Source: Pegea sp. RAD2-039
Taxonomy: Eukaryota; Chordata; Thaliacea; Salpida; Salpidae
Assembly (NCBI GenBank): GCA_034620365.1
Contig: JAQGEQ010000192.1
Coordinates: 548,501 to 612,500 of the forward strand
Length of the DNA: 64,000 nucleotides
Reading direction: 5' to 3'
Notes under the pieces: generated by a model
What the model saw: only the letters and a program-made list of their open reading frames with translations
What the model was told of the DNA's origin: nothing
Database searches by the model: none
Shown: piece after piece, positions 1 through 64,000 of the stretch
Layout: every line of letters begins with the position of its first letter
Position numbering within the stretch: the stretch's first letter is position 1
Position numbers and translations under genes: made by a program

Positions 1-17
1 CACATTTCTTTTTGTAG

Positions 18-496
18 TTATTATTTGTGATACTGATCGTCTTTTTGTTTTCTCAATCTTCTGCCTCAAGCGTACGAAAGATGGTTAATTACTTAAGAGC
101 TAATGGTCAAAATGGGTTAGTTGGTTTTTTTTTGTATAAGCAATTTTAAAGATTATCATTTTTTTCAACATAAACTTTTAAATCAGTATAAATCACAACA
201 AAATCATAAAATACTTATTTGTTTCATTCAGTAATTGGCTTCAAAAACGAGGTTGCAAAATGAAAGAGGTTAGAATGAGTTCGAAAACCTCTAATAAATT
301 TCCTTGGAGGGTTTTTTCAATAACGTGCACAGATATTCTCCCATTTAGTGCTGTGATGTGCAATCATGAAACAGATCAAGTTTCTTCTACTGTTATTAGA
401 TACAAGCCCTTGTTCTTATTTTTAGAACTAGAAGGAACCAAAAAAAATTGTGATGCTATAAAACAAATGATTCCTGTATCTTGCTTTCCAGAATAG
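18..496 (+). CDS. IL-17-like secreted cysteine-rich protein, copy A (5' end outside window)
   Basis: Two exons are visible, 18-115 and 232-496. Exon 18-115 follows a TTTTTGTAG acceptor, is 98 nt like its two paralogues, and encodes a strongly hydrophobic signal-peptide core ending near Ser-Ala-Ser-Ser. It ends at a GTTAGT donor. The last exon starts in the same phase as in copies B and C, with the shared residues Asn-Trp-Leu, then a Pro-Trp-Arg block and an Ile-Pro-Val-Ser-Cys C terminus. The first coding exon, only 9 nt in copies B and C, would lie before base 1. The Trp block, spaced cysteines and a final V/I-P-V-x-C motif are features of IL-17 cystine-knot cytokines; the assignment is inferred. 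This copy lacks two cysteines that both paralogues keep. Visible part about 120 aa; expected secreted. Confidence 0.6.
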
Positions 497-1650
497 ATCT
501 TTTTTATATTTTTTAGTTATTTCAAATATTTATTAATGTTTTTTCAGCTGTTGATTTTTTGCTTTATATATATTATTTATTTGATTTTGAAATCACCTTT
601 GTTCAAGTTTTGTTTTTTATACATTATAATAAAAAGAATTCAATTATATACTTTGTTGTTTGTTTATTTTTGAAATATCAAAGTACAACTCGAAAACTGA
701 AATTAAAACTATCTATTTCTTTTAATTTTATATTGTTAATAAGTTCCAGTATTTTTATCAATGGCTTTCAAGAAGCTATAAGTGATAGGATAGGCAGAAA
801 ATATAACTAAAATATAGATTTCAAGGTATTACCAAACAAACTTGATGTAGTATTAAGTTAATTATTGAAGTAAAAGAAACAAAGTTTATTATTCAACTGA
901 TTTTATTTATTTCTTTAAAACTTAAAAGGATATTCAGTAAAAGTAACAGATGTAATAAATTTTGAATTTTTGTAAACCTTTAGTAAAATTATTAAAATTA
1001 GTAAAATCAGGTGAAATAAAAACTGTTTCAAATATAACTAAGTTCAACGAACCATTTCTAGTAACGTCGGCACTTCAAAGAATTTACTTAATTTTTGGTG
1101 TTTAAGTTTGAAAAGCTAATCTCTGATTAACCAATAGAAAAAATAAAAAGCGCAAATACGTAAAAGCTCAAGTAAAAATGATTAACTTTCTACAACTAAC
1201 GTTAACTTAAGCACTTCAGCAAAACTTCTAGATACCTTATAGAACTTGTACCTTAAGGTGTTAACTACAAAGTACTAAAAGGTTTTTGTTTATCTTTAAC
1301 TTAAGATATTTTGAGGAAAGCTTAGTTGTGGTCGTCTTGGTAATTAAGTTTTGTGATATTTGTAAAAAAAGATTTTGGAAACCCTTTTATGAGTTTTATC
1401 CAAATGTTTTGTAAATTTTTTACAACCTCATTAATTAGTTTTACTACAAAAGTAGTTTTATATCTTAAAAGTTATTTTGAGAAAAGAGGTTAAAAAAAGT
1501 TGATTTTTATAATTCTAAATTTCAGTTTTCTACTTTTTTTTGGAAGCATTTTATTGAAAATCCTTTTTTTAATTATTTGATTTAATTTTAATCAACTAAT
1601 CTTATGATGTTTCTACAAAAAATATATTATTTTATTCAATTAAATCTCTA
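497..1650. other. AT-rich spacer
   Basis: I see no credible coding exon, RNA gene or repeat here. Open frames such as 559-810 are low-complexity AT sequence. Confidence 0.5.
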
Positions 1651-1710
1651 GATGCTGATAAAGATTTGTCGTAAAATCAGTTTGATAAGAATAAACTTTG
1701 TAAAATTCAA

Positions 1711-1974
1711 ATGGCAAGGTCTCTTGAAAAAAACTCGTCAAAAGAATGTGTTTGGAAATTTACCAAACAGGGTGTCATGGTTCAGGTGTTGGAAGAAACG
1801 AATATCTTCGATGTCACCAAATTACAAACAAAATTATCCAATAAAATTAAAAAAATATTAAAATATTCATCAGATAAAAAAGCTTGCCGAGAACAGTTGA
1901 ATGTGATTAGAGTAAAGACCTTAAAAATAAAGTCAGATGTAAAAGAATTAAGAAAACAAGACATAATGAAATAA
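1711..1974 (+). other. Unrecognised lysine-rich open frame, 87 codons
   Basis: An ATG-started frame encodes a hydrophilic, helix-prone, Lys-rich peptide with no motif I recognise. It ends just before a LINE remnant that runs on the other strand. It may be part of an old repeat, an isolated exon or chance. I could not attach splice-compatible neighbours. Confidence 0.2.
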
Positions 1975-1989
1975 AAATAAGTCTTTATA

Positions 1990-2400
1990 ACTGTTTTTTC
2001 TTCTCTCCTTTTTTGCTTGCAGAGTAAAAAGCGCTATTTGGAGCGATCTATTATGATACCCTTTCAATATCATATCACGTTTGCAAGTATTTTGAAAATG
2101 GAGATAGAGGCGGCCGATGCTATGTTTGTCTTGTGATAACTTTCCATGAAGCAAATTGGGATTCTTTTGTTTCTCATCCGACAGAGGTGTCCGAGCCAAC
2201 AAAATCTTTGCTTCCTCACCAGTGGGTCTAACACCTCTATTTTTGAGATTTTTCAGTTTATTTTCGTTTGCCTTCAACAAAGTCCAAGTTTTTCTGGAGT
2301 TCAGTAGCGTACTGCAGACAAAGGCTCGATAAATGGCAGCCGTGGTTCTTATAGATAGTTTTGTTTAATCCCAGGCCATATTAGAAAAAACTCTTATAAG
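1990..2400 (-). mobile_element. Decayed non-LTR retrotransposon fragment, C-terminal part
   Basis: Read on the minus strand from about 2350 down, the frame gives a block starting Thr-Ala-Ala-Ile-Tyr-Arg-Ala-Phe-Val. Further on come Leu-Leu-His-Gly-Lys-Leu and Asn-Thr-Cys-Lys-Arg-Asp. This order matches the region after the reverse transcriptase in many animal LINE ORF2 proteins, where similar blocks read K-A-x-V-Y-R-A and L-x-G-E-L...C-K-R-D. No RT catalytic motif is present, so this is a remnant. It differs from the other LINE copies in this window and probably belongs to another LINE family. Confidence 0.55.
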
Positions 2401-2794
2401 TTTGTCATACTTCCTAAACCATTCTAGTAAATTCTCTGTGGTACTCACTTTTGTTAGTTCAGCAAAATATTAACCAACTATGAGCCAAACTATATATGAA
2501 ACACCTTAATTTTTTTCAATCAAAACTTTTTCTTTACACAAACATAATTTTAGAACCTGTGAAGCTAAGTATTCAAGATTCTGTAGAAATACCGAAGATT
2601 CTGCTTACTAAAATATTTATTTTTCTAATTTATACATAATTTGATTCATTGAATCAAACATTTTTTATTATCTTTTTTAGATAAACTTCTCTAACTTGAT
2701 AATCAAGTCATTTTTATAAATTTATCAAAAAATAGAAGTTCCAGACAAAATTGGTTTCATCTTTTATTTAAAAAAGATTTTGATTATTTATTTA

Positions 2795-3128
2795 TTTATT
2801 TATTTATATAAATGCGAAGGAGGGTGCCTAAAGAGAGCACATCTCGCTGACATACATTCTCACGAGTTTTTTATGGTTTTTCTCAGGAGTTTTATATGTC
2901 TCCACCTGGGGTCGAACCCGGTACTTCCAAGCTAGAAGGTAGGTGTAGTAACCGCTTCGCCACTAAGCAGGACAAAGGAATTAGCACGCCCAGCACGCTA
3001 ATTAGAAGTATAATGAAAAAACAGAGTTCACAATGACACACAACCACAACAAAGCGCACACAGCTTCAAACCTCATACCATCTCAAGCCTCACAGAAGCT
3101 GGATTACAAGCGCTCGCCACTGCGCCCT
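2795..3128 (-). mobile_element. tRNA-derived SINE with a LINE-like 3' tail
   Basis: On the minus strand a tRNA-like unit runs from about 2972 to 2890. It has a box A (TAGTGGCGAAGCGGTT) and a canonical box B (GGGTTCGACCCC). The acceptor ends do not pair, so this is not a functional tRNA. Upstream, from 3127 downwards, lies a second polymerase III-like head. Downstream the element ends in GCGAAGGAGGGTGCCT (plus-strand sense at 2815-2830) and a TTTA/TAAA repeat. The same tail terminates the LINE copies at 3,900 and 37,970, so the SINE probably borrows that LINE's machinery. Confidence 0.7.
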
Positions 3129-3139
3129 TAATTATTAAA

Positions 3140-3895
3140 CTTATCAAAACTTAATTAATTTTTTGCATAAAATTGAATATATGTAGCAATATCAAAGTTT
3201 CTAATATAGTATTACTAATCATCAACTAAATGATTCAGATATCTTCTTATTTACAATTTACTTTAAAAAGCATTTCAAGCGTTTAGAACTTAATCAATTT
3301 TGTAACTCTTCCTAAGAATCTATAGATCTTTTCAGAAACAGTTTCTTGAGTTTGATATTTACTAAAAATGTTTTTAAATCTTAATTTACACCACATGAGG
3401 TCGCTATTTACCTGCTGTAGTTAAAGAAACCAGTAAAAGTGTTTGAAAGAAAGTCTTTAAAATTTAATCAGTTTTAAAAAAATCTTGAATCATTTCAAAG
3501 TTGATTATTTTGTATTTTTCAGAATCTCTGCTGGAAACATAAAATTTTTAATCAAAGCTTGAAGGATGGAAACCACTAGCTTTGAAGCTCTTTTATAGTT
3601 TTGACTAATATAGTGGATTTATTTTTCATATCTAATCCTTGTGACTTTATTTTGTGCATCAGTGGATATTACCTCTAGTGCATCAAAGGTTTTTCAAGCA
3701 ACAAAAGTTTGATGTCCTTAAACTAAAACCCAATTGACATTTTTGAAAATTAGGATTTTTAAACCTTAAACAAAAATTAAACTTTTGATCTTAAGAATTT
3801 TATTTGACTTCTTTTTGAAAAATGTTTTAAAGTTCTGTTTATTTATACTCTTGTGTTTGTTCTAAAGCCTTAGTCATCGGGATTTTTATGTTTCT
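3140..3895. other. AT-rich spacer
   Basis: Nothing recognisable on either strand. Confidence 0.4.
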
Positions 3896-5068
3896 AATAT
3901 TTATTTATCTAGTTATTACAATAAAAGCGAAGGAGGGTGCCTGAAGAGAGCACCTCTCGCTAATACACATTCTCACAGATATCATCTATTACGTTAGAAA
4001 TACAGAAAAAAAAAGATGTAACACATGGCATTTCGGTAGTCTTTAAAATATATAATAGTGAACAGCTACATGGAATGTTAATAATCTAAAAAAGGGGAAA
4101 AAATCACAGTTTAGAAATGACAATGTTGGCAATATTATAAAGTTTCAACTTCTGTTTGAACAACGCGAGCGACTTCGACATGAAAATGTCTGATGGCAGC
4201 TGGTTCCATGTACTAATTGTGCGGTATGAGAAAAAATTTGCTCTGACCAATGTACCAGGTGATATGGGCTTATTAAGATGTAACGTCTGAGTTGATATAA
4301 TTTGAGGGAAGGATTAATAGAAAAGAAATCATCGAATTTAAGGTCAATTAAATTGTGGATAATTGAAAAAATAAGAATTAAGTCGTATTTAATCCGTCGA
4401 ATTTCCAAAGTATCTAAATTGAAGAAGCTGAGACGATGTTTATAACTATCATATTTAATATTAAGTTTCCTACATACCAATCTCGTAAATGTGGCCTGAA
4501 CAGATTCGATTTTTTTGATATCACTAACTTGATATGGCATCCATGTACTGACATTGTATTCAAGAATTGGACGTACGTACAATTTGAAAAGATTGATAAA
4601 AAAGCATGGGTCCTTAGAATTAAAGGTCTTTATAATAAGGTAGACAAGGTTGATTGAATTTGCAAAGATTTTAGAAACATAAATTTGCCACTTAAAGTCA
4701 AATTGCAATGCCAAGGTCTAGGACCGAAGATATTTGTGGAATAATAAATCCATTGATGGAGTATTGGTTCAAGGAATTTGTATCTGGTTTACGGGAGAAA
4801 GTTCAGGCTTTGTGGGCTAGATTCTAAGCTGTCAGTTCATAGACCATTTTTTTAAAATATGTAGTGCAGTTTGAAGTTTTGAAGGATTACAAGATAATAG
4901 CTTAATATCATCTGCATACACAAACACACTGACATCATCTACTGCTACTAGTCTTCTGATGAGGTCTTCAATGAAAATTAAAAAGAGAAGGGGACTCAGA
5001 ACGGAACTCTGAAGAACACCAATGGTGATTTGACAAGGAGTAGATAAAAATCTTTCTACACGAGTATA
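3896..5068 (-). mobile_element. 5'-truncated non-LTR retrotransposon (CR1/jockey-like), copy 1
   Basis: The minus strand carries the end of a reverse transcriptase: a Ser-Val-Leu-Ser-Pro-Leu-Leu-Phe block at about 5000 and the catalytic Tyr-Ala-Asp-Asp motif near 4920, still intact. An in-frame C-terminal thumb region follows (4145-4714) with the block Leu-Tyr-Val-Arg-Pro-Ile-Leu-Glu-Tyr-Asn. The 3' end lies at about 3900 in the shared tail with a TTTA-rich end. The 5' break at about 5068 falls in the middle of the RT, as expected for target-primed reverse transcription that stopped early. The copy is dead because the endonuclease and most of the RT are missing. Confidence 0.85.
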
Positions 5069-5443
5069 ATATAATCATTTTTTTGGTTAAGTTTTTAATT
5101 GACTAGTTGCTTAGTCTAATAATTAAATAAATACATTAGTAAATATAATTACTAAATAATTAAAATGGTTATCAAATATTTTAAATTCTATTTTTTGAAA
5201 CAACAATTTTTTCAGAAAAAAATACTTTATTATTTTCTTCTAACCATCCATTTATTAAATAACTGATCTAAAAATATTCGGGGTATTTATCTGTAAACCA
5301 TTTTAACTCAAATCAATAAAAAATAAAACAAATTAAAAAAAATCTTTTATTGAGTAATTAGCATTTTTTCATTTATTATATTTATTTTGGTCCGCTTCGT
5401 TCACGAACGGTTACATATACGTCAGGGCAGGAGTTATGGAGAT

Positions 5444-5641
5444 TTAGTTGTTGCCTATGCAGCAGGATTCCATTCTCCACGCCAACAAAGTATGCAGCGG
5501 AATAGAAGGACTGATGCAGCTGGCGTCGCAGGAGCTGTCAGAACGACACTGAGTACAGTTACAAGCCTCCAACTCCGGCTTTAACTTTGGAATTTTGCGT
5601 CTCTTAGAAGTGCTGTCATTAACCAGATTGATACGTCCTTT
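5444..5641 (-). pseudogene. IL-17-family exon with classical motif, apparently frame-broken (copy D)
   Basis: Minus-strand exon after a GTAG acceptor at 5642-5645. It encodes Lys-Ile-Pro-Lys-Leu then Leu-Glu-Ala-Cys-Asn-Cys-Thr-Gln-Cys, followed after about 15 residues by Ser-Ile-Pro-Leu-His. The arrangement I-P...E-A-x-C-x-C-x-x-C then S-V/I-P is the IL-17 signature. The frame stops soon after at 5444. A neighbouring frame downstream (about 5450-5390) reads Cys-Pro-Asp-Val-Tyr-Val-Thr-Val, which resembles the last strand of the family, so a single frameshift probably separates them. I found no signal-peptide exon for this copy. It may be a pseudogene, or a live gene with a sequence error. 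Confidence 0.45.
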
Positions 5642-6463
5642 CTACCTGGGTTTTTATGGAATACTAGTGGACAGTTATTATAATTAAAACTATTGTGTTG
5701 TTATGAGAAGTTTTGGGGTATTTACTATCAATAAAAGCTTTTGGCAACATAAAAACTATTTTTTTTCAAAATTAATGTCTGTAACCAAGCTTTTGAGGTT
5801 GCAGCAAATGGTTCACACGTTTTAAAAAAGAGTATATGGTTTTTAAAATGACCACACCTCTAAAATTTATCTTTTAATTCGATGAAGTTTTATATTTATT
5901 TTTATATAAAAACTGTTTAATTAATTACTTTCAAAGTAACGTCATTTATCATTTTAAATTTTTCAATTCAAACTTTAGTTAGTAGTTTTATATTTTAAAA
6001 GTTAAATACTTTCATTACAGTTTGATAGTCTCTTGAAAATATTGAATCATAAATTTGATTTCGTTTTCTTGTAAAAGTTTTACTGATCAAATACTTGCAC
6101 AAGTTTCAGTTGGTTTAACATGGTAAGCCTATATGCAAATGATCTCACACATTTGAAATAATTGTAAACGATTTTACTAAGGTTTAGTCTGAGTTTGTTT
6201 TGATAACTTTAAAAGTAAATAATTTGCATTGAAATATTTGCGGTATTATCCAATTTTTTATTTAATCTATCTTTGCAGATAAATTTATCAAAACATTAAC
6301 AAACAGAAAACAATAAAAATGATAAAAAGTAAATCAGTTTATTAAGAAAATCAACAAATTTGTATTACCGAAAAGCTGTGTTGAGAGAAAATAACAAAGT
6401 AAGACAATAAATAGACAGTTTATAAAACAAAAATGTTAAAAGCAGATAACAGATTGAAGATTA

Positions 6464-7049
6464 TTATTTACCGTCTGATTCTTTACAGTAACAAGCTATT
6501 GGAATACGTTTGTGGAAGACATTTCTACCTTTACATTCTAGCGAAGAAGAAGTTTGAATTGAAGTGTACATAAGAATCGGAACAGATTTTATATTTCTAC
6601 TGAATCTGTTACCATATCTTTTTAAGCAGTATTCACTACTTTCACAAAGAACTGCAGGAAAAGGATTTAAGTTACTACAAGTTACAACATAAAGTTTCCA
6701 GGGCTCTTCATCCAATAGTTGATAGCTATGATCATGAAGGGTTAGTTGGCAGTTGTATTCCTTGAGCCAGCTTCTAAAAGATTTAAACAAATTTTTCATT
6801 AATTTGAAATATGAAAAACTTAAGGCTTTTTACTGTCTCCAGTTATGATATTGCTTAATACTTTATAAAAATTTTACAATACTGACCCGTCATCTCCGAG
6901 CTTTCTTATCGTTTCAACTAGTCTATCAATACCTATAGCGAAAGACTCCGATGTAAGATAAATGAGATAGATGGCGAATATTAGCTGTTCAAAACATTTT
7001 TATTTATTCAATTTTCTTTATTGGAATACATCACACTTACCTTGAGCAT
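6464..7049 (-). CDS. IL-17-like secreted cysteine-rich protein, copy B
   Basis: Three exons: 7041-7049 (ATG CTC AAG, 9 nt, donor GTAAG), 6887-6984 (98 nt, donor GTCAGT) and 6464-6773. Phases agree throughout and give about 138 aa. Residues 1-21 form a signal peptide (hydrophobic Leu-Ile-Phe-Ala-Ile-Tyr core). The last exon carries Pro-Trp-Lys-Leu-Tyr, a Leu-Asn-Pro-Phe-Pro segment, Cys-x4-Cys, then Lys-Ser-Val-Pro-Ile and the terminal Arg-Ile-Pro-Ile-Ala-Cys-Tyr-Cys. Seven cysteines sit in the same order as in copy C. The S-V-P-I and I-P-x-x-C-x-C motifs match IL-17 cytokines, known as extracellular cystine-knot dimers in immunity. C-x4-C replaces the usual C-x-C-x2-C, so receptor binding cannot be assumed. 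Confidence 0.7.
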
Positions 7050-9254
7050 ATTGAAGATTTAAAGACAGTATCTTTTACAATTAACAATTTCAGTTTGAAT
7101 ACCGAGCTTAATTGAATGATAAATCCTATCAAGGGAGCTTATATAAAGAAGATTTTGCCCTCTTGTGAGAGAAAAGCAATTTTTCAAAACAGTGGCTTTT
7201 CATAATTGCCTTTCTTCTAAAATATCTGACTTTTTTTCCTATTGTCATATCGCTCAAAATATACATAGTTATACTATTAGGTACTTATATTCAAATTAGA
7301 ATATTTGAAATAAATAAAGAGAATACGTTTAGAGTTAAATCAAACCAAACTCAATATAAACCAATTAAGTTAACATGAAAAAGTTTAAATTTTTTTAATC
7401 TAAATGAATATGTATTGTTATATTTTGGTTGAGATTTAGAATTTCTACTGTGACAAACTATTCACATAGATGTCTTTAACTTTGTGATCTTGAATTTTTT
7501 AAGAAAAAGTTGTTTGTTGTATATTAGTGTGAGTGTTGTTTTCAAGTTAAAACTTAAAATACCTTTAAATCTTTAACTATTTGTTTTGTATAATGCGCGA
7601 TAAACACTATTTTAAATGGAAAGCTACATAAGATTATTTGGTTTGTCGTTGGATGTTTCGAATTTAGTTATCTAAGAAGATAAAATAGTTTTTGCAAGAG
7701 TATTCAAACTTATTGGCAAATGGTGGAACTTTATAAAGCAATACAAAGTGTTTCTTCTACCTTAGATTTTTTCTTCCACCTTAAGGTGCCATAAAACCAT
7801 TTTAATTTACCCACTGATACTTTAATTTGCTTCTAAAGGGTTTTAAGTAGCTTAGCTAAAAATGCATATCATTGTCAGTTCATTATTATTTTACAAACTT
7901 TAAATTATAATCCAGTTTACCTATGCCAAAAAATATACACTGATTAAAACCCTTCAATACTCTTGTCTGAATGATTTAATTTTTTACAAATTCTCTTTTC
8001 CAATTCAAACGTGATTAGCCGGCTTAAATTTTGATTTCATTCTTGGCAACAATCGATAATTACTTAATCCTTAAAACATTAGCTAACAAGTAGGTATTTC
8101 CTTTTCGGTTTCAGCAAAGCAAACCATCCTAAGAATGGCAAAATCCTTCAACAATACCTCATTTTTAATTTAATATCTTTAGCTGAAGTCAATCACTTAA
8201 ATAATTGTAAGTTAATTGTTATGAATAAAGAAAATTTTTGAAAGAATGCTATAATACAAACTTATTTAATCAATTTTTATTTAGATTATTTCCGTTTTGG
8301 CTTAAAACTAAAAAATCAAACATTGAGAAAAAGTATTTATTAGACTACAAGAATTAAAAGTTTTTGTAAAAAATCCCATTTCAACTTTAGAATGTTTTTA
8401 AAAGTAGCCATTTATAATAAGAATTACATTAGCCATAAATTTGTAATTACATGTTAGCGATTTGTTTTTAATTGTTAATAAAAACGATTTTAAAAATACT
8501 TTTGAATTTAAAAGATTTTACAAAGCAACCATTTCTAATAAAAATTATATAGTTAATTTATAGCTTTCAAAAATTTTTCTTCAGTAGTATTAAGTTTCAA
8601 AGTTAACAAATTATTTTCATCAATGTCTTTAATATTTGATTAACAAACAAAGTTTATCATTTGAACAATTTGTTTTTTTAAGATGAAACAATTGTTCTTA
8701 ATTTCTAAACTGTTATCTTCAATACTGTTTAAAGTAACATAAAGTTCTATCAATTTATCAGTGATAAGTTAGATTTTAAAACATTCCAAACTAAATTCTA
8801 TTATTATTGGTTAAAGATGACACTTGTTTTATCTTTATTCTATTTAGGTATTATAAAATTATCTGATAAACAAGTAAGTAACAGTCATATGTTACTACGT
8901 TCGCCGGTATCTGCACCCGGTGCTTATGGTTTATTAATTAACAGCTTTTCTTCTTACTCATTTTGTGAGATTATAGAAAAATCTATTTTAAGTTATTATT
9001 TCCATCATGATATCACTCAATTAATTATTTCAAACTTTTTATACTATCACTAAAAACAAAGATATAAAAGTTAGCAAAATAGAAACATTAAAATACTTTT
9101 TAATTTTCATAATTATGAACTCAAATCATTCAATTGATCTAGATTAATCATTCAATTGAGAAATTATTATCTCTTATCTAATATATATTACTCCAGCTGT
9201 AAAATTTCCTTACATTTTTTTCAATTTTCTATCTCACAACAGAACTTCTTCAAA
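7050..9254. other. Spacer between divergent IL-17-like genes B and C
   Basis: AT-rich. Genes B (-) and C (+) diverge from this interval, so both promoters should lie in it, but I see no convincing TATA or CpG-rich core. A short ATG frame at 8817-8873, ending at a GTAAGT, is noted among the rejected items. Confidence 0.4.
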
Positions 9255-9811
9255 ATGATTAAAGTGAGTTGCTGATACATAGAGCAAATGATTTCTATGA
9301 TTTCAAGAAAGTAGCTAAACTAAGATATTTTTATTGCAGTTAATTCTAAGCTTATGTATTATCTATTTTGTTCATGAGACTTCTGCTATTGGTTTAAGGA
9401 AACTGATCACTACTTTGAAGCCATATAACCATGAATAGTAAGTTGTTTACAATATTATAAATGATATATATAAGAATTTGTTTATTTCTTTGAAATTATT
9501 TCTCTTAACAACTAAATGTTTTTATTTTTTGCAGTAAATGGCTGAAAAAAGATAGATGTTCATTACAAAGAATTAGTTATTCAAGACAAAGCAAGCTCCC
9601 TGTTTCTTGGAAGTTATATTCTATAAGATGTCAACATTTGAATCCATCTTATATCTTCTTATGTAGTAACGATTACTGTAGTCAAGACGGAATCACAAAA
9701 ATGAAATCAGTTCCAGTTTTTATGCCAGTTTTAGTCAATCTTACGAACGATAACTGTAAAAGTACTGTGACAAAATATCTTCCTGTTTCCTGTCGGTGTG
9801 TTTCTGTTTAA
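9255..9811 (+). CDS. IL-17-like secreted cysteine-rich protein, copy C
   Basis: Exons 9255-9263 (ATG ATT AAA, then GTGAGT), 9340-9437 (98 nt, donor GTAAGT) and 9535-9811, in agreeing phase, total about 127 aa. The first nine nucleotides plus exon 2 encode a signal peptide (Leu-Ile-Leu-Ser-Leu-Cys-Ile-Ile core, likely cleavage after Thr-Ser-Ala). The mature part has Trp-Lys-Leu-Tyr, Leu-Asn-Pro, Cys-x4-Cys, Lys-Ser-Val-Pro-Val, and ends Leu-Pro-Val-Ser-Cys-Arg-Cys-Val. Intron positions and phases are identical to copy B (and to A where visible), so the three are recent tandem paralogues. IL-17-like function is inferred from the motifs; another small cystine-knot growth factor is the alternative. 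Confidence 0.7.
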
Positions 9812-10411
9812 ATATTGATTGAAATTGTATCAATATAGAAAATTTTATTTGTTATTTGCTTATAAATTATTAAAATATTGATTGTGAGTTTACGTGTGAG
9901 TTACTTACAGTTTTGTAATATAAAAAGTTGACTAGATGGTTAAGGTTAGGAACGTTTGAATAACTTTATTGTTTTAAATAACAATTTTTGTCAACTTGTT
10001 TTGCTAATTGTTAAGCTTTAAATGTTGTAAAAGTTTGATTACCACCGCAATTTTTCAACTATTTCTATTCTTTGAGTGAATTAATCATACTTTAAGTACT
10101 TTGAAAGAAATTTACAAATAGTATTTAAAAAATTAATGCAGTCAGCTCATAATCAATCTAATTTCAAATTTTTCTAATTCACTTTCTATTTTTCTACAGA
10201 AAACTACTTTAGTGACATATTTAAAGAATTTAAAAATTCAAACCAAATATTTAAATGTTTAGAATTTTAATTTTTCTGATTTTTCATTAAAACTTTAAAA
10301 CCGTTTACCAAATGAAATAGGAAATTTGTAATTAGAAAAGAAACCAATTTTTAAAACAAAGTTTAGACAAAGAAATAAATAATAAAGATCATCAAAGAAC
10401 ACGAATCAATC
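9812..10411. other. AT-rich spacer
   Basis: No feature seen. Gene C (+) and DMXL (-) converge here, so it should hold both 3' UTRs. Confidence 0.4.
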
Positions 10412-13400
10412 CTAGAGTACCTCACTAAGAAAGGTCATCTTTAATGTCCCGTCTGCTCCACAAGTAAACAAATAATCATCAGTAACATGAGCTTGCATCA
10501 TTCCCGAGCCGAAGTTTCTGAACAGAGACGATCTGGGGTGTTGGTTCTCATTTGCAAACACCAACGCATGTGATTGACAATCCCATATCTTCATCTCACC
10601 GTTAGCAGATCCGGTAATATAAACCCCACGTGATTGGTCGATGGTAATACATTTAATCGAAGTGTCATGAGCCGTGTAAGAATGAAGAGGAGACTGAAGA
10701 CACCGTTCATCATAAACAACGATGTGTCCAGACTTACTCCCTGCAATCAAACATCTTTTGTCATTCATATATTCGATACATGAAACTCCAGTGTTTTCAA
10801 AAGCGATGAAATCTGTGAAAAAATCGATTATTTTCTTCCTTAAGCTTCAACCCTAATCTTACCTTTGATTAAAACACTTTTTTTAGGCATTAAAGTGTCC
10901 CAAATAGCGATATTTTTGTGATTGCTGGACATACCACATGTAGCAATACAAGTAGTAGATGAAGACACGAAACAACAATCACTAGTGATTCGATTGTGAC
11001 AAAGATGTTGGAAACAAGGCTTTCGATATCTTCCTACTTGCCACAAAGAAAGATATCCATCGCCGTCAACAGCAGCTAATTTATTGCCAAGTTTTGAAAA
11101 GTACAAGTTGCAGACCTTCGAGTACAGACCACTGGGCCGATACTCACCAATACGATGTTGGTGTCCCCACTCCCAAATACTTACTCCACCATCTCGCGCG
11201 CCTATGACGTAATAGGGTAAAGTTGGATGAGCGTCCATACGTTTGATTCCTGGTATAGGACGTTTGACCAGCACAGAAACGCCCTGGTCGTTGTGAGGTA
11301 GTCCAGTGTCTGGCCATGACATTGTCTTGCTGTAATCTTCAGAAATGATTTTATTGTTGCTAGGTGATGACGTATCTTCGATGTCATCGATCCAAACCCA
11401 CCAATCAGAAGCGAGTAAAGAGGTAAGTTCAATTTCTTGAAGATCTTTAGATGAAGCAACTGATAAAGAGTTGCTGCTGACGTTATTGATACAAAAACTG
11501 GTCACGATATCCACATCTTTATGGACAATCCTGATTTTATGGCGACCACTTTCGACCATGTCTTCATTTCCACAATTCAATTGGTTTTTGTCCTGGTCCA
11601 GACTAGTTGGTTGAAAATGGAAAATATATTTGATGAAGGTTGATCTTAGTGCCTCTGTAGCAACTAGATTACACCACAACTGTTTAGCAGCTCTCAAAAG
11701 ATGTCCTTTGCCTTCAAATGGGGTGTTATCAGCTTCTAATATGGCTTGATATCGAAACAGGGCGGGTCTTCGTACCCCACTTTCTCCACTAGCCCCACAA
11801 TTAGGTAATAACTCATCAACACAAACCCATGAAGATGATTCCAATTCATCAACTAGTTCCTGCTGCCAACAAGAGATGGATCGAAGAAGAGCAGCAAGAA
11901 GAGATGAATGAGAGTTGATCTCTTTCAGATCAATCCCTCCGATCCCAATCAACATCTTTACATCTTTCAAAGTCTTCTCAACTATCACTAACTTCAATAA
12001 TCTCCATGAATAAGAAGTTGTATCTAAATCAGCGTCGATGACGTCATCATCCGCTTCAATGACGTCATTATCTGCTTCACTGACGTCATCATCGGATTCA
12101 CTGACGTCATCAGTTACTTCAATGACGTCATCATCACCCAGCAACCACCGCCAAACACTAGTAGTCGGGAAACTTATGACGCTATGACGTAACAACACAG
12201 TTTCGCCAACAATCTTCTTCCAACCTTCTTCGTTCATTTCACATCGATTCAAACGTAACAAAGTGATGACGTCATCACTGTTCATAGCAGTCACCATCAA
12301 TGAAATGTAAATAGCAACGACCGCTTCACACAATGACGTCATCAGCTTCGCGCGCCTATCACTCGTCATCCAATCAACTTGCCAATTTGGAGTGACGTCA
12401 TTGTCAGTGGTGACGTCATCATCGAAATTTAGTAGCTGGCCAATGAGTGTCGAAAGCGTTGAGGCGTGACGACAGAGCAGTGTGGTTTGTGATGACGTCA
12501 TCAGTGTCGACTGCTCGCGCCTTGTTGAAAGCACGTAGCGCAAAATGTCAGATGTGACGTCATCAAGTACACGCAGCGCGTCGTACAAGAAGCTGCGTCG
12601 CGTCGACAACACACGAATAAGTGGAAGCGGATGTGACGTCATCGTCGCGTCTTGTAATGACTCTTGCAACAACATCAGCAACTCGACTTTCAATGACGTC
12701 ATCAGCGACAATTCATGTACACGACAGTGTGACGTCAGTGCCCAAATAAAAGAGCGATGACGTCGAAGCCATGCGGGGCGATCTATTACGTCATCAACGA
12801 CGTCATCAGCAGCAAATAAGCGGTTCATCATCGAAACTGAACGCTGAAGCCATTTAAACAAAGATTCTCGCATCTTTTGATCGTTACTATGACAACCCAC
12901 GTGCGCTAGTGACGTCATTTCTTCGAGAAAAATCTTCCAAACGGCAATCTTACGAATTTGATCGATAAAAGCGTCACAGCGGGGAGCTGCCACAGTCGTG
13001 ATGACGTCAGCACTTATCGATGTGACGTCATCAGCACTTGCTTGTGACGTCATCTCATCATCATCACTCCAGCTCAACTGAAGCTCATCTTCCTCTTCAA
13101 CTTCCGGTTGACTCCAATCAATAACTTCCACTGATTTAGCGACTTCTACTGTGACGTCATCATCGGTGTCACAGCTGATTGCAGCGAGTTTTTGCAGAAC
13201 ATTCAACGTCATCAACGCCTGACCGCTACGAAGATGATGAATCGCGGTTTGAAAGATTACATCGCGCTCTTTTGATCTTCGAGCTTTTGTGAGCGCCATC
13301 TGGTGGTCAGAAGTGCGTTGCAACTTCATCAGAAGAGGATGAGAACTCAAAAAGAAGTAGAAGTCACATCGATCGGTGACGTCATCAGCGCACGAGTCTT

Positions 13401-16400
13401 CCAGAAGCACATCAATGGATCGGTTGTAATCTCCTAGCATCCAATGAGCGATGCTTCGAAAGAAGCAATCACTGATGACGTCATCAGCTGTGATGAATTT
13501 ACGCAAAACGCGATGAAACTCGACGTCATCATGACGTAATAAGCGCGCGATGACAAGTGCAAGTTGAAGATCGTGCATTTTAGTGACACAAACATCAATT
13601 GCTTCAGCTGTAGCGTTTGCGAGAAGAAAGAATGCAGCAGCTTGCGCGAATCGCTGCAAACCCAACAGAGCGTAACCATTCGTCATCGCCGCCTTCTTCC
13701 ATCTTTCTTCAGTGAAATCATGAGAAAAAAATTGAAAAAATTTATCGTTTTTGCTACTTTTGAAAAGAGCGCATAAGACTTTCTTCCTATTAAGAGCAAG
13801 ATAGTAAAGAGCTGCATCTAAAGGATCATTATTCTCCATGAAAGACACTCTTGCTAGCCTCTCTACAAGATTTTGAAGGACTTCTTTGGATCGGATCCAC
13901 CATCCTGCTCCTAATGACTTCAATTCTGACCACTTAGGGGCACCTTTTCGGACACTAGGTGCTAATGAGAGGATTTCTTCTTCAGATTCTGAGTGAAAAG
14001 CCCAAGCAAAGTGAAATGGGCGTAATTCAGATTTAGTGCCCCTGTTTAAAGGTTGAGATGCGATTAAAGAGAAGTGATGATGAAGAGCTGTTACAAATCG
14101 AAGTCCACATTCATCTAGGGAGCTAGTCCCACCTCCTAATGTAGCATATCCTCTACCAGATGTTGTTAAACTAGTCACGACTGTCTCCTCATCATTTACT
14201 CCAGCAGCAGAAGACTCCATCAAGCTCACAGTACTTGCTAAAGCCATTAACTTCATCTGATCTAAACTGCTCACTCCAACTAACTTGTGATGAACCAGAT
14301 ACTCGTTGATGACTTTACAGTGTTCAATCCCAAAGTATCCGGACTTCATCTTCGTCAGATCAATCATTTCTTCGTTTTTTGATCTTGTTGTTTTATCTGA
14401 AGTGAATCCTAATAACTCTTCCAGCTCTTCATCATTTGAGAAGTCATCTTGTTCATCTTTTGTAGTAAATAAGTCCTCTTGATCTGTGTCTTCAACTGCT
14501 TCAGTGTTTTTCTCATATTTTAATCCTTCAATTTTAGAATTTTGTTTAATCAACGAATGTAGGTAGATAGGTTCAAAAAATTTCAAAAAAATCTCTTCAG
14601 ATTTATCAAGAGTTTCATCTTGAAAACTAGATGAAGATTTTAAATCTACTGATTTGATTCGATTGATGATAAAAGCTAAATTGATCAAAATATCTTTCAC
14701 AACATCAAAGCGTCCACTATTCATCAGTTCCATGAGATTATGAGGGTGGTATTGAGGTATTGATGAAGCAAATCTGTTTGCTAACTGAAACACATTCGTA
14801 TCTAAATAATCAGAATCTCTCTTCACAATCGTCTGATCATATTTCAAATTATCTTTATTTATCCAAGAACTAAATACAAACATTTCAGTAAAAGTACCAA
14901 CAACTAGAAGCCCTCCAAAACACCATGATATAACCAAACCTCTCGCTACACTTACATCATCAGTGACGTCATTGTAAGAGCAAGGTCTGATGAAGAAACT
15001 TAAAATTTGAGTCCAGTAATTACCATGAAGCTTAGATTCATCGTGATAATCGATGAAGTTGTTGTTTTTATTTGGTGATTTTTTTAAACTTATTGTAATA
15101 TTTTGATTGATAGGAATGAATATTTTCAAAATGTTTTGGAAACTAACCGCCAAACAGAAGTCACCATTTTCCATTGAGAGCCATTTCATGTTGAAGTTGG
15201 TAAGATCACTTTTAGAGGAGTTAGTATCAAATGATTGAAGAGTAAACTCATCTTGGAGTTTCCATGTCTCACCTCCACTTGATAAATTCTCATAAATAGC
15301 AAGTTTGTAAGCACAGTTAGCAGTTTCTTCTAAGTACAAAACCCCCATTAGAGTCATATCAGCAAATGATGTGTATATGAGTTGATGTCGAAGAATAAGA
15401 GTATTTTTTTCTGATAATTTGATGTTTTTATTCCAAATTTTCCAATCGTAGTTGATTGATGAAAGGTTTGCGGATAAGAAAACTACTTCACCAGTTGTGT
15501 AAGTGACACATATCTGATATGGAATATATGAAGTAGAGGATGAAAGAGTGTTCCATGAAGTCCGGAAGAGCCCCGGAACATCATTACAAATTGTTGATGA
15601 GATGGAAGATATTTGAAGATTTTTTAAAGAATTTAAAAGTTGTTTAGATAATTTGGTGACTTTAACATTCATAGAAGTTAAAATTGCAGAAATTCTTGAA
15701 AAAGAATCAAATTCATCTTCAGTATCCGTTGTGTCTTCTGAATCTTGAGAATATTTTTGATCAGATTCTTGAGTAGATGGAAGTGTAAATGTGACTCTCC
15801 ATGTATGGATATGAGTTTGATCCTGATCTCGTTCAGCAATGATTACCAAAGAACTCAAATCATCTGATATCGAATCATTTACTCTTGATTCACAAAAAAC
15901 ATCAAGAAATAATATTTCGCCCCAATTTTCAGTATCTTCAATTGAATGAAGATGCAGAAGACATCCAGGATGAGTTGATGATTGTTGAGATACAAGTTTA
16001 AATGTGTCTTTGTGATCACAAAAATCAAGTCCCTGAAGAACATTCCTAGCATCTAAAATTGTTTGAAAAATATGAATGGAATTTTGATGAAGTGTTACGA
16101 GAGCTGTACTGACGCACGTGTTGTTCTTGTAATTGTATAAACCGGAAAATACAGTCGGGAACCAGGTGACATGATCAAATTGATATAAATCAGTTCTCAT
16201 CTTTGTCAACTCAGATAAACCACCAGAAAAAGACAAAGCACCAATTGAATCTACACTCCATAAAATAAGCTCATTACTTTGATATTTATCATCAGAAGAT
16301 TGATAATGAGACGAGCTTAGAACAAGAGGTAGAGTTGGATGAGATACAATGTTGTTAAGATGATGACAGTGTCCACAACATCTAGTTAGATGAAAAACAC

Positions 16401-17889
16401 TAGACACAAGAAGTAATTGAAGAGGGTCAGCAAAACAGAGCTGCCAGATATTTAAGCTTCCATCACTATGTTTGCTTAACAACCGATAATCACAATAAAC
16501 TGATTTTTCACAAGATTTATTTTCTACAACATCCGCTTTTAGGCTGATACAACTCGCAGAGTGAAGAATATTCTGTTCAATTGATGTATTTTCAAAAAAA
16601 ATTGGAAAAGATGACATTGTACGAGCATCATTAACTGGAAAAGCTGTTGGTATTCTTGATGAAAATGAAATTTGTGGTTGCCTGATTTGATTTAAGCACA
16701 TAGAATCAAGCCATTCAATATGCCACATTAACAGAGAACCATCTGCGGGATGAATCGCGAACAAAGCGTCTCTGGATTTCTGCCAAGTATCAATAATTTC
16801 TTTGATAAATTTTGGTAATAAAAGGTGTTTTGGTTTTTCAAAGGAGTCAACATTGAAACTGTGTTCACTTTTATTACTATATTCTTGTATTTGTGATAAA
16901 CTTTTATAGAATTTATTGTTTAAGAAATGAACTGTAAAAATAGAAGCTCCATATCCATCTTGACTCTTATGGGTCTGGTCTGGTAAAAATGGTAAAATTG
17001 GAATGTCTGTTAGAGGGTTTATAGAAGCACTTAAATGAAAATGTCTACTCGTGATAACAGATGATAATTTTTTAGTTTCAACTGCTTTAGTTGAGTTCAC
17101 ATGATTATTAAGATTAAAACTCCAAGCATGACTTTGAGGTAAATGTGTTTCAGACCACAATCTACAAATATGATCTTCAGAAGAAGATATCAAGATATTA
17201 GGAGACCTTTGCTGACTGTTTATATATAAAGCTTTTCTCCATTCAAAGCTGGTAACAATTTGAGGATGTTGTAAGAATGAATAAGTAAAATATGATAATA
17301 TTGTCGATGATATATAACTTTTTTGGTACCATACTTTAATCGTTAAATCTTTTTCAGCTAAGGAAGCAAACACAATTGCTTGTGAATAAGGGGCAAAATC
17401 TAATTGAATGAACTTTGAACCTAATGAACTTTCCCAAATACATTCCCATTTACATACAGTTTCTTTTTCAATTTCTTTTATAGTTTTATTCCATAGAGTA
17501 ATCTGATTTGAACCAAGTAATAAATGATTAGCAGCAGAATTCCATTTTACAATTGAAATAGGAATATTTTGTGGTTTCACATCAAATTCATAATAATTAG
17601 TCCAAATATAATCAAAAGTAATTGCTAATGAGTTTATGATTGGTTTATAAATAACAATTTTTGATCCATAACTTACAATAATTTCACCATTACTTTCACT
17701 ACAATCTAAAGCTGTAATAAGCATTCCATTTTTTTCAGTGATTACTTGAAGTGGTTGTTGATTTGATGTTAAAATCACTAAATCAAAACCTGATCCATAA
17801 GCATAAAAAGTGAAATTATTCACTCGTCCTATAGAATAACAATTGTTACCTAAATTAACTGAACCAGTAAATACCTGATGTTGTCTCAT
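10412..17889 (-). CDS. DMXL: DMXL / rabconnectin-3 alpha, WD40 V-ATPase regulator
   Basis: Two coding exons, 10863-17889 and 10412-10812, joined by GTAAG...CACAG, give about 2475 aa (vertebrate DMXL proteins are about 3000). The start Met-Arg-Gln-His-Gln-Val-Phe-Thr-Gly matches the conserved family N terminus. N-terminal WD40 blades are followed at about residues 1360-1450 by the Rav1p_C domain (Leu-Gly-Leu-Gln-Arg-Phe-Ala-Gln-Ala-Ala-Ala-Phe-Phe-Leu-Leu). C-terminal WD40 repeats end in Cys-Gly-Ala-Asp-Gly-Thr-Leu-Lys-Met. Family members work with WDR7 to assemble the vacuolar H+-ATPase (RAVE complex) on endosomal and synaptic membranes. Oddities: a 7-kb exon in a family that usually has dozens of exons, and residues about 1450-1960 are riddled with Asp-Asp-Val and Met-Thr-Ser tracts written by TGACGTCA motifs. 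A CTAG just before the ATG suggests a 5' UTR intron. Confidence 0.95.
12035..13540. repeat. Dense cluster of TGACGTCA palindromes inside the DMXL coding exon
   Basis: About 22 exact TGACGTCA copies, plus near-matches, in 1.5 kb, mostly as GATGACGTCATC or TGACGTCATCAG. The palindrome contains TGA, so only two of the three frames tolerate it in coding sequence. The protein shows exactly those readings: Asp-Val (T-GAC-GTC-A) and Thr-Ser (TG-ACG-TCA). Confidence 0.9.
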
Positions 17890-20800
17890 TCTAGAAACTA
17901 GAAAAAAATAATTAAACTTTTATTAATCGTTATTATAAAGAAATTAAACTATAAATTATGATTATTAAAAACTCATGTATAATATACTACAAAAAATTAT
18001 ATATTAAGCTACTGATTTATATATTAACATTAAAGTATAAAAACAATTAGAAATTTGTAAATTGTAACTTTTTAAATCAACTTCATTGACCTTTAAGTTA
18101 AATAACTAATTTTTAAGAAGCTTTGCAATTTACTAATACTTAATCTATAATAAAAAAAGCTATAATAAAAGCAAAATTCTTTATTTTATAAAAGTTTATT
18201 GATAGCAGTTTTTATGTTAAATTTAACTTAATTAGTTGTAAGATATTTTTTAATTCTAAACTTAATATTCAAATATATTAACATATAATTATTATTATAA
18301 CTAATGCTAAATAATTATAAATTTCTAGCAAAAGCTTAAAGTAAGTAAAATATATTACAAGACAATCATTAAATTTAAACTATCAAAAATAAAAGCTGTT
18401 TGTGGCAATCAGCAAGTATTTTAAGAACATAAATAGTTTGAATTACCTTTCACTTACTTTTAAAACAATTAATATGTCAATTAAACCATAAAGAAAACCT
18501 AAATCAAAACTTTTAGAATTTGCTAGAGTCTGTTAGTAAACACAAAAGTCGATTTTAATAAAATGCACTAAAATGGCTTTTTTTGGTCATTAAAAGTCAA
18601 ATGGTATTGCGAGCAAATAAATTAACATAAATAAATTATTTCTATTATAAGCAAATTACTTTAATAGCTTTTGGCTTCAGCTTTTTGATAAATAGGTAAG
18701 AACCGTTGAAAACTTTATATTTTTTAATAATCATAAAAACATTAAATAAATCCGACAAACAAAGTCAACTAGAAACCAAAATAAGAATAATCTTAAATTT
18801 GACTTTCAATATTTTACTTCAAAAATTCTTGTTGTAGAATCTTGAAAACCGACATATATGAAAGATATGTAAATATGCTAGAGTCGTAAAATTTTTGTAC
18901 TTTAAAATGATATATGAAAAAAGTATGACAGTTTAAATTAGCTTTTCAACTTTATTTTGAAATAACTAATTAAAACCTAATTATAGATCTAGTTTCATAT
19001 TGCAGTTATAAGTAATTTTGAAATTTTTAGGACTTGTATAATTAACAAACAAATACTGAGAAAGAATTGTTTGACTCAATTGTAGAATAGATGAATGAAA
19101 ACTTTGATTTCAAAAATTGAATTAATAGTTCAGTGTCTCTTAAGTTTTATCTACTTGGCTATCAATTTTAGCTCACCAATTATTCTACGCTTTCAATAAT
19201 GAATGAATTCTGATATTATGAAAGCATCGCAGCATAATAAAGCAAACTAATTGTGAATAGAAGAAAGTTGAAAGATTTGAAAAATGTTTTAAAGATCTCA
19301 GTAAAACCTGATAATTTTCACAATATAAAAGACTGATAGAAAAGAAGAAATAAAAAAGCAATCTCTGGTTATAGATCTTAATTTTATGAAGAGCTTTTTT
19401 TATTCAAGAGTTTTTTTTAAATTTTTTTACAATTTTATCAAATTCGAAATTATGATTTCCATTGTGTATCTGGAGCTAGCTGACGGTTGAAGCTTCTTAT
19501 AAACATTATCAAAAATTAAAAGTCAATCTAATCAAGCTTGTAGAGAATAATTGGTTGTAAATATTGAGAAAGACCTTTACATGTTTGCCGAAAATTAAAC
19601 TTTTTTGGACTTTTATTGTTACTCCTTATAGACTTATCAAATCAGTCAGTTTTTCTGCAAAATATCTAGAAATACTTTAGAATCAAAAAAATACTTAAAA
19701 AATCAGCTTTGAAAGAAACTTGTTAAAGCTTTTAAAAAATATGAAAAGTTTTAAATGGAAGTGTTTATTTGCAACTAACTTTCCACTTTCTGATTAAAAC
19801 TTTTCTATTAACTTTTAAATGATTTCTAAAATATCAAAAAAATTAACTTGTATTTAGTTGAATGAAAATGTGAAGAAACCGTAATTTGATTGGCGATCTT
19901 TATAACTTTGTAAAAAAATATTTATGGTATATAATCTTATTTTCAATCTATGACAAAATATTCTTTAAATTTGATTACCAAATTTTTTATGCAAAAAAAT
20001 ACTGAAAAACCAAAACTGTTTTCTTTATTATTATTCAAGCATTTAAATTGGTAATTTCTAAAAGTAACTTTTTTGAATATTTTTCTTCCAATAGTATTTT
20101 TAATAAGTAGATAACAAAACAAAATTAGTTTGTAAAGTTCTTAATATTTTTGATAATTCATGAATTACTATATTATAATAATAATTGTTGCAAATATATC
20201 AAGGTTTCCTTAAAACTAAAATATGTAACTTCAAATTAGTTCTATATTATACTAGTTTAAAAATCTAAATATACAATTTTTAAAAATTTACAATAAAATT
20301 TTTACATAATACCTTATGAAATATATAAAAGTAGTTATTTGAATTTTTTAAAAAGTTAGTTAAAACGATTTTATAACAAATAACAATTAGTGAAATAACA
20401 ATTTATCTTGGAATAGAAACTGTAAAATATTTTCTAATGAATGTGTGTAGGAAAAGTCATATTGTTGATTTTGTGATTACTTCTTATAGTCGAGTAATCT
20501 TTTTGTTTACTTAGATACTGAACTTTTAATCATATCTTGAATTAAGTTTTATTAAATTAAGAAACATTAACATTTGGTTTGTTCATATGTTGTAACAGCA
20601 AAGCAGATGAAGTATTCACGTAAAATTGTTTGATATCTTAAAACAATAGTACAACTTATTTTGTGTATTTTAAGACGGCTTAAACGACAAATAGATTTTC
20701 TTTTAATAACAACCGATTAAAACCTTAATTTTTATTTCTTATTTAGATTTAATTTTTTTTGTTAAATATTTAAAATAATAAAAAGACATGCAAAGATATG

Positions 20801-23800
20801 GATTTAAAAAATTAAAAACACAATTTTAGTGATAACTTTTTTATAATTTGTTTATAGAGATAATAAGTATCTTTAAAACAAGAATTAATATTGTTTTTGT
20901 GGGTATAGTTAGACCTTTATTGAAAGCACCTTTAAATTTGTTGTCATTAAACATTTACCTACGCAAAAACAGTAGATAAAGCTGTAAAAAATAAAATGAA
21001 ACTGCTTTTTCTAATATTTTAAGTTTTTTAATTTATGTTTTTGATGGTTTACCTGGTAATTTCTGGAATTAATAAATATTTCACAGATAACATTAACATC
21101 ATTCTTTTAGCTATAAAATCCGAAGTATGTTTTCAATTTTATACAGAATTGGATTTATTTTCCAGAATAATGTTTTTTGTTTCATTTTATTTGAAAATTA
21201 ATTTTGTAAATTGCTATTTAAAGAAAATTTTATCGTTTTTTTTTAAAGTTAAACTAATAAGCAGTTCCACTGCTCTAAAATACTCTTATCTAAACTTTTC
21301 ATTTTATTTATTTATTATTTTTCATTATAGATTTTTTTAAGATCTTTTAATGATTACTTTAGTGTGATACAAAAACGTTACACTAAAAATTTAAACCTAA
21401 GTTTTCAATATTTCACAACTCAAACAATAAATTTGCAACAATACTATTAGAAATAATTTTGCACTCGTATTTACGTAGTAAAAAACTTATTTAGCAAAAA
21501 GGAAAACCAGATGGCAGTAAGAACTGTAAACAAGTTTCTATAAAACCTTTATCACAGCTATAAACTTGTGTTTGAAGTTTATCTCTGCTGCAACTAATAG
21601 CCAAGGTCATTCACATAACTTTTAATTCAATCTTAGTTTGCAATATCACAAAGGTCACAAAAGTAACATCATAAAAGGTTTCTACAAAAAAACAAACCTT
21701 CTCGGCGCTCTATTTGTCTTCTTATGCATTAGTGACTACCTGAAACGCATCGCTGTAAATAAACCGGTAACTTTAACGAGTTTTTCAAAACATTTGCTTG
21801 GTACGAACAGTCTCCGTTATCAGACTCTTGTAGAAGTTGGCGATGATGTTGACACATCTGTGTTATTGTTGCAAGAAATAATCGCCGTTGAAGCTGACTG
21901 TAAGTACAAACATGAGGTGAAGACATTCTTACAGGTGTAAAGTTGGTACGGTGACTAGTACAACATTAGTGCAAACAGCTACTAGTAAAGTCACGTGCTA
22001 CAATAGTTAACTAACCACATAATCTGTGCTTGCAACTTGACCACAAAAGCGTTCTCACGAAGTCACTTTGAGTTTTCTTCAAGCCAAGTTTAAACAACTA
22101 AGGAACTGAATATTCAGGTGTGCTAACCCCCCACCGCCCAACCACCCCAAAATCTTGAGATATTTTCCCTTGGGAAAATATTTGTCACTTTTTGTCATAA
22201 AGTTAAATAGTGTAAGTCTTAAACCTGATTATAAACTCACACAAGTAATGACTCATCAAATTTTTTCTATTGTTGATCCAGACATATTAGTGATTTGGAT
22301 TTTGCATTTGTTGATTTGAGGTGTTTTTAAAGTTTTTTCTCAAGATGAAATACTACCTGCTTGTCAAGTAAACACTTGTCGCATAAGACAAATTTGTTTA
22401 AATGTTTTCTTAGTTAATTATACTTTTTCTAAATCCCTTTTGGTTTTTATTCAGTCAGATTGAAAAATGATATTACATTTTTAATGTTTAATTACTGCTT
22501 GATTTATAAAACGATTATTAAAAAAAGTTATTCAAATTAAACTATTTTTAAGTAAATACTATCAGATTATATTTTTTAAATGATTAACTGATAATATATT
22601 TTGTTAAGGTTTTTTAAAGATATAATTATAAGTAATTACTTAACATTAACAAACAATCTTTAAGAAATATCAAAAAATTCTTAACGTTTTCAGTTTAATA
22701 AATTTGATTTTTTATAAAAGTTTTCAAAAATTGTTGCTGGTGATTGAAATAAAAATAGTTTTTAGAAAAAGCCCAAGTTTTAACAGAAACATTTATCTTC
22801 ATTTAAACTCTGATTAAAGTACGAATAAATTCTAAGATATTTAATTTAAATTTTATCAAGTGTGTAATTTAAAACCAAGTTACAAATGATTTTCACCGTA
22901 AAGTAATTTTTGTGTATCTTTTTATTAGCTTGTTACATTTTTTTTAGCAATCAGCTAAAATAATTAACGAATTTCTCTCTTGAAAACTCCCAGCTATACT
23001 CTTAAAAGTCCTTATGACGGAGCACCAAAAACTTAAAACTCATAAATCAATTTCAAGTTGTTTATTTGTACTCTTTTCAGAGCAACTTAAAAATGAAATG
23101 GAAAATGATAAAAACAAAACTAGCAATAATAGATCAATGGATTATCTTATCTGTACTGTTTGTCATTAAATCAAAAGAGTACGGCACTTCAGTAACGGAC
23201 TAGCTGTTACCCTGTTTACTTAAATCGTCCTTGTATAGCCATTAAAGCTAGCAAAACAATCATTTGCAACATCGTGAAGATTAAACAATAGAATATTCAA
23301 TCTCTCACGAATGATGTTAGCTAATCACAAAGCTGGAGCTACTACTTAAACTTAATCTGACAACATTTATCTAATTGCTGGTTTGGTAAACAATTTCAAA
23401 TCTTAAAAGCCTAACAATTATGCAAGCATTATCAGAAATTCATTTCTCATTTCATTGGTATTTGAACTTTGAATCTTTTCTGTAATCTGTTTTTTGATAA
23501 TAATGTTTCGTCTTCAAACAAATAACTGATATTTCCCTAAAATCTACCTTGCCACATTTACCTTGCCCTTGATCAATGAATTTTACGAAATTTTTTAGTT
23601 GCTTATTGTAACTAAGTGAGTAGTCTTGGCCGGCATCTCAAGTGTTCTTAAGACTGATATAAATCTAAGACAAGATTGTGGAAATATTTACGTGAACACT
23701 TGAGTTTAAAAGTGTAATTTTCAGGCCTCTTTGTTGGTTATTTCCGAAAATAATTGCAAGTTCATTAAATCATAGAGACAGATTTAAATCAAGTTAATTA

Positions 23801-26450
23801 AGAAATTGAACAGTTTAATTAATAAGTCATTGAGAACTAATGCTTTGTAAATAGCAGTTTAAGACCTAAGCCCACTTAATAAGTTACCAAAAAACAATTT
23901 AAAACATTCCGAATGCAATTTCTTTCAATAATCAACCCGAGTTTGCAAAATAGAAGAAACAATAAGTTTTCAGAAATCTGTCATTTTAAAACAAATGATA
24001 AAAGCTCTAGAATCAATAATAAAGTTTATTCAAAAGCCTTCTACCACCAGTCTTCGTGTACAGAACGACTTATATGCAGTAAATGTTTTATTATGCGTGC
24101 GGCTGCGACTAGAACAATGTCAACAACATTGACCTGTTGATCAATGGTACTACCACCTTAAGAGTATGAGTAACAAAGTTACTAATGTTTTGTTGTATCG
24201 TCAACGCCAATTGATTGGTAGGTAGATTATGGTTGATTTAGTTGTAAGCTAAAAATATTTTAACTACTTTACGGGATACTCCATTAAAGGTTAGCTTATG
24301 TCAGCTCTAAATTTTAACTTAAAGTTTCTTTTATATGTAAATTATACTTCAAATTCAAGATGCTTTTAATTAATTTTTAGCGGTAAGTTTTTATGATATA
24401 AAAAATTATTCTCGTGTTTTTATTCCTTCTACCCAGACTTAAAGATGTTTTTCTAACTTCTGGTCAAATTTTCGTGTGAAAATAAATTACTTAAAATTGA
24501 GTAATTATAAATTTGTAAGTTTGAGGGCAACAATGTAAACAGTTTGGAAAATGATAAAAATTATATGAAAACAGTTTATTAAACTCAAAGACTGCTAGGA
24601 TGTTTTTAGCTAAGTTTACTTATAAAATGCAAATACAAATATAACTTGTTCCCACACTTTTCTATTTGAACCTACAGAAATAAATTGTAAATTAAGACTA
24701 ACAAACAGTTTTAAGTAGGTTTCAACTCAATTAGGTGGGTTGTTAGTCGATAGTCATATTTAATAGATTAAAAACTAATTTGTCATTTTATTGTCTCTAA
24801 ACGTAAATCAAAGTTTGCTTTTTAATCCGACTTTAAGTTAACCTATCAAATTGAAGAAAAATGTTTGCTATTTACAAGAACAGTGCAGAAGAAATAGTCT
24901 TTGCACACAAAACTAATAAATCTTATTACTTGTTCCTCTACATAAATTACTTAAATACAAATTTGCTTGTTATAATGCAGTAAACTTCATAATCAGACCT
25001 TTTTTAAACATTAATAAGCAGTATTATCTTGAAAGCTATAAATATGAAATTAACTTAATTTGTAGCTAAGTAATAATTTAAGTAAATATTTAAAGAAAAC
25101 TTATTATTTCTCGAAACTATATTAACTTTTTGAGGTTAGATTATATGATTGATTGCTTTAAAATATTTTTGTACTGCTAAATGCTAATAAATAAACTTGT
25201 ATTGAAATATTTTAGTTAAGGCCTTAATTTTCTTAATAAAACAATAATTTTGATCTAAATAATTTAATTAATCTTTTTATCAATAATAAACTTTCAACTT
25301 AAATTTTTTTTACTATCAAAAATATATTTTTTAGTTATAATTAATATTTTATGCATTATAATTAATTAAGATTTATATAAAAGTTAAAAAATAGTTATTC
25401 CCTAAATAACAACTTTTTTAAATATTTTATAAATAATCTTTTAAATGTTATTTTATCTAACTTTAATAATTTCCTTAAAAATTATTGTTAAAATTTTTAA
25501 CATGAACTTTTAATCAAAAAATTGCTCAAAACAGTTTTAATGAATTTGAAAAACAAAGTTGAACATTTTGGTTGAAAAAATGAGCGTAATACGAAAATAT
25601 TGATTAAACTTTTTAATCCAAGAATATCACGACATTGACGACTTCCACACAATCGTTTGTCGACGATTTGTAACATAGAGCTGACAAACAAAACACTCCA
25701 CCGAATAGAAAGAAAAAAGGAAATTCTGTCCTCAACAGTTTTGGCGCAAGCCTGGTCCGTGAGATGGTGAAAAGTTTATAAACAGTAATCACATCTTTAT
25801 AACGGCTCTACTGAAAGCAAAGAGGGAAACGAAATCTGGTAGTGATTAGAGAATTAGTAAGGATCACTTGACAGTTTTTGAAAGCTCGATAGCTTTTAGA
25901 TTTTTATGTTCAGGTTGTCGTTAGAGGTGCTTGAATTGATAAAGATATTTAAAAAAAGATGAATTAATTCGTGAAATATGAGTTGTTAGAATTTATTTAG
26001 TTTGGAGTTTTCTTATTTTAATTGTCAGTTGGTTATTAAAAAGTTTAAAAAAGGTTTTTTTTTACATAAAATTTTTTGCTTGAAATATTTTGCTTTCTGT
26101 CATCGCTAAAAAATTTAAATATTTTGACGTTGAATATTTGAACAAAAGTTAAATTTTTTTCATTTGAAACACTTGAAAAGCGAAACTCAATAAACATTGA
26201 TTCCTGTAGAAATCTGTGAAAAAGTCTCGATACTAAAATAAAGATGTTTAAAAAATATCTTTAACAAACTTAAACAAGATTTCAGTTTTAAAACTTAAAA
26301 AAGTTTTAAAATCGATTTGAACTGCTTAAAGACTGATTCTTCAGCCTCGAATCTTCAGAAGTCTCACAATTCTTCAATTTACAGATTTCAGTAAAACAGT
26401 TTAAAGATCAAAATCGTTTTGATAATTTTAGTGGATTTAAAAGTAAAACA
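17890..26450. other. Long AT-rich intergenic region upstream of DMXL and PROX
   Basis: About 8.5 kb without a supportable gene. DMXL and PROX diverge from it, so it should contain both promoters. Somewhat less AT-rich patches at 21,500-22,200 and 23,000-24,180 hold only weak open frames with no recognisable product. They are candidates for regulatory DNA of the PROX gene. A 22-nt inverted repeat sits at 22,160-22,181. Confidence 0.4.
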
Positions 26451-29400
26451 ATGATGATGATGTCACAAACACGAAACAACCCGATTGAATCAACATCTTC
26501 ATCATCATTTGTACTCGGATCAAATGTCTCGCAAACTTCTGGAGCGATCTTTAGACAATCTTCCGATAAAGATCACAATTTTTCTGCCAATCAAAACTCA
26601 CCAGATGGAGGCTTAAATGAAGACCCGCCGGAAAACGAGCTTCCAAAGCCGGTCGACTACTCATCACCTTCTCAAAGTCCAATCAATACCGTTTCAAGCA
26701 CAGATTCAACAAAGGTGCAAGTCGACGACAGAAATCGCGTAGAAGCGCGCGACCTTTCTAGGATTGAAAATGGCGAAGTTGCTACGGAGATAAAGATGCC
26801 ATCCAACAACTTAAATGAAAACGGTTCTACTTCAACAAAAAAGCGAGCACGGGTCGAAAACATTGTCACCAATATAATGGCCCGCGACCGTTCCCATGGT
26901 GACCGCACGCCACAGTCAATGGACGGCGATGATGGTGACAATGCAATGATGACGTCATACCGCGGGAAAGTTCAACAGGGCAAGGTAACAAAAGTTAGTT
27001 GAAAATAAAAAAAATAAAAAATTGAAGAATGAATTTGAGAGGTTTTAGAATCAGAAGAAGAAGATACCGAGCGAGTCTTTGCGTCGCAGCGAGTTCTTTG
27101 TCTTCCCGACTCACGATTTGAAGCTGAGGGAGCAACAAATCAGTGAAAAGATAACTTCGCTCATCTCAGGTTTGAGATCTTTTCTAAGATCAAAATGGAG
27201 TCGGCCAACCAGAACGATTCATCCTCAGGTTTCCAAGGCAACAAAATCGCTGCAAGCGAAGCTCTTAATCTTGTGTTAGCCAATCAGCGTCGTGCTGATG
27301 ACGTCACCGCTTCACCGCCTTATTATGATGACGTAGTCAACGACGATTGGTCACCAGCGATTAAGAAGCCGCGTTTCCATAGAAACTATCAGGCTAAGGT
27401 CCGCGTAAGCGCGGTCGCCAATGGTGACGATGACGTCATCAACCACTTAGTGGACTATGGGACTTTGGTGGAATCATTGAAGCGTGAATTGATGAACGCT
27501 GTGGAGACGATCGCTGAATGTTCAGCGCGTCGTGTTCTCGAACGTTTATCATCAAAGACGAAAAGCGGTGATGGCGTCATCAATAAAGGTTTGAAGTCTT
27601 TGGTTGATTTGACAACTCTTCAAGACATCTTCATCTTTTTTTAGATGTTGCAACAAAAACTAACGACGATTCATCAAAATGTCGCGACGTTGCCACTAGC
27701 AGCAGGTCTCCTAGTTGCGGGGAAATCCCGGTTCTGTGAAAACTCACTTTTGATTTTTTAGGTCGCCGGATGTTGGGGAACAAACAGACGCCCTTTCGCT
27801 TGTCATCAAATCGCGCGCGAGCTCGTCTTCCAGCGCGTCGTCCCCCTCACCCAAACGCTCTGTTACTCCGTATGATGATGACGTCACTGTCGAAAACGAC
27901 AACATGACGTCATCAGCGTCGATGAAGTTCAGCGACAAATACGCTTCTCTCGTACGCTGCATTGAGAAGTCGACAGTGATGACGTCAGAATCGGGTGAAA
28001 AGTCGAATGGACGCGGGTCCGCGTTCTGGGCGCCGATGAAACGCGATTCAGAACACTCACCAGTTACTGTAGCAACGAGTAGTGACACGTCATCAGTAGA
28101 TGCATCTTCAACAGTTTTCGCTCAACGATCATTTCTACACCATTTGCACCAACATCCTTGGCAACCAAACAGCTTGGCGACTGTGTTGGCAAGGCAACAA
28201 CAACAGCAGCAGCAACTCGACTCGTCAACGTTGCTATGGCAGGCCAGACAGACGCCAGAATTCAAGTTGAACGCAGCAGCAAATCTACCCCCCATCCTCA
28301 AAACACAACAGTCGATGACGTCACAGTTCGCCGCGTCGCCTTTTCTCGGCCGTTCGCACCTCGCCTCACCCTTCTATCTCCCCCTGCCAGTATCTGCAAC
28401 TTCGCAGTCTCCACCGGGATTTTCTTCGTCCCAATTAAACTTCCCACTTCTGCAAAATTTTCCGCAAGGAGCTTTCGTAAATGCGCTGGCCAATAGCGAA
28501 TGTCGAAGAATTAGGACAGCGGACCAGTCCATTGGACGATCTGTCTCTGCCAGGACCACAACTCGAGAACCTGGGAAGCATCGTCAAGGTCTGCATCTTT
28601 TTACTGTTTCTATTTTGAATCTAATTTTTTTTTTTCGTGAAATTTTTGATGTTTTAAAAACTGATTAGTTGACCTTTGACCTGATTATTTCAATTAAAAA
28701 GTTAAAAAAAAAATTTGAAGTTTTTGTTACAAATGAAAACTTAATAAACTTTTTTTGCAGATTATTCAAATGGAAATTTAGATGTTAGTCCTTATTCAAC
28801 AGCTTCGATATCCTTTCAACAAATTGTTCAAAAATTACCTGATAATAATTAAAATCAATAAAAGTTTCATAAAATCTGAAATTTCAAAACTTTTTATTTC
28901 TTAACTTTGATTTTAATTACATCCAAGAAGGACTTACACCACAACATTTGAAGAAAGCTAAACTAATGTTTTTCTACACGAGATATCCAAGCGCAAACAC
29001 CTTAAAAACCTACTTTTCAGACGTCAAAGTGAGTTAGATCAACATTTGCTAATCACAACAACCACCAGTTGTCAGCTCCTCAAAAGATACTTTTGTGTAT
29101 CTTACTGCGTGAGGTGCTTATTAAAATCACAAATTTTGTGATGTTAATTGAAACATCAGCTTCTGACTTATAATCGACTGCGGCTTCGGCAACCTTTCAG
29201 TTGCTTAGCAACCAGCACGTTTTTTCCTTCATATAATTTTCTGTCTTGATAATCACGTGATGACGTCACTTGTGTCTTTTTTATGTTTGCAGTTCACAAG
29301 AGCAACCACCTCGCAGTTAATCAAATGGTTCAGTAATTTTCGTGAGTTTTATTACATACAAATGGAGAAGTTTGCACGTCAGGCACTCACAGAAGGAATC

Positions 29401-30986
29401 ACTGACTCTTCCCTACTTTGTGTCTCAAGAAACGGCGAGCTCTTTCGCGCTCTCAATCTTCATTACAATAAAAGCAATGAGTTTCGGGTAAGTACAACCT
29501 TGACGTAGAACAAAGACAAAAAGAACATTTTGTGTCAATTTCTTCTACCTCCAACTGAAAGTGTCTTAAGAGACGTGAGAACTAGTAACTGGGGTTCTTG
29601 TACCACAACAATTGTCACTGGACTTCGAGTGTCGATGACGTCACACATGTTTCGTTGTAGCGGCAGCTGTAGAACAGCTGAAACGAGCCAAAAATCGATA
29701 AAAACGCGATGTAGCGCGCTTCGTTTCTAATCGATCGAGATAAACTCGCAACAAGAGGCGGAAATTTTAATAATAACCAGTCGCGAACATATGACGTCAC
29801 AAGTTGCATCTGCACGCACAGCCGGAACCCACTCATGAGTGTTGATGACGTCACGTGATCGCGATACTTGAACACTAGTAGCGAAGCGACCTTGCGGGGC
29901 GAGAAGTCCACTTAAAGATGTTCAAGTGTTGCGCTACATCTTTGTGACATCATCACCTGACAACTGAATTCATGTTAAGAGCGTCATAAGCGATTTGATC
30001 AGCTTCTTTGTTCTTCTATCGATAATTTAGTTACAATTGGTTTTGAAGCCACGTGATTGGACGATTAGTCTTAATAGAGTCTTAAAAGAGTTTTTATTCT
30101 GATACTTTTGAACGCATCTTCGGATATCAATTTCTTAAGGGTCTTTTTGCATCCACAAAATCTTTAAGATAATTTAGATCTCAATTTGATCTTCATCTTT
30201 TAAAGATCATCAAAATTAAAGATACAAAAACTGAACCACTAAAAGGAGGTAGATCTGCTACAAGATCACCGCTAGACGGCGCTGTTCTTTCTTCAGCTTT
30301 ATCTTAAGGATTGTGTTCATCTCGATGATGACGTCAGAAACACGCGATCCTGGGGGCAATGTAACAGAAGCTGAGTTGATGATGACATCTCTCTTCTGGG
30401 GATTGGATCTTATCGACCCGCGCGCGTCTTCCTCTCCCGTTCACTTGGCGACGAGCGCTTAAACGACCCGCTGAACTTGCCTGACGTGTCGCGATGCGAC
30501 AAGTTGATGACGTCAGCAGCACTCGCTGGCAAGGCCGCGTGCACATTACGCTGACAAGCTGTTGGCAGGCAACGGCAAAGCTTCGCGCAGAGTTTTCGCG
30601 ACTTCACACTGTCACAACCGCTTCTTGTCACCTGACAATACTCGTCACCCTGGTAACCGGCAAGCCGCGTATTAGATGACCTGTCACGTGCTCGAGCTGA
30701 CAGATGAAGAAATAAGTGCAGGGTATTGATGATGACGTCATCAACGCGAAAGTTTTACTTGGTTGAGTGAAGTAAATGTTGAAATTTGTTTTAGGTCGCA
30801 GATCGCTTTTTAGACGTCACAAATACCTCTCTTCGAGAATTCTTCATGGCGATACAAAGCGGGAAAGATCATGAACCTTCTTGGAAAAAAGTCATCTATA
30901 AAGTGATCTGTAAATTGGATCAAGATATCCCAGAGATTTTCAAATCTCCAAACGTTCTTGATCGTTTAGATGAAATTGTTGAGTGA
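26451..30986 (+). CDS. PROX1: Prospero/PROX homeobox transcription factor
   Basis: Exons 26451-26984, 27049-27169, 27229-27588, 27645-27705, 27762-28588, 28928-29028, 29293-29487 and 30795-30986 join in agreeing phase to about 796 aa. Exon 1 has the PROX motif Lys-Arg-Ala-Arg-Val-Glu-Asn-Ile; exon 3 a Leu-Lys-Arg-Glu-Leu helix; exon 5 a Gln run and Pro/Ser-rich sequence. The last three exons (residues about 634-796) encode the fused homeo-Prospero domain: [11 protein letters not shown], Trp-Phe-Ser-Asn-Phe-Arg-Glu-Phe-Tyr and Cys-Lys-Leu-Asp. PROX proteins are nuclear DNA-binding regulators of cell fate. The domain exons are certain. Less certain are the 59-nt intron 27170-27228 and the join from 28588 to 28928, since an optional exon lies between. 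The gene starts at the first of three consecutive ATGs. Confidence 0.93.
28761..28852 (+). other. Possible alternative last exon of the PROX gene
   Basis: After a TTTTTTTGCAG acceptor the frame continuous with the preceding PROX exon reads Asp-Tyr-Ser-Asn-Gly-Asn, then Val-Ser-Pro-Tyr-Ser-Thr-Ala-Ser. This resembles the Ser-Pro-Tyr-Ser segment just before the vertebrate homeo-Prospero domain. It then hits a stop at 28850-28852, and an AATAAA lies at 28857-28862. I find no GT donor in the required phase. It may give a short isoform without the DNA-binding domain, or a donor may be unrecognised or damaged. Confidence 0.45.
29488..30794 (+). other. Last PROX intron, GC-rich with TGACGTCA motifs
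   Basis: A 1.3-kb intron, unusually GC-rich for this window, with at least seven exact TGACGTCA copies. Open frames in it show no family resemblance. A regulatory role is possible but only inferred. Confidence 0.5.
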
Positions 30987-32329
30987 TTTTATTTGGAGGT
31001 GGATTGTAAATAAGTTTGAATGTTTCTCGCCACTGTTAATTGTAAATAGTTTTCAAATAGATTTTTTTATTACATCTTCTTGTAAAGATCTTTTGGTAAG
31101 ATTTTAAATCTTCTATTTTCCTTTAAGCATGTTCTTTACATTGCCATAAATGTAATTTAACTTTTTTTTTTGAATTGTTGTTTGTATAGCTAGTTGCCGC
31201 TTGTTAAAACCACTTGTTCTAATGTGCAATAACCTTTAACTAGAGAAAAATAATAGATGACAAATAAATCAATTTATCAAATTCTGTCTCATCAACAGCC
31301 AGAAGATCAAGTTTTTTATTTGAAATTAAACGATGAAGAAAGCTTCTTCTTCATCTAAATATTTTCTTTTTTAATTTACAAAACTTTTTAAATTTTAAGA
31401 AACTAAAAAATATCTAAATTCAAAAAATTTTCTGAAAATTGATTATACTTAGAGTGACGTCAAAACTGATAATGATGACGTCAGCTAATGACGTCAGACG
31501 AGAAAGATGAAATTTACAATTAAATTCAATCAGTTACAAAATTTTTTAAGATAAACTAACTTAAAATTTGACGAAATTTTTACAAGATGCGTTTATTTGA
31601 TTGAAATCTGAAAACTATTTGAGACAATAGCTCCATCTAGCGGAATTTAAAAAACTTTTTTAGACTAATCTTACTTTAACGATTTTATATTAAAATTTAA
31701 AGCTTTTTACACAACAAATAACCTTTTAAATAAATAATTTGAAAGTGACCCACAAAAATTTTGATAATTTGGTTGACAGGTAGCAATCAATAAACAGAAT
31801 ATATTATCTGTAAAATTTTTTAATGTATCTTTCTTGTTTTTCTGTTGATTAATCAAAATCAATTTTTTTTTTACAAAAACATAAAAAATTTTCTCTTAAA
31901 TTTCCTAAAAATAAAATAATTGAAAATTAGATAAAAAAAATTGCAACAATTATTTCCATAAATTTATTATAATGTGAAATAAAGAAAAGAAAATTGTAAG
32001 TTACAAAAACAACTTTCTAATAATCAGTGAAAAGATTTTATTAAAAAAAATTTGCTAATTTCAAATGAAATAAAAAAGAAAAAGAGATACTGATGAATTT
32101 TATTGGAATTAAAATAATTAATTGCACATAAAAATCCAAAATCCTAAAAGTTGCTGGGGATTATAAAAAAACACCCAAAATGTCACTTTCAAAAACTAAT
32201 CGAAGATTTGGAGCGAAGAAGTAGTTCTTAATCGCGTTTATGACGTCACTAAAGTTTATGTCACTTGAAAATGAAAATTTGAAAACGATTCGATAATGAC
32301 TGGGTTGATGACGTCATCGTCTCACGAAG
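30987..32329. other. Spacer between convergent PROX and KMT5 genes
   Basis: Holds the two 3' UTRs. An AATAAA at about 31,262 fits the PROX transcript. TGACGTCA copies occur at about 31,454, 31,475, 31,486, 32,240 and 32,306. No further gene seen. Confidence 0.5.
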
Positions 32330-34461
32330 CTATTTTGATTTATCTGAAGAGAGTTTGGTAAAGATGCAAACAGATGGCGGCTTCAGAGATAATTTCCATT
32401 TTCCGCGGCAACATGCGTCTTCACATCCCGCCAAATCTTTTTTTGAAACTTGATTTCGTAAATGCCGTTTAAACGATCGCGTTTGTCGCGCGACCGGAAC
32501 CTCTTCCATCTGCGCATGCGCAAGACGTGCGCTGTATACGTCACGACTTCGTAATGACTTCAAACGAGTATTACAAGCATTTGGCGAACTTTCGAGATGA
32601 TCTTGACACGAAACATCTACAAATACTCAAATTGATGACGTCATTAACGCGCTGATGACGTCACACTCACCAGTAACACGCTTGCTGACGTGATAGCGTT
32701 TTCGATGCTCACGTGACTGATGACGTAGTTGACGACGAGAAGTGTAAGATTGAAGACAACTTCCGAGGATGTTGGTGATGTCACCGGAAGTTGATGACGT
32801 AGGCAACTTTCGCGGCTTTGTAATATTATCAACTTGATTTTTTCGCAATGATGACGTCATATTCTCGTTTTGATACGCAGGAAGTGACGTCATATGCTGG
32901 TTAAAGATGCTAGAAGTCTATGAAGATCGTAATAATGATGACGTCACTTCTGACTTTTCTACTTCACCATAGTGACGTCATCAACTACGTCATCATCAGC
33001 AGATGTTTTGAGCGCTTTGTTTTCGCGTTGACGATTTAATCTCATTGTTGTTTCGCGAAGACAATATTTACTTTCACTCATCTTTTGCGAGTCTTCAACA
33101 GATGATCTCTCAGAAGATCTAAATGCTCCCATCTTCTTCCTGATACGAGAACAAGATGATGACGTCATCAACTGACATCATTTCACCTTTCACACGTGAC
33201 GCATTCACAGTAGCAATTATTTTCTCCAAAAAAACCAGGTCCATAGAAACAGGTGAGTTCGTCGCCTGGTGATATGTCGTGAAGGACCTTAACCACAGCT
33301 GTCCGCAGACCATTACATACCAGGCTACAGTTTGGGTCACAATCTGAACGAGTTTTGTCATCAAACCATCTCTACAAGTGGTACTGACCGTGGTTAATGT
33401 AGGCTGCTGGTCCTAACCATAACTGGGCTCGATTTTGCCTGGTCGAGTACATGACACTGAAGTCATTTTTGCCAGCTTCCAAAATTGTCCTTTCTTCTTC
33501 TTTCGTCAACTTTGCAATACATCCGGGTAAGTAGTTAATTGTGTCATCTTTGCTCCTTTAAGATGAGGATCAATTGATTTGAATTAGATGAAGACATTTT
33601 TTACCAGTTTCTCGATGACACTAATTTTGCTCCTCCGCTTTCCATCGAGTATCGATCACAAGATTTAATCTCATATCCACTTGACGGGTCTAACATCCTC
33701 AAATATCGAAATATGTGAATTTTGAACGCCTGTAACAAAACGATGACGTCATCAGGTGCCTGAAGAGTATGACGTCATCAGGTGTTTGAAGGCTATGACG
33801 TCACTTACTATATTTTGTGTAAAAATATTCAGCTAATTTAATTTTGTGATTTATAATTTGTTTATTAAATTTAAGATTTTAAAAAAACGACGAAATTGTC
33901 TTTTTAACAAATTGTCACCATTGAAATTGTGGTTTATTAAACTGACTTCTTTTTGTTGAGTATTTTTGTTATTTAAAAACGATTTAATCCATTCTCCTGA
34001 TGTTAATTGATGATAAGTTTCATGATAATCCAAATTAGTTTGAAATTGTTTCAAAATTAAAATAATTTTATGACTTTGACCCCTTATAGGTCGAAATCTA
34101 TAAAAATAAATGACAAAAAATAAATAAAATATATCAAATTTTCAATCCATATATATAAACAGAAACCGATTTATAATATTCAAATAAAATTATAATAAAT
34201 ATTAAAATGATTTAATTAATTGAATAAAGTTAATAACTTTGAATCATTATATAGATTGATAATTAAATCATAAAATAAATAATTTTTATACTTTGTATTC
34301 ATTTTATGAGTTATAAATCCTAATAAGGCATCAACTGTAAGAGATGTAGCGATATCATCATTTTCACAAAGTTCATGTGCTGTCATATGTGTTGAAAAAC
34401 TTCTCATTACATTTTCTTCTTTCATATTTGAATTTGTAAACATGGAATGGGAAACGACCAT
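32330..34461 (-). CDS. KMT5B: KMT5B/C (SUV4-20) histone H4K20 methyltransferase
   Basis: Eight exons: 34292-34461, 33947-34097, 33605-33729, 33389-33555, 33187-33343, 32968-33139, 32671-32896, 32330-32616; every junction agrees in phase, about 484 aa. N-terminal Glu-Leu-Cys-Glu-Asn-Asp-Asp and Thr-His-Lys-Met-Asn, then Leu-Thr-Ser-Gly-Glu-Trp, match SUV4-20. The SET core has [10 protein letters not shown], Ala-Gln-Leu-Trp-Leu-Gly-Pro and Ile-Asn-His-Asp-Cys-Asp-Pro-Asn-Cys (about residue 205), then Tyr-Gly-Pro-Gly-Phe-Phe-Gly-Glu-Asn and the post-SET Cys-Tyr-Cys-Glu-Cys cluster. This family di- and trimethylates H4 Lys20 in heterochromatin. The 45-nt intron at 33344-33388 splits the Asn-His-Asp-Cys motif. 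The last two exons are basic and less conserved; a stop at 32959 would end the protein early if the donor at 32962-32967 is not used. Confidence 0.92.
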
Positions 34462-36915
34462 TTTCGGCGAACAATTTGATAAATCTAAAGTAATCGAATA
34501 AAAGATTTAAATTTAATTTTTAATAAATAGTTTTAAAGACAAAAAATGTATTCAAAAAATTTTTGTAATTTCATTTAGGATTTTCTTAGATTTAAAACTA
34601 ATTCATAAAAATAAAAAAATAAAAAAAAAACTTTACTGAAATAAACAGAATATTAATATATAAAAACATATTTAAAAACTATAAATATTTAAAAATTATA
34701 AATATTTTAATATTGTAAAATAAGTAAGATAAACATCAATAATCAATTTCTCTTTTTTAAAATGAAGTCTTAAACTAAATTTACAGATCTTATTTATACA
34801 AAATAATAAAAGATTTAAACACTGATAGTATAATAGATTGAAAAATATTTATAAAAATATCCAATGAAACTTAAAATTTGTTAATTATCAACAGAAAAAC
34901 AGACATATCAATAAAAATTGAGATTTTGAGTAAATGAAAATGTTTAATGATACTTTTTCAAATTGTTTATTTATTATAATATAAACAGAAAATAGTTGCA
35001 AATGTATATCCTCACTATAGAAGTCAACAGAAATTTGATAAATTCAATAAAAATAAAACATTGTTTAAATATTTCAGATTTCTATATAAACACATTTAAA
35101 TAAGAAAGTGGAATATATAAGAAAATATCTAAAACTTTTCTAAATAACTATTTTAAAAAGAAAAATTATTGTTTTTTTCATAACAATTTTTTATATACAA
35201 TTTTTTAAAGTATTTAAAATTAATTTAAAAAAAATTTCATTTAATTTAATAAGAAAATAAATTAATTTAGCTTAATAAAGTTTAATTATTTAAATAATTA
35301 GTTATATAAAATAAAAATTCGTTTATGATTTTATTTATCTTTTACTTAACTAGATTTTTTATAATAATTAACTAAAATAAATGAATATAACTAAATGACT
35401 GGTGGCTTAATCACGTGACCAAAACAAAGTTCTGCCGATGCATTTTTACAGCCCAATGTAAGTCAGTCATTATTGCAAAAGTAAAAAAAACTTGACGCAG
35501 CAAATGAACAAAATATCAAAACAGTAATAGTGCTTGCCTAATAGACTAAGCAAAGTTTGTATTTCTTTAAGTTTAAATAGGTTAATTAAAATGTCAAAAT
35601 CAACTTAAAATTATGATGATTGTTAAAATGTAAACAAAACATATTATAAATTAATTGATCGTAAAAAACCTTAAAAACTTTTGCTCAGAAAGTATTTGTT
35701 GTTGTTAATGAATCTGTTTAAGTATTTCTTCATCCTTAAATTAACTATAAATAACTTCTTTATACAGTTTGTAAATACTTAAATAGATAATTTTAGATAC
35801 ATTTATCAATTCAAAATAAAAAAAAGTCATAGCTGTCATATAAGTAGTAGATATAGAATTGTATATACCGCTGTAGTTACATTAAATGTTGAGCCAAATC
35901 TTTTACTTGCGGCATAACAGTCATGTGCGGATGAAAAATAACTGTTACGATTAATTTTATTTCTATAAATTTGTATTAAAGGGACTTCTATAGCGTTTCA
36001 ATGTGTTTGTTGGCCTGACTGATGCTGTATTTATCAAGTTTCAGTAAAGTTAGAGATTTAGTAGAGAGTTATGATTATCTTAACTTTCAACCTCAACGTT
36101 TTAAAAGTAAACAAAGAACTTTTTATTTGTTTCTGAAAACATACTTTGGTTATTTTATTTTTTCATGCATAACCTTAAACAAAGAAAATTTTGATTTATA
36201 AAGCCATTTTAGTTTTAAACTCTGTGTTACATTACTTTTTCAAATCTTACAATATTCAAAACAATCTTTAACTAAGAGCTCAACAGTTTGGTTTTCGTAT
36301 AAACATGTTAAGTTGACGTTTTGAATAACTTAGTTCATATTCTTTATAAACTTTGTTATTTTTTTAATGACTTCTCTTATTGACTTTTAAACTTTCAAAA
36401 GCTTCAGAGCTTTTCAAACAATTATTGCAAAAAATACATCTAAAAAACATATCCTTGAGGTAAAAAGCTGGTATTATCTCGTCTTAAGTACTCATCTTTT
36501 CTAAAACTATTTAGTTTCATTAGATCAATATTATGATTAATTCTCTTAGTCAATGTAACTAATGCAATTTTGTGGCTAGTTATTTAAAGCTTTTCTATAA
36601 GAGTAAAAAAACTTACAAAACATTATTTTTAGTCAGTGTGGTATAACAGTAAAGTATTTTGCCGCTGACGTAAATGTGTTAATCGTTAATCATCGTTCAT
36701 ATAATGTGTTGGGGGTAGCGTGTATACTTATCGTTCTAACTAATCTTCTTAATAATTTGAATAAAGCTCGATAGAAAGTCATTACAGTTAGAAAAGTAAA
36801 ACAAAAATTTTCAACCAGAATTATTAAAACAAATTTTTGAAGAACTCTATAATTAGAGAATAGCTTTTAATATGTTTTGTGCGTCGTTAGTATTCAATTT
36901 TTGGGAAACAGTTTT
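34462..36915. other. Very AT-rich spacer
   Basis: No gene, RNA or repeat recognised. The KMT5 promoter should lie at its left end, but no clear core element is visible. Confidence 0.4.
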
Positions 36916-36919
36916 TTGT

Positions 36920-37975
36920 TTCAGCTTGCTATGCAAGCAGAGAATAAAGCTGAGTTGTTAAACAATCAATTTAATAGCGTTTTTATAACCGATGATGGCA
37001 ATACTCCTTCTCTCTCCTACTCCGACATTCTTACAAATGTCTCTGAGATGATATATCCTGACATAACGGTCAATATGGTACCTAAAGCTATTTATTCTTT
37101 AAAATCATCAGTTTTCAACACCCCAGATCAGATCCCAGCTTTGTTTTTAAGAACAAAAACTACTTCATCTTTATCACCACCTTTATCGATTCTCTTTAAC
37201 ACGACTCTGAGGCGAGGAAGAGTTTCAAAAATTTGGAAGAAAGCTATCATTACTCTAATTCATAAAAAGGGTCCCAGAAACACTGTACTTAACTACAGAC
37301 CAGTTTCGCTGACTTCAGTTATCTGCAGAACTCAATATGATATCATTCACAATCATACGACCAGTCATTTGATGGAACACCATCTAATATCTGATGTCCA
37401 ACATGGCTTTATGAAACGGAGATCTTCCCTGAACATCTCACTTTTCTTAATGAGCTTACAGCCCATTATGAAAGTAATATTCCTTGTGACATCATATACC
37501 TCGATTTTGCTAAAGCGTTTGATTCTGTCCCACACACTAAGCTCGTTACTGTATTAAAAAATTTAAAAATCAACAGCTTTATCTTACAACAGTGGATTGA
37601 AGATTACTTATCAGGTGGAATCCAACAAACTCGTGTAGAAAGACCTTTATCTACTTCTAGTCAAATCACTAGTGGTGTTCCTCAGGGTTCCGTTCTTGGT
37701 CCCCTTCTCCCTTTAATTTTCATCGAAGACCTCATCAGAAGATTAGTAGCAGTAAATGATGTCAGAGTGTTTGTGTATGTAGATGATATCAAGCTATTAT
37801 CTTGTAATCCTTCAAACTACACTACACACTATAGAAAACTGGTCTGCGAACTGACAGCCCCTAATCCAGCCCACAATACCATAACATCTTTTTATAATAA
37901 TTATTATTTGTGAGAATATGTTTAGTGAAAGGTGCTCTTTTTAGGCACCCTCCTTCGCGTTTATTGTTTATTTAT
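36920..37975 (+). mobile_element. Truncated non-LTR retrotransposon, RT domain, copy 2
   Basis: Reverse transcriptase motifs in order: Pro-Asp-Gln-Ile-Pro near 37120, Trp-Lys-Lys-Ala-Ile-Ile, Asn-Tyr-Arg-Pro-Val-Ser-Leu (37290), Gln-His-Gly-Phe, a frameshift near 37440, Asp-Phe-Ala-Lys-Ala-Phe-Asp (37510), Gly-Val-Pro-Gln-Gly-Ser-Val-Leu-Gly-Pro (37670) and Tyr-Val-Asp-Asp (37770), the catalytic motif. It then skips the thumb region and ends in the shared 3' tail (GGCACCCTCCTTCGCG) and a TTTA-rich end at about 37,970. It is 5'-truncated, frameshifted and internally deleted, so inactive. It lies about 240 bp from the end of the CYTH gene. Confidence 0.85.
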
Positions 37976-38217
37976 CTATTATAATTCTTTCTTTAATTCT
38001 AAGAATGCAATTTTGAAAATAGCCTTTAAAATCGATTAATTGTTTAAAAGGACTTTTATAAATTTTCTAATATTCAAAAAAAATCAGTGATAAGAAATTA
38101 GATATTTAATTTGGTAAATACAAAAAATAATTTTTATTCTCGTGAAAAATTATTTAAAAACATTTTCTAGTAAACCTAATTCTCAAATCCAATTAATATT
38201 TAAAGATAAATTCATAT

Positions 38218-39134
38218 TTAGGAAATCAATTCTTCATTTTTATCAGTTGATTTTGAGATTAAATCAAAATAGGCTCCTGTGATTAGATCAGATTTGTCTA
38301 CTTGCAATAAATCCATTAATTTCATGGCAATTATTTCACCATCACCAGCATCCTGATTTTCATCTAACATAACCTGAAATCAAATGATGTCAAAAATTTA
38401 TCTAAAAAAAAATCAACTGACTTCCAGTTCCATAAAATTTCCAAGACCTTCAACTTGATCTGCATGAATTCTAGTTTGATCCGAGATAAAGACTCTTCTC
38501 ATCTTCCTCACTTCACCCTTTCTTCCTAAAGATCGTGTAAGGAGCAAATCCATTGATGAATGACAAACAACTGGAGTTATTTGAAAAGTGGAAAGCTTAG
38601 GACCTTCTTTATCACATCTTTTATAGAAGATCAACTCAAATTTTTGTTCATTCTGAAAAATATCAAAAATTTGAAAATTAAAATTTGATGAAAATTTTTG
38701 TGATATCTCAACTAAATGAAGATCAAAATTTGGATTTCAATCAAACATAACAATTAAATAAACAAAAATTCAACATAAAAACTAATTATTTTAATATCTA
38801 ATTATAATTATTATCATTATTATCGAATATTATTCAAATTGAAAGATAACATTTTTGATTTCTTTTTATAACATTTAAATCTAATTAAATAGAGATAAAA
38901 AAAAAGACAAATTTGTTGATATGTAAAAAAGATTCTAATATAGAAAGTATAAATGTTTCAGTAAATTACTTGGCTACAAACTGAACGAAGTTTTAATCTT
39001 CCATTTGAACAGTTGTAGAAAGTATCCACTTGTTTCAAAATCTTTCCAGAACTTCCTGATACTTTTTCGGCAAGTTTTAAGAACTTTTCAAAGTCCATCT
39101 TTACTAAAGCTTTAATTTCAATATTTCGGGGCAT
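38218..39134 (-). CDS. CYTH-domain protein (thiamine-triphosphatase / class IV cyclase superfamily)
   Basis: Three exons, 38970-39134, 38422-38652 and 38218-38373, all phase 0, give 183 aa, the normal size of a one-domain CYTH protein. The start Met-Pro-Arg-Asn-Ile-Glu-Ile-Lys-Ala carries the E-x-K signature of this tunnel fold. Asp-Thr-Phe-Tyr-Asn, Gly-Arg-Leu-Lys-Leu-Arg, then Gln-Val-Glu-Gly-Leu-Gly-Asn-Phe-Met-Glu-Leu-Glu and a C-terminal Leu-Ile-Thr-Gly-Ala-Tyr-Phe-Asp-Leu follow in the expected order. CYTH enzymes bind triphosphates with two metal ions. The substrate here cannot be read from sequence (thiamine triphosphate, tripolyphosphate or a nucleotide are options). Acceptors are TTTTTCAG and ATTTCAG, donors GTAATT and GTCAGT. 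Confidence 0.88.
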
Positions 39135-39715
39135 TTTATTAGATATAAAATTAAACGTTGAAAAAGATGTCTTGCTAAAAATTGTGAATACAAAGCGATA
39201 AAAATTCCACTTTACAGATCTTACTTTAATTCTTATTAATTAAATATTAAAAAAGTATTTAATTAAAAATTGTATTTAATAGGATTTTCGTAACTTAAAT
39301 TTTTTGGAATAATGTTCTAAAAGAAAACAAAAAACTTCCCCTAACATGAAAGTCTCTATTTTATTAGACAATAATTAGACGATAATTATTATTATATTAA
39401 GTTGATATCAAAATATATTATATCAAAATAAAAAAAATCAAACGAAAAAATTTATTTGTTCTTTGAAATAATTATAAAAATTTCATTAATCTAACTTGGT
39501 GACTAATGACAATTTTTTTAATGGAAAGAAAAAAAAATGTTTTAAAGTTTAATCTTAGAAATAATAAATATTTTTAAGCTCATTTTAAGAAAGTTTAGAT
39601 AAAACTTTTTAGTAAAAACTGAAAGTTATTTCTGCTATTTGTTCAATTTTAGAAACCTATAAATTACTACAAAATCGTAAAATTACTTTAAATACTTTAA
39701 AAATCTGTTTAACAA
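39135..39715. other. AT-rich spacer
   Basis: Lies between the divergent CYTH gene and small heat shock gene. Nothing recognisable. Confidence 0.4.
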
Positions 39716-39717
39716 AA

Positions 39718-39850
39718 ATGTTCTGGAAGAAATCAAATTAGATTAATGACGTAATTTCAGAACAAAAGTTCTAGAAGCAGTTATCTGATAGCCGCCATAA
39801 CAGCAGCTGCTCTTATCTCTGACGTCACTGTTCGTTTCGGGTATATAGCA
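39718..39850 (+). promoter_or_regulatory. Heat-shock-like promoter: two HSE dimers and a TATA box
   Basis: GTTCTGGAAG (about 39,719) and GTTCTAGAAG (about 39,768) both fit the heat shock element nTTCnnGAAn. A TGACGTCA lies at about 39,820 and GGGTATATAGCAC at about 39,840 is a good TATA box. The small heat shock ORF starts about 500 bp downstream, so a long leader or a 5' UTR intron is implied. Confidence 0.5.
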
Positions 39851-40353
39851 CAGAACAAAGTGATATCGAGGCCAGAATAGTAAAAGTCCATTTGGTTGAA
39901 AGTGGAAATGTCGAGAGCTTTATTTGAAGAGGTATTTTCATCCTTTTTATCTTCATTTGTTTGTGAAGTCAGCAACAAATTTTCGAAGAATAGATTTCAG
40001 TATTTATTGTGTCTAGGTGCTGCTTATAACAGTTTGAAAAAATTGTTTTTCGTTTTACTGCATTTCAATTTAAAACTGGAAAGCTATCTGTTCCTATATT
40101 TAAAAAGTATATTATGTTAAGTTCAGGCAGAATATGTTTGTATTAATAAATTAAATATTGGAAAAAATTGAATTACATTTAGTCAATTTTAAGCAAAATA
40201 ATTATAATTGGCAACCAATCATTAAAGAAAAAATATTAATAAATTTTTTTGGAAACACTTAAAAATCTTTCAAGGTCATAAAAACTTACGACCATAATAG
40301 GCCATTTTCTGACATGTGTTTACTTTTTGAGGTTTTCAGCTAGTTTTTTTGAC

Positions 40354-41236
40354 ATGTCTGTAAACAGAGAGAGATCTGAAAGACGTATTAATATCAGTCC
40401 ATATTACACCAGGTATGGGGACTGGGACCCTTTTCGAGATTGGAACTCTGCTGCCATCTCGCGGGTAAATATCAACTACGTCATCGATGACGTCATTCGT
40501 TGATTAGCAGAGTTGTAAAAAATCAGTGCAGAAAAAATCTAAAACTAAACGAGCTAACGCGCGTCGCTTATTACGTCATTCAGGACTTCGGGATGCCGAT
40601 GTCGGATTACGACTTTGAGTTGGCGAGAAGACGCTTCTTTCGCGATCCTATCACGGCTCGTCACGCTTTAGTGGATCGTCCAATGACGTTTGCTCGGCCA
40701 TCTTTCACTCGACAGTTGAGTGAAGGACGCTCTGACGTCAGTGATTTGTAGAAACGACGCGATATTTGCGTAATGACGTCATCTTCACGTGACAGGTCTC
40801 TACTGCTGATGGATTCTTCAAGATTACTTTGGATGTGAAGAATTTTGATCCAGAAGACATCAAAGTGAAGACAGTTGGAGATGTTGTAGAGATTCAAGGA
40901 CGTCATGAAGAAAAGAAGGATGAACATGGCGTTGTCAAGCGCGATTTCACGCGAAAATACAACGTACCAACCAGTAAGTGACGTCATTAATTTTAACTAT
41001 TTCTATTTTCAATTTAAGCAGATTTTGTTTTTGAGTTTTTTTTTTAAAGCCAAAATGAAAAACAGCCATTTTAGTTTTGATGTTTTTTTTTAGATGTTGA
41101 TCCAATGACAATCACTTCAGCTTTATCTCAAGATGGAATCTTAACTGTTCAAGCTCCTATTAAAGCTCCAGCAATTGAATCAGGTCCAAGAGTATTGGAA
41201 GTGAAACATGAAAAACCAGCGGTCGATTCGAAATAA
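40354..41236 (+). CDS. Small heat shock protein (alpha-crystallin / Hsp20)
   Basis: Exons 40354-40464, 40584-40736, 40796-40973 and 41094-41236 join in phase to 194 aa, typical of the family. The N-terminal arm has the Trp-Asp-Pro-Phe-Arg-Asp-Trp motif. The alpha-crystallin domain occupies about residues 88-165: Phe-Lys-Ile-Thr-Leu-Asp-Val, Pro-Glu-Asp-Ile-Lys-Val-Lys, Glu-Ile-Gln-Gly-Arg-His-Glu-Glu-Lys and the closing Ser-Gln-Asp-Gly-Ile-Leu-Thr-Val. Members are ATP-independent chaperones forming cytosolic oligomers. The donor of exon 2 (GAC|GTCAGT) sits inside a TGACGTCA motif, and introns 1 and 2 carry more copies. Polyadenylation-like AATAAA signals follow the stop. Upstream HSEs suggest stress induction. 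Confidence 0.93.
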
Positions 41237-42490
41237 GTCTCAAATGCGCGAAGCGTAAATAAAATTGAAATAAAAACTTGTTGAAGTTACTATCTATATA
41301 ACAGGGGCACCTCAGGGTATATGGACTACTTTTATGGGGTTTTTATTCAATTTACGAGCTTTTAAAAGTATGAGCAAGAAGTTAGAAGTAGTTCTATTTT
41401 AACACCAATTTACAATATTACATAATAAGACACTAAATACTAATTTAATCTTTAATTAGTGATGTTGTGACGATTTCATCTTTAACAGAGTAAGATCTTT
41501 TAGTAAGATCAGTTACTAAACAAAGAATTTAATTGGCTTGTACAAAAATGTACTAAAATGAACTTATTCTATTTTGGAATTATCAACTAAACCTTTTAGT
41601 ATAATATTCAAATTAAATTTTATTCATAAATTCATTATCAAATTAGAAATGAAAAAGTATAAATGTGACAAAAACAGTAAAAATATCTCTGAAAGTCAAT
41701 CAAGTCATTCAGTTAACGACAAAATGTTATTTGATGTCGACTTGCTTTCGAACTTTTAATTGTTTAACTTTTGAAAGTTGAGAGGTAGAAATTTGAATAC
41801 AGAATTCAATAGAAATATTTGGTTGAAAAGTGCTTGGAATAATTACTAGTCTACAGCTGGTGGTGTAAAGTAGCAACGTGACGTCATCTGCGGAAGATAT
41901 ATCCAATTAATTTGCAGATAGCTACACACAGCTGGGAACATACTTGTGTAATCATATTCAGGTTTTGTGCATTTAATACTTTTATTTCGTTTCAAACTTT
42001 CCCAAGGGATATTTTGGTTTAATTCAGATTGAACCTATAAAAGTTGGTTGAGTAATATTTAAATATTGAGCTTGAAAAACAGACTTCCCAAACGTGAATG
42101 CCAATTGCTTGATGAAGTGACTTTCTTTTTAAACTTGTTCGTTGATTGGTTTGAAATAATGAAATGTGAATACAAGCTGTAAGAACAAGAAAAAAACTTC
42201 AGATAAACTTAAAAATAGAAAAAAATTCTAACTTTTTAGATTATTTCCTAAAATTGTAACTAGAAATTGAGGATTTAGATAATATGAAGAACAATTTAAG
42301 TTTCCTCCTGAATTTAATTGTGGCTCCCAAGAAGAAGACACAAAATGAGTGATCCATGAAGATAACTGGGACTTCTGAGGAGCTGAGAGATTTAAATCTG
42401 AGAAGTTTTACTTTAAAAAAACTTGGAAATTAAACTGAACAAAATTATTAAAATTTTATTTTTAAGGGTTTCAAAAATAATTTTATAATT
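41237..42490. other. AT-rich spacer
   Basis: Holds the sHSP 3' end and one TGACGTCA at about 41,880. A 61-codon Lys-rich frame at 41,574-41,759 is not convincing. Around 42,300-42,400 the minus strand is less AT-rich and could hold a further calpain exon, but I could not phase one. Confidence 0.35.
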
Positions 42491-42493
42491 ATT

Positions 42494-43893
42494 TTAAAAA
42501 GTAGTTTTGAGATAGAAATATTCGAACATACAAAAAACATTTAGATTTTGTAGAAGAAAAGTTAAATTGAAATCACAATTCATTAGTTGACTTGATAAAA
42601 TTTCAATTTTAAATTTCCTTGATGCTTCAATACAGTTTATGATTTGAATCTGGAAACAGTAAAAATCCTTTTTTTAATTCTATAAGATTCAAGTTTAGAA
42701 AAATAAAAAAAACTAACTTTAAATTCATCTTTGTTTTTAACAGGACAGTCAACTAGTTCCAGAATATAATAATGATCATCAACAACGTTCTTTACATCTT
42801 CTATAAAAGTTTAATTCATAAAAATTTCAAAAAATTTAGAATTTATTTATACTTGATTCATTAAATGAAATTGTTGTAACGCATTTATTGTTCCTTAAAA
42901 GTTTTAATAAAGTTGCAACAACTGATTTGTTATTCTTATCTGTCTTCTTATGATTTATCTTTAAGCAAAAGCCACCAGTCAAAGCAATAAAAGCTTCAGA
43001 TATTTCTCCTTTAGATAAATGTTCATAAGATTTAAACTTTCTGTTAAAAATTAAAAGGTTTATAAAGTTCTGTTGATAAGACAAGTTTGAAGTTGTACTT
43101 TGCAAAAGCTTTTTCAATATATGAAGCCCATAAAACACTTGAATGTTTACAAGAAGCAAATATAAGTTTGTTGTTTCTTATGGGCAAGTATTCATCAACT
43201 TTTATAACAGACCAATCATCAAATGAAGAAAAGTATTTGATTTTTATGATAGAAATTTTATTTGAGGAAAAATCTGAAATTAAATCAATGATACAAAAAT
43301 ATAAAAATTTATATTTTCTGTTAATTGTAAAAAAATCAAAATTATGCAACAAAAACTAGTTTTTAAAATTTACCAAAAAAATATTAACAGTAATAATAAG
43401 TAATGAAATTAAACAGTTAAACTAAATTCTAAAAATTCTAAAATAGTTAATATTGACCAGGAATAATTTCAAATACTGATTTTAGTAATCCCATTTTTGC
43501 TACAGCATAACAAGCAGTTATTAGCCAACAGTCATCTAATTTCCCTTGGATTGGAAAAGTTAAACTTTCACCAAATAAAGTTGGATTAACACAAAAGTTC
43601 TAGAAAATAATTTCAGTGCATATGTTATTTAAATACATAAATGCAAAGAAAAGATAGCAACTTAGTAAATACTATTTTAAAATTGATGTTAATAGTTTTA
43701 ACTGCAAAAAATATATATTGAAATAAAACCACAAATATTAAAAAAAAAACTAGCTGATGTAAATTTTACTAACCTTCGGGCAACACCATTTAATTTCATT
43801 TAATTCAGGCTTCAAATTTTGGTATTTAGACCCTAATGAGGTTTGGCAAGGTTTAAAATAAACATCAGACCTATATTCACTTTCTTCTGACAT
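42494..43893 (-). CDS. Short calpain-like cysteine protease
   Basis: Exons 43774-43893, 43458-43599, 43099-43273, 42853-43040 and 42718-42800 join in phase (236 aa). A possible last exon, 42494-42649, would give 287 aa. Exon 2 has the calpain active-site block Gln-Gly-Lys-Leu-Asp-Asp-Cys-Trp-Leu-Ile (normally Q-G-x-L-G-D-C-W). Exon 3 has Asp-Glu-Tyr-Leu-Pro and Ala-Ser-Tyr-Ile-Glu-Lys-Ala-Phe-Ala-Lys. Exon 4 has Ser-Tyr-Glu-His-Leu and Ala-Leu-Thr-Gly-Gly. Exon 5 has Asp-Asp-His-Tyr-Tyr, at the place of the catalytic His (normally G-H-A-Y). The Asn-Pro-Trp-Gly motif that supplies the third catalytic residue is not seen, nor are C2-like or EF-hand domains. It is either a degenerate calpain or a model missing downstream exons. 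Calpains are intracellular calcium-regulated proteases. Confidence 0.72.
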
Positions 43894-46026
43894 ATTGATA
43901 GAATCTTATTAAGTTTGTAGAAACTTTTTATAATCTTCTTGTCAATGTTGTCAGTTACCACATACTACATTTTTGACGAAAATGGCCTAATCAATTATTT
44001 ATTTTTTGTTTTTTTTGTTTTTTAGGTGTAATTTGTACTTTTTTGAAATCAATGTACAATTTATATTTAAAAATTTGAAAATATTAAAAACAGTTTTTCA
44101 ATGTTTTAAATTTTAGTTTTAAAATGCAAGCTAATTCATAATTCAATAAAATACCATTTAGAAATATATTTAATGTTATAAAACTGAAATAAGAAAACAA
44201 TTATTAATCGAAATATCACATTTACCTTAGTTTAGATAAAAATTACAAACAATAAAAATTCAAATAATATTTTATTAAATACTTTTCAAAATATAAAATA
44301 CATAAAAAACACTTATTTTGCTTGGCCTGTAATAACTTCACACTAAGCTGTAACTATAACTAATTTATTTGAGAATATTTACAAGATTAGAGACTACCTC
44401 GATAATCAAATTCCTTGCGCAGATAAAAAGGAAATGAACTTAAATAATTTGGCAACTTAGTAAAAAGCAAGATATAAAAAACTTGAAATAATTAGCAAGT
44501 TTTTATTTATTTATTTTTAAAACGCCTAGTTGCGAGTGACAAATTCAAGAGACAACAAAAACCAAATGTTATGAGTATAGAGGTAATTTATATTCTAAAT
44601 TTTCAATCAGAGCTAGTTTGCAAGTGTTACAATAAAAAGCTGCAAGATGTCTAATTTTTTTTTAATTACCTCACAAATTAGTTTCTATCATCCAATCTTC
44701 TTAATGTAGCTTCTAGGTTCTTGGTAAGAGTAAGTTTTATTTTGATTTATTCAACGAATAGCTGCGAGTTACAAATTCAAGAGCTCTTATAGCGAACAAA
44801 AACTAAATATTTCCAGGAAACAACTAATTAAGCGCGATATGTAATCACATAATCTAATATATCACAATTTAAGATTTCTACAAAAGAAATACAAATACTC
44901 TAGAAGACTAACTGGTCATTATAATCTCGTAATTTGGTCATCAGATACTTCATAAATAAACTTAGAAATTGTTTTCAAAAATTTGAAACTATTTTAAGAT
45001 CTTCATTATTTTTTATTACTATATAATTCTATAATTATTTTATGGAGTTATATTTATAATTGTTTTTTAAGTATTCAAATAAATTTTATAAATAATTAAT
45101 CTTTGTAAGACTTTTAAACAATTGAAGTAAATGATCATAAAAATCTTTTATTAAAAATACTATTTAAAAAATTTCGTTTATCATCTTTTGATATTTACTA
45201 AAAAGCTTTTTGAAATTGTGGCTTAAATATAATTAGTTAAATTCAAAATTTATTCTTACAAAAACCTATTATCTTTGTACCTCTGTTAATATTCAAATAT
45301 TTTCAAATTTTAATTTAATCCTACAAATAAAGAAAAATCAAATTTTTAAAAATTTTAAACAATTTTTTGTTAATTGTTTAATCTTTAGAACAAACAACAT
45401 TTAATTTCTAAGAAAAATGTTTTTGAATAATTTTAATTTCTAAATATTTGTAATTTGATATTTGTGAGAAAATTTCAAAACAATTTTTTTTAAACTTTTT
45501 TCTTTTAATTTCTCTTCTTATAAAACAAATTGTTTAGAAAATAATCAAAAAAAGCTTTTACAAGAAATTAAACGATTCGTGAAAGTTTAAATTATTTTAA
45601 AATTAACTAATTACTAAATCATTATTTAATTATCTAACTTCAGTTTTTGATATTTTTAAATCAATTTTGGGTAAAAAGAAGTTTACTTTATCATCATCAG
45701 ATAATGATTTCGAATTCAGAAGATTTATTTTTTTAAACTTTTTTATTTAAATTTTGCTGACGGTTGTTTATTGAACTGCTTAGTTTTTAGAAAACTCAGA
45801 ATATTTAGTAAAAGAATAAAAGAAGCTTTTTTATATTTTGTAATTAATAATTAAATACTAAATTATGATATTTATTAAAATTATAAAAAAAGAATTTAAT
45901 TTTTAAAATTTTTGATTTGAATTTAACCCTGAGCGAAATTTTCAAATTCCGTTCCGCTTCGTCGAGTTCTAATTTGATGTTCATTCAAGCGTGACGATCT
46001 TTAAATTGTGATCTAAATTGATAGAA
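43894..46026. other. AT-rich spacer with a diverged direct repeat
   Basis: No gene recognised. Related segments at about 44,520-44,570 and 44,752-44,810 share TTGCGAGTGACAAATTCAAG-like sequence; see findings. Confidence 0.4.
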
Positions 46027-48786
46027 ATGGTCGAAGAAGAAAATAAAGATCATCAATTTGGTCATCTGCTGCTTCCAATCAACATCAACCAGCATGAAGA
46101 CCTCTCAAATAGGTCTGAGAGGTCAAATTTTAAATTTTTTTGTTTGTAAACCCTATTTATCAGGAAAAACTCAACAATCGACCGCGAGCTCTATCTGCGG
46201 TTTGAATCCCTAGAGTCGGAGCTGATAATCGCTCCTGCGATGAACAGAGCCGCGATCTTGAACTTCAGAGGCGTGAGTCGATCGCTTAGCGGCTGGTTTC
46301 CATGACAACGAGTTTGTTTGAAGTTATTAGCGTTCCGCTTGAATAAACTTGAAATCGCGAAAGAGAATTTCGAGAGAGTCTTAGAAGAGGATGAGGAGAA
46401 TCTAAACGCGATCCAGAATCTCTCTTGCATCACAGGAGGTGATCCGGGAAGATTTGAAGATCTCATGACTCTGGTAATTTTAAAAATTAAAATTTTCAGC
46501 TTTCAGGGTTTCCAAATAGTTTTTTGGAAATTTTTAAATTCTGATTTTTAGACTTTGTTGGATGTCAACAAATGGAAGAACAACCGGAAGATCGCGAGTA
46601 GTCTCGCTGAACAGGCGATCGCGTTCGCTTATGACGTCATGATCACAAATGATGAGGATCGTATCCAGAAGCTGGAAGAGTCAATCCAAATGTTCGATCG
46701 AGCATTTGATATCGGATCAAGGTCTGGATGTTGATCTTCGGATGTTGATCTTCTGATGTTGATCTTCTGATGTTGATCTTCGGATGTTGATCTTCTGATG
46801 TTGATCTTCTGATGTTGATCTTCGGACGTTGATCTTCGGATGTTGATCTTCGGATGTTGATCTTCTGATGTTGATCTTCGGATGTTGATCTTCTGATGTT
46901 GATCTTCTGATGTTGATCTTCTGATGTTGATCTTCGGACGTTGATCTTCGGTTGTTGATCTTCGGATGTTGATCTTCTGATGTTGGTCTTCGGATGTTGA
47001 TCTTCTGATGTTGATCTTCGGACGTTGATCTTCGGATGTTGATCTTCGGATGTTGATCTTCGGATGTTGATCTTCTGATGTTGATCTTTAGATATTGATC
47101 TTCGGATGTTGATCTTCGGATGTTGATCTCTAGATGTTCATCTTCGGATGTTGATCTTCTGATTTTTTCAGTACGATGACAAAAACGGAAACTTTTGGAT
47201 GGTATTATTGGATGTTGATCTTTTTGATGAGAATTGATGATCTGATGAAAAGAAGTGCTGATCCTGAAATTCAAAAAAATCGCCTTCCCATCTTTAATCG
47301 TGCTCTTTGTGTCTTGAAAGAGCTCCAGAAGTCGGAGGAGCAAATATATCAAGCGCTATCTTCATCCCTTCTCGGTCAGTAAAGATCTTTACTCCAAACT
47401 TTTTAATTTTCTAAATTGCGCCACCTAGTGACGATTTTTATCATCTAGGAGTTATGTTAGAGCGACAGCAAGTGTTCAAATCAACTCCAATCTCCATCCA
47501 TGATTGTGGATTCACTGGTTTAGAGTCTTTACAATGTTTCAGTCGATCAATTCAAATAGCTGAACCAAATATCAAAGTTTTGAACAAGTTATCAGAGGTA
47601 GACTCCCATTAAATCCGTCAAAATCTCATCAAGATCATTTCAAGGTGTTCCTGAACTTCGAGAAATATGAACTGGCTCTAGGGACTGCAAATATGTCTCT
47701 TGAGATTGATCCTAGCAACCATCACTTGCTTCATATGCGCGCGCGGATTCACACGACTATTTACATGCGAGTGAGTTTAGTGTCTCGACTTGATGACGTC
47801 ACAGTATCAACGCTTCGGAGTGTTTATGGATGTTGCAGCAGTTTTAATAAATTAATTTTTTTCTGGTTTAAATTAATTTGAAGATTTTTAAAGGAGCTAG
47901 CAAGATGTAAAATCGAATCATGTGTGATGCCAGCAAGAGAAGTCCTATACAAGGCAAAAGAAGATCTTGAAAAAGTCCTCATCCAGAAACCATCTCTACG
48001 AGCTTATATGGATATCGGACAAGTTAGTTGTTAACAAAAGTTGAAAAAGATTAATCTGAGATGAACAGACTTCCTACTACATCGGAGTTGACTCTTTATC
48101 TGAATTGATGTTAGTTGATGAAGATTCAATCAATCAAGCACTTGTGTATTTCTCTAAAGCTCTTGATTGTGAAAGAGGAGAGAGTTTACCGGAGTTACAA
48201 GTGTTACGAGGCAACTGTATGAGATTAATAGTAAGATCATATACATCTTAATCTTCATCTTTAATCTGTGTCTTTGTAGGGAGAAGAAGATAACGCTTTG
48301 GAATGTTTTAAAAGATCTATTTTACTAGAAGCAAAAGGTTCTGTAAAATCTGAAGCTTTTATTTCAATGTTAGAGATTTATATGAACTGGTAAGCTAAAA
48401 ATTTTAATTAGCGGATGTTGAAGACTTCATGTATCTCTTTTAATCTTCTAAATCTCTGATTAATGACTTCTTAAATAAGATTAACTTCTTTATCTTCTCA
48501 TAAAACTGAAATAGTTTTTAAACAAATAGGAAACACGTGCTTACATCCAAACTATCTCTACTTTAGGTTCTGTCAAAGTTCTGAAAAGAAACGAGAAGAA
48601 ATAGTAGAAGAAGTAGATGAATGGTTACAAAAAGCACTTCAAAAGTTTGATAATGGTGCATTAAAAGTTCATTTTCGAAGTTTAGTTCATCGTCAACCAC
48701 AACAAGTTCTACTTTTGTGTAAAGGAACAATTAAATCGGCCAAATTTGGACTATCACGAATTTGCTTTCAAACTTTTTCTGTTTAA
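46027..48786 (+). CDS. TTC22: Tetratricopeptide repeat protein 22
   Basis: Eleven exons (46027-46112, 46164-46272, 46324-46473, 46552-46721, 47172-47374, 47449-47597, 47645-47770, 47894-48022, 48069-48230, 48280-48389, 48567-48786) join in phase to 537 aa, close to vertebrate TTC22. Diagnostic blocks: Ser-Leu-Ala-Glu-Gln-Ala, Leu-Glu-Arg-Gln...Thr-Pro-Ile-Ser-Ile-His-Asp-Cys-Gly, Lys-Glu-Asp-Leu-Glu-Lys-Val, Tyr-Met-Asp-Ile-Gly-Gln, Tyr-Tyr-Ile-Gly-Val-Asp-Ser and Leu-Pro-Glu-Leu-Gln-Val-Leu-Arg-Gly. TPR helices such as Ala-Lys-Glu-Asn-Phe-Glu-Arg-Val-Leu-Glu-Glu-Asp occur through the protein, so it should be a protein-binding scaffold. Its molecular function is not established. Intron 4 is filled by a 14-bp minisatellite; introns 1, 2 and 8 are only about 50 nt. 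Confidence 0.93.
46726..47160. repeat. 14-bp minisatellite in TTC22 intron 4
   Basis: About 30 tandem copies of ATGTTGATCTTCKG, with few differences between units. Each copy carries one GATC. Because 42 bp equals three units, the minus strand stays open and would encode a 14-residue Arg/Ser/Glu-rich repeat (frame 46717-47352). I take this as a by-product of the repeat, not a gene. Confidence 0.9.
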
Positions 48787-49110
48787 TTTTTTTCTAATTT
48801 TTTTTTTTGATGTAAATAAATTTATTTCTGAGAAAAATTAGAAAAAAAATTTTCAAGATTTTTTATAAAAAAAAAAAGAAGCATTTTAACATAAACGACG
48901 AAACGTGACGTCATACTCGCGCGCGTGTAGCTTCATCACCTTATTGTGTCGAGATAGACAGAAATCTACAATCCAACGAATCATCCACATCTTGGGAAGA
49001 ATGAAAAGAGCAAACAGCAAAAAAGAGGAATAAATTAATTTACAAAAAAAAAGCGCCAAATAAGGTGATTGCGCGCGCGGAAACATGCAGAAAATCGTGA
49101 CGTCATCGCT
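48787..49110. other. Spacer between convergent genes
   Basis: Shared 3' region of TTC22 and the next minus-strand gene. TGACGTCA at about 48,905 and 49,099. An AATAAA-like run lies after the TTC22 stop. No other feature. Confidence 0.5.
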
Positions 49111-52100
49111 CTATAAGTACGTGACGTCATCGCTGTTTGTGACGTAATAGCCTTCTATCGCGCTGCCACTGCGCGCCAATGAGGAATTTGGCCATTTTCG
49201 GCCACTAGTGTCGCTACTGCGTCGCGTGAATTTTGACCATCGCGACGCAGCGGTGCCGTCATTTCCGGAAGTGGATTTGTGACTTCCGGTGGTCATTTTA
49301 CGGAAGTTGCTGATGTTACGCGCGAGCCGCGAACTGAGATTTCGTTGTGTCTTGATCTTTCGTGGATCAGCTGAGGCGGTGGATGAAGATTTGTGGAGAT
49401 TCTGACCACTAGGTGGCGGAGGTGGCTTCGAAGAGTTACGATTGGAATTAAAGGAAGGTAGTTGTTGATTTGGGGATTTCCCGGAACTGCGACTAGATTT
49501 GTTTAAATTTCTTCTGCAAAAAAAAATGAAAAATTAGGGGGGCGAAAATTCAAATTTATTTCGCCTCGTCGCGCTCTACCGATGACGTCATCAACTCACA
49601 AGTTGTTGTCAAACACTTGAAACCTATTAAGCACACACATATATTTGAATAATTCACAAATTTGCCGGTAAAAATCGAAAAAATCAATTGAAAAACTACA
49701 AAGAAGGTTAAAGGTTGATTGATGACTTACTTTAACTGATTGTTAGCAAGATGGTTAGTTGCTGGTGTTGCTGGTTGCTTAGCACTAACCATAGGACCAT
49801 ATTGGTTGCTATTGGTCCGTTTAGTGACTGCATATGCTAATGGAATGGTGGTATTGATAGGTACTACGTAGACTTCATCTTCACTGTCAGATTTATTTTC
49901 TGTTTTTGTTGTTGTTTGTTTGTTGTTGATTGAATCATTAATTGATTGAAGTGATTGATAATCAGGCATCGTCTTCTGAAGATCAGCGACTCTTTCATCC
50001 ATAAGACATTTCATCTTTTGAACGTTGTCATTAATTCGTGTGAATTTGTAAAGAATTTCACGATCTAGTTCACGTAGTTTGTGCTGAAAATCAATTTTGA
50101 AATATTTAAACTTTTTGTTAACTATTAACTTGACGAGTCACGTGACCTGACTCGATTTTTGATATTTCAAAAAAATATTTTAAAGAAAATCTCGATAAAT
50201 ACATCAAAAGTATTTTGCGCGAAAAAATCAGTTTGAAAATAGAAGCTAAGAACTCGATAAAGAAGTATCGATTCGATGACATTTTGATAAATAACTCAAT
50301 TTAGATTTAATTTTTCAAAATATTTTCTTTTTTTTATTTGAACAAATTTTGGAGAAAATATTTTCTAGTTTTTGAATTTTAATTAACTGATGAAGTAATT
50401 TTGGTAATTAGTTCCTTTCAGGAAATAATTTTCAGTTTTAAGTGATGAAATCGAAACCTAGTTCTTTACTAACAGTTTAATTACCGGGGGCGTTTTATTA
50501 CTTCGAAAAAAAAAAAGCTTTTTTGTAAATCTGAGAAAGAAACTATTGAATAAAAAATAAGTAAATCAAGTGAAACACCTACGTTTGTTTTCATCACAAA
50601 CCAAAACCAAATAAATTAAATATAAATTACTGAAAAATTCAAAACAGAAAAAATCTCTAAAAAAATTATCGTCAATTTCACATTTCGCCCAATTCCAAAA
50701 AATTAAATTAAAACATATAGTGACGTCACGATAACGTGCAAACAAAAAAGCAAGCTCCAGAAGACACGATGATGTCATTCTCGTTATATTCTTAGAAGTC
50801 ACGTGACTTCATATAGAAGGAACTAGGAGATATCTTTGTATGAACAGATTACATTTGCCTATTATGACGTCACGCCAGACACATTTGGTCACGCTTGAGT
50901 GATTTTTCGGCAGATTTTCTAAATTTAGCACAATGGTTTGAGATTAAAAAGGGAAATTTTGAGAACTGCAGATAAGAAGCAGGTAAATAATTGGCTAAAT
51001 TGGATTAAGTTTAAAAAAAACTAATTGTAAACACTGACATACATTTTCTACTTCCTTCTACTTTCGAAATAGATTTTATTTAAAAAGTGTTGGGTCGCTA
51101 ATAAATTATTTATTTTTTGAAATTTTGAAGAACATTTTGCTGCGTCAATTGCATTTCATGAAAAGTAATTAGTAATTATAGAGAAAGTCATATAATGAGA
51201 GCTTCATTATTATTCATAACATTTCATTTGAAAAATTCATTATTTTATTTAATAAATTTGATTTACTTAAAAAAAATAGTTTTAAAAACTTTTATAACTA
51301 ATGAAAAAATAGAATTAAAAAATTATTAATTACTAAATTAATAAATTTGTTTCAACAAATTAATGTTTTTATTTGTAATTAATAAATTAGTCATAGATAA
51401 AAACAGTCAGCAGATCATATGAAAGATGGTTACATTTTTTTGATTATCTAATTTCTCAATGAAAAGTAGACAATGAAAATGTAAATATATCAGCAGACAA
51501 CTGAAAAATTTACACTCAATAAAAACTTTTTTAGAAAAAAGTCCACCATGAAATTTATTGAGTAATATTTGAAGGAGTTATTTTTTATACAAAAAATTTT
51601 ATAAAAAAAAATTTAAATGAATAAAATAAGAAGAGTTAGAAATAAAAACTATTTCCAGGATTAGAAAAATGCTAAAAAGTTGTTCTAATTTATTTAAACA
51701 TTTATATTTAGTGTTTTTTTGTAAATCAATAACTTATATTCAAAAGTTAAATGTTTATAAATTGATTCAATTATGTCTAATTTAAGTAATAATAAAAGTT
51801 TAAGTTTATAGAAATTCTCTCCTTAATAACAAATATAATTATAACTTTTTTCAACTAAAAAATAATTTATAAAAATAAGGAACTATATTATACTTTAAAG
51901 AAAATAATATTAAGTTTAATATATATAACTTACTGAAACTATAATTATATATCTTAATACCCAACATAAAATTAAAACAATCAGTTTTCAATCAAATATT
52001 TTAAATTTTTTTAACATATCAAAAAAGTTTTGAATTTCTGGTAAAAAATAGTATTTATTCTTGACTCAAAATCACATTGTATTTAATAACTATTTAGAAA

Positions 52101-52496
52101 ACAAAATTATTTAAAGATATGATAATAAATCATAAAAAGAACTCTAAAAACTAAACTTACCATCTCAGCCAATAAATTTCCTAACTTTGGTACAAATCCA
52201 GGATCCTTGCTACTATTAAAATGATTAGAATCATTAACAGAGTTCTTTGAAGTATTTCTATATTGAGTTGACTCTAATAAACAATTTGGCATTGTAATTC
52301 CAAATCCTTCATTCATCTTTAACAAAGGATCTTTTTCAAATGAATCTTCAAAAGATGAGGACTTCTGATGTGGATTAGAACTTTCTTCACCAGCAGAATC
52401 ACCAATTGCACTATCATTATCGTGTTTAGGATCCAATGAGGACTCCTTCCACATACTATTAATCTCTTCCAAAAGGTCCCAAGAGTCAGAAATCAT
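49111..52496 (-). CDS. Coiled-coil protein, LURAP1/FAM89-like
   Basis: Exons 52161-52496, 49731-50083 and 49111-49513 join in phase to about 363 aa. The first exon encodes an acidic Ser-rich region ending Lys-Leu-Gly-Asn-Leu-Leu-Ala-Glu-Met. The second starts His-Lys-Leu-Arg-Glu-Leu-Asp-Arg-Glu-Ile and continues through a heptad-like helix with Arg-Ile-Asn-Asp-Asn-Val. This Leu-Arg-x-Leu-Asp helix resembles the leucine-rich adaptor proteins LURAP1, LURAP1L and FAM89, which link MRCK kinases to myosin. The resemblance is limited to this helix. The third exon is basic and Ser/Arg-rich and ends with an Asp-Asp-Val-Thr written by a TGACGTCA motif. Intron 1 is 2.1 kb, with TGACGTCA at about 50,722 and 50,863. 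Confidence 0.6.
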
Positions 52497-55400
52497 TAAC
52501 TTTGTTTGAAAAAAACTTTTCTAATATCTAAGAAATACTACTAATTTAAAAAGTAATAAAAATATAATTTATGATTTAAAATAAAAAAATCATTTTTTTA
52601 GAAATCTGCTGATTCTAAAAGTCAAAGTGAAAACTAAGAAATCTTAATGTGGAGCAGAGATAAGCTAAGCACTAAGTAATCAGTCTTTTAATAATTCCTG
52701 GCTATGTTTGCTAAAAGTCAGGTGGTTAAGCGCTGTTCAATCTTCCATGACTAAGTTTAAAATAAAAACACAAAAATGTCGTAATTAAAATATTTACTTA
52801 ATTTTTATTGTAAATCAAACGAAAATATAAATTAGTTATACTTAAAAATTTATTAGATATGGATAAAATGGCTTTTATCAGTTTTTCTTTTTAAAATATT
52901 TAAGCATTTTTTAGATAGTAATAGATTTAGTAGCTATCAAATTACAAAGTTAGGTAATATTTAGCTCTGTAATCGCATTAACAACCATGTTATGAAATAA
53001 TAAGGTTGACTTATGCTAAGAAATAAAGTTAAGACTATAATAAACCTTATCACGTTTTTTAAATTGCAGCAGTCATGATTGCTTAGCTTGTATGAGCTAC
53101 AACTTAAATATAAAAGTCAAATAAGTATTTAATTATATTCTATTTTTAGATATATGTAAGATCTATGATTAAAAAATACTAATGTTAAGTATTTCATCAA
53201 ATACATGATTTAGGAATTCAAATTGAAAAAGTCGTTGAATATTTTTAGAGGTTTATAACTTTTATCATATTATTTGATGGTCAAAACTTATATCTTACAA
53301 TTATATTTATAATAAAAGTTGTAGCAAAAGAACTGTGAACTCTTAATAAAGGTTTAAAGTAGACTGAATAATTTGAATTACAATTTGTGGAATATTTTTA
53401 CTAATACTTTATTCACAGTCACAAAATTTGCAAGAAAGAATATGAAAGTATATCTACTTTTCAAAAGCTTAAGATGGTTTACTTGTAGAAAGTTTTTGAT
53501 TTTTATTTAACTACTTCAGTACCTTTATAAGTAAAGATAACTTTCGTAAAACTTCACTTTTTGTAACAAAAAAATTGAGATAGTAAAAAAATTTGATTTA
53601 TTATAAAATCAAAACTAAATCATCATCTATTATATCCTCATATATCTGTATACTCAAAATTATACTAAAATATTTAGCTTAGAGATTTTTTTGAACTAAT
53701 AATTTTACTAAAATATTTAGATATATTTTTACAAAAGAATATACTTTAAAAATATATTCAAATGATAAATGCTGCTTCAACTGAAAAAGAAGTAAAAACA
53801 CTTTCTAAAAAAATCTCAAGTGGTGTTCTGTTTAATTTACTTATTGGGTTATAGATATCTGTGGTTTATGTAAAACTACTCGACGTTAGTGAAACAAACA
53901 TAGAATGTTCATGTTTTTAAAAGAAAACCATTTTAAACCTAAAATTTGATGTTTAATTTGAGCACATAAAAACGCATGATTTTATTATATAGCTTTTATT
54001 GAAGTTAGAATAAACTGCTCGTGTCGTGATATATAAAAATTAGAGCTTCCTTATTCTCAAACGTTTATGACTCATCAAATAGATTTAACTTATTTTCAAT
54101 CATAAAACTTATTTAAGCTTAACTAGTTATAAGTCAAAGATATGTTTTTTTTTAATCAGAAAGTTCTTATTTCTAAATTATTTGCATCAATTCTTATAAT
54201 GAATAAAACTAACATCCTCTGCTGTAATCTATTGAACTATTTAATTATAAAAAAGCTACTTTTTTTCATTATTACCTCTTCTAATATAATTTAAAGTAAT
54301 TTAAATTGTAGAATATAAAAATATATATTTGAACTTCTTGTGTGGTAGACACATGTCAAATGCTTAATCTAAGAAATATTAAAATTAAGATTATCTAATA
54401 ATTATAATCGATAAATTAATAATTATTCAGCAAATAAACAAGGTAAGGAAAAATAAATATCATAGTTTTAATATTTTGGTAAAATGTAAACCATAAGAAA
54501 TAAGGAAACTGTTTTTTTAGCAACGTAATTATTTAAAATACTTTTCTATTAATTTTAAAACTTTTAATTTTTTTTTAATTCTCTGTAAAAAAAAACTGTA
54601 AACTATTGTCTGGTTTAATTTTATTATCTGATTCTATATTTTCATGAAGTATAGTTTTTAGTTGGAGAAATTATTGAACTCTTATTGGACTATTCTAAGA
54701 GAACATCACAAAATATTTTATAAAAATTACTTCTTAAATGAGTCTGATATGAAACTTGATTTTGAAAATATTACTTCACGCCCTAATACTGTAATTAGAT
54801 TCAATTTTTTCAAACTTTGGCATATTTTTCGAGGTTTACTAATATCGCAGAGAAAGTCTACGATCATAATGGTTTCTTTGAGGGTTTTGGCCTAAAGCTG
54901 CAGAATTCTTCCTCCAAAACGTAGGAGACGACATTAAAATCAATTTGAGTTCTGTTTGTCGTGAATTAATCGTCTTGTTGTAAAGTGGAAATTCCGTAAA
55001 TAATTCTTCTTTTCGACCCATCAAAATATTTTCCAGTTTTAACATCTTCCTTGACGAAAAGATCGTCAACTTTTAGCGGCGCAATCATCTCAGAGGCAGG
55101 CTTTTTACTGTAGAAAACAGTCTTTACATATGTATCGTTCTAGGAGTTGAATCTACAATCTCATCAAAAGAGACTATCTCATTTTTCATTCAAACATACT
55201 TTTGATTTATCTTTTATCTTTCTACAAATCCGTCTTCTGTCGTCTGCTGGTTATTTTGAAAAAGCTTCTGGTTTTCTTTGACGATGGTTCTTAACTTTTT
55301 TGTCAATACTTAAACTCTTAGCGATCTTTCGTAAACTTTATCTGCTCATTATTTCAAACGAAAATTATTTGGAAAATAATGAGTTATAAATGAATAAGTT

Positions 55401-55938
55401 TCATGACTAAATAATATTCTTAATAAAAAATTACATTTGATAAAATGGTGCTTTTCCTGTATCTTATAGTTTTAATCAAACATCACCGAATTGTTTTAAA
55501 AGTGTTTTCTGAATGACGAGCCTGTAACCGAGTGAAATTAACCTTTGTTTACACCTGATTCAAACTAATTCTATTCATCACGTAAATATAATCAGTCGAA
55601 AAACTTTATTATTTCGATTGTTTACATACTATTTATTTTTCTGGTAAGTTAAAATCAAGGTAAGTACGTTTGAAAACTTTCTCTCTGTTTTTATGAAATG
55701 TAAACAATAACTTCTTAAAGTTTCTTTGTTTAGTTTGAATTCAATTTTTTTATTTGAACTAAGGCTAAAAAAAGTCACATTTCCTTTTTAAAGAACCATT
55801 TTTATTATCTTTAATAATTTAATTTGTTATTGTAATATAATAGATATATAAAATTCTCTATGAAATATATAAAGTTAATTTTCTAATTATTTATTTTTTT
55901 AAAAAGATAGTCAATTTAGGAATTGATATTTTTATAAA
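52497..55938. other. AT-rich spacer with one less AT-rich patch
   Basis: Mostly featureless. The patch 54,660-55,130 has overlapping frames on both strands. The minus-strand frame 54,839-55,069 and its neighbours look like decayed coding sequence, but I recognise no family. The promoters of the LURAP-like gene (-) and GDPD gene (+) should lie here. Confidence 0.35.
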
Positions 55939-57664
55939 ATGACAATTTCAGCCTGCGGAATGGTTGGCTATACTCTTTTAGGAACTTTTGGAGCTTATGT
56001 CTTGACTTCTGTCGTATTTTTGAAATATCCTCAAATCCTCCATAAAAAGAAGAAACGGAACTTTTTCTGTTCTCACATTAGTCACAGAGGAGGTAGATAT
56101 ATTTGATTTATTGTTGTTACAATTGTTGGTTTTTAATTCATTTATTGATGATAATTCAATTTATTAAATTATTTGATTCATTATTAATAATTTTATTCCT
56201 TTTTTCTTTCATTTTTAGCTGATTTTTAAATAATATTGAATCTAAATAGTTTGATATATTTGAATAGTATGACAGAAGATTTTACCGCATACGTAAATGT
56301 CATCTGAAGACAAACTAATTTATATATTTTTATGTAGTCTACAGTAGGGTTGTTTAATTCTATTTAATAAGTTGATGACTTATAAGTTATTTTAAAGAAT
56401 AATAATAACGAATTATTGTGACAAGTAGGGAAATTAAAGTTTTAAATTAAATTGTAGTAGAGATTTTTGCATCTACATCATTGAATTATATATTTGAATT
56501 TAAACTATTTGTGAATTATAAAGGTGCTGCTGAAAGGTTAGAAAATACAATCCCAGCTTTTCAACAGTAAGTTTTTTTTAAATTGTTCATCATTTTCTAA
56601 TCTTCATATTTCTCAAAGTGCTTTTACTTGTGGAACACATATGTTTGAACTAGATGTGCATCTCAGCAAAGATAAAGAAGTTGTTGTATGCCACGATGCA
56701 GACTTACAACGAGTAACAGGTGTTCAAGGACTTATTAGTGATTATTATTATGAGGTAAAGATGACAACCAAAAACTGATTATAAAAATAAATCCTATCAA
56801 TCAAGGAACTGCCGCGACTCAAAAGCGTTTTAGACGTCACATTTGCTAAAGACACCCAATGCGCTTATAAAGAAGACCCTGAACGTAAGATGCCTCTTCT
56901 AGAAGATGTCTTCCAGATGTTTCCTCATCTCCCTATCAACATTGACATCAAAGACAACGATGATGAACTCATAGAAGCCGTAAGTGTGTCTCGCTTCTAA
57001 TGACGTCACAAACACTTTGCTGTCTGTAGACTGTTGAACTGGTTGCTAAGTACAAGCGCGAAGATTTGGTTGTTTGGGGCAACGGCAACGCTGCAGTGGT
57101 CGAAAAACTGCGCGCGAAGGTGATATGACGTCACGTTGCTAATAACGTCACCAGTTGCTACGCAGAATGCAAATGTCGCGACGTTTTTCTCGTCAAAGCG
57201 AGTCGCTTTGTTAATTTTGAGCTTCTATCTCGGATTTCTTCCCTTTCTCAACATCCAAGAGAGCTTTCTGGAGGTCCCTTTGATCGATTCAATATTTCAG
57301 TTTGTGTCCCTAGACCCCCTACGCCCCATTTTCATGTCTTCTCTTTGTAGGATGAGGATTGAGTTGACGTCATCACAGAAGTTGCTCGTAAGATTCGGCG
57401 GCTTTCTTCTCAACAGCAGCATTCTGATTGGTCATTTGAAAGCGCGCGGAATTCCGGTGAGTCACGTGACGTGACAGTTTGAAGTGAATGACGTGGCTTT
57501 TGTTGCAGACTTACTTTTGGGTACTAAATGACGAGGCTAGCTTTAAAAAAGCCTTTGGACTAGGTGCTGAAGGTGTGATGACCGATTACCCCTCAAAACT
57601 AGCCACGTGGTTGGATAATAACCCTAATTACAAGCACGCGACACATTTATCGCGTCACTTATGA
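55939..57664 (+). CDS. GDPD1: Glycerophosphodiester phosphodiesterase, GDPD1/GDPD3-like
   Basis: Exons 55939-56092, 56524-56566, 56619-56754, 56806-56979, 57030-57119, 57166-57299, 57351-57456 and 57509-57664 join in phase to 330 aa (vertebrate GDPD1 about 314). An N-terminal membrane segment (residues about 8-28) is followed by His-Lys-Lys-Lys-Lys and Ser-His-Arg-Gly-Gly (residues 48-52), the GDPD catalytic start. Then Phe-Glu-Leu-Asp-Val-His-Leu, Val-Cys-His-Asp-Ala-Asp-Leu-Gln-Arg, Asn-Ile-Asp-Ile-Lys, Val-Trp-Gly-Asn, and the final Gly-Val-Met-Thr-Asp-Tyr-Pro. A second hydrophobic stretch (Leu-Leu-Ile-Leu-Ser-Phe-Tyr-Leu-Gly) is also a GDPD1 feature. These enzymes have lysophospholipase D activity on membranes, making lysophosphatidic acid and N-acylethanolamines. 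The 51-nt intron 57300-57350 is open in frame. Confidence 0.93.
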
Positions 57665-57940
57665 CGTCATACCCGCTATTCGAGTGCAATTGATCTAGCT
57701 GAACTAAAATATTTATTTCGTATTTATCTTTCAAATTGAACTTGATTATCGCTTCTAAATCGCTGCAATCGACAAATAAAACGCGAAGTCAGTTGTTCAC
57801 ATGACAACAAACAACTTGACAACAAATTCGATTTATTTTGTCGACAAAATTTAGTCAACATTTTTCGGCCGCCGAATGTTTCGCGAAGAGAAACCTGAAA
57901 GTAAATATTTAATAAAGAAGAAGATTAACTGGAAGCAGAA

Positions 57941-60900
57941 CTAACGTCTTGGTGGTAGATTAAGTGTTGCTAGTTGCTCATCAGACTCATCTTTTAATGT
58001 ATCTGATCCTAAAAAATGAAAAATATCGAATAAAATAAGTTTAGAAGCGATGACGTCACTAACCACCAGCTTGATAATTTGATTCTTCTTTCTCTTCATC
58101 TTTATAAAAGATTTTTGAAGTTATTTTGGTATTTGTACTTGATTCAGGTTGATCTTTGGTCTTTCTTGATCTTTTTGGAGTCTTAACTACAAATAAAAAT
58201 GATCAGAAAAACATCCTGAGTTGTTGAGACTTCAACAAACGTTTTTTTTTGAATTTTGGAACCTCAAAATCTACGCAACCCCATAAAACGTCGATATCCT
58301 TTTTAACAGCTCGTCGACTTCTGGGTGTCGTGATGATATTAGAAACACTAATATCAGAAAGTTCTGAAATTCAGAAATAAATTTCATCAAAATAAATTGT
58401 AAAAATGATTTGTAAGTTACATACTTGTAAAGATTTTTGTATCTTTCTTGCTCGGATTTGCATCAACTGAAGCAGTATCTTTCTGATCTTTATCATCAAG
58501 ATCAACATCTTTCTGATCTTTATCATCTGAATCAACATCTTTGTGATCTTCATCATCAAGATCAACATCTTTCTGATCTTTATCATCTGAATCAACATCT
58601 TTGTGATCTTCATCATCAAGATCAACATCTTTCTGATCTTTATCATCTGAATCAACATCTTTCTGATCTTCATCAACTGAATCAACATCTTTGTGATCTT
58701 CATCATCAAGATCAACATCTTTCTGATCTTTATCATCTGAATCAACATCTTTCTGATCTTCATCAACTGAATCAACATCTTTGTGATCTTCATCATCAAG
58801 ATCAACATCTTTCTGATCTTTATCATCTGAATCAACATCTTTCTGATCTTCATCAACTGAACCAGTATCTTTCTGATCTTCATCATCAAGATCAACATCT
58901 ATCTGACTCTCAGGAGAAAGATTTACATCTTTCTGATCTTTATCAACGGAACCAGTATCTTTCTGATCTTTATCAACAAGATCAACATCTTTCTGATCTT
59001 CATCAACAAGATCAACATCCATCTGACTTTCAGGAGAAAGATTTACATCTTTCTGATCTTTATCAACTGAATCAGTATCTTTCTGATCTTTATCAACTGA
59101 ATCAGTATCTTTCTGATCTTTATCAACTGAACCAGTATCTTTCTGATCTTCATCAACAAAATCAACACCTATCTGACTCTCAGGAGAAAGATCAACATCT
59201 TTCTGATCTTTATCATCAAGATCAACATCTATCTGACTCTCAGGAGAAAGATTTACATCTTTCTGATCTTTATCAACCGAATCAGTATCTTTCTGATCTT
59301 CATCAACTGAATCAACATCTTTCTGATCTTTATCAACTGAATCAGTATCTTTTTGATCTTTATCATCTGAATCAGTATCTTTCTGATCTTTATCAACTGA
59401 ACCAGTATCTTTCTGATCTTCACCATCAAGATCAACATCTTTCTGATCTTTATCAACTGAATCAACATCTTTCTGATCTTCATCAACTGAATCAGTGTCT
59501 TTCTGATCTTCATCATCTGAATCAGTATCTTTTTGATCTTCATCAACTGAATCAACATCTTTGTAATCTTCATCATCAAAATCAATAGATTTATCAACTT
59601 CCATTTCTTCTACATCATCTTGGATCACATTTTCATCTTCAAATTCTTCTACCAATTGAACATCTTTGTTTTTAGAAACAAAATCTGCTACACTAAAATC
59701 TTTGCTCAAATCTTTATCAGAGTCTTCATCATCTTCTAAAAGAATATCTTCAAAATCAGAAGAGACATCATCATCAGGTACAGTCACTTCAGATGGCTTC
59801 ACATCAATCATAAATAAACTGTCATCTACAAATTGAAATTGGTTTTCATAAGACACAATTTAGAGGAGATAGAATACCTTTTAATGATTTATTCTTTGGT
59901 TTCTTTTCAACTTCTTCAACTTCAATAAAAAACTAAAAAATTTGATGATTGAAAAATTAAAATTTTATAAAAATGATAAACTTACAGAGCAAAGATCATA
60001 AATGAAATCTATATTTGATTGAATAATCAGAAAATGAGATAGACATTCAGATTCCTGCATCTTTTCAACATATTTTTTTGTTCCTTTTTTACTCCTTAAA
60101 ACTTTATAAAAGTCCTTAGATGGTTTCCAATCTTTCAGATGTAATTTGATGGAATTAGAAAATGGACTATCACCATATAACAATATTGCCTGCAATAGTT
60201 TATAAAATAAAGTTGACAAATCAGAGAATATTTCCAAAACCTTTTTAGCTGCAAGACAAATTTTCACGAACATATCAGCAGGTTGTTCTTTCCAATCAGC
60301 TTTAATTAAAACTCTTTCAAATAAATCTTTCATTTCTTTCAAGCAAATAGTTTTATCAAAACCATCAAATGTCACTTGAGCAATACAATCCAACATTAGA
60401 CTTTTATCAAATCCTGTTAATTGATTGTTAAGAGGATTTAGTTGAAATTAGTTTAGAATTACCACAAATAAGTTCAAGATCTTTTAGAAACTTCAAACTT
60501 TTCATTTTTGAATGAAATTTCAACTTAAATTCAATCAGAATTGAGAAGATAGCACTAATCACATTGGAAACCTTCTTTAAATCTTTTTCTTTGTCCTTAA
60601 AACAAAAACTTATTTTAATATTTACAATAAAAATTTCTAATCATATTATCAAGTAGAGAAGTTATAAAAAATTTGAAACTAGAGATATTAAAATGATGTC
60701 TAATTATATAATCATAAAATCTAAAGATTGTTAAAAATTTAAAAAGCTCACCAGTTTAGGAAAGATGTTGGTTCGAATAAGAAAAAGATTCATAAGAATA
60801 TTTTTAGCAAACTGTTCATGAGTATATGAAAAGGGTAGCTTTTCTGATATCATATCAACTTCAATAATAACCAATCTAAAAATTAAATTAAAAAACGGTT

Positions 60901-61587
60901 AATACAATTTTTATAATTTAAAAATTATAAATAAACAAATATTTATATATTTACTCTAATAAAGCTGGTATATGTAGCACTACATGGTCAGACTCCAGAA
61001 TTTTGCTCATTAAAAATTTACAAATATGTTCACATTCTTCAATACTTTTACAGTTTTTAATCAGAAGGGCAAGATACTCCTGTAAAAAGTTGATAAAAGT
61101 ATTTAGTTCTAATTAGTTTTATGATTTTAATTCACTTACTGAAGTCAATCTTTCATTCTTTCTTAATTTAAATAGATATTTTTCTAAACTAGCTGTTGGA
61201 AACTTTTTAAAAACATTCAGGAGTCTGTTGTAAAGAAATCAAAATTAACTCTTTAAAAACTATATTTAAAAAAAATACTTTTTAGTTTCTTCAATGGCAG
61301 TTGTTTTATGTTTCAAAATATGATTTTTAAAACTTATAGATGATTTGTAATCCTTCAAATAAGATGGAAAAACTTTCTCAACTGTATCTTCTTCCACACC
61401 AGTTTCTAATAATCAAAACAAATAGTTTATATATATAAATATAAGTTCAATAAATATTTCATACAAAAAAGAGCTCAATTAAAACAAAATTTATTTAAAT
61501 TTTTAAATTATAATAAAGATATAATAACATACCAACAAGGTTTCTTACAAATACATTAAACTGCTTATGAATACATTCATCTTCCAT
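57941..61587 (-). CDS. Unrecognised helical protein with acidic 10-residue tandem repeats
   Basis: Twelve exons join with every phase in agreement: 61533-61587, 61279-61405, 61140-61224, 60955-61079, 60752-60875, 60463-60595, 59986-60413, 59878-59932, 58425-59825, 58280-58363, 58067-58186 and 57941-58008; about 934 aa. Residues 1-380 look like packed amphipathic helices (HEAT-like in feel) with many Leu, Lys and Glu. One 1.4-kb exon then encodes about 37 copies of an Asp-Glu-Asp-Gln-Lys-Asp-Val-Asp-Ser-Val-type unit. The C terminus is basic, with Thr-Pro-Arg-Ser-Arg-Arg and Thr-Pro-Lys-Arg-Ser-Arg-Lys, possible nuclear localisation signals. The layout suggests a nuclear or chromatin protein, but I recognise no family and give no function. 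Confidence 0.75.
58470..59585. repeat. 30-bp coding tandem repeat
   Basis: About 37 tandem units of 30 bp (plus strand: GATCTTCATCAACTGAATCA plus ten more bases). Units are grouped into higher-order blocks of 90-120 bp, some with a variant Leu-Ser-Pro-Glu-Ser-Gln unit. The period is a multiple of three, so reading frames stay open on both strands. Confidence 0.95.
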
Positions 61588-62485
61588 TGCTAAGAAAACT
61601 TTTAGACAAATAATTCTAATAATCAATAACAAATAGAAAAAATCTGTAAGAATATAATAAAAATAAGTTCAATTTAAAAAATTTATTTTTGTACATAATA
61701 ATAATAAAAGTAAAATTAAAAATTAAATTAAAATGATAAACATTTTTATACTTTAAAACTTTTAAATAATTTCTATATATATAAAATACTAAATAAAACT
61801 ATTTCGTAAAGTATAAATGAATCTTAATAAAAAATTAAAATATTTTTAAAATTAAAATTTTTCATAAAATATAATAGAAAAGATAAAGTAGATAATCTGT
61901 ATAAAGAAAAAAAAACAAATTATAAATCTATCTAAAAACAATTATAAAAATCATAATAATAATATGAAAAACTAAATGTTTGTTTGTAAAATATCTACTC
62001 AAATATAAAAGATACAACTAAAATTAATTTGATAAAGTAATAAATATATTAAAGCATATACCAGCTATAGAATCAAGAGACAAATTACGCAAAATTTAAA
62101 TAAAAAGTACATAACTTTAATACTATAAATAAAATTCTTAAATAATTAGCTAGCTTTTTTATAACTTTAAAAAAGAATTACCACGTGCAAAAGTAGGTAG
62201 CTACCCGAGCTATTAATTAGATTGGATTTCTCTTTCATAAACAAAATGGCCATTTTGAAAAGAAAATGTAAATTAAAACTGTCATTTAATAAAATTGTTT
62301 CATATCAAAATTATTATAAACTTATCAATAAATAAAAAAAATTCGGGTTGTGAAAATTCTTTTAAAGTGAGATAAGTTATAAATATCTTTTTATATTGTG
62401 GTTTCCAAGCTTTATATGATAAGACTGCTAACAAAGATGCAAAAAAAAGCTTAAGATTAGTGAATAAAAGCTAAAATAATTGTAC
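61588..62485. other. Very AT-rich spacer
   Basis: Upstream of the acidic-repeat gene. No promoter element, gene or repeat recognised. Confidence 0.4.
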
Positions 62486-62489
62486 TTAT

Positions 62490-63350
62490 TTACTTATTTA
62501 TTACAAGAAACACAAAAGAGTAACTGAAAAAATCACTTCTCGCTAAAACACTTTGTTAGAAATAATATAGTTATTATGTATTATTAAGATAGAAATATAT
62601 AAAAACGTAGATGTAAGGTTGTTCAGAAGTCCTGGTCAAATATAACAGTGCATAAACACATAGAATGTTAATTTAATAAAAAAGTGGAAAAATTCAAACT
62701 TTAGAACTGACAATGTTGGCAATATTATAAAGGTTCAACTTCTGCTTGAACAACGCGAGCGACTTCGACATGACAATGTCTGATGGCAGCTGGTTCCAAG
62801 TACTAATTATGCGGTATGAGAAAAAAATTCAATCTAATTAATGTAACAAGTGATATGGGATTATTACGATGTAATGTGTGTCGTCTGAGTTGATATAACT
62901 TGAGGGAAAATTGATGATAATAATGTTTTGAGGGTCTTGATGTGATAAGAAGATCCAAAGTATTACCACTAACTTGAGTCGGAAAAGTAACCATCTGAGA
63001 TAGATTATTGGTATTGAGGAAGCTTACAAAGGCATGACTTAGAAAGGGTGAATTAGTATTATCGCTATCCAAGTTAAACGATTTTCCAATAAATGCTAAG
63101 TTCGGGTTATTCCAATCAATTTTACTAAAATTAAAATCACCAAAATATATAACTCAGGACACACAACGCTCTTCAGAACCTTCAATAAGGCCTTAACAGT
63201 AACCTCATCATTAGTTTTAGAGGGTGGTAAGTAGGTACATATAAAACGAGAAAATTTGGACTTTGAGTAATGAAAGGACACTTCAAATAATAATGAATAG
63301 TAATCAAACTTAACGACCTAAGTGCTTACTTGAAGATAAAAATCGGAATA
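62490..63350 (-). mobile_element. Non-LTR retrotransposon copy 3: endonuclease joined to 3' end
   Basis: On the minus strand, 63,320-62,925 encodes part of an AP-type endonuclease: Phe-Ile-Cys-Thr-Tyr-Leu-Pro-Pro-Ser-Lys, then Thr-Phe-Pro-Thr-Gln-Val-Ser-Gly-Asn-Thr-Leu-Asp. A stop or frameshift lies near 63,095. At about 62,925 the sequence jumps to the extreme C terminus (Phe-Ser-Leu-Lys-Leu-Tyr-Gln-Leu-Arg-Arg). From there it matches copy 1 (4,110-4,300) closely and ends near 62,490 with a diverged shared tail. The whole RT is missing. Confidence 0.8.
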
Positions 63351-63499
63351 AGCTCATTTCTGAAAATGAAACTTTAGTAGTTTGATATATAAATTGTCCA
63401 AATTAGCTATAAGTCACAAAATAGCATGACTCCTATGAATCATATTATCGAGCCTTATACAAGAGTCCTAAGTATCAATATCTAATTATGCTAAATTAG

Positions 63500-64000
63500 A
63501 GTTCAGTTCTGGGTCCCCTTCTCTTTTTAATTTTCATTGAAAACCTCATTAGAAGACTAGTAGCAGTAGATGATGTCAGAGTGTTTGTGTATGTAGATGG
63601 CATCAAGCTATTATCTTGTAATCCTTCAAAACTTCAAACTGCACTACACACTGTAGAAAACTGGTCTACAAATTGACAGCTCAGAATCCAGCCCACAAAG
63701 TCTGAACTTATAACTTTTTCTCGTAAACCACCTGTAAATTCCTTGAACCAATACTCCATCCATGGATTTATTATTCAACGAGTATCTTTGGTCCTAGACC
63801 TTGGCATTACTCTATCATCTGACTTTAAATAGAACAATTATGCTTCCAAAATCTTTGGAAAATCAATCAACCTTGTCTTCCCTAATATAAAGACCTTTAA
63901 TTCTAAGAACCCATGCTTTTTTATCAATCTTTTCAAATTGTACGTACGTCCAATTCTTGAATACAATGTCAGTGCATGGATGCCATATCAAGTTGGTGAT
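63500..64000 (+). mobile_element. Non-LTR retrotransposon copy 4: RT and thumb, runs off the window
   Basis: Plus-strand reading gives Ser-Val-Leu-Gly-Pro-Leu-Leu-Phe-Leu-Ile-Phe-Ile. The catalytic motif is changed to Tyr-Val-Asp-Gly (about 63,590). In-frame stops occur near 63,678 and 63,828. The thumb block Leu-Tyr-Val-Arg-Pro-Ile-Leu-Glu-Tyr-Asn continues to the window end. The loss of the second catalytic Asp and the stops show it is dead. It lies head-to-head with copy 3. Confidence 0.85.

Follow-up and report, generated by a model that had tools for sequence, protein, structure and literature searches.

Clustered over-representation of the palindromic octamer TGACGTCA, identical to the CREB/ATF site, in an apparent animal genome

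Gene content and islands of octamer copies in the window

The stretch of DNA analysed here (64,000 bases, hereafter the window) contains, on the minus strand at 10843..17919, a stop-free exon of 2,359 codons that protein matches identify as DmX-like (rabconnectin-3 alpha/Rav1). Its four best matches, at 32 to 35% identity, are two unnamed ENA proteins and the tunicate dmX-like 1 proteins of Clavelina and Styela. This gene suggests that the DNA comes from a fast-evolving tunicate. A word search placed 22 copies of the palindromic octamer TGACGTCA in this exon: 21 form a 1.4-kb coding island (12039..13483), the densest in the window, and a lone copy lies at 14964..14971. Five of the island copies belong to a 21-bp tandem array (12039-12130). 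Further along, 14 copies (26950..30740) surround a plus-strand stop-free segment with a homeo-prospero domain (PF05044; 29209..29505; E = 9.3e-36), and 15 copies (31455..33803) occupy DNA without long open reading frames (ORFs) that is noncoding or unassigned. Six copies were found at 39820..41886, eight at 46632..50872, and five at 57001..58058. The first copy starts at 12,039 and the last at 58,051, and copy-free gaps of more than 3 kb extend over 1-12,039, 14,964-26,950, 33,796-39,820, 41,879-46,632, 50,865-57,001, and 58,051-64,000. The empty stretches named in the first-pass annotation, made from the sequence alone, agree with this list, which adds two more (41.9-46.6 kb and the final 6 kb).

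TGACGTCA is in gross excess in the window and in the genome

TGACGTCA occurs exactly 70 times in the window, where 0.48 (base composition) to 0.55 (dinucleotides) copies are expected, and no other 8-mer, palindromic or not, is as common on the given strand. The first-pass estimate of about 70 copies, with one or fewer expected by chance, was accurate; its statement on the extended forms of most copies had to be corrected, since GATGACGTCATC is matched exactly by 10 of the 70 and TGACGTCAC, in either orientation, by 37. RTGACGTCAY is matched by 57. Chance or base composition was rejected as the cause (70 seen versus ∼0.5 expected in the window). Throughout the 105.7-Mb genome, 27,792 copies were counted versus 969 of a reversed-word control, the genome-wide gross excess of a single palindromic octamer that characterizes HIP-type words; a match of the genomic count to base composition, which the first-pass annotation gave as a refuting outcome, was not seen. 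The over-representation of TGACGTCA is confirmed. The genome averages about one copy per 3.8 kb and the window one per 0.9 kb, making the window about four-fold denser. The 24 one-letter variants total 37,125 in the genome versus 27,699 in the control (1,547 versus 1,154 per variant); they are near background, and the TGACGTCA peak is therefore sharp.

The excess is specific to the word and a few other motifs

The 63 remaining CG-centered palindromes sum to 69 versus 54.6 expected over the window and five unselected 10-kb pieces, and 13 of the 69 are the E-box TCACGTGA (0.85 expected); low-count excesses were seen for GTACGTAC (4 versus 0.26 expected) and GCGCGCGC (3 versus 0.02). In dense loci, the corresponding sum is 22 versus 19.1, with TCACGTGA contributing 9. 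This near-expected sum rules out a general enrichment of CG-centered palindromes, one of the outcomes that the first-pass annotation had named as fatal to its claim. The window holds eight copies of TCACGTGA, one at 29253..29260, whose start lies 8 bp from that of a CRE (the site bound by CREB/ATF, with which TGACGTCA is identical), and others starting at 29851, 32709, 35411, 40785, 50138, 50799, and 57462; six of the eight have a CRE no more than 100 bp away, and for the other two the distances are 555 and 1,615 bp.

We then considered a pooled sample, part of whose loci were picked for motif sites. Within 300 bp of copies, the exact word was found 254 times versus 0.99 expected (∼257-fold) and near-misses 70 times versus 22.5 expected; by type, TGACGTAA reached 11-fold, TGATGTCA 4.9-fold, and the remaining ten types 0.6- to 3.7-fold. 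TCACGTGA (25-fold) and CAGGAAGT (18-fold) were also enriched near copies, which fits ordinary regulatory DNA. AP-1 and C/EBP were rejected as targets (TGACTCA, 0.7-fold; TTGCGCAA, 0 versus 1.2 expected), as was GC-biased gene conversion acting alone, given that variants at T1 and A3 stand at 1.0- to 3.7-fold versus ∼257-fold for the exact word.

CREB/ATF sites prefer R/Y flanks, and in the same pooled sample 216 of 254 copies read RTGACGTCAY, in line with the first-pass reading of the word as the CREB/ATF consensus. T occupies position -1 in only 7 of 260 arms, and little common sequence extends past ∼5 to 6 bases of flank. The flanks and tolerated variants resemble the footprint of an ATF/CREB-type bZIP protein. 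When oriented by the sense strand, the -1 flank shows asymmetry at two places and no clear asymmetry at a third, a pattern not predicted for a symmetric bZIP homodimer. A CREB-type bZIP exon, assigned by eye, was found in the genome (contig C14, locus L041).

Copies cluster in GC- and CpG-rich islands

The copies form islands of ∼1 to 2 kb and also fill one apparent gene body. In the genome, 5,280 pairs of copies are separated by 0 to 30 bases (reversed control, 0), which is 23 times the ∼226 pairs that an even spread would give. The seven bins with at least four CREs have a GC content of 0.45 and a CpG observed/expected ratio (o/e) of 1.33, versus 0.285 and 0.63 in the 285 bins with none. Both values exceed those of the surroundings, as in CpG islands, and bear out the earlier description of GC-richer islands. 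Isolated copies (n = 20) show a slight CpG rise only, within 50 bp, and two copies at locus L064 sit at a CpG o/e of 0.11.

The same contrast is found inside the DmX exon, where motif-masked GC3 is 0.40 to 0.57 in the island versus 0.10 to 0.41 in the rest, and CpG o/e is 1.2 to 1.6 in the island versus 0 to 0.9 in 22 of 23 other exon windows (1.15 in the remaining one). GC1 and GC3 are raised in the island and GC2 not clearly so, meaning that the codon positions do not share evenly in the GC rise.

Copies in the DmX exon often replace shared residues

Of the 70 copies in the window, the DmX exon holds 22, all but one of them over 4 kb from the start codon region, and the densest island sits in the 3' third of this coding exon. 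For DmX, the sole gene in which position could be judged, the first-pass remark that this is not a normal promoter pattern is probably right. The 22 copies are read as xDVx (15) or xTS (7) and never in the phase that would give a stop. We called a copy gap-free when the motif ± 3 residues aligned ungapped with at least one of the four related proteins; at least 12 of the 22 qualified, and the other 10 lie in gapped alignment. Gap-free alignment indicates that these 12 arose by point substitution and not by insertion, an origin that the alignment rules out for them. Identity to the relatives is 12 to 21 of 78 to 80 motif columns, versus 31 to 34% in the non-motif columns of that stretch, suggesting that the copies often replace residues that the relatives share.

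The octamer occurs in both coding and noncoding DNA. At the one locus tested for avoidance of ORFs (L049, 10 kb), none was seen: 42 copies fall in 5,309 bases of plus-strand ORFs of at least 60 amino acids and 36 in the remaining 4,691, an equal density. One apparent gene body, by eye a coiled-coil giant gene, carries 78 copies in 10 kb.

A word-specific fixation bias as the preferred explanation

What is directly observed is a sharp word peak, substitution in place for 12 of the 22 copies in one exon, clustering, a rise in GC and CpG around the clusters, equal use of ORFs at the one locus examined for it, bZIP-like flanks and variant tolerance, and a CREB-type bZIP exon assigned by eye. Our best reading of these, tentative and at slightly less than an even chance, is a fixation bias that is specific to the word and depends on bZIP binding where germline chromatin is open. 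TGACGTCA would be favored as a whole word: random base changes creating an ATF/CREB-type bZIP site (RTGACGTCAY, often TGATGACGTCA) would be fixed and mutations that break a site lost, under a bias that is weak yet pervasive. Assuming equilibrium, its scaled strength (4Nes) is ∼2.9 for the genome as a whole, 3.9 for the pooled sample, and 4.5 for islands, the latter two being inflated because that sample was partly picked for motif sites; a recent burst of copies may apply instead of equilibrium. A CREB/ATF protein would occupy the word in the germ line and keep the island open and unmethylated, and this occupancy would then bias which allele survives. The source of the bias would be germline chromatin itself, with repair or gene conversion favoring the bound word. 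We regard this as the most likely source, over per-gene regulation, and as the least certain step; the process may be either selection or a conversion/repair drive. The earlier ideas of a chromatin mark and of a recombination or repair tract underlie this explanation. Counting against it are the enrichment of TCACGTGA and CAGGAAGT near copies, the uneven GC rise in the DmX island, the asymmetric -1 flank, the 10 gapped DmX copies, the five copies in the 21-bp array, the slight CpG rise at isolated copies, and the low CpG o/e at L064. A bolder version, which we think unlikely, is that the binding word is a selfish, non-inserting chordate element: a bound germline protein would bias repair or conversion so that the word spreads by substitution and rewrites protein, with CpG islands arising as a side effect.

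The strongest alternative, possible though somewhat doubtful, is regulatory selection, under which the islands are cis-regulatory modules (CRE, E-box, and ETS) and each extra CRE slightly benefits the expression of its gene in a very large population, giving unusually large homotypic clusters. CRE, TCACGTGA, and CAGGAAGT are typical vertebrate promoter-proximal motifs, tunicate populations can be very large, and all three words are enriched near copies, with most window E-boxes close to a CRE; the scaled strength required is only ∼3 to 4. Such selection sits poorly, however, with the equal density inside and outside ORFs at L049, with a densest window island that occupies the 3' third of a coding exon, where it frequently departs from residues common to relatives, and with 78 copies per 10 kb in the apparent coiled-coil gene. 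Quite unlikely, in our estimation, is protection, by which a bound protein or absent methylation slows mutation of the word and of island CpG and random copies accumulate. The contrast in CpG o/e along the DmX exon, the 4.9-fold excess of the decay product TGATGTCA, and the presence of DNA-methylase genes speak for it, but all eight positions, T and A included, would need a rate ∼20-fold (genome) to 80-fold (islands) lower, other CG-centered palindromes hardly accumulate even in dense loci, and protection cannot alone create residue-replacing copies. The first-pass suggestion of a motif protected from mutation is therefore implausible if it acted alone, given a slowdown of that size, whereas a version limited to CpG is compatible with the high island CpG o/e.

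A HIP1-like ratchet, in which mismatch repair keeps the strand that a methyltransferase has marked at the word (or at ACGT), appears very unlikely. In its favor, the genome has seven long DNA-methylase ORFs (PF00145), of which two read by eye are DNMT1-like, one without a recognizable PCQ motif, and a mechanism of this kind has been proposed for HIP1 (PMC4390886). Against it, the high CpG o/e suggests unmethylated islands, and metazoan DNMT1 is not known to have an 8-bp specificity. Whole-copy insertion, through template switching or some tiny mobile process, is the least credible account and hardly to be expected: the gapped DmX copies and the short tandem arrays (21, 22, and 26 bp) are as it would predict, but the 12 gap-free copies did not arrive as insertions, and flanks differ past ∼5 to 6 bp. 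The first-pass notion of a self-spreading short element, taken as inserted copies, accordingly finds no support in those 12 and bears only on the 10 in gapped alignment.

Comparison with known systems

The closest analogue is cyanobacterial HIP1, which is spread evenly along genomes; HIP-type palindromes occur both inside and outside coding DNA. Both cases show a single exact 8-bp palindrome that is hugely over-represented. HIP1 (GCGATCGC) is described in part of the same source as an 8-bp palindrome in gross excess, sometimes extended on both sides, for which biased repair was proposed as the origin (PMC4390886). In contrast, the host here is apparently an animal and not a cyanobacterium (DmX-like gene; nearest named matches from tunicates), the copies are clustered in islands and have bZIP-like flanks, and a cognate methyltransferase is only hypothetical.

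Excerpts of a paper on CREs report that mammalian CREs are most common in the 150 bp preceding start sites, that those of Ciona lack positional bias, and that TGATGTCA is a lower-affinity, methylation-decay form (PMC1796609). Here, by contrast, a coding exon and an apparent gene body are packed with copies, at up to 78 per 10 kb. Hotspots of the M26 type should erode their motif through conversion, and any drive in the present genome must therefore act with the opposite sign, a further point against the preferred explanation. A CRE-like word created by point mutation inside an ORF also has a precedent: in fission yeast ade6-M26 (Atf1-Pcr1), such a word opens chromatin and activates meiotic recombination, and a full CRE within ade6 is reported to be neither bound nor active (PMC9775316). 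Like vertebrate CpG islands, the islands are CpG- and GC-rich and joined by CRE, E-box, and ETS words, but the DmX island lies within a coding exon. Vertebrate CpG islands carry such words and are kept unmethylated by bound factors. The literature searched, as far as its text was available, yielded no report of such octamer flooding; the available text of an Oikopleura promoter paper (PMC6389100) does not mention CREB, ATF, bZIP, or TGACGTCA, nor does that of a Ciona promoter paper (PMC3333190) mention CREB or TGACGTCA.

Should the bias prove genuine, an animal genome would harbor a whole-word fixation force that can be measured and is powerful enough to alter residues of a conserved protein; the origin of CpG islands would become a testable question, as would whether germline transcription-factor binding can drive its own site to fixation. 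As a caution for annotation, an excess of a word in exons, and unusual residues (DDV, MTS), may stem from a non-protein cause.

Duplicated units and spacing between copies

Tandem units of 1,740 bp on contig C38 are ∼99% identical, which leaves a paralogue test of copy gain and loss uninformative, and a search of the genome with window positions 27,000-31,000 returned no second copy, just a 38-base match. Tandem arrays with periods of 21, 22, and 26 bp include copies. Helical spacing was rejected (no clear 10.5-bp phase), and 15 ETS-CRE pairs are distributed over 12 offsets with no peak. Copy spacings of up to 300 bp are slightly uneven modulo 3 (63, 40, and 68).

Abundance and specificity of the octamer

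The palindromic octamer TGACGTCA, the CREB/ATF consensus (CRE), occurs exactly 70 times in the window, counted on the given strand, where 0.48 to 0.55 copies are expected, bearing out the first-pass annotation's count of about 70 against a chance value of one or fewer, and no other 8-mer on that strand is as frequent. Five unselected 10-kb pieces (L035 to L039) contain 0, 8, 5, 0, and 2 copies. Across the whole assembly (105,744,746 bases in 387 contigs), 27,792 exact copies were found versus 969 of an equal-composition control, the word read backwards, so the enrichment stands. Totals with at most one mismatch were 64,917 and 28,668, and the 24 one-letter variants averaged 1,547 for the octamer versus 1,154 for the control, indicating that the excess is mostly confined to the exact word. 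Equal enrichment of other CG-centered palindromes, which the same annotation had named as counterevidence, was not seen: in the window plus L035 to L039, the other 63 sum to 69 (54.6 expected), 13 of them TCACGTGA, a word also abundant in the assembly (4,614 versus 237). Low but elevated counts in this sample were obtained for GTACGTAC (4; 0.26 expected) and GCGCGCGC (3; 0.02 expected); CGCGCGCG (5; 0.02 expected) is over-represented like the latter.

By behavior, the nearest analogue is HIP1, the over-represented cyanobacterial palindrome; in molecular terms, the CRE and the fission yeast Atf1-Pcr1 recombination hotspot M26 stand closest. The flooding is classed under neither HIP1 nor promoter CREs, and no published account of it was found in searches of one open-license library.

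Clustering and base composition

Relative to an even spread, pair density in the window is 3.7- to 7.2-fold below 1 kb, 1.65-fold at 1 to 2 kb, and 1.0-fold at 2 to 4 kb; genome-wide, 5,280 pairs are separated by 0 to 30 bases (∼226 calculated for an even spread). One 10-kb piece of contig C24 (L049), picked for its several close pairs, contains 78 copies and overlies what appears by eye to be a giant coiled-coil gene; 42 copies lie within 5,309 bases of plus-strand ORFs of ≥60 amino acids, and 36 lie within the other 4,691 bases. Four more 2-kb spots on C24 had 2, 9, 0, and 0 copies, so density is patchy. On C38 (685001 to 695000), ∼4.4 tandem units of 1,740 bp, ∼99% identical, each carry four CREs, one within an ORF reading SDDVIDTKY.

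As the annotation had proposed, copies lie in GC-richer islands: in 500-bp bins with the motif masked, GC content and the CpG observed/expected ratio were 0.45 and 1.33 with ≥4 copies (n = 7) versus 0.285 and 0.63 with none (n = 285). Isolated copies (n = 20) showed only a slight local rise, with a CpG ratio of 0.99 within 50 bp and 0.65 to 0.71 beyond. C24:12001 to 14000 is an exception to the CpG-rich rule, its ratio being just 0.11 despite two CREs.

Origin of copies in the DmX-like exon

A 2,359-codon ORF at window positions 10,843 to 17,919 (minus strand) is DmX-like; its best named matches are from two tunicates, Clavelina lepadiformis and Styela clava (32% identity each), and ENA proteins P0001 and P0003 match at 35% and 33%. 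The source therefore appears to be a tunicate that evolves fast; a search of the assembly for COX1 gave no match. The CpG ratio was 1.2 to 1.6 in seven dense windows of the exon and 0 to 0.9 in 22 of 23 others, the remaining one (1.15) adjoining the island. GC3 was 0.40 to 0.57 in dense windows versus 0.10 to 0.41 elsewhere, and GC1 was also higher; GC2 was not raised in the dense windows of this exon.

The ORF contains 22 copies, 15 in the xDVx phase, 7 reading MTS or LTS, and none in the stop phase. They were aligned with P0001, P0003, Clavelina, Styela, and three further homologues, and a copy was scored as gap-free if the motif and three residues on either side lacked gaps against at least one of the first four. 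Twelve of the 22 were gap-free, which for these copies does not support the annotation's self-spreading short element in the sense of insertion; the other 10 lay in or near gaps and may have arisen either way. Identity to the four homologues in motif columns was 12, 17, 17, and 21 of 78 to 80 cases, versus 31 to 34% in that stretch's other columns and 36 to 39% overall; KLMTSLCE, for example, stands where homologues have KVLILLCE, KIMVLLCE, or KLIVLLCE. In this one gene, at least about half of the copies thus arose by substitution rather than insertion, with amino acid changes in places.

Read along the sense strand, 20 of 22 DmX copies (12039 to 14971) and 14 of 14 at 26950 to 30740 have A immediately before the motif, with A on the opposite side in 9 and 4, respectively; this asymmetry is weaker at 31.4 to 34 kb (12 versus 8 of 15) and not clear in L049 (56 versus 49 of 78).

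Candidate binder and possible source of the proposed bias

A purine on the left and a pyrimidine on the right flank 216 of 254 copies, and T occupies position −1 in 7 of 260 arms. Close to copies (within 300 bp), the variants TGACGTAA and TGATGTCA are enriched 11-fold and 4.9-fold, and the other ten variant types stand at 0.6- to 3.7-fold; AP-1 TGACTCA is not enriched (0.7-fold), and TCACGTGA and CAGGAAGT reach 25-fold and 18-fold. We take this pattern to be the landscape expected of an ATF/CREB-type bZIP protein. The genome has at least 12 bZIP_1 matches; among eight loci read, L041 appeared CREB-like and L040 JUN-like by eye.

Our reading is that the excess is accounted for by a word-specific fixation bias, which would be tied to putative bZIP binding in germline-open, CpG-rich DNA. 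Under a balance model in which one-off words turn into copies and all 8 positions of a copy decay at the same rate, the genome-wide ratio of fixation probabilities is 24 × 27,792/37,125 = 18 (4Nes ∼2.9), an order of magnitude only, since equilibrium and equal rates are assumed. The pooled sample and its islands gave 4Nes values of 3.9 and 4.5, both inflated because sites were picked for the motif. The T and A positions are as strict as G and C, which excludes GC-biased conversion as the sole cause. Drive by repair or conversion fits as the source of such a bias, agreeing with the amino acid changes and with a density that does not depend on whether DNA is coding; the missing GC2 rise is neutral or slightly contrary to it. 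Regulatory selection also fits, in agreement with the E-box and ETS words that accompany copies.

Other loci and repeats

The octamer is absent from three reverse transcriptase-like fragments of the window (4520 to 5065, 37629 to 37967, and 63498 to 64000), LINE-like by eye and 83 to 91% alike. The 14-bp unit GGATGTTGATCTTC is repeated ∼31 times at 46726 to 47163, and a 30-bp unit ∼37 times at 58461 to 59575, within a 480-codon minus-strand ORF. Seven long single-frame DNA methylase (PF00145) ORFs of 832 to 873 amino acids were found in the assembly, with shorter matches on C262 and C49. PF00145 loci include C57:819728 to 826344 (L052), C249:1740707 to 1742050 (L053), C32:10146 to 38173 (L054), and C52:9209 to 10639 (L055). 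The two ORFs read, L052 and L055, are both DNMT1-like by eye; L052 retains the PCQ and ENV motifs, and L055 has neither, its frame nonetheless being open across 832 codons.
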